Below, in pieces: positions 1 to 64,000 of a stretch of DNA of 64,000 nucleotides. Position 1 is the stretch's first letter. Every line of letters starts with the position of its first letter. Source of the DNA: Malus domestica (taxonomy: Eukaryota; Streptophyta; Magnoliopsida; Rosales; Rosaceae); NCBI RefSeq assembly GCF_042453785.1, contig NC_091677.1, positions 4,311,501 through 4,375,500 on the forward strand, read 5' to 3'. The notes beneath the pieces are model-generated. The model was not told where the DNA came from, searched no databases, and was given only the letters and a program-made list of their open reading frames with translations. The position numbers and the translations under genes are program-made.

Positions 1-1280
1 TTGTTTTCAAGAAAATAAAGATGAAAAATAGAGAATGATGCAAAAGTCACTTATTGATAGGATCTAAGTCATTAATCAAATGAAATTAAAATACTGCGGA
101 TTGCTATGCGTTTTAGCACAACAAGAAAGGAAAATTCAAACCAAAATCAAAATCAAACGCCTCTTCAAAGTGCATATTCGCGTGAATTAAACTGTATATT
201 CGCATGTCATGATTGATTATTAAATTAAATCTAACGAAGTCTCGTACACCTTACTGTTAATATCCTACAAGAACACGCACTATTCTCAATTTCTTAATCA
301 AGGACCTAGATCTAGAAGTTGGACTTCATTTTGTTCGTGTCGTGTTTGATGCCGTTTTCGCTTCGCCGACAATTTGGGCACATTGTTAAGGGGATTATGT
401 CGTTTTTGGCATCCAGTTGCCGGGTTTGACCGCCTGCCGGGGATTCGAATTCTGCAAGTAGTCGGCTTCTTATGCAAATCAAACTTTGCTAATTAAAGTA
501 ATTAACAAAAGTAGTTAAACTAATATAAATGGTGCTTTCTGAATGCTGTAGCTGCCAATCCATGACGCATTTGATTTCTCACCTTCGTCCCGACTCATGC
601 ACTAAGTAAATTTGATTAGCAATAATAGAAAGGTAATTAGCAGTAGTAAATCCATTAATTTGGTAATTAGCATGGAAGCTTCTAATTAAGTTGAGATCCA
701 TATATAGTGGAGCAGATGCTTTACTGGGCCATGGAATGGAACCTTTCTGTATGTGGTTTGCGCACTACATGCTGTTTTGCTCTTTAGGGCAAAGTAGTGC
801 AAACTTTAGCTGTTATTGCGCCTAATTTATGTGCTGAAGAATTTAAGATGATGTGAGAACCGACAAGGATTGTCCAACGATATAGCGAGCATGAAATTAG
901 TTGCAAGCGTACATTCTTAGTAGTCGTGTAAGTTAGATTGGAAGTTTCGATTATGTTTCCATACTTTTTAACTTTTTACACCGAATTAATGCTACATGAA
1001 TTTTCGGAAAGAAGCTTAAATGTATCTTAAAATTCTTATCAATTTTTAGGTTCAGACCCCATACATGTTCATATGGTTTTCACGAACCCTTGGACGGATT
1101 ATATATACCGTATCGAAGAGATAATCTTCTTCATTGTAACGTCTCTCCACCTGCTTTCACTATTTCAATTATTTAAGCTCTCAAGCTAGTAAACGTACCA
1201 CTCGAATTATAATTAATTTCTTATAAATATCAATAAACAAAGCTCATAATTGAAATCTAGTTGGATGAACCACGTATACA
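1..1280. other. Intergenic, no gene recognised
   Basis: AT-rich sequence with stops in all frames. I see no coding segment, tRNA or clear transposon end here. It lies outside element C, which begins at 2063. Confidence 0.5.
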
Positions 1281-1468
1281 TTTTTGTGTGTCTTTGTGAT
1301 CGTAACAATTGTTAGAGGAACAAGAAATTGTGAACTGTATGTGCTGAACTTTTCAAATTTCCTACAAATGGCCATTTTTGTGTGTCTCTGTGATCGTAAC
1401 AATTGTTAGAGGAACAAGAAATTGTGAACTGTATGTGCTGAACTATTCAAATTTCCTACAAATGGCCA
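1281..1468. repeat. 94-bp direct tandem duplication
   Basis: Two adjacent copies (1281-1374 and 1375-1468) begin TTTTTGTGTGTCT and end ACAAATGGCCA. I see only two or three substitutions between them, so the duplication is fairly recent. It contains no ORF. Confidence 0.9.
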
Positions 1469-1598
1469 AAGTCGCCGCTATCGACGTTGATGCCCAAAAG
1501 CCCATGCACCGCACACATACATAAAAATATGCATGTCGTCAATGACAAACCACCGAGGCTCAAGGAATCTCCAATTGACAGAAATCGAGCTTAAGAGT

Positions 1599-1804
1599 GA
1601 CGGATCCTTTTTCTAGGGACCCTAAAGATCTCGAAATCGTGTTCGTTTATCGTACATTGTACGGTCAGAAATCATTTAAAATTTAAAATTTAAAATTTAA
1701 ATATAAATAATACCTAACGAAAACTGACCACATGATATGATATATGATAAACATACATAATTGCGGACTCTCTATGAAATGAATCGGGCGAGGATCCGTT
1801 TCCT
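1599..1804. mobile_element. MITE with imperfect terminal inverted repeats
   Basis: The ends read GGATCC...GGATCC. An internal arm containing GTTCGTTTATCGTACA is mirrored by CTGACCACATGATATGATATA and ATGATAAAC on the other side of an AT-rich loop. Similar hairpins occur at 23324-23522 and 28822-28972, so this is a dispersed non-coding family. The superfamily is not certain because I could not fix the target-site duplication. Confidence 0.6.
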
Positions 1805-2062
1805 TAAGAGTGAGATTCCACACCTCTGCAGGACATATAAAGCCACATCTAAACTTACAATGCCACTTTGAAAGCATCATAAACCAATCAAATGCTGACG
1901 TGTGTTTCTACTTTATTCACATCCAATTGTTAATTGTTACAGTTACAACGACATCCTAATTTAAGGTAAGATTCCCTCACAATACTTTATTGGTTTTCTC
2001 GTAGGGTTTCAAGTTCGATTTTCATAAATGATGAATTCAATACCTAATTATAGTTTTATCTC

Positions 2063-2427
2063 TGTTGATGCATAAAACTGGAGGGCCTTGGAACAACGTA
2101 AATCCGACCGTGAATCTGCAAGAAAGTAAATAGCACAAGATGTATCGTGGTTCACCCCAAGGTTTGGACTACGTCCACACTGATATTGTATTTCTGAGAG
2201 GATTGAGAGGGAGAGGGAGAGAACCTCTGTATATGAAGAGGCTTTGAGAGGGGTGATAAGGCTTAAGAAATGACCTCCTCTAATTGTGAGGGTGATGAGT
2301 CATTTTATAGAATAAGGGCTCCTCACTTATTACATATTTACTCATTCCTTTATTACATAATTACATTTAAGTTCCTCGAGTATTTGTACGAAATCTAAAC
2401 ACGGAGGCCCTAAGTATGGTATAAACA
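2063..2427 (-). repeat. Element C, 3' LTR (left copy)
   Basis: On the minus strand it starts TGTTTATACC and ends GCATCAACA. The same sequence, diverged, is found at 5888-5953 plus 19096-19384. The segment near the LTR 3' end (GTGAACCACGAT, AATCCGACCGTG in plus orientation) is shared with element B. Confidence 0.9.
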
Positions 2428-2639
2428 GTAGTCGCCCAAGTCTACAGTCAAGAGAGTCTTTTGGCTGGAGACATGAAATTCAGTCCATGTGTGGGCCGAA
2501 GTAACTAGATGTCGTCTAGAATTGATACTCGATATGAGGCGGTGCCCAATATGAAATGATGGTCAACTAAAAGTAGCACATGTTGTGAGGCTGTTCTGCT
2601 TGTGGCTTATGTTGCCTTAGTTGGCTCGACTTGTGGTGT

Positions 2640-2990
2640 TTGAAGGTGAGGGAGTCCCTTTTATAGAATAAGAGTTCGCTCCTCAATACATAAATATGGG
2701 CTAGAGTTGATGTTCGCAGTGAGGCGGTTGCTCAGTAGGCGGCGATGCTCTCTAATGATGGTGAGTGAGTCCCTTTTATAGAATAAGGAATCGCTCCTCA
2801 ATACACGAATAATGAGCTAGAGTTGATACTCTCTAATGATGGTGAGGGAGTCCCTTTTATAAAATAAGGGCTCACTCCTCAATACATAAATAATGGGCTA
2901 GAGTTGATGCTCTCTAATGATGGTGAATGAATCCCTTTTATAAAATAAGGGCTCGCTCCTCAATACATAAATAATGGGCTAGAGTCCCCC
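2640..2990 (-). repeat. 81-bp tandem repeats carrying a TATA-like core (element C tail)
   Basis: Four copies near 2645, 2759, 2840 and 2921 each contain CCCTTTTATARAATAAG in plus orientation; on the minus strand this reads CTTATTYTATAAAAGGG. The same core is the presumed TATA region of the family's LTR (36959-36965 in B). The repeats therefore look like multiplied LTR promoter pieces. Element B has three equivalent copies at about 39900-40110. Confidence 0.75.
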
Positions 2991-2994
2991 AAGT

Positions 2995-3120
2995 ATTTTT
3001 CATAAGGCCCAGTTGAGGCCCAATATATGGTACATAATGTAGTCCCCCAAGTCTTCGGTCAATAAAGTCTGTTGGCTGGAGACTTCAAATTGAATCCATG
3101 TATGGGTCGAAGTGACGGTT
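2995..3120 (-). repeat. Internal duplicate of polypurine tract plus LTR start (element C)
   Basis: In plus orientation GGTACATAATGTAGTCCCCCAAGTC is followed by sequence matching the true PPT flank at 2420-2520 (TTGGCTGGAGAC, TCCATGTRTGGG). A degenerate LTR beginning thus lies inside the element, about 600 bp from the real one. Element B has the same arrangement at 39771-39880. Confidence 0.65.
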
Positions 3121-3139
3121 GTTCGGATGTGGTATTTGT

Positions 3140-3480
3140 ATACCCTGCACTGAAGCTTTGTAAGTGAAGCTTTGCAAGTTGAAGCTTTGAAGTTAGAGCT
3201 CTGTAAATGTAGCTTTTGAAGCTAGAGCTCTGAAGCTTTCGAAACTGGAGCTTTTGTAAATGAAGTTTTTGAAGCTAGAGCTCTGTAAATGAAGCTTTTG
3301 AAGCTAGAGCTCTGTAATTGAAGCTTTTTGAAGCTAGAGCTCTGAAGCTTTCAAAGCTGGAGCTTTTGTAAATGAAGTTTTTGAAGCTAGAGCTCTGTAA
3401 ATGAAGCTTTTGAAGCTAGAACTCTGTAATTGAAGCTTTTTGAAGCTAGAACTCTGTAAATGAAGCTTTTGAAGCTGATT
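3140..3480. repeat. GAAGCTTTTGAAGCTAGAGC minisatellite (element C)
   Basis: Many imperfect copies of GAAGCTTTTGAAGCTAGAGC and TCTGTAAAT. The homologous block in element B (about 39629-39735) is only about a third as long, so copy number varies between family members. The AAGCTTC core also recurs in element A at 15150-15400. Confidence 0.85.
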
Positions 3481-3665
3481 AACATGAGCGATGCTCATGA
3501 ATGTTTATGTTGATTGACATGAGTGATACTCATGGATGTTGACATGAGTGATGCTCATGAATGTTGACATGTGTGATGCTCATGAATGTTTATGTATGAT
3601 TGATATGAGTGATGCTCATGAATGTTTATGTATGATTGACATGAGTAATGCTCATGTATAATTTG
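3480..3665. repeat. ATGAGTGATGCTCATGAATG tandem repeats (element C)
   Basis: At least six units of a roughly 20-40-bp repeat containing the inverted pair CATGAG/CTCATG. The same module, reverse-complemented, is at 39450-39630 in element B. Confidence 0.85.
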
Positions 3666-3840
3666 AAATACTTGGCGTACTTTTGGTCACCTAGTTAGTG
3701 ATAATAGCGGCAGGTTGCCGAATAATTTTGGAGTACTGGGCGTACTTTTGATCACCTGGTTGGTGGTAATAGCGGCAGGTTGCCGAATAATTTTGGAGTA
3801 CTGGACGTACCTTTGATCACCTGGTTGATGCTATTTTGGG
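3662..3840. repeat. 65-bp tandem repeats (element C)
   Basis: About three copies of a unit with GGCGTACTTTTGRTCACCTG and AATAGCGGCAGGTTGCCGAA, the latter containing a short inverted repeat. The matching module in element B lies at 39270-39440. Confidence 0.85.
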
Positions 3841-4249
3841 CTTATGGGCCTTCGCCTTCCACAACATGTCAGCCCATTTATTTTGGGCTTTTTTTTAACC
3901 CTCTGATGGGGTTTATACAGATGTCTCCAAAAGATTAAAAAAAAAATTTTACATCATTCAAAAATAAGAAAAGTAAATCACATCATTCTTGTGGGGTGTT
4001 CATTCCTTGCTTTTGCAGTGTCCCCATGTGCCTCCTTTTTGCTTTTGTTTTTCTATTTTGCTTTTGCTTTTAGTTTCTCTTTTCTGCTTTTGTTTCTCAT
4101 GTGCTCCCGATGAGAGCTCCCATTTTTTTTCATGATTAATGCTTACAGATTTTATTTATGGCTGATGAGCTGTCAGCAATACCCACTTGGAATGACACAG
4201 CTCACTCCAGCTAACATTTGAACTTGAGCAGACTAAAAAATGTACATAC

Positions 4250-4512
4250 CTTCAGGGTGAAATCTCATGTATGAAGACAAATTGTACACGCGGCCTTTTA
4301 GAACAATCCACATTGAATCTCCTTTTTGGTGCAAACTTCATTCAGTGAAATGAGCCTCTTATTTGACCGTCCCTTTAAGCCTGTAAGGTCTGGATGTGTT
4401 GCAGCCCAATCTTTTGAAGGCGCGGTGGAGGCTGAGGATTTGCGTCGTCTAGTAATTCCATTTGCACGAGCCTGTGTAACTGACTGGCGAAGATTATTAA
4501 CATCAAGACCCT
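4250..4512 (-). pseudogene. Captured fragment of a cytochrome-b5-domain gene (RLF-like)
   Basis: The minus-strand translation contains [14 protein letters not shown] and, after a frameshift at the A-run near 4323, [22 protein letters not shown]. This matches the start of a cytochrome b5 haem-binding fold, whose usual motif is HPGG; here the first Gly is Glu. It resembles plant RLF-type cytochrome b5 proteins from memory. Similarity ends exactly at GTATGT (4249 downward), which looks like a splice donor, so the captured piece may run into an intron. It lies in sense orientation within element C. It cannot encode a functional protein. Confidence 0.6.
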
Positions 4513-4692
4513 AATTTGCTGTTTCCTCTAGGTAATAAGGAACAAAAGAATCGCCAAACAGAGATATCGCAGCCGAATAGAATGGGTATTGTGGGACTGG
4601 GAGAGGGCGATAATGAACTGGAAGGAGAAGTTGAAAGATGAGTTGGTGATAATGAACTGGAGGCTGATCGAGTATGCCAACCTCTTGTAAAT

Positions 4693-4953
4693 CTGACCAT
4701 AACCAGTAATAATCGACGTGTAGACAACAATATCTTTTTCAGTAATTTCATCCAACACTTCAGTTGCATCTTTAACAAACCCACATCGAGAGTATAACCC
4801 CATAAGCGACGAACCCATAAATCCATTTGAACTACACCCAGACTTCAAAGCATCCCCATGGATCCCTCGTCCGAATCCCAAATCCCCCAACTCGATACTT
4901 TTCAAAGCAAACGTAATGGTGTCGCTATCCAACCCGATATTCCACCGCCTCAA
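4693..4953 (-). pseudogene. Captured fragment of a pentatricopeptide-repeat (PPR) gene
   Basis: The 87-residue minus-strand segment shows typical PLS-type PPR spacing: GRGIHGDALKSG, then LMGLYSRCGFVKDATEVLDE, then KDIVVYTSIITGYGQ. In intact plant genes these belong to organellar RNA-binding proteins with many such repeats; only about two and a half are present here. The frame stays open, but upstream and downstream sequence is unrelated, so breakpoints lie near 4953 and 4693. It is in sense orientation within element C. The PPR call is firm; the exact donor gene is unknown. Confidence 0.75.
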
Positions 4954-5218
4954 ATATATGTATCGTTATCCAGAGAGACAGATACTTGGGGACGATGGAG
5001 GTGGGTTGTCTGGGCTTGGGCCTAGATTCGGGTAACCTGGCGCTGGCTGGATCGCAGCCGCTGATTTCATTGGCGGGTAGGTCGGACGACGTGTGGGCTT
5101 GAGAGAGGGTGAAGAGGAAGAAGAGGGTGGCAACGGTGAGGATGAGCTCTTCCGCTGATCTGGGAAATCGACGGTGGTGATGAACGAAGCCCCACAAGTT
5201 AAAAACGGGACATCGACG

Positions 5219-5374
5219 TGGAATGGAGTCACTGCGCTCGCCGGGGAGTTGATCGAGCAGGGACCAGTCAATGCGGGCAACATGGTCGACGAGGGTGGAA
5301 GCCTGTAGTCTTAGTACCAGAGGAGCCTCTCGCGCGACGGGGTTGGCTGTGGCGGGTAAGGCTTCTGCACCCAT
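5219..5374 (-). pseudogene. Captured fragment resembling the N-terminus of a plant pfkB-type kinase
   Basis: Minus-strand translation contains LQASTLVDHVARIDWSLLDQ followed by PGERSDSIP. I recall this signature from the N-terminal region of plant pfkB-like carbohydrate kinases, where it precedes the sugar-kinase core. Only about 50 residues are present, so the catalytic part is absent. The downstream segment to 4966 is open in a second frame but unrecognised. It lies in sense orientation in element C, next to the primer-binding-site end. The family assignment rests on memory and is moderate. Confidence 0.5.
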
Positions 5375-5867
5375 TTTCCTGGCATCCTAGCTCTTTGGGA
5401 ATCGGTACTCTGCTCTCTCTCGCACTAGACCCGACCCGACCCGTACCACCAACCATAAACCTGCATCTCACCTGTCCACCAGTCGCATCACTAGCTTGAT
5501 CTACTCCTACGGGCCGAATCTATCGTAACCCGTATAAAGTCCTCAGCATTTTTTTCTTTTATGAGCTTTTAGAGAGAGAAAAAAAAATATAGGTCATGGA
5601 GCTCTGAAGTGCAGCCATGGCTGCCATTTTCTCGTTGCTTGGCTCTGACTGTGACAGAAATGGATAATACAGAGAAGCAGTATCGTGTCAGAGGGAGATG
5701 TGATGCGAGGGTTTAGAATGTATTTGAGTCTTCCTTTGTCATTCTCGTTGTGTGTTTAGAGAGAGAAAAAAAGGGAGAGAGAGAGTATTTGGTTTCCTAG
5801 GTTTTTTGCAGATTTTTCAGATTATGTGAAAAAAATGAAAGAGAACCGACACAACTTTTCGTATCGG

Positions 5868-5885
5868 TTCTCACAGACGGCGCCA
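5868..5885 (-). other. Primer-binding site of element C
   Basis: On the minus strand TGGCGCCGTCTGTGAGAA starts two bases inside the LTR end at 5888. The first nine bases match the complement of a plant tRNA-Asp 3' end; the rest does not. The same site with minor changes is used by element A (6438) and element B (37227). Confidence 0.75.
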
Positions 5886-5887
5886 AA

Positions 5888-5953
5888 TGTTGATGCACAT
5901 AACCGGAGAGGTCTTGGAACAACGTAAATCCGACCGTGAATCTGCAAGAAAGT
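5888..5953 (-). repeat. Element C, 5' LTR, distal piece
   Basis: Sixty-six bases homologous to 2063-2130, cut off at AAAGT by the insertion of element A. The rest of the LTR resumes at 19096. Confidence 0.9.
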
Positions 5954-6435
5954 TGTTTGTACCATACTTGACCAATCCCGAAACTACTGAGCACCGGTCA
6001 ACGTTATACCGTCAAGGACCCAGAAGAGCTTCCCTTCAACCAGGAGGCCAATCACAATACGACACGTGTCAACATCAGAAGCCAATCACAACGCGACACA
6101 TGTCAACATCAGAAGCTAATCACAACACGACACGTATAAATAGGAATCATTCTCCCACAATAATATCTAATGTCATTTTGTACTAAACTATTCACTAGAA
6201 CTCACAAAAGGAGAGTTTGAGCCTATGTATTTGTGTAAACCCTTCACTATCAATGAGAACTCCTCTACTCCGTGGACGTAGCCAATTTGGGTGAACCACG
6301 TACATCTTGTGTTTGCTTCCTTGTCCCTATTCATTTACGTACTTATCTTCACTAGTGATCGAAGCAACCAAGCAAAGGTCACAAACCTAACACTTTATGT
6401 TGTACCAAAGTCCTCGCTGATTTTGTGCATCAACA
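5954..6435 (+). repeat. Element A, 5' LTR (482 bp)
   Basis: Starts TGTTTGTACC and ends GCATCAACA. It contains about two and a half 34-bp repeats with ACACGTGTC (G-box/ABRE-like) at 6047-6134, followed directly by TATAAATA at 6135-6142. Compared with the 3' LTR it lacks 34 bp between these repeats and the TATA box. One G-box is mutated to ACATGT. Confidence 0.95.
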
Positions 6436-6437
6436 TT

Positions 6438-6452
6438 TGGCGCCGTCTGTGG
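6438..6452 (+). other. Primer-binding site of element A
   Basis: TGGCGCCGTCTGTGG begins two bases after the 5' LTR. Nine bases are complementary to the 3' end of plant tRNA-Asp, the primer used by Athila/Tat elements. The CTGTGG extension does not fit that tRNA but is conserved in elements B and C. Confidence 0.75.
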
Positions 6453-6589
6453 AAAACGACACTTATTCCCACTCTCTTCAGCTTTGTCAAGCTGGTTTCC
6501 ACCGCTCGTACACTCTCTTTTGGCCAGAGAGCGAAAGAAGCCATAACACACAGAATGACACCCCCCTTGGACCTAGTATGAAGCAATGA

Positions 6590-9500
6590 AAGCAGGAAGG
6601 AAATAGGGTTACTCTTCAAGCTAAAGTTGATAAGCTAGAGGTTCAGAACAACAAGATAGCGATGAAGAATGAGGTCCTCCAGGAACAATATGAAAAACTT
6701 TTCGAGATGCTTCCACCTGAGACAGTAGACTCATTTGAAGAGTTGGGGAAACTGTTTGTCTCTCAACACATCTTCTAGACCGATCGCTTGCATTCTGCAT
6801 ATGACTTGTACACTATTCGCCAGAAGCCGGACGAGTCATTACGAAAGTATGCTGGCCGCTTTAGCCATGAGTATTCTCGCTGCGTTGAGGCAGATGACAA
6901 GACCTCCCTCAAGGCCTTCACGGCAGGCTTACGTGACTGTTTCTTCAAGTACATGATCAATGCCAACACTTGGAAGACTTACTCTGAGGTAATGGCACAA
7001 GCTTACAACCATGCATCCGCCGAGGCAAGGACATATCAAGGGAAACCCCCTACAGTCACCCCTTATCAGCAAGTAGGGAGTGGAGGCCAGATCCAACCGA
7101 ATGAGAAGACTTCAACCTTCCAAACGGTAGCAGCACATCCACCTGCCTCATTTAATGCTTCGCCAAGTCAGCAGACATATCAATCCCAGGGCAAAAGGAA
7201 AGATTTCCATCCTCACCAATCTCATTTTAATAAAAAGAATAAGGGGCACTATCGCGATAACTCAGGATATCGTCACAATAACGCCCGTCCCCAGGCAGTT
7301 AACTCAGTGGGCCAATCACGTGTCAAGACATGCCCTACCCCAAGGTATGAGACATACACACCTTTAAACGCTACATGCGTGGCCATCTACCCCAGTATAG
7401 CTCACCTGATACCAAAGCCAAAGCCAAGACAGCCAGATTACAAGTCCACGAAGAACACGGGCATGTTTTGCTGCTACCACGAGTATAATGGCCATGATGG
7501 CGAGAAGTGCATCATCCTCCGTGATCATATTAAAGCTTTGGCACGTGAAGGAAAAATTGATCAATTCCTCCTTCACCCTCCAAGGGATAACCGTAACCAA
7601 CGCCAGGTGAATGTGATATATTCCATAAGCGGCGATACACCCATGTCTGAATCTTTCAATAGGGCCATGAAAAACAGTGAACGAACTTTAAGACCTGGCC
7701 ATTAAGTGTTTCACGTGGAAGACATCAGGGGAGGCAAGTATCAAAAGCCTAACTGGGATCCAATATGTTTCTACCCTGAGGAAGAAAGAGGTATCATCTA
7801 CCATCACAACGACCCGCTGATCGTGGAGGCTCACACAGTAAATTTTGATGTGAAACGAATCCTGATAGACACAGGTGCTTCAGTCAATATCATGTTTGCT
7901 GAAGCTTTCAAGGCACTTAATGTAGCTGAACACTTGCTCAATCGCTCGATTTCTCCTCTGATAAGCTTCTATGGCGATATCGTACAACCTTTAGGGAGTA
8001 TACACTTACCCCTCACCATTGGTACAGGCCCCTACATAGCTACTATTACCACTAACTTCCTAGTGGTTAATTGCCCGACGGCATACAATGTCATCTTTGG
8101 GCGCACATGCATCAATGATCTCAAGGCCATGGTATCCACACATATGTTATTGATGAAGTTTCCAACCCCTTTCGGCAATGGATACATCAGGGGAGATCAA
8201 CTTAGTGCTCGATCATGTTACAACACTTCAGTTAAGCAACAACACCTGTCTGTCCCCAAGGAGACCCTCTCTATACATAACCAGGTAGTAAAGACCAGTC
8301 CAGATGAAGCCAACTCGGATCTTCATGATGGCAATAGTCAACCCGACGACCCTCGAGATGACTCCTTCACCCAGCAAGCACAACCCCTTGAAGAGTTAGA
8401 GAATGTCTCTATCTCCAAAGACCATCCAAATCGCATAGTGAAGATTGGCACCACTTTGTCACCACCCTTTCGGTTGTCACTGATCTCCTTTTTACAAGAG
8501 AACGCCAAGGTCTTCGCTTGGTCATATAAAGATATGTCGGGCATCTCTCCCGATATCATCTGTCACCACTTCAGTATTGATCCCAAAACCAAACCAGTAA
8601 AACAGAAGCGAAGATCATATGATGTTGAACGATACGAGGCGATGAAAGCAGAAGTTGAAAAACTCAAGGACATAGGCTTCGTCCGTGAAGTCAATCACCC
8701 AACATAGGTAGCAAATGTTGTTCTTGTTAAGAAAAATCCGACCAAGGAAAGTCTCATGCTTCAAAAGGTCTTGTGGAGAATGTGTGTCGACTTCACAGAC
8801 CTAAACAAAGGATGCCCGAAGGATAGTTTCCCTCTTCCTCTCATTGATAGACTTATAGACTCTACGGCAGGCTGTGAGCTCTTGAGCTTCATGGACGCTT
8901 ATTCAGGATACAACCAAATCCTCATGAACCCCTCAGACCAAGAACACACGGCCTTCACTACTGACAGGGGACTATATTGCTATAAAGTCATGCCTTTCGG
9001 CCTAAAGAATGTAGAAGCAACTTATCAGAGACTGGTCAATTCAATGTTCGCCGAACAGATTGGGAAGAGCATGAAAGTTTACGTTGATGATATGCTAGTT
9101 AAGAGCAAACATGCTGACCAACACATCACCAACCTATCTGAAACTTTCACCATTCTAAAGAGGTATCGAATGAGGTTGAACCCCAACAAATGTGCCTTCG
9201 GCGTGGGCTCTGGCAAATTCTTAGGCTTCATGATTAGCCAACGAGGCATTGAAGCTAACCCCGAAAAGATCAAAGCAATCCTCGACATGAAAGAGCCAGT
9301 AACTTCAAAAGACATCCAAAGCCTTACTGGCAAGGTGGCAGCCTTAACCAGATTCATCTCTAAGGCCACAGACAGATGTGCTCTTTTTTTCAAAGCACTC
9401 AAGGGAAATAAGAAGTACATTACATGGATGGAGGAATGTGCCAAGGCATTCAGGAACCTCAAAGAGTACATGAGTAAAGCCCATCTGCTCTCCAAACCAG

Positions 9501-11662
9501 AAATTGGTGACACTCTCATTATCTATCTATCGATTTCAGCTTCAGCAGTCAGTTCTGTTTTTATTCGAAAGGACAGTGGTGTCGAACGGCCCGTCTACTA
9601 CGCTAGCAAGGCCCTACAAGATGCGGAGACACGATACTCCAACATTGAGAAATTAGCTATAGCATTGGTTATGTCTGCTTGAAAACTTCGCCCATATTTC
9701 CAAGCACACGCCATCATCATGCTTACCAATCACCCTCTTCGACAGATACTCCAGAGTCCTGACACGTCTGGGCGAATGATCAAATGGGCGATAGCATTGG
9801 GTGAGTTTGACATCTCCTACTAACCAAAACCAACCGAAAAGGGTCAAGCAGTAGCAGATTTCATCGCCGACTTCACATATCCTGTTGACATTGCTTTTAC
9901 ACCTGAAACAGTAGCTTCATTACCATTGGAAGCTCAGAAGATAGAATCAACAACCCCAGCATGGAGTCTGTATATTGATGGCTCATCTAACCAACAGGGC
10001 TGCGGAGCAGGATTAGTTATCACTACCCCCAACAAAATGGCGATAGAATACGCTCTTCGTTTCAAATTCAAGGCATCGAACAACGAGGCCGAATACGAAG
10101 CCCTTCTAGCAGGCTTACGTTTGCCCAAGCACCTTGGGGTTAAACATATCTTCAGTGACTCCCAATTAGTGGTCAACCAAGTCACGAACAACTTTGATGC
10201 TAAGGATAGCTCCATGGCAGCATATCTTGCGCAAACACGACTTTTGTTCAAGCACTTCCACTACCAGATCACCCAAGTTCCTCGAGCGGCAACCAGTCAT
10301 GCAGACGCTTTGGCTCGCCTCGCCTTGGCAGTGGAAGACAAGATTGGGAGAAAAAATCATGTCGAATTGTTGGCAGCACCAAGCACCATGGTTGCGGAAA
10401 TGTGCAATTTACAACAAAGAGATAGTTGGATCACCCCAATTTATAAATTCCTTGCTCATGGCACCCTCCCAAATGACAAAGTCCAAGCTAAGCAGATTCG
10501 ATACAAGTCTGCCCACTACCTGATCATTAATGACCAACTCTACAAGTGCGGTTTTACCCTGCCATACTTAAGATGCCTTACACCTGCGGAGGCGGAAATT
10601 ATCCTTCAGGAAATACATGAAGGAGTCTGCGGAGATCATGCTGGGTCTCGATCCCTAGCACACAAGACTTTTCGCCAAGGATACTATTGGCCAACATTCC
10701 ACCAAGATGCCATCAGAATATCTCGCTCATGTGATAAGTGTCAACGTTACGCAACTATCATTCACTCCCCTCCTGAGCCGCTCACTCATATGATTAGCCC
10801 TTGGCCCTTCGCCCAATGGGGACTTGATTTGATCGCCCCAATGCCTGCAGGGAAGGGCAAGGTCTGCTATGCAATCGTTGCAGTTGACTACTTCACAAAG
10901 TGGGCTGAAGTAGAACCCTTGGCAACCATTACTGAGGTAAAAATAGAAGATTTGGTATGGAAGAACATCCTCTGCAGATTCGGCATTCCCAATGCGATAG
11001 TCATGGACAATGGGCGGCAGTTCGACAACAAGAAGTTCAGGATGTTCTGCTCTAAGTTCAACATCAACTTATATTTTGCCTCTCCAGCCCATCCCCAGTC
11101 TAATGGAAAAGTCGAGGTCGTTAACAAAATAATCAAGTGCACTCTGAAAACTAGCTTGGACAAAGCTAAAGGTTGTTGGCCAGAATTCGTACCCCAAGTT
11201 CTTTGGTCATACCGCACTTCATATCGGACTTCCACAGGAGAAACTCCATTCTCACTTGCTTTTGGTACAGAAGCAGTTGTCCCGGTTGAGCTTGAGCAAG
11301 CAACATACCGAATCCAGAACTACATGCAGAGTGAGAATGACAAACAACTCACCCTTAACCTGGATCTAGTCGAGGAACACAGAAATCAGGCTCACCTGAG
11401 GAATGTCGCCTACAAGCAGCGCATCTCCAACTACTACGACTCAAGGGTCAAACCTCGCTCTTTCAAAGTGGGAGACTGGGTACTGAAGAAAAGATTACTC
11501 TGCGATAGAGTCCCGAGTGAAGAAACACTCAGTCCTAACTGGGACAGATCGTTCGAGATTGTCGGCATCAGCCGCCCTGGCTCCTACAAGCTCAGAAGCT
11601 CCGACGGCAAGACTCTTAGCTATCCATAGAATGCTGACCACTTGAAGTACTATTACAAATAG
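6590..11662 (+). pseudogene. gag-pol polyprotein of element A, interrupted by stops
   Basis: All recognisable domains lie in one frame. They are: a coiled-coil start (about 6590-6730); a retrotransposon gag domain (from about 6780, SLRKYAGRFSHEY); a CxxH...HDGEKC zinc-knuckle-like segment (about 7465); protease with DTGAS (about 7868); reverse transcriptase with FTDLNKGCPKDSFPLP (about 8790) and catalytic YVDD (about 9081); a first RNase H; a second RNase H-like domain with YIDGSSNQQGCGAGL (about 9972); and integrase with HHCC finger (about 10617-10745) and DDE core (D in GLDLIAP, D in MDNG, E in NGKVEVVNK). In-frame stops lie at 6777, 7703, 8705, 9680, 9822 and 11627. At least five could be C-to-T or G-to-A changes. 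The product would be a virus-like-particle polyprotein; this copy cannot make it whole. Confidence 0.9.
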
Positions 11663-12046
11663 ACTCACATTGTACAAGTGTTAAGCTACAGCCGTTCGAC
11701 ATCCTATGTAACAAAGACCATTTGGTATGAATTCAATAAAGAGGTGATTTAGCCAACTCGGCCCTAAACTCTTTTACATTCTGAGCAATGAAACACTCAA
11801 GTGTTGAAGCTTCAACGCAAATATTTCCAATACAAAATAAAATCTAAGTATGTGTCAACAAGACTATACAAATGATCTATGCAAACATAGCCAAACATTC
11901 ATAAATGATAGGGCAAACACTTGAAGCTTGATAATACACTTATAAACATGCAAAACAAAAAAAAACTCTCAGGCTTATAACATGGCACATGCCATACAAA
12001 CAACAAACTAGTGTAGGTAGAGTACATTCAGAAAGTGAAAGCACTT
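11663..12046. other. Spacer between pol and antisense gene of element A
   Basis: AT-rich non-coding sequence. AATAAA at 11734-11739 and AATAAA-like motifs near 11836 may act as poly(A) signals for either strand. No ORF is supported. Confidence 0.4.
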
Positions 12047-14365
12047 CTAATCATCCTTATCTGAGGTTGAACCCCTGATCATATCACTCTGAGTCCTACC
12101 GCCATTTTCTGCATCTCCAAACTCATCATCACCCTGATGACTCTGCTCATCGGCGCTAGCCTCATCGCCAGACTCATCTGCACTACTAGAATAAACTGCA
12201 AGGTCGAAGGTTTCACCTTTTCGATGATGCTCATCTATTTCTTCACGGTATTTTCGAAGAACGTTTCCATCATCATAACGATTAAGGACAGCCATCCACT
12301 TCCTTTTTTCAAAGTGAACTTCCCGGATACAGCGAGGTCTAAGGACATGGAGAAAGGCCTGGGAACCCAAGAACTCATTCACAGCAGCTTCCTTCTCAGT
12401 CGGGATACTACTCTTCAGCTTAGAAACCTCAACCAAGGCACTATCCAGCTCCCTTTTACCCCTGGAAACCTCGAGCATAGTTGTCTCCAACTGTTTCTTA
12501 GTTGCATCCAACTGTACTTTGAGTCTCAAGTTCTCACCATTCCGCCGCTTCAAACTTTCAAAATATTGATCCTTAACTTGGATGGCCTCAGCCAAAGCTT
12601 TGCTTGTCTTCCTAGCATCATTCACAAGCTGCTTATTCTCTTTCAATTTCACTTTGCACCGCTCAGCCTCTCGCAGTCTGTCGTGATACTCAGCCATGAC
12701 CTGTATGACAAGACGATCATCACTACCAAAATAATGCTAATAAAGAGGAGAAAACAAGGAAATGACAAAGTAACACTCACATATGAAGACAGCTTCAACA
12801 TCCGGTCGCAATCTGATTCATCTTTAGCTAAGGGCTCTCCGAGCTCATCGAAAGTGAATTGACGCCCTGCCAGGCAATTGTTGATATACCCAAAGTCCTT
12901 TGGCCGCATGACAACCTTCAAATCCTTCCAAGGGACACTGTCAACCTCTTCCTTATCTTTACCCTCGCTGCTAGAACTAGGAGCACCCTTCTGCCCAATG
13001 TGCTCCCTAACTGGAGGAAAGATAGGATTGATAGTAGGAAGAGAAGGCAACAATCGCCTATCTTCCTCGGCAACTATGGCAGCAGCACATCCAATAGCCT
13101 CAGTTTCAGCTTTCTTCGAGGCAGCAACCTTGAGGACTTCTTCTCGAGACTTAGTTTTAATGATTGGTCTCACTCGGTGCTTGCGAGCTTCCTTGTGAAA
13201 CAGGATGTCTTCTGAAAGAACTAACATGGGCACTCTCCTTTTCTTGGTGCTAGTCTCCACTTTCTTGCCCACCTTCTCCACTGAACAAGGAAAATCAAAG
13301 TAAGGAATACCACATTATATATCTATATATAAAAAAAGGAGGGAAGAACAAGGATCAAGTGAAGGATACAACTTACTCGCTCGTCTCTGGCACTCGAAAA
13401 CTAAGGGCTGGAAACCGTACTTTCGAAACAAGGGTCGTAGCTTACCCAAGTGTCTATCTTCTTTGGGCACCCTCAGCACTTTCTCTACATCAGCTAGCTC
13501 TTGTCCGGAGAGTTTAATGGTGCCTCATGTCACTTCATGAAGAAAAATCTTAGACGCAAGAGAAAATCACAACAATAGCAAATAATGAGAAAATGGATAC
13601 ATTACAACCTACAGTCTGGAAGTGAGTAGGAACACGTCGCTCAGGCGTGACACCCTTAGCATGCTCCCAATCATTATAAAGAAAGCACCAATGTTTCTTC
13701 CATGTGCAATACACTTTTCTCTTATCAAAGACAACACGCTCTCTCTCGCTCCGACATGCACATTCGGCATAACCAGTACATGCTTTCACCGGGCGCATCT
13801 TATAACACTAGCGCCACTGATGGAAGGAAGGCTCACCTAATCCACACTCCATCCAAATAATATAAAACCCGATCAAGGTATCCCATAAACCAGGGTTGAG
13901 TTGCCCAGGTGCATAATCAATAAAAGACAGCATCCGTTGCAACCACGGATGCAAAGGTAAATTCACCCCCAAGGTCACTAATGTCTGGGTATAGAACATA
14001 ACATGACCCTTGGGCGGCTCAGAAGGCAATTCTTCACAATGCACCAAACGTATTCCTACACTACGGGGGATACTACATGATCGCCTTAGGGCCTCAAGCT
14101 GCTGTTCGCTATCTAATAAGTTATTTTCTAAATGGTCCGCTGTGAACTCAGAGCGAAATATGGGTATGGCGTCACAAACAACCCCCTCACCCACTAGCAT
14201 GGAGGAAGAACCAATATTGGCTAAGGTTTAACAATTGTAAGGATCATCCAACATTTCTTTCGTACAAGACTCTAACAAACGCCATGAAGACCCTGACATT
14301 GCAAGCTCAAACCTAGAGCTAGAGCTAGGGGACCCCTCATCACTAAGACTTCCAGACTCCGACAT
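12047..14365 (-). pseudogene. Spliced antisense gene carried by element A
   Basis: A minus-strand gene lies between integrase and the 3' LTR. It starts MSESGSLSDEGSPSSSS at 14365. It continues with a segment of 14200-13613 (FYTQTLVTLGVNLPLHPWLQ, then WCFLYNDWEH) resembling the plant putative gypsy-type transposon domain. A short exon follows (about 13530-13377, KEDRHLGKLRPLF), with donor GTAAGT at 13376. Next is an exon from 13280 to about 12780, then a final exon encoding a long coiled coil with an acidic tail (12697-12047). Stops at 14230 and 13810 break the first exon. Extra antisense ORFs are known in some plant Tat elements (maize Grande is one). Product function is unknown; a nuclear or Gag-partner role would be speculation. 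I recognise the sequence as a common repeat-associated ORF, not a host gene. Confidence 0.75.
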
Positions 14366-14783
14366 CTACAATAAACAGAAACAAACTCTATCACTACATG
14401 AAGGATCAAAACATAAGGAAGCTCATAGGGCATGAAGAAAAGCTCAACCAGTTCATTATGTTCTTAACAAAATACATAAACACTCAAACAATTCAACAAG
14501 AATGAAAACATCTGATCTAGTGGAGAAGACTACCAACCTGAAGATGGTACAACAAAACAATGCCAGAATCCCTCTCAAGTAAAGAGCACTATGTCTTAAA
14601 AAATCACTACAAGATAAGCAAATGAAGACAAGGTAAATAATGAAAACTTACTCTTCTCATATATAGTTCTACATAGCTATTAACATTCCAAATTCAAATT
14701 CAAACCATGAGAAAGCCTCACATGAAAAATCTTCAAACTTCTAACACTAGGGAGTTCCAAATTTCAAATGTTTCAGTTCCCCT

Positions 14784-14850
14784 CTTCAAAAAAAAAAAAA
14801 AAAACCGAAAAAAAAATTCCGAACAAAAAAAAAAAAAAAAAAAAAAAAAG
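14784..14850. repeat. Poly(A) tracts in element A
   Basis: Two long A runs separated by AACCG-like interruptions. They create a spurious lysine-rich ORF. A second low-complexity block of AAATTCGAAAATTC units lies at 15430-15540. Confidence 0.9.
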
Positions 14851-14868
14851 GGAAGGGGGAACACAGCA

Positions 14869-15155
14869 GCTTCATCAATGAGATTCAACTACCAATCTCA
14901 AAAAGCTTCGCACTATCTTCATCAAGATAGTGTGAAGCAAGATCAATTTATGGTGCCAACAAAAGCTTCATCAATGGAGGACAAATATCAATCTCAAAAG
15001 CTTCGCACTATCTTCATCAAGATAGTGTGAAGCAAGATCAATTTATGGTGCCAACAAAAGCTTAATCAATGGAGGACAAATATCAATCTCAAAAGCTTCG
15101 CACTATCTTCATCAAGATAGTGTGAAGCAAAATTAATTTATGGTGCCAACCAAAG
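14869..15155. repeat. 95-bp minisatellite with internal hairpin (element A)
   Basis: Three near-identical units begin at 14869, 14965 and 15060. Each contains CACTATCTTCATCAAGATAGTG, a perfect 9-bp stem (CACTATCTT/AAGATAGTG) with a four-base loop (CATC). A partial fourth occurrence of the hairpin region lies near 15310-15345. Confidence 0.9.
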
Positions 15156-15400
15156 CTTCACCTATAAAGCTTCAAAACCAAAGCTTCACCTATAAAGCTT
15201 CAACACCAAAGCTTCACTTATAAAACTTCAACACTAAAGCTTCACCTATCAAGCTTCAACCCCAAAGTTTCACCTACAATACAAAATTTCAACACCAAAA
15301 CATATAAAAGCTTCACACTCTTCATCAAGATAGTGTGAAGCAAAATTAATTCATGGTGCCCAACAAAGCTTCAACCTCAAAACTTCACCTACAAAGCTTT
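15150..15400. repeat. AAGCTTCA-rich tandem repeats (element A)
   Basis: Repeats of roughly AAGCTTCACCTATAAAGCTTCAAC. The AAGCTTC core is also the basis of minisatellites in elements B and C. Confidence 0.8.
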
Positions 15401-15985
15401 AAAATATATATATATTATTTTTATTTTATTTTTTCGGAAATTCGAAAATTCAAAAATTCGGAAATTTGAAAATTCGAAAATTCGAAAATTCAAAAAAAAA
15501 ATCGAAAAAAAAAATTCAAAAAAATTCAAAAAAAAAAAATTGCCTAGGCCTCATCTTCTTTGGGCCTAACAACTTTCATAACAAATATATATGAAGAAGA
15601 GTTTTGAGCTACCACTTAGAAAGGAAATGCCTCATTCGTCAACTCCCTCGACCAAAGACTTGGGGGACTCCTACCATATGCTACTGCACCTTGATACTCG
15701 GAAGTCTCACGACCACTCAGTGACTTGGATTTTTCAAGTCTCCAAACGAGAAGTTTTCCTCACTCGGGAAATTAAGGGAGCACTACCTCAACCTACATGC
15801 TTCACTCACAAAGTTTCAACATACAAGCTTCAACAAAAGAAAAAATTCAAAGAACTTAGTGAATAAGACCTTGGTGTATTTAACACAATATATTGAAATG
15901 AAGCAAATCTTGTTTATTGATATCTCCGATAAGTTACAAATATGTACATATACATGAATGAAAATAAACAAACAAGAGGGAGCCT

Positions 15986-16666
15986 TCACAAAGGTTGCTC
16001 AGGGGAAGCCTCAGTAGTCGGCAGAGCCCCATAACGAAGAGGCACCAGAGGGTGATTATTCGAAGCTTCAATGCTAGGCAGAACCCCAGAAGGATGAGGC
16101 ACCGAAGGTTGATCATTTGGAGCTTCATTACGCGGTACAACCCCAGAAGACGAAGGCAGTAAATGCCTTTGGAACAAACTCACAAACCTCTGATGATCAA
16201 GTAAAATCTGACCATCAGATTCCTACAGCTGGTCAAACTTCCTCTTCATGTTTGTAGCATAGTCATGTGCGAGCCTGTGCAACTGTTTATTCTCATGCTT
16301 GAGCCCTCTGATCTCCTGTTTGAGACTTATCACTTCAGCCGCCAATGATTCAACTTGGCGGGTTCGAGCAAATAGGCGTTGGGCCATATTAGATACAGAA
16401 CCTGCACACTGAACACTCAGAGCCAGAGAATCCTTAACAGCCAACTCATCAGACCGTTTGGAAAGTAGTCTGTTATCTTTGGGAGTGAGAAGGTTCCTGG
16501 CCACCACCGCAGCGGTCATATCATTCTTCATCACGGAATCCTCAACGGTAAAAGGACCAGTAGGGGATAAGAAGGATGGGCGCCATATGTTGTCTGGAGA
16601 AGGCGTAGCTGCCTCTTCAACAAGGTTCAAATCAAAACGACGGTCGGAGGGGCCAGACATTTTCAA
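15986..16666 (-). pseudogene. Second antisense ORF of element A (coiled coil, Pro-rich tail)
   Basis: The minus-strand frame runs from ATG at 16666 (start MKMSGPSDRRFDLNLVEE) to a stop at 15986. It has one in-frame stop at 16225-16223. Roughly residues 90-147 form a leucine-zipper-like coiled coil (RQVESLAAEVISLKQEIRGL). The tail is a proline-rich repeat of about 23 residues (GVVPRNEAPNDQPSVP, GVLPSIEASNNHPLVP). The FDLNLVEE stretch is an EAR-like DLN motif by sequence only. I believe it is a recurring ORF of this repeat family rather than a host gene. It may be the start of the same antisense transcription unit as 12047-14365 or a separate gene. Confidence 0.6.
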
Positions 16667-18565
16667 AGGTGTTGAAGAAGGAAGAGGTCAGACCAATCAA
16701 GATATTAGAAGTGCAAGAAGTGAGCTTCTACTGGTGGAGATTCAAGTGTGTTGTGGAACTTAATGCCAGCCTCTATAAAAATCTGCACTCGACGGAGCTT
16801 TAGAAATTGAAGAGGCGTTTGCTTTCTCAAAAACTGGGCTGCTCAGAGACCACGAGGGCCGATCTCAGAAATCGAAGAGGCTCTTTCTTTCTCAAAAGCT
16901 GGGCTGTTCAGAGACCACGAGGGCCGATCTCAGAAATCAAAGAGGCACCTGCTTTTTCAGCCTCGTCAGCACCTGTCACATGCACACTCAGCTTTGCGAA
17001 AATTACGGGCAATCTGTCGAAGATTTCTGGTGAAGTAGAAAGCACGTGAATCTTACTGTTTAATCACCACTCTCTACACGCAACATCAATTCTTCAGGTA
17101 CCACATACCATTTTTTCAAAGTGCTCTGACAAAGTTAAAACACGTGAAGCTGGCAGCTCCCACTACATTGCTGTGACCAAGAAGGGTAAAGGAATAGCAT
17201 TACTACTTGCTATTGGGAAATTCCTATATATGTCGACCTCCCTCCTCCACGGACAGGCGCACCTGCAAAAATGCTCAACCCTTTCTCGCATTCGAGAATG
17301 CACCCTCAACATAACCTCTCGAAATACTCAGCTTTATTTCCCCCCGATAATACCTCAGCAAATAAGCCACACCAAGAATAAGAGTATCTCATATCATCAG
17401 GGTCGAAAGCAAGAGTATCCCATATCATGCTTTCTCCCTGTCTTTGTCTTTGTCCTTGTCCACACCTGCATGACAATGAGAAATAGAGCAGTCAGTCGGA
17501 ACCTGAAATCAAACCTCTAATCTGGAACTGATTGCCTGGGACCTTTGCCTGGTTGCTTACTTAGCATTGCTCTCGAGTACTCATCCTCAACTGCTGTCAA
17601 GGTCATGAATTCCTCCGGCAAATACCTCATGACAGTTGATCAGATATTGACTCTTTACACTGAAGCTGCCAAGTGTGGATGAGTCACTATGAAGAAATGT
17701 TATGAATGACCATTTAAATGCAAAGGTTGCACACCACTTCTGCCATGCAAAAGATTGAAGCAGAAGGTTCAACGATGAGTTGAAACAGATCACTACAGCA
17801 CGACACATTTCCATACCACATTCATTATTCTGTCAACAGCAAGAGTATCCCATATCATCAGGTTGATCATACTCTAGGTTTGATGGACTTGTTTTGACCC
17901 TCAAATTCTTGAGTCGACTCACTAAGGCATCGTGAACTGCACGTGCCGATTTACCACTCTTGAATCAAATCCTTAAAGATCAAGCCACCAACGGTCCTTG
18001 AAGATATCACAAGCCCGATTCAAGATTAAGTGTCCACCACCCTGAATCAAATCCAGCCTAGTTCAAGAATAAGCCTGTGGAAAGTTACTTATTCAAAAGC
18101 AAAAGTATTTCATATCATCTATTCTCCATTTGCTTCTCCTTATCCTTGGTGCTATTTACGACATAAGGAGAATGAGAACAATCAACAGGAAGCCGAAGTT
18201 GAACCTCCGATCCAGGTTACTTGCTTGGAAGTCTGATTGCTTACCTTGTCTGTTACCTCATTCGACAAATCTCCTAGCTTGGCGACTTGGGGGACTCCTA
18301 CTATAGGGTTTGTATCGCACTTAACCAAGCCCGAGACTACAAGTAAGCTTCAAGTGAAATTGATACATTACCTTGTGCATCTTCATCGGTTAAAGATACC
18401 ACCCTTGGATGGAGGAAAAGTACTTCCAGAGAAGATGTCACATCTACATATGAGACAGATAAGGCACGTGAAAATGATACCACACTTCGGTACTTAGAAG
18501 TTTCATGATTACTCAGTGGCTTGGATCTTGCAAGTCCCCAACCGAGGAGCTTCTTTCACTCGGGA
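16667..18565. other. 3' non-coding region of element A
   Basis: No sustained coding similarity. A short direct duplication is visible at 16804-16945 (GCTGGGCTGYTCAGAGACCA unit). PPT-like GACTTGGGGGACTCCTAC occurs at about 15658 and 18286. The latter is followed by GGTTTGTATCGCACTTAACC, which resembles a degenerate LTR start. Confidence 0.55.
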
Positions 18566-18579
18566 ACTTAGGGGAGCAT
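18566..18579 (+). other. Polypurine tract of element A
   Basis: ACTTAGGGGAGCAT sits immediately before the 3' LTR start TGTTTGTACC, where the plus-strand primer should be. Confidence 0.6.
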
Positions 18580-19095
18580 TGTTTGTACCATACTTGACCA
18601 ATCCCGAAACTACTGAGCACCGGTCAACGTTATACCATCAAGGACCCAGAAGAGCTTCCCTTCAACCAGAAGGCCAATCACAATGCGACACGTGTCAACA
18701 TCAGAAACCAATCACAGTGCGACACGTGTCAACATCAGAAGCCAATCACAACACGACACGTGTCAATGTCAAAACAAAACTAGAAACTCTCTTCTATAAA
18801 TAGGGATCATTCTCCCACAATAATCTCTAATGTCATTTTGTACTAAACTATTCACTAGAACTCACAAAAGGAGAGCTTGAGCCTATGTATTTGTGTAAAC
18901 CCTTCACAATCAATGAGAACTCCTCTACTCCGTGGACGTAGCCAATCTGGGTGAACCACGTACATCTTGTGTTTGCTTCCCTGTCCCTATTCATTTACGT
19001 ACTTTTCTTCACTAGTGATCGAAGCAACCAAGCGAAGGTCACAAACCTGACACTTTCTGTTGTACCAAAGTCCTCGCTGATTTTGTGCATCAACA
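18580..19095 (+). repeat. Element A, 3' LTR (516 bp)
   Basis: Carries three complete 34-bp G-box repeats at 18673-18774 (ACACGTGTC in each), a 34-bp spacer and TATAAATA at 18795-18802. This is likely the ancestral promoter structure. The 5' LTR has lost the spacer. Confidence 0.95.
18673..18774 (+). promoter_or_regulatory. Triple G-box/ABRE-like repeat in element A LTR
   Basis: Three 34-bp units each hold GACACGTGTC, centred on the palindrome CACGTG, the core bound by plant bZIP and bHLH factors. They sit just upstream of the TATA box, so abscisic-acid, stress or light responsiveness is a plausible inference. Confidence 0.55.
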
Positions 19096-19384
19096 AAAGT
19101 AAATAACACAAGATGTATCGTGGTTCACCCCAAGGTTTGGGCTACGTCCACACTGATATTGTATTTCTGAGAGGGAGAAAACCTCTGTATGTGAGAAGGC
19201 TTTGAGAGGGGTGAGAAGGCTTAAGAAATGGCATCCTCTAATTGTGAGGGTGATGAGTCCTTTTATAGAATAAGTGCTTCTCACTTATTACATATTTGCC
19301 CCTTCCTTTATTACATAATTACATTAAATCCCCCGAGTATTTGTATGAGATCTAAATACGAAGGCCTTAAGTATGGTATAAACA
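19096..19384 (-). repeat. Element C, 5' LTR, proximal piece
   Basis: Resumes the LTR of element C after the AAAGT duplication and ends at GGTATAAACA, the reverse complement of the LTR start TGTTTATACC. Together with 5888-5953 it reconstitutes an LTR of about 350 bp. Confidence 0.9.
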
Positions 19385-20507
19385 ACCCCTTATGTGTCGT
19401 AGATCAACCTCTACAACACCAATATCGTGTTTCAGAAAAACACCTCCATGAAAAGGACTCGCATGAAATGAAGACTCAAAGTTTATAGGTTTCAAACTAA
19501 TTATGTAACAAAGTTAAAAAGTGTGTCCATAAAAATTTGCATATGACAATGTGTGATTGCATTGATCTACCAGCGTTGCCAATATTGCATTTCAAATGGT
19601 GTATGGATAAGTCATTCTTCACCACCTCTCGCCACATCCACAATAAGGATAGATTTTTTAATGTGTTTGAAACTAAGTTTTTTTTCACGTGTCATTCCAA
19701 TTGTATAAGAATATAGTCTTTATACTGTGTTCCAGACACACAAAATCTCTCCATAAGAAAGCATACTACATTCGCAGTTTGCTACCTTTATAATCCTATA
19801 TCCATTAAACGCACCGTCTTGTTCCACCAATATAGGGATGTTGGGGGGAATATTTTGGTTCCTCCAATCCTCCAACAAGTAAACCTTGTAACTAAGTTGA
19901 GAAGCCCACAACACCATCTTCACTCACCATCAATGAGGGAGGAGAGGACCTGCAAGAAAATACTCTGACGCTCAAGTTAGTGTTTGTTCAGAATGCTTAT
20001 AAAATATAGAACGATCTTCTACTCTCTTTTCTCCCCCTTTTTCTAGTGGGATTATTAGCCTTTTATAGGCATTCAAGTCTTGGGCTCCAAGTCCCACTTT
20101 CCTTTTATTTCTCCATGTTCCACATTCCAAGTATCTGATTGTGCTCCTTTATTTTAGCCCCACTCCTCATGTTTAGCATGGCTTGTTTAGTAGAGGAGTA
20201 ATTTTTGGCTCCCACAAGGGAGAAATTTTTCATTATGACCAGAACATAAGAATATATCACGTATTTTTATATAAATAGTAGGAGATTTTATTATTTAAAT
20301 TATTAACATTTTAACACACACATACGGTATCACCTCATGTACTGGTCACGCTGAAAATAAGCTAGTAAGCAACAAGCCGCAAACTTTCGTTTCTTCAGAG
20401 CGTGTTCGAAGTGTCTCTCACACTCTCTCAATCTCTCAATCTCTCAATCTCTCTCGCCCTTTCTTCTGCTCTCGAGAAAGCTCAGAGGAGGCGCCATAAC
20501 AACCGCC
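19385..20507. other. Intergenic region upstream of the LYR gene
   Basis: Short minus-strand ORFs at 19497-19923 are broken and unrecognised. A CT-rich tract (20424-20460, repeated CTCTCAAT) precedes the LYR start codon and is probably 5' UTR. Confidence 0.4.
20236..20348. mobile_element. Small MITE, about 113 bp
   Basis: Terminal inverted repeats TGACCAGAACATAAG and the reverse complement of CTCATGTACTGGTCA flank an AT-rich core containing CACGTATTTTTATATAA. A related core occurs at 30294-30400. Confidence 0.6.
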
Positions 20508-20804
20508 ATGAGTGCAGCGGCCGGAGTTCCTTCTCGGGCGGAGGTGCTCACGATGTTCCGCTCTTTTCTCCGAGTGGCTCGCAAATTCACCGACTACAAC
20601 ATCAGGGAGTACACGAAACGCAGAGCCGTCGACGCGTTTCGTCAGAATCGAAACCTTTCGGACCCGTCTGCCATTTCCGCCGCGTTCTCAGACGGGAAGG
20701 CTCAGCTGGAGGTCGCCAAGCGGCAGGCTGTTATTTACTCTCTCTACGCTCCCAAGCTTAAGAGCGTCATGGAGGTTCAGAACCCAATCAAGCACCGAAA
20801 TTGA
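20508..20804 (+). CDS. ISD11: LYR-motif protein, ISD11/LYRM4 homologue
   Basis: A 98-residue protein in one coding exon. ISD11 stabilises the cysteine desulfurase NFS1 in the mitochondrial matrix, the first step of Fe-S cluster assembly. The sequence shows an N-terminal FRSFLRVARKF helix (the LYR-type segment), then DYNIREYTKRR with DAFRQN, typical of the ISD11 branch, then a second helix around KAQLEVAKRQAVIYSLYAPK. Length fits the family (about 90-100 residues). The start at 20508 follows a CT-rich leader. An intron probably lies in the 3' UTR, from GTAAAA at about 20816 to the CAG ending at about 22387, with AATAAA at 22573. The motif is a degenerate LYR, so another LYRM member is a lesser possibility. 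Confidence 0.8.
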   Translation: MSAAAGVPSRAEVLTMFRSFLRVARKFTDYNIREYTKRRAVDAFRQNRNLSDPSAISAAFSDGKAQLEVAKRQAVIYSLYAPKLKSVMEVQNPIKHRN

Positions 20805-20815
20805 TTCATTTCCGG

Positions 20816-22600
20816 GTAAAATCCCGTCTTATCTACACTAAATATGATTAATTTTCCTTAATTTTGTTGTGTTTTTGTAATCTAATTCGAACTTGCGTGC
20901 GCACAGATCTTCAATTTGTTGGGTTTTTGCTAGTCTGGGTTTTATTAGGGTTTTTGGTTGTCTGATTAATGGGTTTGTATGCATAATTTGGTTTTTAATT
21001 ATTAATTAATGAGGATGAATGATGCTTTCTCTGTTTCTGAGTAATTTTGGGTAAAGAAATAAAAATTGAAACTTTTGGTCTCAATCACTATAGGAATTCC
21101 TGGGAATCCTAAAATTCGTTTATATCTTAATTCCAACTTAGCCTTCATGATGTGAGTGACTGACTGTTTTGTTTCTTTGATGAAAAGATTATATCTTGAT
21201 AATCGAAATCGTTAGGTATTGTTTTCCCTCTTTGATGGTGAAAGTGCTTAAACTGGATTAACTTCTCTAGGTCCGTATGATAACCATTTCGTTTTCAGTG
21301 TTTACTTTTTGTTTATAAACCAAAAACCAAAAATTGTAAACCAAAAACTGTAAATGAAATGGTTATCAAACGGCCCTAAGCTTATTTTATTTCAGAATGT
21401 TTAGTTTTTTGTCATGGAAAGACTATATATCAAACTTGATGCACAAATAGATATCGAATCATAAATTATTTAGTGAAGTTAGAGGTTGTGAAATGTGAGG
21501 TGAGTTCTTCATTTGGCCGGAACTATGCAAAAATATTATATTCAAGGCTTATTTGCCTTTGTTCTTCTCCTTCTTGTGATTTGGCTTCTCAGTGTTTGAA
21601 TTGTGTCAAATGCGCTTGAGCAGTACTCCCTGTTAGTCAGTTTTTCAAAAACAAGTTCCAATAGGTGCGGTACATTTACACTCCAAAGTATCATTACAAT
21701 TCGGTTTTGTTAAGACAAGTTATATTGAAATAAGTTCGGGGATGTTCAGTACACTTACTCTCTAAAAAACCCTTGCCATCCGGAAAGACAAGTTCTAACT
21801 TTAAGCCATTTTACAATCCGGTTTTATTTATGACAAAATCATCTAAATAAGTTCTAAGATGTTCAGTACATTACTCAATGAAAGATCCTTACAAGCTAAT
21901 GTTTTGCGAAGACTAGTTCTATCTATAATCCATTTTACAATCCGGTTTCTTAAGACGCTCTTAACTTCTAACCATAAAACATGATACTTTGATATCAGAG
22001 TGAATGCCACTGTGTGATTTGTCTAAACTGTACAACGAGCATTGCTTTTGCAAAGACAAGTTCTATTCAGTGGTCATGAGTTATGAGTCATGAGTCATGA
22101 CTCATGACAAGACTCTGATAATCGAGATTATGTATAGCTTTAAACCTCAACTCTCAACTCATATTGCTGCGTTTACCTTTAGTCATGGTTGAGCCAACTG
22201 TTTCTCGATACTGATAACTGTTGTTCGTTGCACATGACCAACCCAATTTGAGACTTGTTCCCCTTGTGACCTCCTGATGGGTGGCTACTCATATCTTGTG
22301 GATCTCTCTATTGAGCGTAATTTTTATACTTTGAATGTTTGTAGCAGTCTTGACGTATTGTTGCTGCAATTCTTTGATTTGTGCAGGTTTGCGAAATTTT
22401 CACTTCTGTTGACGAGCGATTTCAGGGACCATTTGTAATGATGTAGCTCATTGGACTTCTGGGGCTTAAGCTTTGTATTTTAAGCCTTTAAGTTTGAGTT
22501 TTTGGGTTTAAAGGTGTAATTAGTTTTGAATTTTGAGTACCCTAGAGGAATATCTGTTTGCATTTTTTTGCAATAAAGAACAAATTTATAACCTTTCTTC
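20816..22600 (+). other. Probable 3' UTR with intron of the LYR gene
   Basis: Intron-like T-rich sequence without ORFs runs to TTTGTGCAG at about 22387, then a short exon-like stretch with AATAAA at 22573. A small hairpin MITE (21268-21378) and a palindromic ATGAGTCATGACTCAT cluster (about 22077-22110) lie within it. Confidence 0.5.
21268..21378. mobile_element. Small MITE inside the LYR gene 3' intron
   Basis: Arms AGGTCCGTATGATAACCATT and the reverse complement of AATGGTTATCAAACGGCCCT frame about 70 bp of A/T-rich sequence with repeated AAACCAAAAA. Confidence 0.55.
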
Positions 22601-24081
22601 TGATGCGGATTTGAAGTTCAAATTTCATAAACTTCATGGTTATGCAATAGTATATAAATCATTGGAGATGTGATTGAAATCTTCTGAAAATGGTGGCTTT
22701 TACTAGTTTACCTTTGTTGTGACCAATTTTACTGGAGGGGGAGAGAGTTCGACTGGAGAAAAAGAGAGATAGAGAATGACTTGAGAAATTCAGGAATATG
22801 AATTCTTTATTTATTTAAGGAAGAGAGAATAACTTGCGCTTCAAGTCATACAAAGTTTAATAGAAAAAATCATCTAGATCTCGAAGAAGCTTAAGATTTA
22901 CACAATCACATTGTTAAATATTAATTACTAACAACCTTTTCTTTAAACTTGCTCTAAATATTCTTAAATTGAAAATTCGGTTTAGGTCAAAGAATAATCT
23001 TGAATTCGAAAAAAAAAAGAAAAAAAAGAAGAATAATCTTGAATTTTGAAGCAATGCAAACAAGAAGGACAAGAAAAACGATCCTTACAATTTTAGTGAT
23101 ATTTTAGAACAATCAAATCTGCCGGAGGAATTTGAACTCTAAAAAACAAAAGGGGAAGCCAACCAACTTAACCTAGAACTGCAACAAATCGTATAATTAA
23201 ACATATACAAGTGATATTTAGAACAATCAAATATATGAGAGGAATTTAAACTCATGAAAACAGAGGCGGACACAAATTTCAGCCAACTGACCTAATGCGG
23301 AACTGAACAATTCTCATGAGTTCAGATCCTCGCCGGATTCTCTTTGTGAAGATCTCAGAGATTCGTGAATCATGTCCATGAATCGTACATCGTACGATCA
23401 TATATCATTTTAAATATTTTTATTTAAAAATGAACATAAACAGTACTTAAAGAAAACTGACCGTACGATATACGATGAACGAACATGGATCTTCGCCAAA
23501 AGAATCCGAAGAGTATCCTGTTAGAATTGTCATTATTAAAGAGTAATATAATGGGCTTTATTTCAGCCTACGGACGAAGCGTATCAGCCGTCCGATCTCC
23601 CAATACACCAGCCCCCAACTTAAACCATCGGACGGCTCACGTAGTGTTTGTATTCGGTAAGCGAAAGCAGAGCGTAATTGTAGTCCTCCCATTCCTCTGG
23701 TCCGCGGCGGCGCGCATTTTTGTCTCTTAAAAACTCCCATCACCTCACCTTCTTCTCGCTCTCACTCTCTGCAACTCCAAAATTTGTAAGGTAAATTTTG
23801 AAAACCCTTTAAATTTATCAACTTTAATTACTCTGACGACTTCGAGAGGGAGTTTCCGGTAATTTGATCTGAGTTCTTAGATAACTGTCTAATATTTTGT
23901 AGCAGAATTTTGATTTGGGTCCAAAAATTCGCATCATTTTTCATATTTTTATGCGAAGATTGAGAATTTGAGTGGTTTTTCACTGTAAATTTGCTACAGA
24001 GTTGAAGGGTACCCTTTGGTTTTGAGCTGTAATTTGTAAGGTTTTCGCTTTCGGAAATGGAGGGTACCCTCTAATTTTGTA
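22600..24081. other. Intergenic region and FRS gene leader
   Basis: No ORF of note. A MITE lies at 23324-23522. The stretch 23700-24081 is probably promoter and 5' UTR of the FRS gene: CT-rich sequence at about 23745-23775, then a possible intron from GTAAATTTTG (about 23790). Confidence 0.45.
23324..23522. mobile_element. MITE, same family as 1599-1804
   Basis: Ends GATCCTCGCCGGATTCT and AGAATCCGAAGAGTATCC. The internal arms CGTACATCGTACGATCATAT and ACCGTACGATATACGATG form a long hairpin around an AT-rich loop. Confidence 0.65.
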
Positions 24082-26220
24082 ATGCAAGAGGGGATTGAAA
24101 TTGAACAGTATATCATCATGGAGGCAGAGCCTTCCGGTGAATGCGTAGGCAAGGTAGTGGACTCGAATGTGGCATTGGAAGGTGAAAGCTATGGACATTG
24201 TGTCGTAGAGGATGTCGAAGCTCCGGTGGTGTTGGATGATGGCAAAGAGGGTGATGTGGAGATTGACTTGTCACAGTTAGTAGGAGGTGGGATTATAGAG
24301 CCCACATTGGGTATGGAGTTTACTTCCGAAGACGATGCTAGGAATTTTTACAATGCGTATGCTAAACAAACGGGGTTTAGCATTCGCGTGAACTCATATT
24401 ACCGCTCGAAGAAGGATAATTCGATTATATCTAGGGAGTTTTGTTGTTCTAAAGAAGGGTTCCGCCGGGAGAAAAATGCGAAGAGAGATTCAGGCGAGGA
24501 TGTGAAGAGAAGGCGTGCTAGGGCAATCACTAGGGAAGGTTGCAAGGCGCTGATGACTGTGAGGAAGCGCGAAAATGGGAGATGGTATGTGGTGAAGCTA
24601 GAGAAGGACCATAATCATGAGCTGGTCACTCCTGCTATGCGGCATTTCCTTAGGTCGCATAAGCAGGATTTTGATGCTGACAAAAGTTGTAGCAACTCTT
24701 TCAGTTCTCCGGGATTGTCTTTGGATGCTTCCGCAGATGTCTTGGCTGATTCTGGCAGTTTCGGAAAGATGGCATTTGCTGTGCAGAGTGATGTCAATTA
24801 TATCGGAAGCGGCCGGTTGAGCACTTTTGGCATCGATGCCCAAAGTTTGCTTGGGTTTTTTAAGGTTATGCAAGCGAGTGATCCAGCATTTTATTATGCA
24901 ATACAGGTTGACGAAGAAGAGAGGCTGAGTAGCGTCTTTTGGGTTGACACAAGATCAAGAATCGCTTACAACTGTTTCTCCGATGTTGTAGCCTTTGATA
25001 CTACTTATCAAGTGAACCAGTACAAAATGCCATTTGCGCCATTCACTGGAGTAAATCATCACAAACATTCAGTTCTGTTCGGTTGTGCATTGCTTGCAGA
25101 TGAGTCTGAATCTACCTTCATTTGGCTCTTCACAACTTGGCTTGAGGCAATGTCTGGACGGCAGCCAGGTCTAATTATAACCGATTATGACCCAGCTATA
25201 AGTCGAGCAGTGCAACAAGTTTTTCCTCAATCAATTCATCGATATTGCAAGTGGCATATCATAAGCAAAATGCCAAAGGAAATGGGAAATGTATATAGTG
25301 TAACCCCAAGGACTTTTCAAGTTGAATTTGATAGATGCATTAACAAGAGCGAGACACCTGATGAGTTTGAATCAGCTTGGCAGATGCTTCTTGATAAGTA
25401 CAGTCTTAGAGAGAGTGATTGGCTTCAATCGCTTTATATTGATCGCAAATTGTGGGTTCCGGTGTACATAAGAGACGCATTCTTTGCTGGGCTGTATGCT
25501 GCCCAGCGGAGTGGAACTGTGAACTCGCTTTTTGATGGCTATGTGAATGCTGGAACTACCTTACAAGATTTTGCAGAGCAATATGAAAAGGCTTTAGATG
25601 AAAGATATGAGAAAGAAGCAAAGGCAGAGTTCGAAACTTTTTATACTAAACCGGTTCTAAAAACACCACTTCCTGTGGAAAAGCAAGGAGCAGACATCTA
25701 CACAAGAAACATGTTCACCATATTTCAGGATGAAGTTTTTGAATCCCTCGTGTTTGCCGTGAAATTAAGTGCCGAGGACAGAGGAACAAGAACTTATGAG
25801 GTAGCAAGATTCAACGAAGAACATAAAATTTATTTCGTAGCTTTTAACATAGCTGAACAACTAGCTAGTTGCAGTTGCAAGATGTTTGAATTTGAAGGGA
25901 TCCTCTGCAGACATGTGCTTGCAGTGTTTAAAGCCACAAATGTCTTTACACTCCCACCCTGTTATATCTTAAAGAGATGGACCCGAAATGCGAAGGAAGA
26001 GGCTATGTTGGATGTCCTTCCGTGTGTTGAATTACAGGGAAATTCTCAGAAGGGCAGGAACTTGCAATACAATGTTCTGTACCACGAAGCCATTAAATGT
26101 GCAGAGGAAGGGATGGCATCTGACCAAATTTTCAAGGTGGCACTCAACGCATTAAGAGAGGCTAGGGTGAAAATTGCTGGTGCAAAGCGAAACGCCATGA
26201 AATCATTTCCCCAAAACTAG
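24082..26220 (+). CDS. FAR1-RELATED SEQUENCE (FRS) transcription factor
   Basis: A 712-residue single-exon protein. FRS proteins derive from a domesticated Mutator-like transposase and act in the nucleus as transcription factors, for example in phytochrome A signalling. Domains: FAR1 DNA-binding zinc finger at about residues 85-180 (NFYNAYAKQTGFSIRV, CCSKEGF, KDHNHELV); MULE transposase domain at about 306-395 (TDYDPAISRAV, HRYCKWHI); SWIM zinc finger at about 595-616 (CSCKMFEFEGILCRH). Starts at codon 1 (24082) and codon 13 (24118) are both possible. Mutator-type catalytic residues may be partly kept, but no terminal inverted repeats flank the gene, which fits a host gene. Probable 3' UTR introns follow (GACAGGTAGG at about 26270 to TTTGCAG at about 26466). 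The member of the FRS family is not assigned. Confidence 0.92.
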   Translation: MQEGIEIEQYIIMEAEPSGECVGKVVDSNVALEGESYGHCVVEDVEAPVVLDDGKEGDVEIDLSQLVGGGIIEPTLGMEFTSEDDARNFYNAYAKQTGFSIRVNSYYRSKKDNSIISREFCCSKEGFRREKNAKRDSGEDVKRRRARAITREGCKALMTVRKRENGRWYVVKLEKDHNHELVTPAMRHFLRSHKQDFDADKSCSNSFSSPGLSLDASADVLADSGSFGKMAFAVQSDVNYIGSGRLSTFGIDAQSLLGFFKVMQASDPAFYYAIQVDEEERLSSVFWVDTRSRIAYNCFSDVVAFDTTYQVNQYKMPFAPFTGVNHHKHSVLFGCALLADESESTFIWLFTTWLEAMSGRQPGLIITDYDPAISRAVQQVFPQSIHRYCKWHIISKMPKEMGNVYSVTPRTFQVEFDRCINKSETPDEFESAWQMLLDKYSLRESDWLQSLYIDRKLWVPVYIRDAFFAGLYAAQRSGTVNSLFDGYVNAGTTLQDFAEQYEKALDERYEKEAKAEFETFYTKPVLKTPLPVEKQGADIYTRNMFTIFQDEVFESLVFAVKLSAEDRGTRTYEVARFNEEHKIYFVAFNIAEQLASCSCKMFEFEGILCRHVLAVFKATNVFTLPPCYILKRWTRNAKEEAMLDVLPCVELQGNSQKGRNLQYNVLYHEAIKCAEEGMASDQIFKVALNALREARVKIAGAKRNAMKSFPQN

Positions 26221-26621
26221 AAACTAGGGCTAGGACAAGCTATCAAGGGAGATGACGCCGCAATTGCTAGACAGGTAGGCTGATAGTTCCCGTCGACCAC
26301 CAGAAAGGACTCTTTTGAAGAAAATAACTTCAACAAATACATGTCAGGCCAGTGATTAAGGATTCAGATAAAAAAAAATGCAGTTGTAAGTTACTTTTGT
26401 TGAGATAGTCATTCCTCTGCGTCGAACATCTGCACCTTCTCTTACATGGTTTTCTCTCTTTTGCAGGACAACAAAAACTAAACGTTTGCCAACGCAGCAA
26501 GTAGAGGGAGGATATGAGACTGACATTCATTCAAGTTCGAGGTTTTTCTTTCTTTTTTCTGTTCGTTGAATATAATTCATGTTAAAAAAATTCCAAGCAT
26601 TACGTTTGGAGATGCAGCTTA

Positions 26622-26816
26622 AGATTTGAAGAACTTGGCTTTCTGGTTTCCTTTTTCCTCTCGAAATAAGTTTCGTTAATCTGCACTGATTTTCCGTAAC
26701 ATGAACATTGCGGTTTCAGATTTGAAGAACTTGGCTTTCTGTATTCCTTTTTCCTCTCGAAATAAGTTTCGTTAAATCTGCAGATTCTGCTCAGATTTTC
26801 CGCAACATGAACATTG
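26622..26816. repeat. About 96-bp tandem duplication 3' of the FRS gene
   Basis: Copies at 26622-26717 and 26718-26816 both start AGATTTGAAGAACTTGGCTT and end ACATGAACATTGCG, with small indels. They are non-coding. Confidence 0.85.
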
Positions 26817-27175
26817 CGTTAAGGTGGTCTTTGCATATTTGATGAGATTTCTATGAATTAGAAAACCCTAATTCCTTTTAATTGGTACACATTTCAAAGA
26901 AAGAACAAACAGGGAGCAATAAAGAGTCGAAAGAAATCTGGTTAAATTCATCATCCAAAATACATAGAATCTTTAGGTGGAAGGTTACATCTTACGGAAC
27001 AGTGTTCGGACTCCCTCTACCAGCAGCCGAGGGAAAGGATCAAACCCCCATCGGACATCTATTTCTTGGTGTTCTACTAATCGACCAAAACCTAATGATT
27101 AGAATGACATTTGCGGATGATACGATGGGGAAGACCTAATGTCCACCCCGACAGCCACACACAAACTGTACCCCT
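26817..27175. other. Intergenic or 3' UTR between convergent FRS and BAG8 genes
   Basis: Open on the plus strand at 26882-27139 but without recognisable similarity. It most likely contains the 3' UTR of the minus-strand gene that follows. Confidence 0.4.
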
Positions 27176-28678
27176 TCATTTCACAAGTTTCACAGGCTTG
27201 TTTCTCTTTACCATATCAGCTTTCGACTCCATCTTCAGTGGCAAAGGAGCTGAGAATAACAAATACTCATTCCGAGCCTGACCATGGCCTTTGGTTTCGT
27301 AAAAATCTTCTCTTCTCGGAATCATTCTGGCTCTAGGGTTTCTTTCTCCATCACTACTAGCCTCTGGTGATCCACCATTCTCCGTGAGTGCCTCCTCGTC
27401 ATCCTCCTCAGTCTCCTGAACAAAGGCTTTAACTTCTTCAACCTCACTGCAAAGGTTCCCAATAAGCTCTCCATGATCATCGCTAGAATCACTCCCATCC
27501 CCACTCGAAACCGGTTCATCGGAGTTGCTAATGACCCGATACACATTACCATTTTCCGCAAAGCTCACATTTTTCTTGACCTTAGGTTGAAGCCCATGCC
27601 TTTTCACCAACACCCCATTTTTAAATCGAAGTCTAAGGTTTTCTTCATCTTCGTCACTGACATGCTGAAACCCTTCAAGCTCCACATCCTCCTCATCATT
27701 CTCCGAAACTCTAGCAAACCCACGAATCTTCTCGATCCTATCCCTCAAATTCTCAATCTTCTCCCTCTGATCCCTTCCCAAATCGCCACCGCACTTGGCG
27801 GGCAAAACCCGTGATTTGTTAACATTTTGACCAAACCTCACATTCTTCACTGCTTTCAGTGAAAGCCCAAGCCTTTTCATAACAACCCCATCAATGAACT
27901 CCAAAAACCTTACCAAATCTCTGCTAATCAACCTCTTCCCATCCCTAACAATCGGATCGCCGCTCTGGAAACAAAATGCACAACCAAAAACCTCTAAGAA
28001 AATAACAAAAAGGCAGTAACTTTATAAAAAAAAATTAGTAAAATTGCAATTACCCATGAAATTATTTACCTGAATCGAGTCGAGCTTGAGAAGTAAATCG
28101 ATGGATTTCTGAGAAATGGCGTGAAAATCCAAGTTGGTTTCACTGGAAATCAAGGATTTGAGAGAGGTGAAGGCAGACTTGATGAATGCGAGGTCTTTGA
28201 GCTGCCTGAGGGTTTGTGATCTGCGAACGAGGAAAGCACGGAAGTGGGTTTGAATCACTCGGGCGGCTGAGTCTCTGAGAGACCGCGAGTACGGAGAGTG
28301 GGAACGGTGGGAGGAGGAGGAGGAGGAGGAGTAGTGGTGGAGGGAGGCTTCGAGGGCTTCGATGCGGGAGAGGAGGGAGAAGATAAGTTGGTCTTGCTGT
28401 TCTTGGTGGTGGAAACGATGTTTTGGGTGGTGGGATTTGTGGGTGTGGTGATTGGGGTGGGGAGAGTAGGGATCTGGTGGGTTAGACTGGAGAAGCTGAG
28501 AAGCGAGGGCTTGGAGAAGTGGGTCCGTGGCTGGTGGTGGTGGTGGACAGGGATGGTGGGATTGGGTGCAGCAGCAGGTGTTGTAGGAGCTGGTGCAGCA
28601 AATGGCGGTGGTGGGGGGTTGGGGTTGGTGGTGGTGAGTGTGAGGGTGAGGGTGGTGGAGGTGGTGGTGGGAGGCCAT
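27176..28678 (-). CDS. BAG8: BAG-family co-chaperone with IQ motif (BAG8-like)
   Basis: Two exons, 28678-28070 and 27964-27176, joined by a GT-AG intron in phase 0, give 465 residues. BAG proteins bind the Hsp70 ATPase domain; plant BAG5-8 also bind calmodulin through an IQ motif. The N-terminus is extremely His/Pro/Ser-rich (residues 1-130). The IQ motif AARVIQTHFRAFLVRR follows at about 138-153. It is followed directly by a BAG-like helical domain that spans the exon junction (KDLAFIKSAFTSLKSLI, RDLVRFLEFIDGVV). The C-terminal half is charged, with acidic serine-rich stretches. BAG8 of Arabidopsis is annotated as chloroplastic; no clear transit peptide is obvious here. Assignment to BAG8 over other IQ-BAG members is from overall organisation and memory. 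Confidence 0.75.
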
Positions 28679-28821
28679 TTGTGGAAGCCAAGAAGGTGAA
28701 GTTTAGGAAGGAAATGATGGGTTTATGGTAGAGGAAATGGGGGTTTGGGTCTTTCAGTAGAATTTGATTCCATGACATAGATCAGTAGCAATAAACCATA
28801 AAATTTGATAAAGTTAAGCGT

Positions 28822-28972
28822 TCTAGGAATCCTGTGATCATGATCGTTTATCGTACATCTCCGGTTCGTTAAGTATTATTTATATTTAATTTTAAATTTT
28901 AAAATAATTTCTAAACATACAATATATGACGAACGGTTATAATCCCGAAATCTTTAGAATTCCTAAAAAAAC
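28822..28972. mobile_element. MITE-like hairpin related to 1599-1804
   Basis: Arms AGGAATCCTGTGATC...CGTTTATCGTACATC and ACGAACGGTTATAATCC...AGAATTCCT around an AT-rich core. It is shorter and more decayed than the other two copies. Confidence 0.5.
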
Positions 28973-30293
28973 ATAATCCGACGATAATCATTTTCCTATT
29001 TGGATCCGATAATTAAAGCATGTGACTTTATTACACTTTACATCAAAAAGTGATGTGAGTATCACGTGGCATGGCCCCCAGGCCGATGGTTTTTCTTTTG
29101 TTGGTCTTTGTATGGTCAACGGTTTTGGAGTCCATTTGGTTAAGTGGCCCTACATGTCCTTATATTTGGGCCCTATTGGTATGGTTGGGACCCAAGTAAG
29201 TGAATTGGGTCAATCAAAGGTCCAAAATTCCAAATTGAAATTGGTTTGAGAAGTTATTTTGGTCAATTCTGAAGTTCGAATTTAAGACCTCTCAATTAAA
29301 ATTGAAGAGAAATACTATTGAATAGCACTAAGTAGCTGGTTTAAGAAAATTTAAGCTTATGACATGTATGCTTACATAAAATGACCTTAGTATCATATTG
29401 ATTTTTGACCTATCATGTTTTTTTTTTTGTCAAAGACCTATCATGTGTTTACTAACATAAAAAAGCATACGGAAATTTTTTCACAAATTTTTAATTTAAT
29501 ATATAAATGATATGTTTACTTACTAGAATTGAGTATGAGAAAAGACTCAAAGAGAAAATCATTACAACCTTGGAGTTTTCACATTTTTACAAATTTTATT
29601 AGGATTCGAGAAAAAATATTTGAGTGTCGCCTTAAAATGAATACTCATATACTCTCAAAGTTGGAAATGTGGGATCAACTAAGAGGACTAGTTGATTTGA
29701 TTCATATTTTTCATTTTCTCTATTTCCAAGTTCATCAATCTCATACTCTCATTTTTTATAAGGTGACGTTAGACAGATCATTTTCTAACTATATTTTGTA
29801 AACCACATAATACGACGGTTGTTGTTTGATTTTTTCTTTAAATCATTAAAGAATGACCTTCAATCATCAAACAATTAAGGAGACTGCAAAGAAGAAGAAT
29901 AAAAATTAGCTCCACCCATTACACGTGAGGTTTTACTTTATAGAATTTTTTTTTCAATGTGCTTATAACACGATCGGTATATCAAATATCATAATATAAA
30001 TAATTAATACCGAAAAATCTCTCCACTTCCTGCCAACAAATGGAGGACAGAAAAACAAAAATTAAATAGCTTTGTGTAATGCATCCGAGTGTTTTTATCA
30101 TTTTTGTCTCTTTTCAGACATTCCACCGGATCAGGATCCTATCCTGAGCTAAGGGTGAGGATCCTCTGAGCAAGCTCATCGGTCTGTTCAAATTTTATCC
30201 AACGACTACAAGCAGAGAGCCTCTCTAAAAGTGACGGTGTAAATACAACGAACCAGAGATATAAATCCGTGCAATTAAGAATGGAAATATAGG

Positions 30294-30400
30294 TGGTACA
30301 TCATGTATTTTTATATAAGTGATAAAAAGTTTTATTGTTCAAGTTATTAACTTTTTGACACACATGTTTTATCATTTATGTAGTAACACGTGATGTACCA
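30294..30400. mobile_element. Small MITE, about 107 bp
   Basis: Terminal inverted repeats TGGTACATCATGTA and ACACGTGATGTACCA surround an AT-rich core resembling the MITE at 20236-20348. Confidence 0.6.
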
Positions 30401-31672
30401 TATTGTATGCCGATTACATTGAAAAATCTCTATGTGCAATCATAGATAGAATATAATATTAAAACTGTCAATTTATTTAAAGTAATAATTTAGGCTGAAA
30501 AATAGCTCCAATCGATGCCGGTTTGATCCGAAATTTGTTGCCATATTTCTTCATATTTACTATTTTATTTTATTTTATTTAAGAAAAATTAATACAGATT
30601 GAAGAGAGATCCAGATCCAGTGCAATTGCAGAAACCATACAAATGTTGCACTCAACTGGCTCTAAATTAGTCAAAAGAGTTGACTCATCGTAATCAACAA
30701 ATAAAGGCATGCCATGTGGATCATGTGGTAACCAAATCAAAATTTGTGTTTAAACCTTAAGATTTGACTATAATAGTTAGTATAATTGTATTTTTCTTTT
30801 CTAAAAAACGATATTATCTCTATTAAAGAAGAGGATATGGATTTAGTCTCATAATATGCTAGTAATAATGTAGTACAAATTCGTCTTTTAAGAGAATCGA
30901 GTCTAATACTTCTCACTTACAAGTAAAGAGGAATATCACTGAACCGTGGTGACAATTAAGATAATTATATTAAATAATATATTCACCTGAAGAGAAATAC
31001 TAAAGGGACAATCTATGTATTATCTGTCATCCCACAATTTAACATGAATTCCAGTGCCAAATGTGGGATGGCACAAAATCCATGTAGAGTCTCACTTTTA
31101 TCATTTTTCTTCACATGAATATATTTGACCCTCAAAGAGTTATTACATTAAATACTTGTAAGTATTGTAGCTAATCTCTAAACTTTAAAGTCGATTATTA
31201 CTGAAATACCAATTTTTTGTTCCTTTTCACAATCAACATTCTAAATTACTTTTAATTGTTTTTTTAATAAGAAGATTCAAATTTGAATAAAGAAAGGAAA
31301 CTTAACTAAATGACAATACTTAGTTGGACAAAATGATACAACCTTTTCACATGGTCCTGCGTTATTCGATCTAGATACCCTTATAATAAAATCACATGTG
31401 TAATACTTCATTTTTGGAACGAAAGAGTGGACATAGTAACTTAGCTAAAGAGAACGATTTATGTGAAATGCGTACATCGTCACGGATGTATTAATGCACT
31501 AATATACTGTCATACGTAAGTTTTTTTTCTCACATATTAAAGGGTAATTCGGTGGAACATTTCATGTAAGATGAAACCGCAGGTACGGATGTACCACATC
31601 TCAACTGTCATATGAATCAGAAGTGCAAAGTGCATTTAGTAAAAGAAACAGAGTGGGGTCCGTGATCAATGG

Positions 31673-31678
<6 letters not shown>

Positions 31679-31721
<43 letters not shown>

Positions 31722-31732
31722 GTGTGTGTGTG
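31679..31732. repeat. (GA)n/(GT)n microsatellite in the PHS1 promoter or 5' UTR
   Basis: About 20 GA units followed by GTGTGTGTG, 160 bp upstream of the PHS1 start codon. GA-rich tracts near plant promoters can bind BBR/BPC factors; this is inference. Confidence 0.9.
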
Positions 31733-31891
31733 AAGTCTCGTGAAAAGCGATAAAGAAGGCAGATCCTCATAATCTCAGTAGTATCCGCATCACATTCACA
31801 AACAAACGAACGAGTCTCAGTGGCCCAGTGACTTAGAAACTCAGACACTTGAGAGAGTCGTCTTCTTCTACTGAGAGAACATTTTGCAGCA

Positions 31892-32525
31892 ATGGCGGCT
31901 TCCCAATTCTCTGCAACTCGTAGCGGACCAGAGGCAGTGTGGCATTGCAAGTCGCAGTCCAAATTGATCGATTTCTGTCCCAGGAAGAACAAATCCAAGC
32001 TTTTGTTCACAAGGACCTCGAATCGGAGGCGGTCGTTTTCCTTCTCCGTGAAGAACGTTCTGGACAAGCCTCACGAGCTCAAGGATCCGATCATCGAACA
32101 AGGTCCTCCTCCTCATCTTCCTCTCTCTTCTTTGATGCTTTGATTGTTCGTCACTCGATTAGTTTACATAAAAAAAATGTATTAAAGATCCATGCTTTGT
32201 TCATCTGGTGATGATAATTTACTATCCGTGTTTCCAATCAAACTTAAATTTTGAGGAGTTTTTGGACATGGGGTTTGTTAATTAGATGGCTGAGAGCTTG
32301 AAAATCATCTGGTTAAGCTGGATTTTAGCTATCTTGAATCGATAGATGGCGCGTGTTAGCTGTTGGGTTTCGGATCCTTTTTTGATGCTGACATGGTAAA
32401 TATGTGATTGGTTTGCTGGGAGGGTTTAGGATCATCCCCATAAAATTCTCAATTTTGATATGTGTATATATATTGGTTTGCTGGGAGGGTTTAGGATCAT
32501 CCCCATAAAATTCTCAATTTTGATA

Positions 32526-32556
<31 letters not shown>

Positions 32557-35500
32557 TGGAGAGATTGTCTTTCTTTCTTATGTTTTAATGTAATGATTCG
32601 AGATATTGTGTTGCACTCAGTTTAGCACTTTGTATTTTTTACTTAGATGCTGCAAGCGCATTCAGCTCATTCACACCAGATACTGCATCCATCGCTTCAA
32701 GCATCAAATACCACGCAGAGTTCACCCCGTTGTTTTCTGCGGAGCAATTTGAGCTTCCAAAGGCCTTCTATGCAACTGCACAAAGTGTTCGTGATGCGCT
32801 CATTGTTAACTGGAATGCAACAAATAATTATTATGAAAAATTGAATGCAAAGCAGGCATATTATTTGTCAATGGAATTTTTGCAGGTTTGTCATCAATTC
32901 CCTGTATTTGTTTCCCACAAGTGTGGATGTGCATTTCTGTCACCTATAACTGCAATATGCCTCGTTTCATAAAGTTCTGTCTTTGCAGGGTAGAGCGCTG
33001 TTAAATGCCGTTGGTAATTTAGAGCTAGATGGTGCATATGCTGAGGCTTTAAGCAAGCTTGGACACAAGTTAGAAAATGTTGCTAACCAGGTGAGGTTCT
33101 GGCTAAGTCTCTTACTTTTTCGTCAAAATTTTGTTACGGACATTCATATTAATTTTGCATTATTAGCAACCATGCACTTCTATTAATGTCTGTCATGGCC
33201 CTCATTCTTCTCTGCATACTTTGTGTTTGTGTGTTGGTGCAACCAACTTATATAGATTATTTGATTATAGGAGCCGGATGCTGCACTTGGAAACGGGGGT
33301 CTTGGTCGGCTTGCCTCTTGCTTCTTGGACTCTTTGGCGACTTTAAATTATCCGGCTTGGGGTTATGGACTCAGGTACAAGTATGGCTTATTTAAACAGC
33401 AAATTACGAAAGATGGTCAAGAAGAAGTTGCTGAGGATTGGCTTGAGGTATGCATGCTTTCTGTTTTTATATTTCGCTTCAACGACTTCACTTTCTTTAA
33501 AGGTTTTTGGTGAAATCGTTATTTCTTATTAGTTGCTGAATCTTGCAGATGGGAAATCCATGGGAGATTGTGAGAAATGATGTCTCCTATCCAATAAAAT
33601 TCTATGGAAAGGTTGTTACTGGATCGGATGGAAAACGACATTGGATTGGAGGAGAAGACATAGATGCTGTTGCCTATGATGTTCCAATACCAGGATACAA
33701 AACTAAAACCACGATCAACTTGCGGCTTTGGTCGACGAAAGCTTCATCACAGGATTTTGATTTATATGCTTTTAATTCTGGAGAACACACGAAAGCATCT
33801 GAAGCTTTAGCAAATGCTGAAAAGGTTGTATATTGTGCTCCTTTCCTTCGGTTTCCTTTCAGTTTTCTTTATTTTCCAATTTCCCCTTTAACTGCTCCAA
33901 AGAAAACAGGTTTGTGTCCGCTTATGATTTCATAAATCTTTCTTGTAATGAATGTGGTTTTCATCAGCCCTCAGTCGATTTGATCCGAAAATATAGATTT
34001 CCGGTTTTATATTTGTTTTTCCAATGATTAACAGATTTGCTACGTACTTTATCCTGGGGATGAATCAATGGAGGGCAAGACACTTCGTTTGAAGCAACAA
34101 TATACCTTATGCTCTGCTTCTCTTCAAGATATCATTGCACGTTTTGAGAGAAGATCTGGAGCAAATGTCAAATGGCAAGAGTTCCCCGAGAAGGTCGCAG
34201 TGCAGATGAACGATACTCATCCAACCCTCTGCATTCCTGAACTGATGAGAATTTTGATTGATTTGAAGGGCTTGGACTGGAAGGAGGCGTGGAATATTAC
34301 TCAAAGGTAACACCTTTTGTGATTATGTAGGAAGACTTGTTAGTGGTACATGCTTAACTGTAGCAACTTCTTTCGCCTTACATCCTGTCACGTGTGTTCT
34401 AGAACGGTTGCATATACAAACCATACTGTTCTACCTGAGGCCTTGGAGAAATGGAGTTTGGAACTTATGGAGAAACTGCTTCCTCGACATGTTCAGATCT
34501 TAGAGATGATTGATGAGGAGGTAAAGCAGGACCGTGTACTAAATTCAAACAGTTCTTTACCTTTGGAGATTTTAAATTTATGGATTTCTTGTGTTTGCAA
34601 ATTCTGCAGCTCATTCAGACCATAATTTCGGAGTATGGCACAGCGGACTATGATTTAATAGATAAGAAACTTAAGGAGATGAGAATATTAGAAAATGTTG
34701 ACTTGCCTGCCAAATTTGCGGATTTGATTGTTAAACCCAAAAAGAGTTCCATTGCTGTTCCCAGTGAAGAAATTGAAGATTCAAAAGAGGAAGATGAGTC
34801 TGCTGATGAATCTGCTGATGAAGAAAACGTACCTGTGAAGAAACACGAAGAGGAAAAAAAGAAAAAGGTTGTGGTGGAACCACCGAAGTTAGTACGTATG
34901 GCGAATCTGTGTGTTGTGGGTGGTCATGCGGTAAATGGTGTTGCTGAAATACACAGTGAGATAGTGAAAGATGAAGTATTTAATTCATTTTATAAGGTAA
35001 GCCTTGACAGTTTTAGTAAAGACGAGGCTCTTTCAAGGTTCAAAAATTGCTCTTTTATCGATCTCTAACCTGCAAATTTGGCAGTTGTGGCCTAATAAAT
35101 TTCAAAACAAAACAAATGGTGTGACACCGAGAAGATGGATCCGCTTCTGTAATCCAGATTTAAGTAACATTATAACGAAGTGGATTGGCACGGAAGACTG
35201 GGTCTTAGATACTGAAAAACTGGCTGAATTACGAAAGGTAAAACTCATAAGAATGAACAATATGGAGTTTATGTTGACTTTTATACAATTTTTGCAGTAT
35301 CGTTGTTATGGCCATATACTTATCTCTGTTATTTGATTTTGTAATAGTTTGCAGATGATCAGGACCTCCAAACCCAATGGAGGGAAGCAAAAAGGAACAA
35401 CAAGTTGAAAGTTGTGTCGTTGATCAAAGAAAGAACGGGATATTCTGTCAACCCTGATGCAATGTTCGATATACAGGTATTTTCTATGCATTCAAATCTC

Positions 35501-38500
35501 CTCCAAATGTGTATTAAATAGATGGAAGCCTGCACAGCCAACTTCACGCATAGTTGGTTTATTCACTGCACAAATTTCCTTGTGTTTCTCATCATGCCTC
35601 AATCAAAGTTTTCTTTTCTTATTCGCATGCTTCTGTTCAGGTGAAGCGCATTCATGAATACAAGCGACAACTGATGAACATTATGGGAATTGTTTACCGC
35701 TACAAGAAAATGAAAGAAATGAGTGCTTCGGAAAGGAAGTCAAAGTTTGTTCCACGAGTTTGTATGTTTGGAGGAAAAGCATTTGCTACGTATGTGCAAG
35801 CCAAGAGAATTGTGAAATTTATCACAGATGTAGGGGCAACAGTGAATTGTGATCCTAGTATTGGTGATCTACTGAAGGTATCGATATCTTTGGTGTTAAT
35901 AGTGTCCTGGCATTAACAACATGATAAAAACAAGTGATTTGCAATGCTTTATTGACTTACAGTAAATATAAGTTGGCTCTGTAAAAGAACAAACACACAC
36001 AATATCTTTACATGCGTGTATTTTCGATTTGCTGTGAGTTCATCTGAATTACTGACCCACTAATTTATATTATCAATTGTCATATTAGGTTGTCTTCGTC
36101 CCTGATTACAATGTCAGTGTTGCTGAACAGTTAATTCCTGCAAGTGAGCTCTCACAGCACATCAGGTAATGTGGTCTTATTCGTTATATGATTCGTACTT
36201 CCGCTGGCCACATGCTTTTTCTGTCTGCGAGGGGTATATAAGTGGAGAAGCATCAGGAATTGGTTTTAAAAAAAATTCCACAGCTTAAGTTTTAAGCAAT
36301 AATTGATATTTTAGTAAGAAAAAAGGGGTTTGGCTGGGTTTGCGAGAATAGCCAAGAGTCAAATTCAAGCAGATTAGCTGGGGAAGTTATAGTTTTCGCC
36401 GTAGCCAACTTGAAGTCCATCGATTACACTTGTAACTTGTAGACTAGAGAGTTCAGAGCATTGTGTATTAAACTAACAATCTAGGTGAGCCTTCCTTGTG
36501 CTGGATAATATATCATGGGATCTTACTCGTACAAGGCGTGGAACTTGAGCGGGAATGACTTCAATGGAACTGATTGAAGCTAAACATACACGCAAACCAA
36601 CTGTTAATCGACCTTTTTTCAATTGTTATTTATTTGTAGTACCGCGGGGATGGAGGCCAGTGGAACCAGCAACATGAAGTTTGCAATGAATGGCTGCATC
36701 CTAATCGGGACTCTGGATGGTGCCAATGTTGAAATAAGAGAAGAGGTTGGAGAAGACAACTTTTTCCTATTTGGTGCTGAAGCTCATGAGATTGCTGGGC
36801 TGAGAAAAGAACGAGCCGAGGGGAAGGTTTGTCTGAATAACCAAATTGTTACTTTTGTTTATACCATATTTAGGGCCTCGTATATTTGGGCCTTGGGCCT
36901 TGTATTTGGGCCTCACACTAAAGCCCATACTTTGTAAAAGAGGAGGAGCCCCTTATTCTATAAAAGGGGACTCCTACCCTCATTCTAGGGGAGAGCTCAC
37001 TCTCACTCTCGGAGGCCAATTTCTGGAGCCTTCTCACCCCCTCTCAAAGCTCTTCACTCACAGAGTTCCTTCTCTCACAAATACTCTCAGATAAATACAT
37101 ATTCAGTGTGGACGTAGCCCAAACCTTGGGGTGAACCACGATAACTCTTGTGTCATTTACATTTCATGCAGATTCACGGTCGGATTTACGTTGTACCAAG
37201 ACCATCCGGTTTTGTGCATCAACATTTGGCGCCGTCTGTGGGAATCGACACAAAAAGCTATGTCGGTTCTCTTTCATTTTTTTCATCACCGCCATGAATC
37301 TGCAGAAACCAAGAACCCAAATCTTTCCCAGAAAATCCCCACAAACAACAAGCCACCATGTTATCTCCTCTCTTTTTCTCTCTCTATTTGTTTCTGTATC
37401 CTCATATAGAGATCTGATAAATAGTGTTTGGTGGTGTAAAGATACAAATCGAACGGTCCAGATCAACCCCAAACTTCTTCACCTCCGTGTGTTTCTGAAG
37501 CGCCAGATATCAACCCCAACCTTCTTCGTCCGACAAACTTAAAAAGCGGCAAAGCTTCATCCCAGGGTCGCTGATCGACCTAGCCCGATCGCGGGGCATC
37601 GATCTCGTTCGGATCGACACTAAGCACTCGCTGGCAGATTGGGAAGCGTTCGAACCTGACGAAGATGATGAATGGGTCAGGCCATGGACCAGGTCCGCAC
37701 TCTCGGGTCATAGATCGGGTCATGAACCGGGTCAACGACGCCCGCCTGGAGAAAGCTCTGGCCGTCTGCGAGGACCTGTTTGAGGACACGATCGATCAGC
37801 TCAATGATTCGCCGACCTCCGCCGACAGCACTACAAGAAGCTTCAGTCACCAAAAGATTGGGTGCGCAGAGAGATTTTGTATGTATGTAAGCCACCCGTT
37901 GGTCCATCCAGAAGAGGCCCCGCCCACGACTAAAGCGACAGCCCAGAACGCTCTCAGAGTGAGAATAAAGGACGTCCAAGGCATGCCTGGCACCCTCAGT
38001 GGGCTCGCCCTGCATCTCTGCCACCACAACTCTCACGACCCGTTTGCATTTCTCGGGTCTGATGGGTTAAGACCTTCTCGAAATGATGCTGTCGAGACTA
38101 CCAACATCTGCCTTCTTCCACCTTACTTCAGTGTGCAAAAGATGGAAATCAGGTGCATCTTCTCCCAGTTTTAAGCTTGCCTGCTCTCAGATCCCATTTC
38201 GGGATCCATGGTTTTTTAGAGTGTGAGAAAGCTGTAGTTAGTCATCCTGAACCCCACGATCTGAACTACCACCTACTACGCCGTCCGCCATGGGGCCCAC
38301 GCCATCCTCACTCTCCTCCTCCTTGCTGAGATCACGAGCGGCTGCCAGAACGCCTGGACCCTTACCTGGTTTCGAAGGGCCGGTTCGCCTACCGCAAACA
38401 AGCATGTTTCCTTCTGAAAAAAAAAGCTTTACAGAACAAATGGACGCAAATGATAGTATGGAAGTGGGAGAAAAGCATGAGAATGGTGGAAATGTTGAAG

Positions 38501-39178
38501 ATGCATTGCAATCAACTGATGATCATGCAACTGTAGCCAATGAACAAGAGGAGGAAGTTTCTGATTTTCCATTAGAACGCTGCATGAGGATAGTCCCACA
38601 TGATCAAAACGGAGGAGCTTTCTTTATTGCTGTCTTCCACAAACATTCTGCTTTGCCAGGAGCGAAGCAGCAATTTCTCGAGGCATTCATCAACAAGAAA
38701 AGCAGAAAGCAGCTGTCACTTTGGCTGCAATTATTACCACGGAAATATCAGTGTTAAAACCAACTGGAGTCATAAAAGCTATGGATACCAAGCAGCTGTC
38801 ATTTTAGAGAAAAGCAAGAAAAGCAATGGCAATTAAAAGGTTAAAGTCAGATGGTCTCCAAGGCCATAGAACATGGGTGGACAGAGAATGAGCAGAAAGA
38901 GAAAGCAAAAGCAAAAGATTATTCCCTTGTCTGTCATCTGCCAAAAGAAAGAAAAATAAAGAGAAAGCAAAAAACAAAAGCAAAAGAGAAAAGCAAAAGA
39001 TTTTTCTATTATTATGATTTCTTACCAGGTGAAGATATAGAGAGAGGGCATCAGAAAAACACTGCAAAAGCAAGGAATAAACACCTCACCCGAATGATGT
39101 AATTTATTTTTATTATCTTTCGGAGACATCTGTATAAACCCCATCAGAGGGTAATATGTATAAACCCCATCAGAGGGT

Positions 39179-39214
<36 letters not shown>

Positions 39215-41220
39215 AAAAGCCCAAAACAAATGGCTGACATGTTGTGGAGGGCAAAGGCCCATAGGCCTGAAATAGCACCAACCAGGTCATCAAAAGTACG
39301 CCCAGTACTCCGCAATTATTCGGCAACCCGCCGTTATTACCACCAACCAGGTGATCAAAAGTACACCCAGTACTCCACAATTATTCGGCAACTCGCCGCT
39401 ATTACCACCAACCAGGTGATCAAAAGTACGCCCAGTACTTCAAGTCATACATGAGCATTACTCATGTCAATCATACATAAACATTCATGAGCATCACTCA
39501 TCCAATCATACATAAACATTCATGAGCATCACTCATGTTAACATTCATGAGCATCACTCATGTTAACATCCATGAGCATCACTCATGTCAATCAACATAA
39601 ACATTCATGAGCATCACTCATGTCAATCAGCTTCAAACAGCTTCATTTACAAGAGCTCTAGCTTCAAAGACTTCATTTACAGAGCTATAGCTTCAAAGCT
39701 TCACTTGCAAAGCTTCACTTACAAAGCTTCAGTGCATGGTCTACAAAGACCGCCTCCGAACAACCGCCACTTCGGCCCATACATGGATTCAATTTGAAGT
39801 CTCCAGCCAACAGACTCTATTGACCGAAGACTTGGGGGACTACATTATGTACCATATATTGGGCCTCAACTGGGCCTCATGAAAAATATTTGGGGGACTC
39901 TAGCCCATCACTTATGTATTGAGGAGTGAGCCCTTATTCTATAAAAGGGAATCCCTCACTTTCATTAGAGAGCACCCATTATTCATGTACTGAGGAGTGA
40001 ACCCTTATTCTATAAAAGGGACTCCCTCACCATCATTAGAGAGCATCAACTCTAGCCCATCATTCATGTATTGAGGAGCGAGCCCTTATTCTATAAAAGG
40101 GACTCCCTCACCTTCAAACGCCGCAAGTCGAGCTAACCAAGGCAACATAAGCCACGAGCCGAGCAGCCTCACAGCATGTGCTACTTCTAGTTGAGCATCA
40201 TTTCAGATTGGGCACCGCCTCATATCGAGCATCAGTTACTTCGGCCCACACATGGACTGAATTTCAAGTCTCCAGCCAAAAGACTCTCTTGACTGAAGAC
40301 TTGGGGGACTACTGTTTATACCATATTTAGGGCCTCGTATATTTGGGCCTTGGGCCTTGTATTTGGGCCTCACACTAAAGCCCATACTTTGTAAAAGAGG
40401 AGGAGCCCCTTATTCTATAAAAGGGGACTCCTACCCTCATTCTAGGGGAGATCTCACTCTCACTCTCGGAGGCCAATTTCTGGAGCCTTCTCACCCCCTC
40501 TCAAAGCTCTTCACTCACAGAGTTCCTTCTCTCACAAATACTCTCAGATAAATACATATTCAGTGTGGACGTAGCCCAAACCTTGGGGTGAACCACGATA
40601 ACTCTTGTGTCATTTACATTTCATGCAGATTCACGGTCGGATTTACGTTGTACCAAGACCATCCGGTTTTGTGCATCAACAACTTTCATTCCCATGTTAT
40701 TGTTTAAGAACTGCCCTTGTGATGCAATTTTGATGTCTCTCTTTATGCAGTTTGTTCCAGACCCACGTTTTGAAGAAGTCAAGGAATTCGTCAAAAGCGG
40801 TGTTTTTGGGTCAGACAATTATGACGAACTGATTGGATCCCTGGAAGGAAATGAAGGATTTGGCCGTGCAGATTATTTCCTCGTCGGCAAGGACTTCCCC
40901 AGTTACATAGAATGCCAAGAGAAGGTCGATGAGGCATATCGAAACCAAAAGGTGAGATAATTCGCGGCATACATACCTCCTTGGTACTGATACATCGCCG
41001 GCATACATTTACTCTGCTGAATCTCAACATGTTTTTATAGCCCTGAGCAATGTTTTGAGTTCATTCGTGGCTAATGTTTTTACCTGTTGTTTTCGGGTGA
41101 CAGAGATGGACGAGAATGTCGATCCTGAACACAGCAGGCTCGTACAAGTTTAGCAGTGACAGAACCATTCACGAATATGCTAATGACATATGGAACATCA
41201 ACCCCGTCGAGTTGCCATAG
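31892..41220 (+). CDS. PHS1: Plastidial alpha-glucan phosphorylase (L-type), 15 exons
   Basis: The enzyme transfers glucosyl units between alpha-1,4-glucans and glucose-1-phosphate in starch metabolism of plastids. Exons, all GT-AG: 31892-32102, 32647-32885, 32989-33090, 33271-33447, 33549-33824, 34035-34306, 34403-34520, 34610-34996, 35085-35237, 35348-35476, 35641-35877, 36089-36165, 36640-36826, 40751-40951, 41104-41220. The sum is 2883 nt, or 960 residues, with no internal stop. Residues 1 to about 65 are Ser/Arg-rich, as in a chloroplast transit peptide. Phosphorylase landmarks: [20 protein letters not shown] (exon 4), MNDTHPTL (exon 6), KRIHEYKRQ (exon 11) and the pyridoxal-phosphate lysine in [10 protein letters not shown] (about K806, exon 13). 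An acidic, lysine-rich insert of about 50 residues in exon 8 (about 508-556, [15 protein letters not shown]) marks the plastidial L-type and is shorter than the 78-residue insert of tuber enzymes. Intron 13 contains element B; without it the intron would be about 93 nt. Confidence 0.96.
32407..32560. repeat. 65-bp tandem duplication plus TG/TA microsatellite in PHS1 intron 1
   Basis: ATTGGTTTGCTGGGAGGG starts two copies 65 bp apart (32407 and 32472). The second ends in an expanded (TG)n(TA)n run at about 32525-32556. Confidence 0.9.
36856..37224 (+). repeat. Element B, 5' LTR (369 bp)
   Basis: TGTTTATACC...GCATCAACA. A TATA box TATAAAA lies at 36959-36965. The U5 end (GTGGACGTAGCC, GTGAACCACG) is shared with elements A and C. 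Confidence 0.95.
37227..37244 (+). other. Primer-binding site of element B
   Basis: TGGCGCCGTCTGTGGGAA, two bases after the LTR. The first nine bases complement plant tRNA-Asp. It matches the site in element A over TGGCGCCGTCTGTGG. Confidence 0.75.
37541..37650 (+). pseudogene. Captured fragment of an inositol-tetrakisphosphate kinase (ITPK) gene
   Basis: The frame beginning at 37544 reads [20 protein letters not shown] followed by [12 protein letters not shown]. This corresponds to the N-terminal segment of plant ITPK1-type kinases (typically QSFIQPSL...A..RGIDLV.ID). Only about 35 residues are present and the ATP-grasp core is absent. It is in sense orientation in element B. The match is by recall. 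Confidence 0.65.
37719..37814 (+). pseudogene. Possible captured pectinesterase-inhibitor-like fragment
   Basis: [20 protein letters not shown] resembles the helix of plant PMEI/pectin methylesterase pro-domains, including the conserved Cys and the D-x-L-N ending. It is short, and the assignment is tentative. It lies between the ITPK-like and CASP-like fragments. Confidence 0.3.
37881..38024 (+). pseudogene. Captured fragment of a CASP-like (CASPL5-type) gene
   Basis: The frame reads [13 protein letters not shown], then [20 protein letters not shown]. This is the cytoplasmic N-terminus and first-helix start of plant CASPL5-type four-transmembrane proteins. Similarity stops after about 48 residues, before the membrane segments. 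It is in sense orientation in element B. Confidence 0.65.
38401..38658 (+). pseudogene. Captured fragment of an NSUN2/TRM4 tRNA methyltransferase gene
   Basis: About 86 residues: SMFPSEKK, an acidic linker, then [20 protein letters not shown] and [11 protein letters not shown]. This is the region just after the conserved catalytic core of plant tRNA (cytosine-5)-methyltransferases of the TRM4 type, whose usual sequence is RxxPHDQNTGxFF; here Thr is Gly. If the native gene has introns within this stretch, they are missing here, which would suggest capture from mRNA. It is in sense orientation in element B. Confidence 0.65.
39181..39212. repeat. Poly(A) run in element B
   Basis: Thirty-two A residues after a duplicated TATAAACCCCATCAGAGGGT (39134 and 39159). 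The corresponding region of element C (3890-3960) has only short runs. Confidence 0.9.
39270..40110 (+). repeat. Tail repeat modules of element B
   Basis: In order: about 65-bp repeats with AGTACGCCCAGTACT (39270-39440); CATGAGCATCACTCAT repeats (39450-39630); AAGCTTCA repeats (39629-39735); an internal PPT plus LTR-start copy (39771-39880); and three repeats of about 75 bp with CTTATTCTATAAAAGGG (39900-40110). Element C has the same modules in the same order with different copy numbers. Confidence 0.85.
40298..40312 (+). other. Polypurine tract of element B
   Basis: GACTTGGGGGACTAC directly precedes the 3' LTR at 40313. Confidence 0.65.
40313..40681 (+). repeat. Element B, 3' LTR (369 bp)
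   Basis: Nearly identical to the 5' LTR and followed by the ACTTT duplication at 40682. Confidence 0.95.
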
Positions 41221-41554
41221 AAGTTTCTGCTCGTAACCAAACACGGTCTTACCACGCCGTTGTGATGATCCTCGGCTTTTATTGTTCCCTCCCTCTCTAT
41301 CTCTCTCATGTAAAGGTAAACTGCTCGGAATAAAAGGGCAGCGTTTGGTTGCTACACTATTACCTTAAATGCTCGGGAAAAAAGCGGTTTTTTGAAATAA
41401 GCACCACCATCTCGTTTGGTTCGGTAAGAAATTAGTTTTTTATTGTAACACGAATACAAGTTGTAAGAGGGAAAATGTACTGGAGCAAAAACAAATGAGG
41501 TAGCTCTCGTTTGGCACACCGTGTAACACCTTGGATGGTACTAAATAATACGAA

Positions 41555-42050
41555 CCTAGTGTTTGTTGTCATCATGTATAAATTAGTTGCCGAATAAAGT
41601 TAGCTGCTTGATGGCTTTTAGTACTCTCTACATCTACTAGTTGGTACACTAAAAAAGCTCGGTATAATATAGTAATAAATTTGGAAATGTAATTTAATTT
41701 ATAATGCAATTAAGCAATTAAGCCTAGTGTTTGTTGTCCTTGTGTATAAATTAATCGCCGGATAAAGTTAGCCGTTTGATGGCTTTTAGTACTCTCTACA
41801 CTTGCTAGTTAGTACGCTAAAAAAGCTTGGTATAATATAGTAATAAATTTGGAAATGTAACTTAATTTATAATGCGATTACGCAATTAAGCCTAGTGTTT
41901 GTTGTCCTCATGTATAAATTAATCACTGGATAAAGTTAGCCGCTTGATGGCTTTTAGTACTCTCTACACCTTCTAGTTAGTACGCTGAAAAAGCTCGGTA
42001 TAATATAGTAAATAATTTTAAAATATAACGTAATTTATAATGCAAGACCT
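41555..42050. repeat. 168-bp tandem triplication 3' of PHS1
   Basis: Units start CCTAGTGTTTGTTGTC at 41555, 41723 and 41891. Each includes GATGGCTTTTAGTACTCTCT and GGTATAATATAGTAA. They differ by scattered substitutions. The first unit lies within a few hundred bases of the PHS1 stop, so it may overlap the 3' UTR or terminator. Confidence 0.9.
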
Positions 42051-43656
42051 AGAGTATTCCGGTTTGAAATTAAGCCTAGCCCTACGATTAGGCTGGGTCG
42101 GTCCATGACCTACAAAATAGGATTGATCCCCACTAAATGTTAATTAAAATACTACAAACGATTCTAATACACAAGAAGAGAGATTCAAAGTAAAGTACAA
42201 CAAGCGAACATATTATCCGTATAGCGACCAACTCACCTAATCCGCATTTACATTTTCATGCCCATTTAGGATGTTTGTCTAGTCTTTTAGAAGAAAATGA
42301 AGACTGTCCCTGAGCTGTAAGTGCAACGCAAGACTTAGATCTTGCTTTCTTGCACATTGGTTCTTGTAAATTGTAATGAATTGTGGGCAAGTAGAGAGAG
42401 AGAGAGAGAGAGCGCCAAAGTCTCACATCTTAAATTGTTTTTTTAGAGAGCATTGCAAGCACATGGCCAGAAGAGTACAGAGATTGAATCAAGTAGTGAT
42501 CCCATCCACACTCACATGATCTACCATTTTTTGTGTGCATATATATGGCACAAAAGTTTTGCATATTCAATTCTTTTGTGTGCATCTCTGCAAGTGGGTG
42601 GGCAACTTCACTCCTCTCATGAACCTAAGGAAAATCATAAAAAAAGCCCACCCAAGCCAACAAGGTTCTTTGCTTTGCGAGAGTCACGGATAGGGGGGAG
42701 GAGGGGGGGTCTATCGTACATAGTCTTTCCCCATTTTACTCTTAATTATAGCGTGTACTAAATTTTCATTAGCATATAAATACGTACTGAGTTATTTGTG
42801 TATCTATACATTATACGTGTTTGTGCCCTAAAAAGTCGCTTATGAAGCTTACTGAAAGCCAAGCTTATAAGTCAAAGATTGGAGTTCTTAAAGCCTTGGA
42901 TCTAGGATGTAACTAGATGTTTGAGTTTGAAATGCACTTTAAGCTGTGCAGTTGGACTGCTCTCTTCTGGGTCAAGGCAAAGGCATCTCTAGTTACTTGC
43001 AAAAGACGATTGATACATAGAGGGAAAGAAGTAAAAAATACGTTTGTCATGGTTTATCATGTATTACGTATCTGTCTTATTAGGGTAGTTCTCACACCAA
43101 GTGAGACCACAGAATTGAGTAGAATCAAAATATAACGGGGTCCCATACTTTGTGAGAGGTGCCCTACGAATGACATGGTCGGGAGTTGGAACACTCTACA
43201 CAAGTTTTATTTAAAAATTATTTAACTGTCTTAATCCTCACCACCAGCGTGTCTCACGCTGTGAACTTCATTTTCAATCACCATCCCCACAAAGTGGCCA
43301 AAACAATGTGGCAGAAAAAGGTCACCAAGATGAGGGGTTCTGTTCAAACTTTGTGGACTTCAAAAGCAAAAGAATAGAAAAAAGAAGGAAAAAAGTAACA
43401 TTTCTGCTCATCTGTTGCTGTATATTGATAGTTTTTCAAATGTAATACAGTTCCAAAAGACAGAAAATTCATATTTCAGGCAATAAGTTCCAAAAATGTA
43501 TCAGTCAGCTGCAGTTTTGGAACCATATATGAATATATTTCCACATGGATAGTAAAATCCAGAAATTGGACAAAAAATTCCTGGGTTGCTACCTAAGCTG
43601 TAAAGAGAAGCTTTACCACTTGAAACTTCAAAAGCTGCTTTTGATGGAATCACTTC
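42051..43656. other. Intergenic region between PHS1 and the C2H2 gene
   Basis: No supported gene. A (GA)n tract lies at 42394-42413. The last 200-300 bases are probably the 3' UTR of the minus-strand zinc-finger gene. Confidence 0.5.
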
Positions 43657-45276
43657 TCAGTTGGGCATCAGATCCATCAACAACTCCTGCTTATGTTCAT
43701 TTCCAGGCCACCAGGACTTAAAATCAACATCACCATTTTCGATTGGACGGCTAAGATCAAATGCATCGCAGATGTCGGAAATCTGCTGCTTCAGCACTCT
43801 GGACTCTTCTGCACCTGTCTCGGGGTCTTTGCCGAAATGAACTCTCTTGTGGCCACCCAACGCTTGGCCTGTTGCGAACACCTTCAAGCAGATGGAGCAC
43901 TTGTGACCCTTATTCTCAATAACTCTTTCCGTCTTCTCTTCTGCTGCTGAATTATCACTGCATTCAGGCTTGGCAAGCTTGCAACTGTACTCCATCTTCG
44001 AAAACTTGTTAATCGGAATTCTATCTTCATAATCCTCAATATTTACCAAAGAAGTGGTGCTGGTTGATTTGTGAACTCTTTGGTGGCCTCCAAGTGCCTG
44101 ATATGTGCTGAAAACCTTGTTGCAAAGCCTGCACTTGTGCTCTCTTTTCTTCTGGGAATCAGCAAAGACTTCAGATTCAGTAGCATAAAACTTGGGTTTA
44201 TTGTTCAAACCCGACTTCATTGATCCGAATGCAGCTACATCCAATTCTACTTCCTTGATGATATCCAAATTCATTTCCATTTCAGTATCACACAACCCAA
44301 ATACAGATTCCTCATTCAGTCTCGGCCTCTTATATCCTACACCCCTGAAGAACCTATCTTCCGTTTCGACATTCTTTTCCTCCTCATTCGCAAACCCAAA
44401 ATTATTTTCGCTAAATTCAAGTACTTTCTTCTCAACAGAGACATTCTTACCATCAGAAATGCAATCAACGAATTTCACAGTATCATCACAAACAGAAACA
44501 CCACCCTTATTTCCCATGATCCAATTCTTTAAGCCTGGTGATTGAACCTCTAAAGACAAGGAATTATTATCCGAAGACTCAGTGACTGAACTAATTCGAT
44601 CCCAATTGCTTCCACAACCAGATATGATCATCAAACAAATTGCCCCCTCTACTACTTCTTCCCCAAATTCAGTGACATACTTAGATTCATTAACACTGAA
44701 ACTAGAAAAAGAACAACTTGAATTAGTAATCTTGTACCTCAATCTTTTCGATCTTTTCTTCCGAATCAGCCCCATTGTCTCACTGCTGTACTGACAGCAA
44801 TCCACAGCAAGCTTCTTGCTTGAAGAAACAGTCTCCAATCCATCAGTTCCCCTAATACTTTTCGAGTGGCATCTGCTGTGAGTAGCTAAAGCTCTCAACG
44901 TTTCGAACTCTTTACCACAAACTTCGCAGGACTGCGCCTCCTTCCTCTCCCTCCCTGAGTGATGCCTCATGTGCCCGAACATCGCCCTCATCGAATGAAA
45001 CCCTTTGCCACAAACCCTGCACCTGCAGACGAACTCTTTTTCTTCCCCCGCAGAAGCTTCAAACTTCGAGTGCCCTGAAAATTTCCAGGACTTTTTCGGG
45101 TTCACTCGTAATCCATAACCAGCGTGATCATCGTCTTCAACCTCAGAATGTGCTCTGCACATTTCGATATTTTTCTCAGTTTTAGCCGATTTCTTTGCTC
45201 CATGGCACCTCATGTGACCTCCCAAGACTCTGCCGCTCAAGAAGCTCTTTTTGCAGAGCTTGCACACATGCTCCAT
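43657..45276 (-). CDS. C2H2 zinc-finger protein with five fingers (ZAT-like)
   Basis: A single-exon protein of 539 residues, a likely nuclear transcription factor. Fingers: residues 5-25 (CKLCKKSFLSGRVLGGHMRCH); one near 80 (CRVCGKGFHSMRAMFGHMRHH); one near 110 (CEVCGKEFETLRALATHSRCH); and two plant-type QALGGH fingers at about 380-402 and 458-480. QALGGH fingers are the plant C1 class (ZAT family) that bind AGT-type cores. A basic patch RKKRSKRLR near residue 170 could be a nuclear localisation signal. The C-terminus has FDLSRP and LLMDLMPN but no perfect EAR motif. The frame is open 78 codons upstream (to 45510), but that stretch is hydrophobic and unrelated, so the Met directly before EHVCKLC is chosen. 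CT-rich leader sequence lies at 45590-45800. Confidence 0.9.
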   Translation of the reverse strand: MEHVCKLCKKSFLSGRVLGGHMRCHGAKKSAKTEKNIEMCRAHSEVEDDDHAGYGLRVNPKKSWKFSGHSKFEASAGEEKEFVCRCRVCGKGFHSMRAMFGHMRHHSGRERKEAQSCEVCGKEFETLRALATHSRCHSKSIRGTDGLETVSSSKKLAVDCCQYSSETMGLIRKKRSKRLRYKITNSSCSFSSFSVNESKYVTEFGEEVVEGAICLMIISGCGSNWDRISSVTESSDNNSLSLEVQSPGLKNWIMGNKGGVSVCDDTVKFVDCISDGKNVSVEKKVLEFSENNFGFANEEEKNVETEDRFFRGVGYKRPRLNEESVFGLCDTEMEMNLDIIKEVELDVAAFGSMKSGLNNKPKFYATESEVFADSQKKREHKCRLCNKVFSTYQALGGHQRVHKSTSTTSLVNIEDYEDRIPINKFSKMEYSCKLAKPECSDNSAAEEKTERVIENKGHKCSICLKVFATGQALGGHKRVHFGKDPETGAEESRVLKQQISDICDAFDLSRPIENGDVDFKSWWPGNEHKQELLMDLMPN

Positions 45277-47280
45277 CGTTCTAACTAGAAAAGCAAACGA
45301 AACCAGATCCCAAAACCAAGAAGGACTCCAATTTTCCGAGAAAGTTTGAATCTTCCCACCGCATTCCAGAAAAACAAAAATCAGAAAAAAGCTCAAGAAA
45401 CAGAGGATGCTGAAAACCCAGATCAGAGACGAAGCTTTCTTGCTTCTTTCAAAAGTGATTGGAGAAGAAGCACTTCTTCTGGGTTTTGTAGAATTTGTGG
45501 GCAAGAACAAGATCTGGGTCCCTAATCAAAACCTCTCTCTCTTGGGGAAGAAACGATTCAGATTTCAGGGTTTTGGTTTGAGCAGTAAGGTCTCTCTCTC
45601 TTGAGTGGTGCTTGAAGAAATGTAAATGTGGAAGCCAAAAGGCAAAGCAATATCTCCGTAACTGCAGCACTGACTGAGCGTATTGCCTTGCCAGTAGCTG
45701 GCAAGACTAGACACTACGAAAAAGAATGCAATGTTTAATGTTGGCAGCTTTCTGGCACTAATCCCCCTCTCTCTCTCCCTCCCTCTCTCTCTCTCTCTAA
45801 ACGTTTAATGTTAGGAGCTTATGCCTCATTTGGAAAGGGAGAAAAAGAAACGATATCCTTGCATGAAAGCAAAGCTACAGTACGAGACTCCGACTTTTGT
45901 CCCACTTGCTCGTATATTGCAAGCTACCAATTTTGCTATTGCTACCACTATGCTCCAATTTGGCATGGACCTATCACCGGAAGTTGGAGAAATTCTTATG
46001 CCAACTTGCCGGATCACAGCACCCGTCCGCCGTAGACACAATCTTGCATCGGGGTCAGATGGATAACATCGTTCTAACTCAAATTCAAGAAGTTGAATGG
46101 ATATGAATTTTCTTAATTCATTACGAAAAAATCAAATTTTCTCTTAATAGAATATTATAATTATTGATAATCGCTTTCCTAACAAAATATGTTTATAAAT
46201 AGAAATGATTTCCATACTTTTCTTTTCTTCATCTGTCTCATATTCTATATCGAGTTTTAAGATTGAACAAATCTTATGATAGTCAATATACAAAAATAAA
46301 CAGAAAAAAAAATATTTAGAGATAAAACGACTGTATGAAAGTTTCACCGCAATTTAAAATTTTACGGTAACACTTTGCAAAAAGTGGGTGACCAACTGAA
46401 GAGGGTAAAATGCCCAAAAGAACCCTTCATTTGTGGTGTTGCTTGGGGCGCAAGGCTCAAGAAGTGGGTGATCCTTCTTTCAGTGAGTTGTACATTTTCT
46501 TTAGTATGGTAAAAAGCACTCGAGTCACAGTAAATTTAACACGTGTAGGTAGCTGGATGGTTAATTTTTTATTAACTTTTAAGGAAGTACATTAGCATGC
46601 ATAAAGTTAATCATTTGGTCACGTCAACAAGATTTTGACATTTAACCAAACTCTTGACCTCAATTCTTTGTGCATGCCATCAATTTGGACACTACATTTC
46701 AAATCCTTGATCTGTTTTTTCTTTCATTGGGAAAACATTCTCGCATGCTTCTTTTCTTTTCGTTGGTATATAGATTGAATAAATAAAAAGAAAATTAAGC
46801 GGACAAAAATAAAGAGATGAAAACTAAAACAAAAACAAAAAGTGTGAGAAAATTTTATCTTTTACATCTGTCATAATTATAAACTTTTTTATATTATAAA
46901 AGGTGCTAAGAGCATCTTCAAAGAAGTTAGCAATTTTATTTTTATTTTTTAAAGTGTTTTTAACTAAGCCATTAAGCACTTTAAAATATTAATATCTTAA
47001 CTTTACCTTATTTTGTGGAACCCACCAATTCCCTCTAACATTTAACTCACTATCGCTTATTGTTTGTTAAAAAAATCTACAAATGATTTGGACGCTAATT
47101 TAATATAGAAAAATGCTAACAGAACCATACTTTATAAATTACATAACGTGACGGTTGATGATTAAAATTTATTTTTAATAATTCAATAAAAAAAATACAA
47201 TCATCAACCACCATATCATATAATCTAAAAAATATGATTTAAAAAGATAATCTCCGTAACATAACCCCTTAATATAAAAC

Positions 47281-47705
47281 ATGTGTATTCAATTGAGAAT
47301 TTGATAGACTTTGATGGATTTATAAATCCATGGATTTTTATAGAGTTTAATTGATTTGTAGAGATTCTATATAAAATTTTGATTCAATTTCCTCGAAATC
47401 TCATGGGAAGATGTGAGATTTGTGGATACTTAAAATACACTACAAAATCTCTCCAATTGCCTCTAATTCCCAACTTTCTCAAATTCTTTAAAATCAATTT
47501 TTAATTGAATACACCTGAAATGTTATAACTTCTTTAAAATCCTAATTGAATACACCCGGATTTCTAAGGATTTTAATAAATTATCTTAAAATTCTAATTG
47601 AATACACCTTGAATTTCAAAGAATCACTTAAAATCCTGATTGATTACCCTTAGATTCATTAAAAGAATTAAAATCCCTCAAAATCTCAATTGAGTACACC
47701 CCCTT
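47281..47705. mobile_element. MITE with internal repeats, about 425 bp
   Basis: Ends TGTGTATTCAATTGAGAATTT and the reverse complement of AAAATCTCAATTGAGTACAC. The right half has four spaced copies of a TCCTAATTGAATACACC-like motif. It is non-coding. Confidence 0.7.
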
Positions 47706-47921
47706 ATAAATGTGGGGATTTTGGGATTGCTGTAGATTCTGAGAAAGCTTACTAGAGAAGTTTGGACAAGTATTTAATTCATGTAAAGTATATTAAATAC
47801 AAATAATTGATCCAAAAAAATATTAAAAAAATAATAATAATATTTAAAAGGATTGAGAGAGATGGTAGTATCAAATAAGAGAGTACACTGGGAAAACGAA
47901 CACAAAACATAAAACGAATTA

Positions 47922-48297
47922 GGGCTGGTTTGGTATTGCTGTGCTTTGAAAAAAAGCTGCTGTGAGTATAAGCGGCTGTGCTGTGAGAATAAGCGGCTGT
48001 GAAATAAAGCCAGTAGAGTGTTTGGTAAACGTTTTTGTGAAAGTGCTTTTGAAAAAAAAAGCAGGATGATAGTGTGTCTTTTCATTAAATGAGCACTGTA
48101 GCTCCGTGTGCTTTGAAAAAATTGGCTTTTTTTCGAAGCAGCAAATAGCAGCTTCAGCTTTTCCTTTGATTTTCAGCTTATTCTCACAGCAGCTTCCAAA
48201 ATAAGCCTTTTTTTTTCAGTTTACCAAACACAAAAATGACCCTCAGCTTTTTTTCACAGTGGCTTTTTTTAAAATCACCTCAATCCCAAACGGGGCC
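47922..48297. mobile_element. PIF/Harbinger-like MITE, 376 bp
   Basis: Terminal inverted repeats GGGCTGGTTTGG and CCAAACGGGGCC are flanked by a TTA duplication (47919-47921, 48298-48300), which fits PIF/Harbinger. The interior is rich in GCTGTGAGAATAAGC and its inverted forms. Confidence 0.75.
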
Positions 48298-48907
48298 TTA
48301 ACCTCATCACAGATGAATACAACACTTCCAAAATGATAACAGTGTAGAATTCTTCGTAACGAACTTTTGATTCGATTGCTTCGACTGAAAACCGTTTCTT
48401 TTATGTTACCGTTCTCACGGGACTCATCCTGACAAGGGAAAGCAGGATTTTCGTCTCACGGAAGAACACAGGTAACGAAATTCTACCCTGTTCACTGAAG
48501 GAAGGAGTTTCCCGGCCACGGTTATCCCTTTGACTGGCTCGCGGAGGACATCCATCATGTACTAGAAGCCTACATCTGTAGCTGCCTTCTTCCAAGAAGT
48601 GAAAAGAATACTACTTTCACTTTTGAAGGGCTACCCATTTATCGCCAACTCGAAAATCCTTCTTCAGGGTTCTCGAAATCAAAAACAAAAGGCTCCAAGG
48701 AGTTCATACAGCCCAAAGCTGGCTTGAATGAAGCAACAGTACAAGGAGTTAGTAACCGTACTGTAGTTCATCGCCGACCTTTGCCATCTTATTATTTAAC
48801 TGTGTTGATGCAGGTCAATCAAGATACTTCGTGTAATTAAATAGGCAAGGAGTTGTTCTACGCTGCAGTCTCTTGCATCATTCTCCCCAGTAAGTTGACA
48901 ACATAAT

Positions 48908-50614
48908 TCAACTTCCTTGCTGATGCTCATATGATGTGCAAGAATCATCTTCAATATCATAATCCTCTCTGTTACTGCTAGGAGTTTTATCCAGAACGCA
49001 AGTTTCAGCAGCACCACAATCACCAAGGGGATTCTCAGCATGAGATTCTGGGCCATCATCTATATCGCCTGCATCCTCGTCCGTAATTCCAGCACAACCA
49101 ACGACATCGGCATTATCATTACAACCATCTACGTCATCAGCATCCTCAATTTGTTCATTGAAACTGTCAAAATGTTCTACCTGATTATAGGCAGGAGCAT
49201 CTAGATTTACAGGAGATTCCACCAATGCGTCCTCGTCATCATCGACCACTCCAAGTTCACATTTTTGCCACTCATCATCATCGCTATCAATGTTTAGAGG
49301 GTCAAACCTATTCTGCTCAGCACGTTGACGGAGCATGAAAACATTGAAATAATAGCTGACAAGGTCTTTATGCGGTCGCAAAGGAAAAGCCACTGAAAGA
49401 TGGTGCCAGAAGTTCTTACCCAGTGATGCAGGGTTAGAACGGATGGCATCATGGAAGGCATGTTCTTCATCTTTAGTCCATTTATCTGCAACCTCGTCTC
49501 CCATTTCATAAAATCCCAACTCTTCAAATAGGCACTCTCCAAGGTCTTTCCTTAATTTCTCTCTTGCTTCCAGGACATGCTGTCTCACACATCTAACAGA
49601 ACCTGCATCAGCACACATACAGTGGTTTCTAGCTGCCGTATCTTCACATAAATAGTTTTCAGATGCTTCAAGATCAGGCATAGAAATGATACAGGTACCC
49701 ATCAGCTTCACCTCATCGACACCAAGGCCCTGGCCGGAAGCATATGAAAGTTTATGCTGAGGATCCAATTTCTCCAGATGATCTGAAGTGTGTGAACCCT
49801 CATGGCCCCATTCTGGAACATGAGCTTGATGCTGAGGTCCGATAGAAACTAGCTTTTGAGGAGGATAATCAACAGGAGATAAGCAGATATCATTAGAATG
49901 AAGTAAAGCCCTCCGATGGTTTGCAGGTGCAAAAAATTCTGGGAATAATGACAGATGCCCTGCTGCCTCAGGTCTTACATGAGCTTCAAACAAACTGTTG
50001 TTGGCCAACCAAAATCGAGAGAAGCTTCCAGAAGCACCATTTTCAAGTTCTCTATAGGTCTCATTTGAGATTTCAGTTCCCAAGTCACTTGCAAACCCTC
50101 CTTCATCTGGACTTGTACTAAAACTCCCATCACCTTCACCATCTTCATATAGTAATTACATCAGCTATAGGATCAAACTAAATATCTACAGAAAATACCC
50201 AGCTAACAAAAACATGCATTAGCCCTCGTAAACATTATATCAACTCACAATAGATAGCACTAACTTGCATTAGAGTATAAAAAACTGATGCCATTATTTC
50301 ATTTTGAAGGTCAGATTGTGTTAATGGTCCAGATTAAACTCTAAATTGCAATTCCAGATCCATGGAGCATGTTATACATCTACATCTTCTAAAGTTTCCG
50401 CCAACCATTATATGCACAACTTGGAAATCGAATAATTAGTGACTAATTGACCATCCAACTATTTGGTACCTGAAATTTGAAATTTCTTGGGGGCGCTACT
50501 AAAAGGAAAAGTATCCACAATTGGAGCAGGCTCATTTGCGTATTCCAATTGTCTTGGGTGCTTCCAAGCAACCTCATAAGAATCGTCACCATGGAAAGGC
50601 CGTTTGTTTGTCAT
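48908..50614 (-). CDS. ELM2/SANT-like domain nuclear protein
   Basis: Two coding exons, 50614-50470 and 50142-48908, joined at GT-AG with a split Asp codon, give 459 residues. From family knowledge, plant ELM2-domain proteins are nuclear and associate with histone deacetylase-type complexes. The middle shows an ELM2-like segment (MPDLEASENYL...ARNHCMC, about residues 215-245) and then a SANT/Myb-like helix region (KWTKDEEHAFHDAIRSNPAS and LRPHKDLVSYYFNVF, about 275-330). The last 120 residues are strongly acidic (DDDEDA, EDADDVDG). The start ATG at 50614 lies just after an intron acceptor TTTGCAG, so a 5' UTR intron reaching to about 51266 is likely. The segment 51540-51730 is then the probable first exon. 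The paralogue is not assigned. Confidence 0.75.
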
Positions 50615-52777
50615 TTTCTCCTGCAAAGTGAAGTCACATTTGAAGTGGAGCATTGAATATGCAACACAGCATTTTTCCTAATCTAAAACTCCCACCCAAA
50701 GCAGAAAGCAGCAAATAAAGATTTCAGAAACGAGAACAAAATAACAATCTTCATGAAACTATGCCCTCCAAATGACTTGACTTAATCAACAGTGTTCGTG
50801 CTTTCTCAATAAATATGGACGCCGAATTTGAAACAAAAACCGCATCAGGTACGAAAAACTATGGGCATAACACATTGAATACCACCTACTTCCCAACAAG
50901 CATCAATCTAGCTTCAGAAAAAAATTGTCTGTGAAGTTGAAGCTACTTATATCGACTAATTAGATCGTCGCTTAGTATTCAATTCTTTCATTTTTCCTTT
51001 CGATAAGTGACAGTGACACATATTCCTTAAAAAAGAACATACGATGTTAACTTCAAAACATCTACTTTTGCATCATTTTTTGCAACAAACCATGTTTACA
51101 CATAATTTGATACCAATTTCTGTACTGCAATATATGCAGGGGCACTAAGAGCAAACAAATATAGTCTACCAGTCAAACAATTATCTAAAATACACAGTAA
51201 TTTATTTTAAAAAAAAAATTTAAATGATTAATACTACTGAGCTTAGCTAAAGGAACTGATCCTTACCTGAAAATATGGAGTTCCAGCAACTGACAAAAGC
51301 ACCAAATAATCAGCCTCTCAAACGTCAAAACCCAAAAATTACTACAATTTTAATTTTAAATACTAACTTACGAGCAATTACAGACAAAAACAATATAAAA
51401 TTGGAAACTTCCAAAAAAACCTAAAACTTTCCCAAATTTTCAGATAAATCTGGAAACTTTTGAACCACCCATAACAACTGGGACAGCGAAAAACTATCAG
51501 CGAACAATTTTTTCACAGATCAGGAAAAAACCCTTTCTCGGATCGAAAACTTTTCTGGAAAATTCAAAACCCTAACCCTAGAATCGGATTGGAGGCACGG
51601 CGAGGAATGAAATTGGGATCAACAGGTAGGAAAAAGATCGAATCGAACGATTGGAATCTCGAATTGAAGATCGGAGATAGAAATTTGATCGAATCGGAAT
51701 GAAAGAGGTTGGGGATCGGATGAAATTTTGGCGCTGGCGGGTTTTATAGCCATTTGTGGGTTTTTTCGGTGGCGGCCCGAGGATGGAAAACTTTCTTGAT
51801 GCGAAATTACTGAAAGAGGTAAGGATCTTAGTTAAAATTACGGCGGATGCCCCTCTGTGATTCTGGATACTCAGGGTTGAGCACCAAAAAGATTCTGTCA
51901 GGTAATCGTCAGAGAATATTCGCAGCGACTGGCTTCTAGACACGTTCCTGTCCAGAGAACGGTTTCCTAACAACACGTCGTTCTGTTTATAAAATATTAA
52001 AAACGGTGGCGTGTTCTCACATTTTTAATTGAAATCAATCGTTTAATTAGGGGTGGCGTGATCAATCAGTACTATAGTCTGATGGTATTAATCTTCATTT
52101 GAAAATGAGAGGTCTTAGGTTTGAATATCGTGGATGGAAAATTTGATACTAGATTAGGTATGTGGCTTAATCGAACTCTTCATTCTCTTATTGTAAAAAT
52201 ATCGATGTACAAAAAAAATAAAATATGGGTAGGCATGGAGAGATTTTATGTGTGCCGGAAATATGACAACATGTATTTTCTACAAAGTTGAAGCAAGATT
52301 CTAAGATTATTGACTTTATTTTCGAGATACATCAATTTCAACTAATTCGTCCTTATGAATTCTTAGTCGAAACTACTACAAACATCAACTTGGTATTTGG
52401 ATTACATTGTTATATTGATATTATTTTTACATGTTGATCAACATGTGAATTTACACGAACACGACAAAAATATAAATAAGTTAATCCGAATATCATCTCT
52501 CTCTACATAAAGCATTGCATGCAAGTCCAATCAAAATTGCGCGAGAGAGAGAGAGATAGAGATGTATATGAATGCGCATATAAAACACAAAACTACATAA
52601 ATAACATAACCAAAAGGTATTGAACCATCAATTCACTAAGAAAACTGTTAGGGATCAAATACAAATTATTTGCACAATATTAGAGATGTTAGGGATCAAA
52701 TATAAATTACTTGTATTATTAGACCTTATTTATGTTGACGTGATACACAATATAATATTTCCAGCCTTTAGCTTTTT
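50615..52777. other. 5' UTR, promoter and intergenic sequence of the ELM2 gene
   Basis: AT-rich intron-like sequence runs to a GGTAAGG donor near 51266 on the minus strand. It is followed by likely leader sequence to about 51720. No other ORF is supported; the minus-strand ORF at 51578-51976 is not recognisable. Confidence 0.45.
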
Positions 52778-52785
52778 GATATATA

Positions 52786-53257
52786 CAAGGTTCTAAAAGT
52801 CGTTAGGCGCTAGTCAGGTGGCGGGCTGGGGCCTAGCGCCTAGGCGGCTAGGCAGGGCCTAGGCGGGCGCCTAGGCGGACTAGGCGGATTTAAGTAAATC
52901 TATCATATTTCATGTAAATAAGTGTCTGCTTCTACTTGAAATATATATAATTTCATCATAAACTACAAAATAGAATGCATATATATCATGAAGTATTGGA
53001 ACATAATGAAAACATGTGAAATAAGGATATAATGTTTGTTCATTCAAGTATGCAACAAGTCTCTTACAATTTATTGGAAAAAAACAAAATGCAAAATGAA
53101 AGTTATGTATTTTTAGTCTAAGTGAGTTGCAACCTAGGCGGGTCTAGGTGGATGCCTAGGCGGGCTAAGCGGGTGCCTAGGTGGTCTAGGCGGTGGGTTG
53201 GGGCCTAGCGCCTAGGCGGGGCCTAGGCGGCGCTAGGCGGGGATTTTTAGAACAGTG
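52786..53257. mobile_element. hAT-like non-autonomous element with CTAGGCGG repeats, 472 bp
   Basis: Perfect 8-bp duplication GATATATA (52778-52785, 53258-53265) brackets CAAGGTTCTAAAAGTC and GATTTTTAGAACAGTG, whose reverse complement shares GTTCTAAAA. Both subterminal regions are packed with (G)CCTAGGCGG units (about 52815-52890 and 53110-53235), the kind of subterminal repeats that hAT transposases bind. The centre is AT-rich and non-coding. Confidence 0.85.
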
Positions 53258-53643
53258 GATATATATGAGAGTGTACCGTGATTTATATTAGATTAGAATA
53301 TTGTCGAACTAAAAAAACTACACCAATTTACCAAGTTTTGTGAGGCAAATTATTAGGTGTTGGGAAAACCTTTTGCAATCATCATATGCTTAATATTGTT
53401 CTATTAGGTATCTGGTAGCACGTCTTATCAAACATCGACGATGGCTGAGCTCCGCAGAGCCACGAAAGATTTCTCCTAGGAAATGTTCACTGGAGTCGGG
53501 AGATCCGGTCTGGCCAACAGGGGACTACTTTCCAATGGCATGAGCGTAGCTAGATGTCAACAAACATTGCACTATAGGGTTCCCTGACGTGCGAGCAAGA
53601 GCAATTCGTGCCGAAGAAACACTTGGTAAGGTACAGTACAACA

Positions 53644-54186
53644 CAGTGTTGTGCGCCTAGGCGGTTTTGGAGGCGGGGCGGGAGTGATAACGCCTCTGCC
53701 TAATGGGAATGGGCGAAAACTCACCGAGGCGTGGTTGAGGCAAGCCTAGGCGGCTGAGGCGCGCCTAAGGGCGGTTGGCGGGTGTTCCCAGATCCATCTG
53801 TGACCCAAAATCGAAGTCAAATGCTCTGTTGTCAGGGTAAATCGAAGTTGAAGGCTCTGTCATTTGGGTTTAGGGTTGCAGGATGTGCGGCATCTTCACG
53901 AGAAAGACAATCGCGAAGAAGAAGAGGGATTTTTTTTTTTAAAGACTTGGTCCAAAACGATGTCGTTTTGGCCAAGTCTTTATTTTTTTTAAAATGACTT
54001 GGCCCAAAATAACTTCATTTTGGTCAAATCTATTTTTCTTTTATTTTAAAAACCCCAAGAGTCCCTTGTTTCCCTTGTTTTTCTCAGCGGCCCCTTATTA
54101 TTTAAGGTCCCGTAAGGCTTCGCCTCACGGCTAGGCGGGACTATCCATGGAACGCCTTGCCCACGCCTCCGCCTTTTAATACATTG
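53644..54186. mobile_element. hAT-like non-autonomous element, 543 bp
   Basis: Starts CAGTGTTGTGCGCCTAGGCGG and ends GCCTCCGCCTTTTAATACATTG. It is flanked by the 8-bp duplication GTACAACA: left 53636-53643, right 57045-57052 after the copia insertion that landed at the boundary. Subterminal GGCG-rich repeats resemble those of the neighbouring element at 52786-53257. A long T/A region with AACGATGTCGTTTTGGCCAA-like repeats lies at 53950-54040. Confidence 0.8.
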
Positions 54187-54187
54187 G

Positions 54188-54579
54188 TATTGAAGTATCA
54201 GTCTTTAACCCTAGTATCAGTCTTTAACCTTAATACATGATATTAAGCACTGGATTAAGGTTGCTGTTGGAAGTAGGGTTAAATGTTGGAAGAATAATGC
54301 AAGCTTTTATTTAGCTTTGATGGATAACAGCTCAACTTGCATTCAGCTAGTCTTAGTGCTAGTATTAGCTGTTTGTTATTCCCTCATCATTGTAAAGCTT
54401 GTTAGTGGCTGTAAAGCTTGTTAGTGGCTTAAGTTAGAGAGAGTGGAGGTCATCATTATACTTGCTTAGCTGCCATTATCCCCTACCTTTTGTTCTCCAC
54501 TCTTTTTCCCGTTTCTTCTTCTATTTATGTATGAACTTGTAACTGTTTTATACATGAAACATACATAAAAAACTCTACA
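54188..54579 (+). repeat. Copia element, 5' LTR (392 bp)
   Basis: Contains a duplicated TATCAGTCTTTAACCCT at its start and TGTAAAGCTTGTTAGTGGC twice near 54392. It ends ACTCTACA. Confidence 0.9.
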
Positions 54580-54660
54580 TGGTATCAGAGCAGTGATCCC
54601 TCTTGGACCTGGCTCTGTGTTCTTCTGAAATCCTACCAAATCCAAACCAGTTAAGCCATT

Positions 54661-56658
54661 ATGGCAACACCAGCAGAGAAAATTTCAAAAAACGAAACCA
54701 TAGATACCAACCCAATTCAACGTTTGAGCTCTGTGCTCCTAAACGAATTCAACTATCTGCCCTAGTCACGAGCTATTTCTCTCGCTCTTGGAGGATGTGG
54801 AAAGCTCCCGTTCATTCAAAAGGATAACATCATACCCGAAACAACTTCACCAGATTATGCAGCATGGGTGTCCCAAGATCAACTTATCATGTCTTGGCTG
54901 TTAAACTCTATGGAACCAAAGATAGCTGAGATTTTCAGTTATTCAGTGTCATCTCACCACTTTTGGAATTCTGTACGAGACATGTATGGGGATCTAAACA
55001 ATGTTGCGCGAGTCTTCCAGCTAAAGAAAGACCTTACGGAACTACAACAGGGAAATCTCTCATTTGTTCAACATCTTGGCAACTTGAAAGCCAAATGGAA
55101 TGAATTGGATCTCTACAGACCTCATACCACGGACACAACCAGTCTTTTAAAGCGTGCTGAAGAAGACAAGGTGTTCCAGTTGCTTGCTAGCATTGGACCA
55201 GAGTATGAAGATCTTAAAAGTCATCTCTTTATGACACCTGAACTTCCTACTTTCCAGATGGTCTGCAATGTTATTCAACGCGAAGAAGTAAGAAAGAAGG
55301 TCATGAACGCAGACGTAGTCGTTGGAGAATCAGATCTTAGGCCATCAGAAGCGAGAGCCTTCACCTTCTCCAGACCATACAAGGGAAAACGACCAGACTT
55401 AAAGTGTTCTCACTGTGTGAAGATAGGTCGTCCAGGCGTTGGACACATAAAAGAAAAGTGCTGGATTCTTCATCCAGAACTTAAACCCAAGTTCAACGAT
55501 GATGGAAGAGCACCAAGAAACCAAATGAAGCCTGCCTACACTCCTAGAGGAAACCTTGTTTGCGACAATGTCTCCAATAATGTGATAAACTCTTCCTCTA
55601 GTCCCATTACTCTCATAAATGAATTTGCTAACTTCTTGCAACAGAAACAAGGAACAACAAATCATGAAAGTCCCACAGCCATGCTCGGCAAGTTTGCTGG
55701 CTTCCTCGAACAATCAAGCTCAGTGTCACAAAATGACGTGCCAGGTATTGTTGCAACTATTTCCATTGCATTGGATCTTAGTAGTAGTCGTGATTTTTGG
55801 ATAGTCGACTTAGGAGCTTCTGATCACATGACTAACGATGCATCTTTACTAAATGTTTTTCAAAACTTCTCCACTCATTCTTTTGTCTCCGTAGCTAATG
55901 GCACCAAAGTTCGTATAGTAGGCAGAAGGAAACTCAAAATCTTCTTGAGTAAAAAAGAATCCCTTGTCATGCATGTCCCTTCTTTTCCTTTCAAACTGCT
56001 GTCAGTAGGAAGAATAACACAATTGCTCAATTGTCTTGCAATTTTTTCCACTCACTGTGTGATTTTCCAGGATCGAGTTTCGAAGGAAACGATTGGTAAA
56101 GGGTTCTTCCTCAATGGACTGTACTATGTCAACTTCTCTTCAAGTTTTCCAAAGAGTTTCTACGTAAACTCAAACACAGTAAACAAGGAGCAGCTCTCGC
56201 ACATGAGATTAGCTCACCCTTCTTCACATGTTATATCTTTTTTTTTTCCTAGTTTCTGTAAAGTGATCCCAGATTGTGAAGTTTGTCACAAATCTAAGTT
56301 TACCAGGTTACTCTTTCCCCATTCTCTCTCTAGAGCTACCAAAGCTTTTGAAATTGTCCATTCCGACATTTAGGGACCTGCAACCTTAAAGTCTTTTGAT
56401 GGTTACAGATTCTATATATCTTTCATTGATGATTTCTCTAGAACTACCTTTGTGTATTTACTTAAATTCAAGCACGAAGCTTTCCAATGTTTCAAAAATT
56501 TTCATAACTTAGTTCAAAATCATTTTAACTCTAATATTGGCATCTTAAGGTCTAATAATGGGTCTGAGTACACTTCCAAAATCATGACAACTTACTTAAG
56601 TGAGCATGGAATTTTGCAACAAACAAATTGTGTAGGAACGCCACAACAAAATGGCATT
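54661..56658 (+). pseudogene. gag-pol of the copia element, truncated
   Basis: One frame from ATG at 54661, with stops at 54763 and 56371. Gag: UBN2-type domain at about 54870-55290 (WNSVRDMYGDLNN, FVQHLGNLKAKWNEL) and a degenerate CCHC knuckle near 55400 (CSHCVKIGRPGVGHIKEKCW). Protease: WIVDLGASDHM near 55800; the usual D-S-G is D-L-G here. GAG-pre-integrase: HMRLAHPSSH near 56205. Integrase: the first catalytic Asp is seen in FIDDFSR, but the second, normally in SDNG, reads SNNG. The frame ends in the deletion at GTPQQNG. The product could not be active. Confidence 0.9.
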
Positions 56659-57040
56659 TCAGTCTTTAACCCTAGTATCAGTCTTTAACCCTAATACATG
56701 ATATTAAGCACTGGATTAAGGTTGTTGTTGGAAGTAGGGTTAAATGTTGGAAGAATAATGCAAGCTTTTATCTGGCTTTGATGGATAACAGCTCAACTTG
56801 CATGCAGCTAGTCTTAGTGCTAGTATTAGCTGTTTGTTATTCCCTCATCATTGTAAAGCTTGTTAGTGGCTGTAAAGCTTGTTAGTGGCTTAAGTTAGAG
56901 AGAGTGGAGGTCATCATTATACTTGCTTAGCTGCCATTGTCCCCTACCTTTTGTTCTCCACTCTCTTTCCCGTTTCTTCTTCTATTTATGTATGAACTTG
57001 TAACTGTTTTATACATGAAATATACATAAAAAACTCTACA
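56659..57040 (+). repeat. Copia element, 3' LTR (5' end deleted)
   Basis: Matches the 5' LTR with few substitutions and is followed by the ATTGG duplication. Confidence 0.9.
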
Positions 57041-57300
57041 ATTGGTACAACACCCAAATGCCATCAAGCTTTTGGGGCACTGCCAGTGGAACTCAACTCA
57101 CCATCTGTTTTACAAGTACTACGATGGCGATCTTTATAGTTGGCTGCACGATAAATCGAGGCTTTGGGCTATCTCGTTGTGGGAATTGGTTGCAACCAAA
57201 TTACATTACTTTCTTTCGATCGCCTTGATTTGCGTCCATGAAGTATATCACTGACAGAGGCCTCCCATGAAAGAAGTTGTTCAAATGTTAAAAGAAAATT

Positions 57301-57992
57301 CGATAATGCACATCAAAGTCCTATTTCTGCTTTGATTTGCTTCCTTTTCCTTGTAATCTTGTGGTTGAAACGTATTGTGAAATTAATGATGTTTCCAGCC
57401 GGGCAATTTCTTGTTTCAGAATCTCTACCAAATATAACTGCATTGGTCTTGTTCATGTAGTGTGAAATGAATATTAGGCAGCTCCATGCACAGAAATGTT
57501 TCCGAGTTATTTCCCTTGTCTACCTTTTACAAGTTTTACAAGTAAAAATCTTCATACGCAGACCTACTTGCAACAGACCAATTGAATTTTATCGTTGTCT
57601 CCGTGAATGAACATAGAATTCATGTCTCTGCGTGAATGGACATACATAAACTTGTTCATTCGTGCGCGCATGTGTGTGCGTGAGAAAGAGAGAGAGCAAA
57701 TTGGAAATCTTTCTCGCCATCTCTCCCGCTGTGTTTGCATTAGTGAAAACTGGAGTTTACAGTGAAATGGCGGAAGGAAAGTTTTGAGTAGCAGGACGCA
57801 AACATAGTTTATGCCTACTTTTGACAAGAAGCCTCGGTTCAAGAAAAAGTCTGTAATCTTCAATTCAAAGTGGTAGCAACACTCAATGAAAACAAAAAGG
57901 CATATTTGTTCTAGAGTATTATTAGCGTATAACAAGTACCTGAGACAAATTGTTTATTCAGAAAAGAATAGAGGCCCTTCCGCAGCTTCAGC
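57301..57992. other. Intergenic region 3' of the CNL gene
   Basis: No supported ORF. It is probably in part the 3' UTR of the minus-strand resistance gene. (GA)n sequence and CGTGCGCGCATGTGTG lie at 57655-57700. Confidence 0.45.
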
Positions 57993-60900
57993 TTATGAAA
58001 TCCTCTGATTGTCAATCTCTACGAGGGGAATGTGGTCTACCGTAGGCCAATCTTCTCTTTCCTTTCGGAAACATTGTTTCAGCATAGGACATTTTCTGAT
58101 GCATAGGTAAGATAGATGTTTCAACCCGTCTTTTGGCAAACATTGGAACTTGCGGCAGTGGCTGATTTCTAGTTTTTCAAGGGCGGTCAGTTGCTGCAGC
58201 CCCTTATCAAGTGATGTGAGATTTGGAAATCCACATATGGAGAGAGAGGTAAGAGAGGTGGGCAGCATCCCCTCCTCTGGAAAACACTGCACATCAGACC
58301 GTTTTCCACCCATGATGCTAAGACATTTAAGGGACACCAGAGCTTTCAGCTTCCAATGCAATCGCTGCGCAATGAGTTTGTTGCAATCCCAAATATAGAG
58401 ACAATTCAAGTTCAAGGGCAAAACCCCATCAGGAAATGACATGAGTTCTGGGCATCCGGATATTTCCAAGGTCTGAAGAGATAGGAGTTTGTTCATCCCC
58501 TTAGGCAGCCACTTCAACTTCATACAATCTGTTGCTTTAAATTGTGTCAGGTTCGGTGCTGGCAATCCTATATCGGGGAATGAAACCAAACTCGGACAAT
58601 CCCATATTTCCAAGAGACTCAAACACTGAAGCTCATGGTTAGGTTCACCTGAAATGGAAAGTGATTTCAAACTCTTACAGCTTCGGATTTTGAGATTGTT
58701 TAATTTTGGGAAGATGTCGAATGGAAAGGACTCGAGGGAATCGCAGCTTCTCCATATGGACAAACTTTCAAGGGATGCATAGTGGCAGTCAGAAAGAATA
58801 TCTAACTGTCCACATCCCTCAATTTCCAGGGCTTTCAGTGTACGGGGTAAGCTATCCCGAGGGAAGGATGCAAGAGAAGAACAGTTGGAGATAAATAACT
58901 CTTGAAGACAAGATGTCGCTTGCTTCAAGTTGCCAGGTATAGACTCCAGCACATGGCATCCTTCAATTCTGAGCCAACGCAGCTCAGCCGGCAGTTCTTT
59001 TAGTTGCCACATATCACAATGTCCGAACTTCAAGCCGTGGATAGATGGTGCCCTTGGAAGTGAAGCCACCAGCTGCTGGCATTCAACAATCCAAACTGAT
59101 GTCAAAGATGGAAGATAGTTGGGTAAATCTCCTCTGAGCTTAGGACACCGTTGCAGATGGAGCTCCCGTAGACAAGGGAAAGCACCACCTTCGTCGCCAC
59201 CTCCAAAACCAGACCATCCAAGCCACTCTGACATACCATCGAACTTCAAAATTTCTAGGGATCTAAATGGCTGATTTACTGAAGAACAAGTACCATAAAA
59301 CTCAGAACCTACCATCCTTACCCCGTCAAACCCAGAGATGTAAAGCTCTTTGAGAGATGGTAACGTCCCAAGTGTTGGCAAAATGAAACACCCTTTACAA
59401 TCTTCAAGATGTACAGTGACCATATTAGTGAAGGAATGATCCCCTAACCAATCTGGAAATCTTGTACCCCCATAATTTTCAATTGTGAGTTCTTTCAAGC
59501 TCAAATGAGGTTGGAGCCTTTCAAGTACATTTCTTTCATGATGTGAATCATCAGCATGACCAGCCCAACTGAAGACTAGCATATCGAGGTACTTCTTCTC
59601 CTGCATTTTGGCCTCCGAAGCATGATCTTTGTGGACAACATTTTGAAGCTTAGAAATAGAAAGTTTTCCGCGAAGATTACGGAGCTCACCCAACTCTCCA
59701 ATGTTGCATTCGCTAGTTTCTCCAACAACAAAATCAGTTAATGTTTGTAGGCTCTTCAGCTTACTCATTTTTCTTGGCATCTCCTTAAGTTTGGTGTGAC
59801 TAATGTCCAAATGGCGCAAGTTTATAAGTCTTCGCATGCTGGTTGGCAGCCCCGTAAGAGAGGAGCAACATGACAGAATTAATGTCTGCAATTGGTATAA
59901 GGTACTTACATTTTCAGGTAACCTCTGAATTGAAGTGTGAGAGAGGTCAAAGTACCGCAAAAGCTTCAAATTTCCAATTGATTCAGGCAACTCCATGATG
60001 TTGTAATGTGATAGGCAGAGGGCTCGCAAGTATGGTAGCCTCGGTAACAGGTCATTTGTTACCTTGTCAGACAAATGGAATTGTCCATGCAGTGATTGAC
60101 ATGTTAGGGGGAGGAAAGTGCGCAATCGCTTCGCATCATAGAACATCTTAAACTTCTCATCATGCATTGTTCTAGAAAATGTCAAATGACGAGTCTTGCT
60201 GATCAGAGTATCTGATTCAACATCATCCATCCTAAGACAAAACTTTCCGGACACACACTTCGCCAGATCATTAACAAGGTCATGCATAACAAAAAATGAT
60301 TTGTCGACACCAGATTGTTGAAAAAGTGACCTTGAAACGAGATCATGAAAACACTCTTCTCCCACATGTTCCATCCTCTTCTTTCCTTTGGGGGGTGGTA
60401 AAAGATCTGCTGCCATCCACAATAAGACCACTTCATCTCTTCTGAATTTATAACCTTTGGGGAATATTGAACAATAAGAAAAGCATTGCTTCAGATGTAA
60501 TGGGAGATAATCGTAGCTCAATCCTAGAGCCGGAAGAATGTTACGTGTGTCATCTGACAAATCCCAGATCTCACTAGTAAGTATATTATTCCAATCCTCA
60601 GGATCTTGTTTTGATCGTAGAAGCCCCCCAAGCACTTTTGCAGCCAAAGCAAGCCCTTTGCACTTTTTCACAATTTCTCTACCCATCACTTGAAAGTTTG
60701 GTTGCTCTCTTGACTCTGGATTGCTGAAGGCATGCTTTGCAAACAACAACCAGCAATCTTGATCACTTAATTGCTTTAGAGAATAAGATGGAATAGTACC
60801 CATGATCGATGCAACATTTTCGCTACGTGTTGTGACAATCACCTTACTTCCATTCACCCCATTCATGAAAGGTTTCCTTAACTCAGCCCAATCAAGGTAG

Positions 60901-61760
60901 TCCTCATTCCAAACATCATCTAGAACAATCAGAAATTTCTTGGCCATCAATTGATCTTTCAGTTTAACTTGAAGCAAATTCAGATCATTAATACCGCAAT
61001 CCACTGAAGTGAATGTCTCAGAAATTGTTTTTGTTATACTCACAACATCAAACTCTTTTGACACGCAAACCCACGCCCTGAGATCGAAGTATTCCTGCAC
61101 TCTGACATCATTATATACGAGCTGAGCAAGAGTGGTCTTCCCAATGCCTCCCATGCCCACCACCGGAATCACACAGATCTCATTTCTACAAACATCACCA
61201 TTCGATAGCAGCAATCTAATAATGGCCTCTTTGTCCTCATCCCGGCCATAAACAGACTCTTCCACCAAAGATGTTGTAGGTGATCTTCTCAACGCACCAT
61301 CCTTCATACCTTCTTTGAAGCCAAGAACAGACTTGCTCCTCACTATAAATTCTAATCTTTCAAGAATCACCCGTATCTTGTGTTCTAATTCATTGTCAAA
61401 TGCATTCAATGAAATACAGCTGAAGTTTCGTACCAAACTTTCACTGCTGCTTTCAGCTTCGGCTTCCATCTTTTTCTGCAAAGCATCAGTGTTAGTCTCA
61501 TCCAACATGTCCTCGGCATCATGGACAGCATCTCTAAGCTCATCAAGCCACTCTTCCACCGCTGAGTCAATAATCTGCTTGTCTTCGGCATAGCTGAGCA
61601 CAGAATTGACAGAAAGCAAAGTGACCTTCAGCTTGCTCAGAAGTCTGCTGTCAAGTTTCTTTCCACGCACGAACTCCACAACTTCACGAGAGGCCAACAG
61701 ACCAAATAACGTTTGAAGAGAAGCAGAGAGAAAAGCTCCACCTACCAATGTAGCAGCCAT
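57993..61760 (-). CDS. CC-NB-LRR disease-resistance protein (RPP13-like 1 type)
   Basis: Intronless, 1255 residues, a normal length for this class of cytosolic immune receptor. Coiled-coil/Rx-like N-terminus at about 1-165 (LDELRDAVHDAEDMLDE). NB-ARC: P-loop GMGGIGKTT at 202-210, RNBS-A FDLRAWVCVSKEFDV, kinase-2 FLIVLDDVW at 286-294, RNBS-B GSKVIVTTR at 304-312, GLPL-type motif written GLALAAK at about 369, RNBS-D CFSYCSIFPKGYKF at about 426, MHDL at 492. LRRs run from about 540 to the end, starting LPYLRALCLSHYNIMELPES. The frame is open 46 codons upstream (to 61898), but MAATLVGGAFLSA is the usual start of this family, so 61760 is chosen. All ATP-binding motifs look intact except the Pro-to-Ala change in GLPL. 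A non-coding 5' exon near 62868-63120 is possible. Confidence 0.93.
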   Translation of the reverse strand: MAATLVGGAFLSASLQTLFGLLASREVVEFVRGKKLDSRLLSKLKVTLLSVNSVLSYAEDKQIIDSAVEEWLDELRDAVHDAEDMLDETNTDALQKKMEAEAESSSESLVRNFSCISLNAFDNELEHKIRVILERLEFIVRSKSVLGFKEGMKDGALRRSPTTSLVEESVYGRDEDKEAIIRLLLSNGDVCRNEICVIPVVGMGGIGKTTLAQLVYNDVRVQEYFDLRAWVCVSKEFDVVSITKTISETFTSVDCGINDLNLLQVKLKDQLMAKKFLIVLDDVWNEDYLDWAELRKPFMNGVNGSKVIVTTRSENVASIMGTIPSYSLKQLSDQDCWLLFAKHAFSNPESREQPNFQVMGREIVKKCKGLALAAKVLGGLLRSKQDPEDWNNILTSEIWDLSDDTRNILPALGLSYDYLPLHLKQCFSYCSIFPKGYKFRRDEVVLLWMAADLLPPPKGKKRMEHVGEECFHDLVSRSLFQQSGVDKSFFVMHDLVNDLAKCVSGKFCLRMDDVESDTLISKTRHLTFSRTMHDEKFKMFYDAKRLRTFLPLTCQSLHGQFHLSDKVTNDLLPRLPYLRALCLSHYNIMELPESIGNLKLLRYFDLSHTSIQRLPENVSTLYQLQTLILSCCSSLTGLPTSMRRLINLRHLDISHTKLKEMPRKMSKLKSLQTLTDFVVGETSECNIGELGELRNLRGKLSISKLQNVVHKDHASEAKMQEKKYLDMLVFSWAGHADDSHHERNVLERLQPHLSLKELTIENYGGTRFPDWLGDHSFTNMVTVHLEDCKGCFILPTLGTLPSLKELYISGFDGVRMVGSEFYGTCSSVNQPFRSLEILKFDGMSEWLGWSGFGGGDEGGAFPCLRELHLQRCPKLRGDLPNYLPSLTSVWIVECQQLVASLPRAPSIHGLKFGHCDMWQLKELPAELRWLRIEGCHVLESIPGNLKQATSCLQELFISNCSSLASFPRDSLPRTLKALEIEGCGQLDILSDCHYASLESLSIWRSCDSLESFPFDIFPKLNNLKIRSCKSLKSLSISGEPNHELQCLSLLEIWDCPSLVSFPDIGLPAPNLTQFKATDCMKLKWLPKGMNKLLSLQTLEISGCPELMSFPDGVLPLNLNCLYIWDCNKLIAQRLHWKLKALVSLKCLSIMGGKRSDVQCFPEEGMLPTSLTSLSICGFPNLTSLDKGLQQLTALEKLEISHCRKFQCLPKDGLKHLSYLCIRKCPMLKQCFRKEREDWPTVDHIPLVEIDNQRIS

Positions 61761-64000
61761 GCCAATATGATATCTTACTTGGAAGGAATTGACAAATGAC
61801 GCGGGGAAAGCACCTGCAGCTACCAAATTAAACACTTTTTTAGATGAAAAGAGGGGAGAAAAAGGGCTTAAGACGACTACTCCCAATGAACTACTCAAGC
61901 ATTACAAAGCTACTACTAAAACACAATGAATGTTTTTTGAAATGACACATTTCAATAAGTTATCTCAAAGTTGTCTTGAATGTATAGCATCTAATCATTT
62001 TCAAGTCCCTCCATCGAACCCTTCATTTAAGTCTTCATTGACCGCTAGTTTTCTGGCATCCTTCTCTGCGTATCCACGTATTTTATTTGAGCGTTCGTCG
62101 TCAAGAGACCAAATTTCAAATTAGGGACCGGAAGATAAATGGAAAATTCTTATGCGGGTAAACTCCCATTTCACCTCCTACACTATTATCCCAGTTAAAA
62201 TTGATTTCTTAAACTAATTTTTTTAGTAAATTAACCCCTGAACTATTTAAAATCGAACAATTAACCCCTTGCCGTTAGATTCCGCCTACTATTAAGTCAA
62301 ATTTAAGGGCAAATTAGTCTTTTCATCATCAATGGTTACTTGATAGTTATAACCATCAATGAAATAATGACATGTGGACACGAAATAATTTAAAAACTTA
62401 TAGCATAATAAGAAACATAAAGAAACGAAACATTTACCTAATGGACCATTTCACATTGTCATTACACATTATTATATGTTCATATGTCATAATTTTATTA
62501 GTGGTTATAAATGACATGTAAGAAATGATGATAAAAAATCTAATTTGCCCTCAAATTTGACATAATAGTGAACGTAATCTAACGGCAATGAGTTAGGTAA
62601 CTTATTTCAAATAGTTCGAGTTAATTTATAAAAAAAATAGTTAGGAAGTCAAATTTGAACTGAAGTAATAATTCTAAGAGATCAAACGGTACTTATCCTT
62701 TTATATGGGAAATGAAGAAAAAAAATATTCTTCACAATTTCCTAAAAAAGGGAAGCTTGCTAACTTTTTGTGGAAGCAAACATAATTCCATATAGATATT
62801 CAAATTACCCAGGGCCTTCATTTTTTCAGTTTCCTACACTACTGAAGTCTGGAAGCAAGGATTGTACCTTTAGATAACGAAATTCACCACGGCCTTGAGA
62901 AATTCCCGAGTCGACGATCCGGGTCGCCAAGGCTTTTCTGTACGGAGAAGGGGAGAGAGGACAGGGAAAAGGTGGAAGAAAGTAGAGAGGAAGAGAAAGA
63001 TGAAAGATAAAAATAAGGTTTGTAATTTGTTCAGAAAATAAAGAGAGAGAGGGAGGCGGACTGGAGAGGAAGTTGTTGGATTCGAAGAAAGACCCTGACA
63101 AACGCGTCACGTACAGGTACACTGGAGTCAACAAGGTGCAGTACCTAGATTTTCTTTTTGGTAATTACTAGGAAACCATCATGCGGTTGTTGATCCGAAT
63201 GATGTAAGACTCCATGATTATCTCCCACATTTCGTAAGAGGGTGGTGATCAAACGCTGATTTTTACTTCTCACGTATTTCTTTTTATTTCTGGTTATAGG
63301 GCCGACCTTGAGAAATTGGGGCTAGGCAAGCCTTCGAGTGGGGCCTTAAAGTTCATTGACACTCAATTCATATCCAAATAAGAAAGATATGTAAACATTA
63401 CTTAGATATTACACACCTCGCGTTTTTAGACGCAAATGTATTAATTAAGTTTACATAATCTAACTTTTCAACCAATTCTTTTTTCAATTGACAAAATAGC
63501 TAACTCATTCAATCTTTCTTGTGACATAGTTGATCAAAGATACGATTTGATCAACTTTAATTTTGAGATACTTCTTTTTGCAGAGGCAACTGTAATTGGT
63601 ATAATTAACAAAATTCAACATCGAAACTTTGAATTATCTTGAACCAAAACTAGTTAGGAAGCAAAAGTAACCAACCTTGTTAAGTGCACCCATAATCCAT
63701 TTATCTTCTTGAAGGGATTTAACCACTTTATTAAGTGCATCCACAAGTTCGAATTTTATAATTGCAATATAGACACTTGACAAGAGAATACTCTGATTTC
63801 GCATAAACAATACGCATTAAAATAAACAAATCATAAACCCTAGAATTGAAAATCCTAATTATATTTACAAGCACATCACTCACAAGTCACAAATTAAATT
63901 ATAGAAAAAGAAGCAGAAGAGAAGAGAAGCATTAATCGGGTACCTGACCTCTATAAGTTAGTGGGAAAGAACATATTCGCAGGTGCAGACTTGCTACTAG
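61761..64000. other. Upstream region of the CNL gene, to window end
   Basis: No gene supported. Minus-strand CT-rich sequence at 62868-63120, ending in a GTACAATCC donor-like site at about 62866, could be a 5' UTR exon. A large MITE-like inverted repeat occupies 62160-62697. GGGCCGACCTTGAGAAATTG at 63300 looks repeat-derived but was not assigned. Confidence 0.45.
62160..62697. mobile_element. MITE-like inverted repeat, about 540 bp
   Basis: The left arm contains AATTAACCCCTGAACTATTT and CCGTTAGATTCCG. The right arm holds the inverted counterparts (CGTAATCTAACGGCAATGAG, AATAGTTCGAGTTAATTT). The centre has a second nested hairpin around ATCAATGGTTACTTGATAGT. The ends are not resolved to the base. 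Confidence 0.6.

Follow-up and report, generated by a model that had tools for sequence, protein, structure and literature searches.

The capture of host gene sequence by LTR retrotransposons in plants has been described for single elements, such as Bs1 and Rider, and in surveys. Bs1 of maize is an LTR retroelement that contains pieces of three unrelated host genes (PMC13317346). A survey of the same species lists 425 intact LTR elements with gene fragments originating from at least 189 captures and reports none that combines pieces from two or more standard nuclear genes (Baucom et al. 2009, PMC2774510). Another survey, covering many families, gives 672 and 1,343 as numbers of genes captured. 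PMC7264820 describes ORFs that plant LTR elements possess in addition to their usual ones. The chimeric nature of the long form of Veju and of BARE-2 is ascribed to template switching between packaged RNAs (PMC13317346). Elements of the Retand lineage of Ty3/gypsy are described as containing an antisense ORF downstream of pol (PMC11963269). The TGTT/AACA subfamilies of Rosaceae are young Copia/Ale elements with TG..TT or AA..CA ends that are found in apple and its relatives and that include two families without coding regions (PMC5659011). A literature search that included few subscription papers and no preprints returned no account matching the family investigated in this study.

A protein-less family with two copies in the window

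The window, a 64,000-nucleotide stretch of DNA from Malus domestica, contains two elements termed B and C (Table 1), which belong to one LTR retrotransposon family without proteins of its own, where LTRs, primer-binding site (PBS), short leader, tail and polypurine tract (PPT) are fixed and the middle changes. Their relationship, proposed in a sequence-only reading that preceded this study, is reflected in the shared LTRs, PBS and ordered tail and in a common leader of 61 bp with 90% identity. The same reading was correct in describing the central segments as different, with nothing in common at an E-value of 1e-5, and in assigning a common tail to the family, although this tail is not fixed as had been assumed and differs among copies in how long it is and how many modules it contains. 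The LTRs of B show one difference in 369 sites; its PBS is TTTGGCGCCGTCTGTGGGAA and its PPT GAAGACTTGGGGGACTAC. B is located in sense orientation within a glucan phosphorylase gene. Contrary to the initial description, C lacks a perfect target duplication, with flanks reading GGGGT and GAGAT upon inspection by eye. The nested element interrupting its 5' LTR contains reverse transcriptase, RNase H and integrase domains and, downstream of pol, an antisense ORF with a weak match to PF04195.

Table 1. Coordinates of copies B and C and of the nested element in the window.
Feature	Position	Strand	Remarks
C 3' LTR	2063..2427	-	
C tail	2428..4021	-	
C cytochrome-b5-like piece	4168..4400	-	Pfam 6e-7; donor C7:1621000-1621792
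C unnamed piece	4451..4600	-	96% to C16:7129653
C PPR-like piece	4692..4965	-	Pfam PPR at 4729-4812, 4.6e-4; 90% to C9:3980365
C pfkB-like piece (5' UTR and gene start)	5220..5421	-	94% to C8:1992801; name tentative
C PBS and leader	5827..5887	-	
C 5' LTR, second part, past nested insert	5888..5953	-	92% to C 3' LTR
Nested Ty3/gypsy element, outside C proper	5954..19095	+	helper candidate
AAAGT duplication of nested element	5949-5953 and 19096-19100		
C 5' LTR, first part	19096..19384	-	87% to C 3' LTR
Left-hand target site duplication of B (ACTTT)	36851..36855	.	
B 5' LTR	36856..37224	+	
B PBS and leader	37225..37310 (end approximate)	+	common to other copies over 60-110 bp
B ITPK-like piece	37541..37639	+	Pfam PF17927 (ITPK-N) 6.7e-5; PDB match
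B weak PMEI-like piece	37734..37838	+	Pfam E 0.0057, below cut-off
B CASPL5-like piece	37855..38023	+	85% to C12:17952435; name tentative
B F-box-like piece	38061..38217	+	Pfam 1.1e-3; 96% to C10:2202662
B unnamed piece	38268..38395	+	92% to C16:7757375
B NSUN2/TRM4-like piece	38401..38660	+	95% to C1:12026151; PDB NSUN2 match 8.5e-7
B tail with U3-like TATA modules	39062..40312 (start approximate)	+	ends in PPT 40295-40312
B 3' LTR	40313..40681	+	
Right-hand target site duplication of B (ACTTT)	40682..40686	.	

The gene pieces originally named in both copies find different degrees of support. In B, where three had been recognized, we count about five (ITPK-, CASPL5-, F-box- and NSUN2-like and one unnamed piece matching C16:7757375); ITPK is confirmed by Pfam and TRM4/NSUN2 by its PDB match, and the sense frames additionally show an RsmB/F methyltransferase match at 2.5e-3. 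In C, cytochrome b5 and PPR are both found by Pfam, the latter below its cut-off, which is reached only by ITPK-N in B and Cyt-b5 in C. The sense frames of B and C contain no Pfam match for the remaining two names, CASPL5 and pfkB, which are tentative; the respective pieces match host loci at 85% and 94%. A second CASPL5-like locus at C10:38749265 adjoins leader-like matches and may itself be a copy of the element.

The junction between tail and 3' LTR defines a pattern that occurs 2,315 times in the genome of the window and not once in a reversed control. We have read B together with 19 copies identified through the similarity of their LTRs, 20 in all, with a bias of these 19 towards young ones due to their selection by resemblance to B, and five further stretches sampled at even steps (rows 1, 21, 41, 61 and 81) from 100 listed junctions, which are exact matches on contigs 1-3 rather than a selection from all 2,315. 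Among the 20 copies, the PBS is exact in all and the PPT in 17, the LTR starts with TGTTTATACC in 19 and the element ends with CA in 19. Identical 5-bp flanks are found in 15, leaving 14 of 20 with clear target duplications once C17b, which is flanked by an AT repeat, is set aside. In these 14 copies, which are shown to be young, the LTR pairs are separated by 0-4 substitutions, the LTRs are 357-382 bp and the elements 3,496-4,721 bp long. The family thus displays the direct LTRs with TG..CA ends, the PBS, the PPT and the short target duplication of LTR retrotransposons, and it lacks the gag and pol genes of autonomous elements as judged from 21 cargos, with no retroelement domain detected by Pfam in either direction in the first 16 nor in the five sampled ones. 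Matches to gypsy proteins in tblastn are confined to the nested element of the window, to L055 and to the flank outside a copy on C3 (L004, L012). L055, considered as an autonomous coding partner, turned out to be a copy of the family with gypsy insertions next to it.

Composition and RNA origin of the cargo

Our comparison of the middle segments comprises 21 cargos and leaves aside C9a, C3- and C3+, which carry the cargo of B, the cargo-less C9b1 and C9b2, where just the last part of the tail is present, and the interrupted L055. In 168 of the 210 pairs there is no common DNA at an E-value of 1e-5, and outside the last 300 bp this number increases to 194. Donor searches with eight of the 21 cargos (B, C, C9c, C12, C10, C6, C8b and L070) located pieces of each at several host loci, with identities to the best and second locus of 94/89, 93/90, 96/92 and 95/89% as examples; since each genome search considered the best 40 candidates, the numbers of donors and copies are lower bounds. 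Most pieces are about 100-310 bp long and some 480-800 bp, certain of them begin upstream of an ATG as judged by eye, and six of the first 16 cargos contain no Pfam match at E<=1e-3 in either direction. These results show that the middle is replaceable and built from pieces of several unrelated host genes. Repeated cargo replacement, as initially proposed, thus withstood the genome-wide copy search and cargo comparison that had been set beforehand as its test, and the opposite outcome of the same cargo in all copies is excluded in this genome.

Certain cargo lineages multiply unchanged, as found for B at no fewer than four full-length loci, for C10 at two or more, and for C8b, in whole or in part, at a minimum of five. 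The first 352 bp of C7b and C12 are alike at 99% and 565 bp of C16 and C4 at 96%, and we therefore conclude that copies swap parts of their cargo.

The origin of the pieces is illustrated by five introns in four donor genes that are exactly missing from the cargo, in each case with GT..AG borders on the gene strand and a joint without gap. These introns measure 160 bp in the C8 donor, 107 bp in the C13 donor, 103 and 601 bp in the C15 kinase donor, which was captured antisense, and 555 bp in the C7 donor of window copy C. In the latter, the same piece retains some 80 nt, approximately, of the intron that comes after, which is consistent with partly spliced RNA. The four donors were selected for their split or intron-bearing appearance in the match lists and are not a random sample, and pieces that cross no intron are uninformative concerning RNA or DNA as source. 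Since introns are exactly missing, capture in the four tested donors proceeded from RNA, and it is shown that certain pieces derive from spliced or partly spliced transcripts. Gaps in the alignment of the C12 donor are not introns, as by eye they fall into an open, repeat-rich stretch and lack GT..AG ends; they look like deletions in the cargo.

The sequence-only reading had described all pieces as being in sense orientation. This holds for B and C, whose six antisense frames contain no Pfam match at E<=1, but not for the family, where two strong antisense matches rule it out, PF04520 (1.4e-12), which we place in C7a based on its motif, and Pkinase (1.7e-6), placed in C10 based on a SnRK2-like peptide. 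Still, a pronounced bias is evident in the 18 sense and two antisense pieces at E<=1e-3 (p=4.0e-4; 11:2 and p=0.022 for the first 13 Pfam matches alone). This count includes the F-box and F-box-like matches of the sampled stretches once and omits those with E above 1e-3 (PMEI, the F-box of B, RsmB/F, SR-25, GAPDH, O-antigen_lig, SOR_SNZ, PNISR, DUF1645 and weaker ones).

Probable template switching and competing explanations

We regard it as probable that the family is non-autonomous, retaining just LTRs, PBS, leader, tail and PPT, and that its middle is acquired from host mRNAs through template switching by the reverse transcriptase of a helper, and the switching of this enzyme onto host mRNAs is the likeliest route of capture. 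In such a process, the proteins of a related Ty3/gypsy element would package and copy the element RNA, and host mRNAs would be packaged with it. During minus-strand synthesis, the enzyme would jump from the element RNA to an mRNA, where it may run towards the 5' end, then to another mRNA and finally back to the leader of an element RNA, which would leave a series of sense pieces. The rare antisense pieces could result from jumps during plus-strand synthesis, and jumps between element RNAs might generate half-cargos in common and tandem cargo units. Concerning the candidate helper, the LTR end and PBS of the nested gypsy element are 84% identical to those of the family over 69 columns and the PPT-like tracts are alike by eye. 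In the sampled stretch L067, which has a gypsy interior, a gypsy LTR replaces the family 5' LTR and is joined directly to the family leader.

Selection would maintain the ends and possibly also a middle segment measuring roughly 1.3-2.4 kb, with cargo as replaceable filler. Cargo turnover as the family's regular way of life, with a middle that is mere filler and is refilled from host mRNAs by template switching, is a tentative proposal to which we assign slightly less than even chances. A strict need for filler is doubtful in light of the cargo-less tandem C9b with its 871-bp interior, if this was ever mobile as such.

Among competing explanations, the insertion of processed cDNAs produced elsewhere, for example by LINE enzymes, into integrated copies, followed by amplification of the chimeras as LTR elements, would equally produce spliced pieces and would place them in both orientations; it predicts neither the 18:2 sense bias nor the confinement of serial short pieces to the interval between leader and tail, and we thus consider it unlikely. 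The entry of genomic fragments via Helitrons, Pack-type transposition or break repair is very improbable. Elements of this type characteristically contain small pieces from numerous genes, and copy C partly retains one intron, yet this intron is preceded within its piece by one that has been removed, as in partly spliced RNA, the sense bias is not accounted for, and the five precisely missing introns contradict this origin for the four donors and rule it out as the main route. An even smaller probability applies to read-through transduction, where genes flanking an inserted copy are transcribed and copied together with it, a process that is described as known in plants for Rider and a TRIM element (PMC13317346) but that is disfavoured by the donor positions, as the pieces of one searched cargo match several chromosomes and reside between leader and tail instead of outside an LTR. 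Finally, a single ancestral capture with subsequent divergence, for which the cargo common to some copies of B, C10 and C8b could be taken as evidence, is excluded by the cargo comparison and by unrelated cargos matching different host loci, many at 90-98%, in copies whose leaders and tails still align.

Relation to described systems

With gene capture by LTR elements known from Bs1, it is the repeated replacement of multi-gene cargo across an entire family that looks new, and the family appears to sample and reshuffle host genes again and again. A young family with 2,315 junctions, fixed ends and varied multi-gene cargo allows retro-capture to be quantified within a single genome, in terms of microhomology at the junctions, 5' bias, the expression of donors and the numbers of minus- versus plus-strand jumps. 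The family may also contribute to exon shuffling, confuse the annotation of genes and give rise to small RNAs directed at numerous host genes. If cargo turnover proves true, its thousands of copies would record which mRNAs were available at the site of copying, and they would be a rich source of LTR-driven chimeric transcripts and of small RNAs that match the donor genes.

The family differs from non-coding LTR classes. TRIMs have LTRs of about 100-250 bp and a size below about 2 kb, dimensions exceeded in all 14 copies with clear duplications, and LARDs contain a large non-coding internal domain that is conserved between copies, which is incompatible with 168 of 210 cargo pairs without common DNA. 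Pack-type transposons and Helitrons move and capture as DNA, and Pack-MULE, Pack-CACTA and Helitron elements have terminal inverted repeats or Helitron ends and genomic cargo with introns, unlike the LTRs, 5-bp duplications and introns missing in four donors observed here. Fixed ends with exchangeable gene-fragment cargo, as summarized for these transposons, are nevertheless a common feature (PMC13317346). An identity with the TGTT/AACA subfamilies is ruled out by the TG..CA ends and by a PBS resembling that of the gypsy neighbour (PMC5659011). This neighbour resembles descriptions of Retand in its gypsy domains and antisense ORF (PMC11963269) and codes for proteins, whereas the B/C family does not. 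The partner in Veju and BARE-2 is another retroelement or unknown DNA, in contrast to the serial host mRNA pieces of our family. Each cargo used in the donor searches has matches at several loci, unlike the single-gene fragments of the maize survey (PMC2774510), and the survey with 672 and 1,343 genes is not known to describe a family combining fixed ends with a changing mosaic cargo. Of the two analogies drawn initially, the one to Bs1 is appropriate, and that to Pack-type DNA elements fits less well because capture in the four testable donors proceeded from RNA. As in Bs1, several intron-less host gene pieces are enclosed by LTRs, with one intron partly kept in copy C; unlike Bs1, which is described as one element with one cargo (PMC13317346), most lineages examined in this family of 2,315 junctions carry a cargo of their own.

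Family structure and diversity of the cargo

The sequence-only reading had assigned B and C, two protein-less LTR retrotransposon copies in the window, to one family with different middles, which is confirmed by an LTR, leader and tail common to both and by middles without common DNA. B contains a primer-binding site (PBS) immediately 3' of its 5' LTR and a polypurine tract immediately 5' of its 3' LTR, and the open stretches on either side of the element correspond to positions 449-528 and 620-681 of the Pfam phosphorylase family PF00343. At the flanks of C, a perfect target duplication was absent when compared by eye.

In the window's own genome (651 Mb, 19 contigs), a 31-base pattern covering the polypurine tract and LTR start (up to 3 mismatches) has 1,181 matches in one orientation and 1,134 in the other, against 0 for its reversed control. 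These are counts of junctions and not necessarily of complete elements, since the pattern matches exactly once, at the junction of tail and 3' LTR, in 20 of 20 copies and in all five sampled stretches. Twenty stretches fetched by LTR similarity provided, together with B, 20 rows; a further stretch, L055, a family copy beside gypsy insertions, is interrupted. Identical 5-base flanks are found in 15 of the 20 rows. One of these, C17b, is flanked by an AT repeat and has a different type of 3' LTR. Without it, 14 remain with target duplications and LTRs 0-4 substitutions apart; the other rows are rearranged or have LTRs in common with a neighbour.

Features of the window and of fetched stretches (positions without contig prefix refer to the window; C3, C6 and C9 are contigs)
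Feature	Position	Strand	Properties
Element B	36856-40681	+	two 369-bp LTRs, 1 difference; target duplication ACTTT from sequence flanking both ends
Element C		minus	interrupted by 13-kb gypsy element
Gypsy nested in C	5954-19095		duplication AAAGT
Glucan phosphorylase gene stretch	33540-40957		hosts B between exons, in same sense
Open frame	24040-26217		726 codons; FAR1, MULE, SWIM
Tandem repeat	41555-42045		period ~168 bp, 88-90% identical
Copia-type frame	54198-57047		one open frame flanked by two 389-bp repeats (97%); copia gag, gag_pre-integrs, Pol_BBD matches; no RT match in this frame
Disease-resistance-like gene	57996-61901	minus	1,302-codon open frame; Rx_N, NB-ARC, LRR
Palindrome	62184-62670		long, imperfect; 72% to own reverse complement over 495 columns; possibly a foldback element
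L040/L041	C3:2099171-2109855		~1,680-bp B cargo unit five times in tandem
L042	C3:2116610-2122262		B cargo unit twice in tandem
L051	C9:19099500-19109400		tandem of two units lacking cargo (interior 871 bp), LTRs in common
L060	C6:30370550-30371850		repetitive gene region; a 790-bp part of cargo C12 matches it, with three internal deletions

Within the copies, the LTR is followed by the PBS, a leader of 60-110 bp, the cargo and the tail. Among 16 cargos, taken from 14 fetched copies, B and C, 90 of 120 pairs are without common DNA. Five more copies, picked at even steps among the junction matches listed, increased the set to 21 cargos (1,307-2,374 bp, median 1,760), where the same holds for 168 of 210 pairs and for 194 once the last 300 bp adjoining the tail are excluded. 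The partial overlap of certain cargos, as in C7b and C12 (first 352 bp, 99%), C16 and C4 (565 bp, 96%) and C7b and C8a (360 bp adjoining the tail, 97%), points to an exchange of cargo parts between copies. Some cargo lineages multiply: that of B is present at at least four full-length loci and in part at a fifth, that of C10 at at least two and that of C8b, whole or partial, at at least five.

Capture of host genes from RNA

The relation of the cargo to host genes is reflected in Pfam matches (E<=1e-3) in sense and antisense frames. The first 16 cargos contain 11 sense matches (ITPK-N, PPR, Cyt-b5, zf-NOSIP, DNA polymerase alpha N, Hs1pro-1, UVB-sensitive, DUF1117, Aldolase_II, ribosomal S24e and Cyclin_N) and two antisense matches (Senescence_reg and Pkinase), with sense matches in nine cargos, antisense only in C7a and none in six at this threshold. 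The five sampled cargos add seven sense (DUF1666, GH17, RGP, tubulin, CA109-like, F-box, Fes1) and no antisense matches, resulting in a ratio of 18:2 (two-sided binomial p 4.0e-4). Sequence matches in the PDB support ITPK (1.2e-4), NSUN2 (8.5e-7), eS24 (7.5e-33), NOSIP (1.5e-14) and, on the antisense strand, an SnRK2-type kinase (1.4e-13).

In DNA searches, cargo pieces align with non-family loci, in many cases with two that differ in similarity, as duplicated genes would: 94 and 89% for query positions 406-607 of C, 93 and 90% for 1444-1659, 96 and 92% for 1227-1376, 95 and 89% for both the NSUN2 piece of B and the NOSIP piece of C10, and 96% for the F-box piece of B. The ITPK piece of B has no ordinary locus among the matches listed, the best being other element-like loci. 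With unlike cargos in most pairs and pieces matching host loci, the comparison of many copies bears out the serial capture of host-gene fragments proposed from the sequence alone.

Four donor genes, picked for matches that seemed to be split or to contain introns, were aligned to cargo with and without introns. Five introns are absent from the cargo at GT..AG borders, with exons joined without gap: one of 160 bp in a donor which we take to be an endoplasmin-like gene, one of 107 bp in an unnamed C13 gene, two of 103 and 601 bp in an SnRK2-like donor (antisense cDNA at cargo positions 495-975 of the fetched stretch L043) and one of 555 bp in the cytochrome-b5 donor matched by C. In the latter piece, the upstream exon contributes ~20 bp, which continue directly into the next exon, and ~80 nt of the intron after that remain, indicating a partly spliced RNA. 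These alignments show that RNA capture of host genes occurs and, given how the donors were picked, concern its occurrence and not its frequency. Since the SnRK2-like kinase piece is both spliced and antisense, antisense capture can also start from mRNA. Several pieces, judged by eye, start 5' of a start codon, which would fit a tendency of the polymerase to reach the 5' end of its template.

Helper candidate and assembly of the interior

The gypsy element nested in C, which matches gag, RT, RNase H and integrase domains, is a candidate helper supplying reverse transcriptase. Its LTR end and PBS are 84% identical to those of the family over 69 columns. Downstream of pol, it contains an antisense ORF with a weak match to PF04195 (E 0.0069), an arrangement like that described for Retand elements (PMC11963269). 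The sampled copy L067 has a gypsy interior, a tract resembling a polypurine tract and then a gypsy-type LTR, which is joined directly to the family leader (positions 733-1333 in element orientation), and the PBS is damaged. Recombination or template switching between gypsy and family RNAs would explain this joint, a single case that is no proof of co-packaging.

Repetition is also found in the interior, where CTATAAAA appears 1-4 times in the last 1.3 kb compared to once in the LTR, and a 200-bp tail module aligns to the LTR at ~75%. The tandem cargo units of the two copies on C3, which are in opposite orientation and ~7 kb apart, are at least 99% identical and share the same joint; they would be explained if the reverse transcriptase had jumped back while copying, and an assembly error may alternatively lie behind them.

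As simplest account of the family, the reverse transcriptase of the helper would switch templates among packaged RNAs and thereby generate the cargo. We regard such template switching, which combines observed with presumed steps, as quite probable, our confidence being reduced by the non-random choice of intron cases and the existence of longer pieces (480-800 bp).

In the literature searched, we met no description of a comparable family. A maize survey reports gene fragments in 425 elements and no element that combines more than one gene (PMC2774510), and maize Bs1 carries three genes (PMC13317346).
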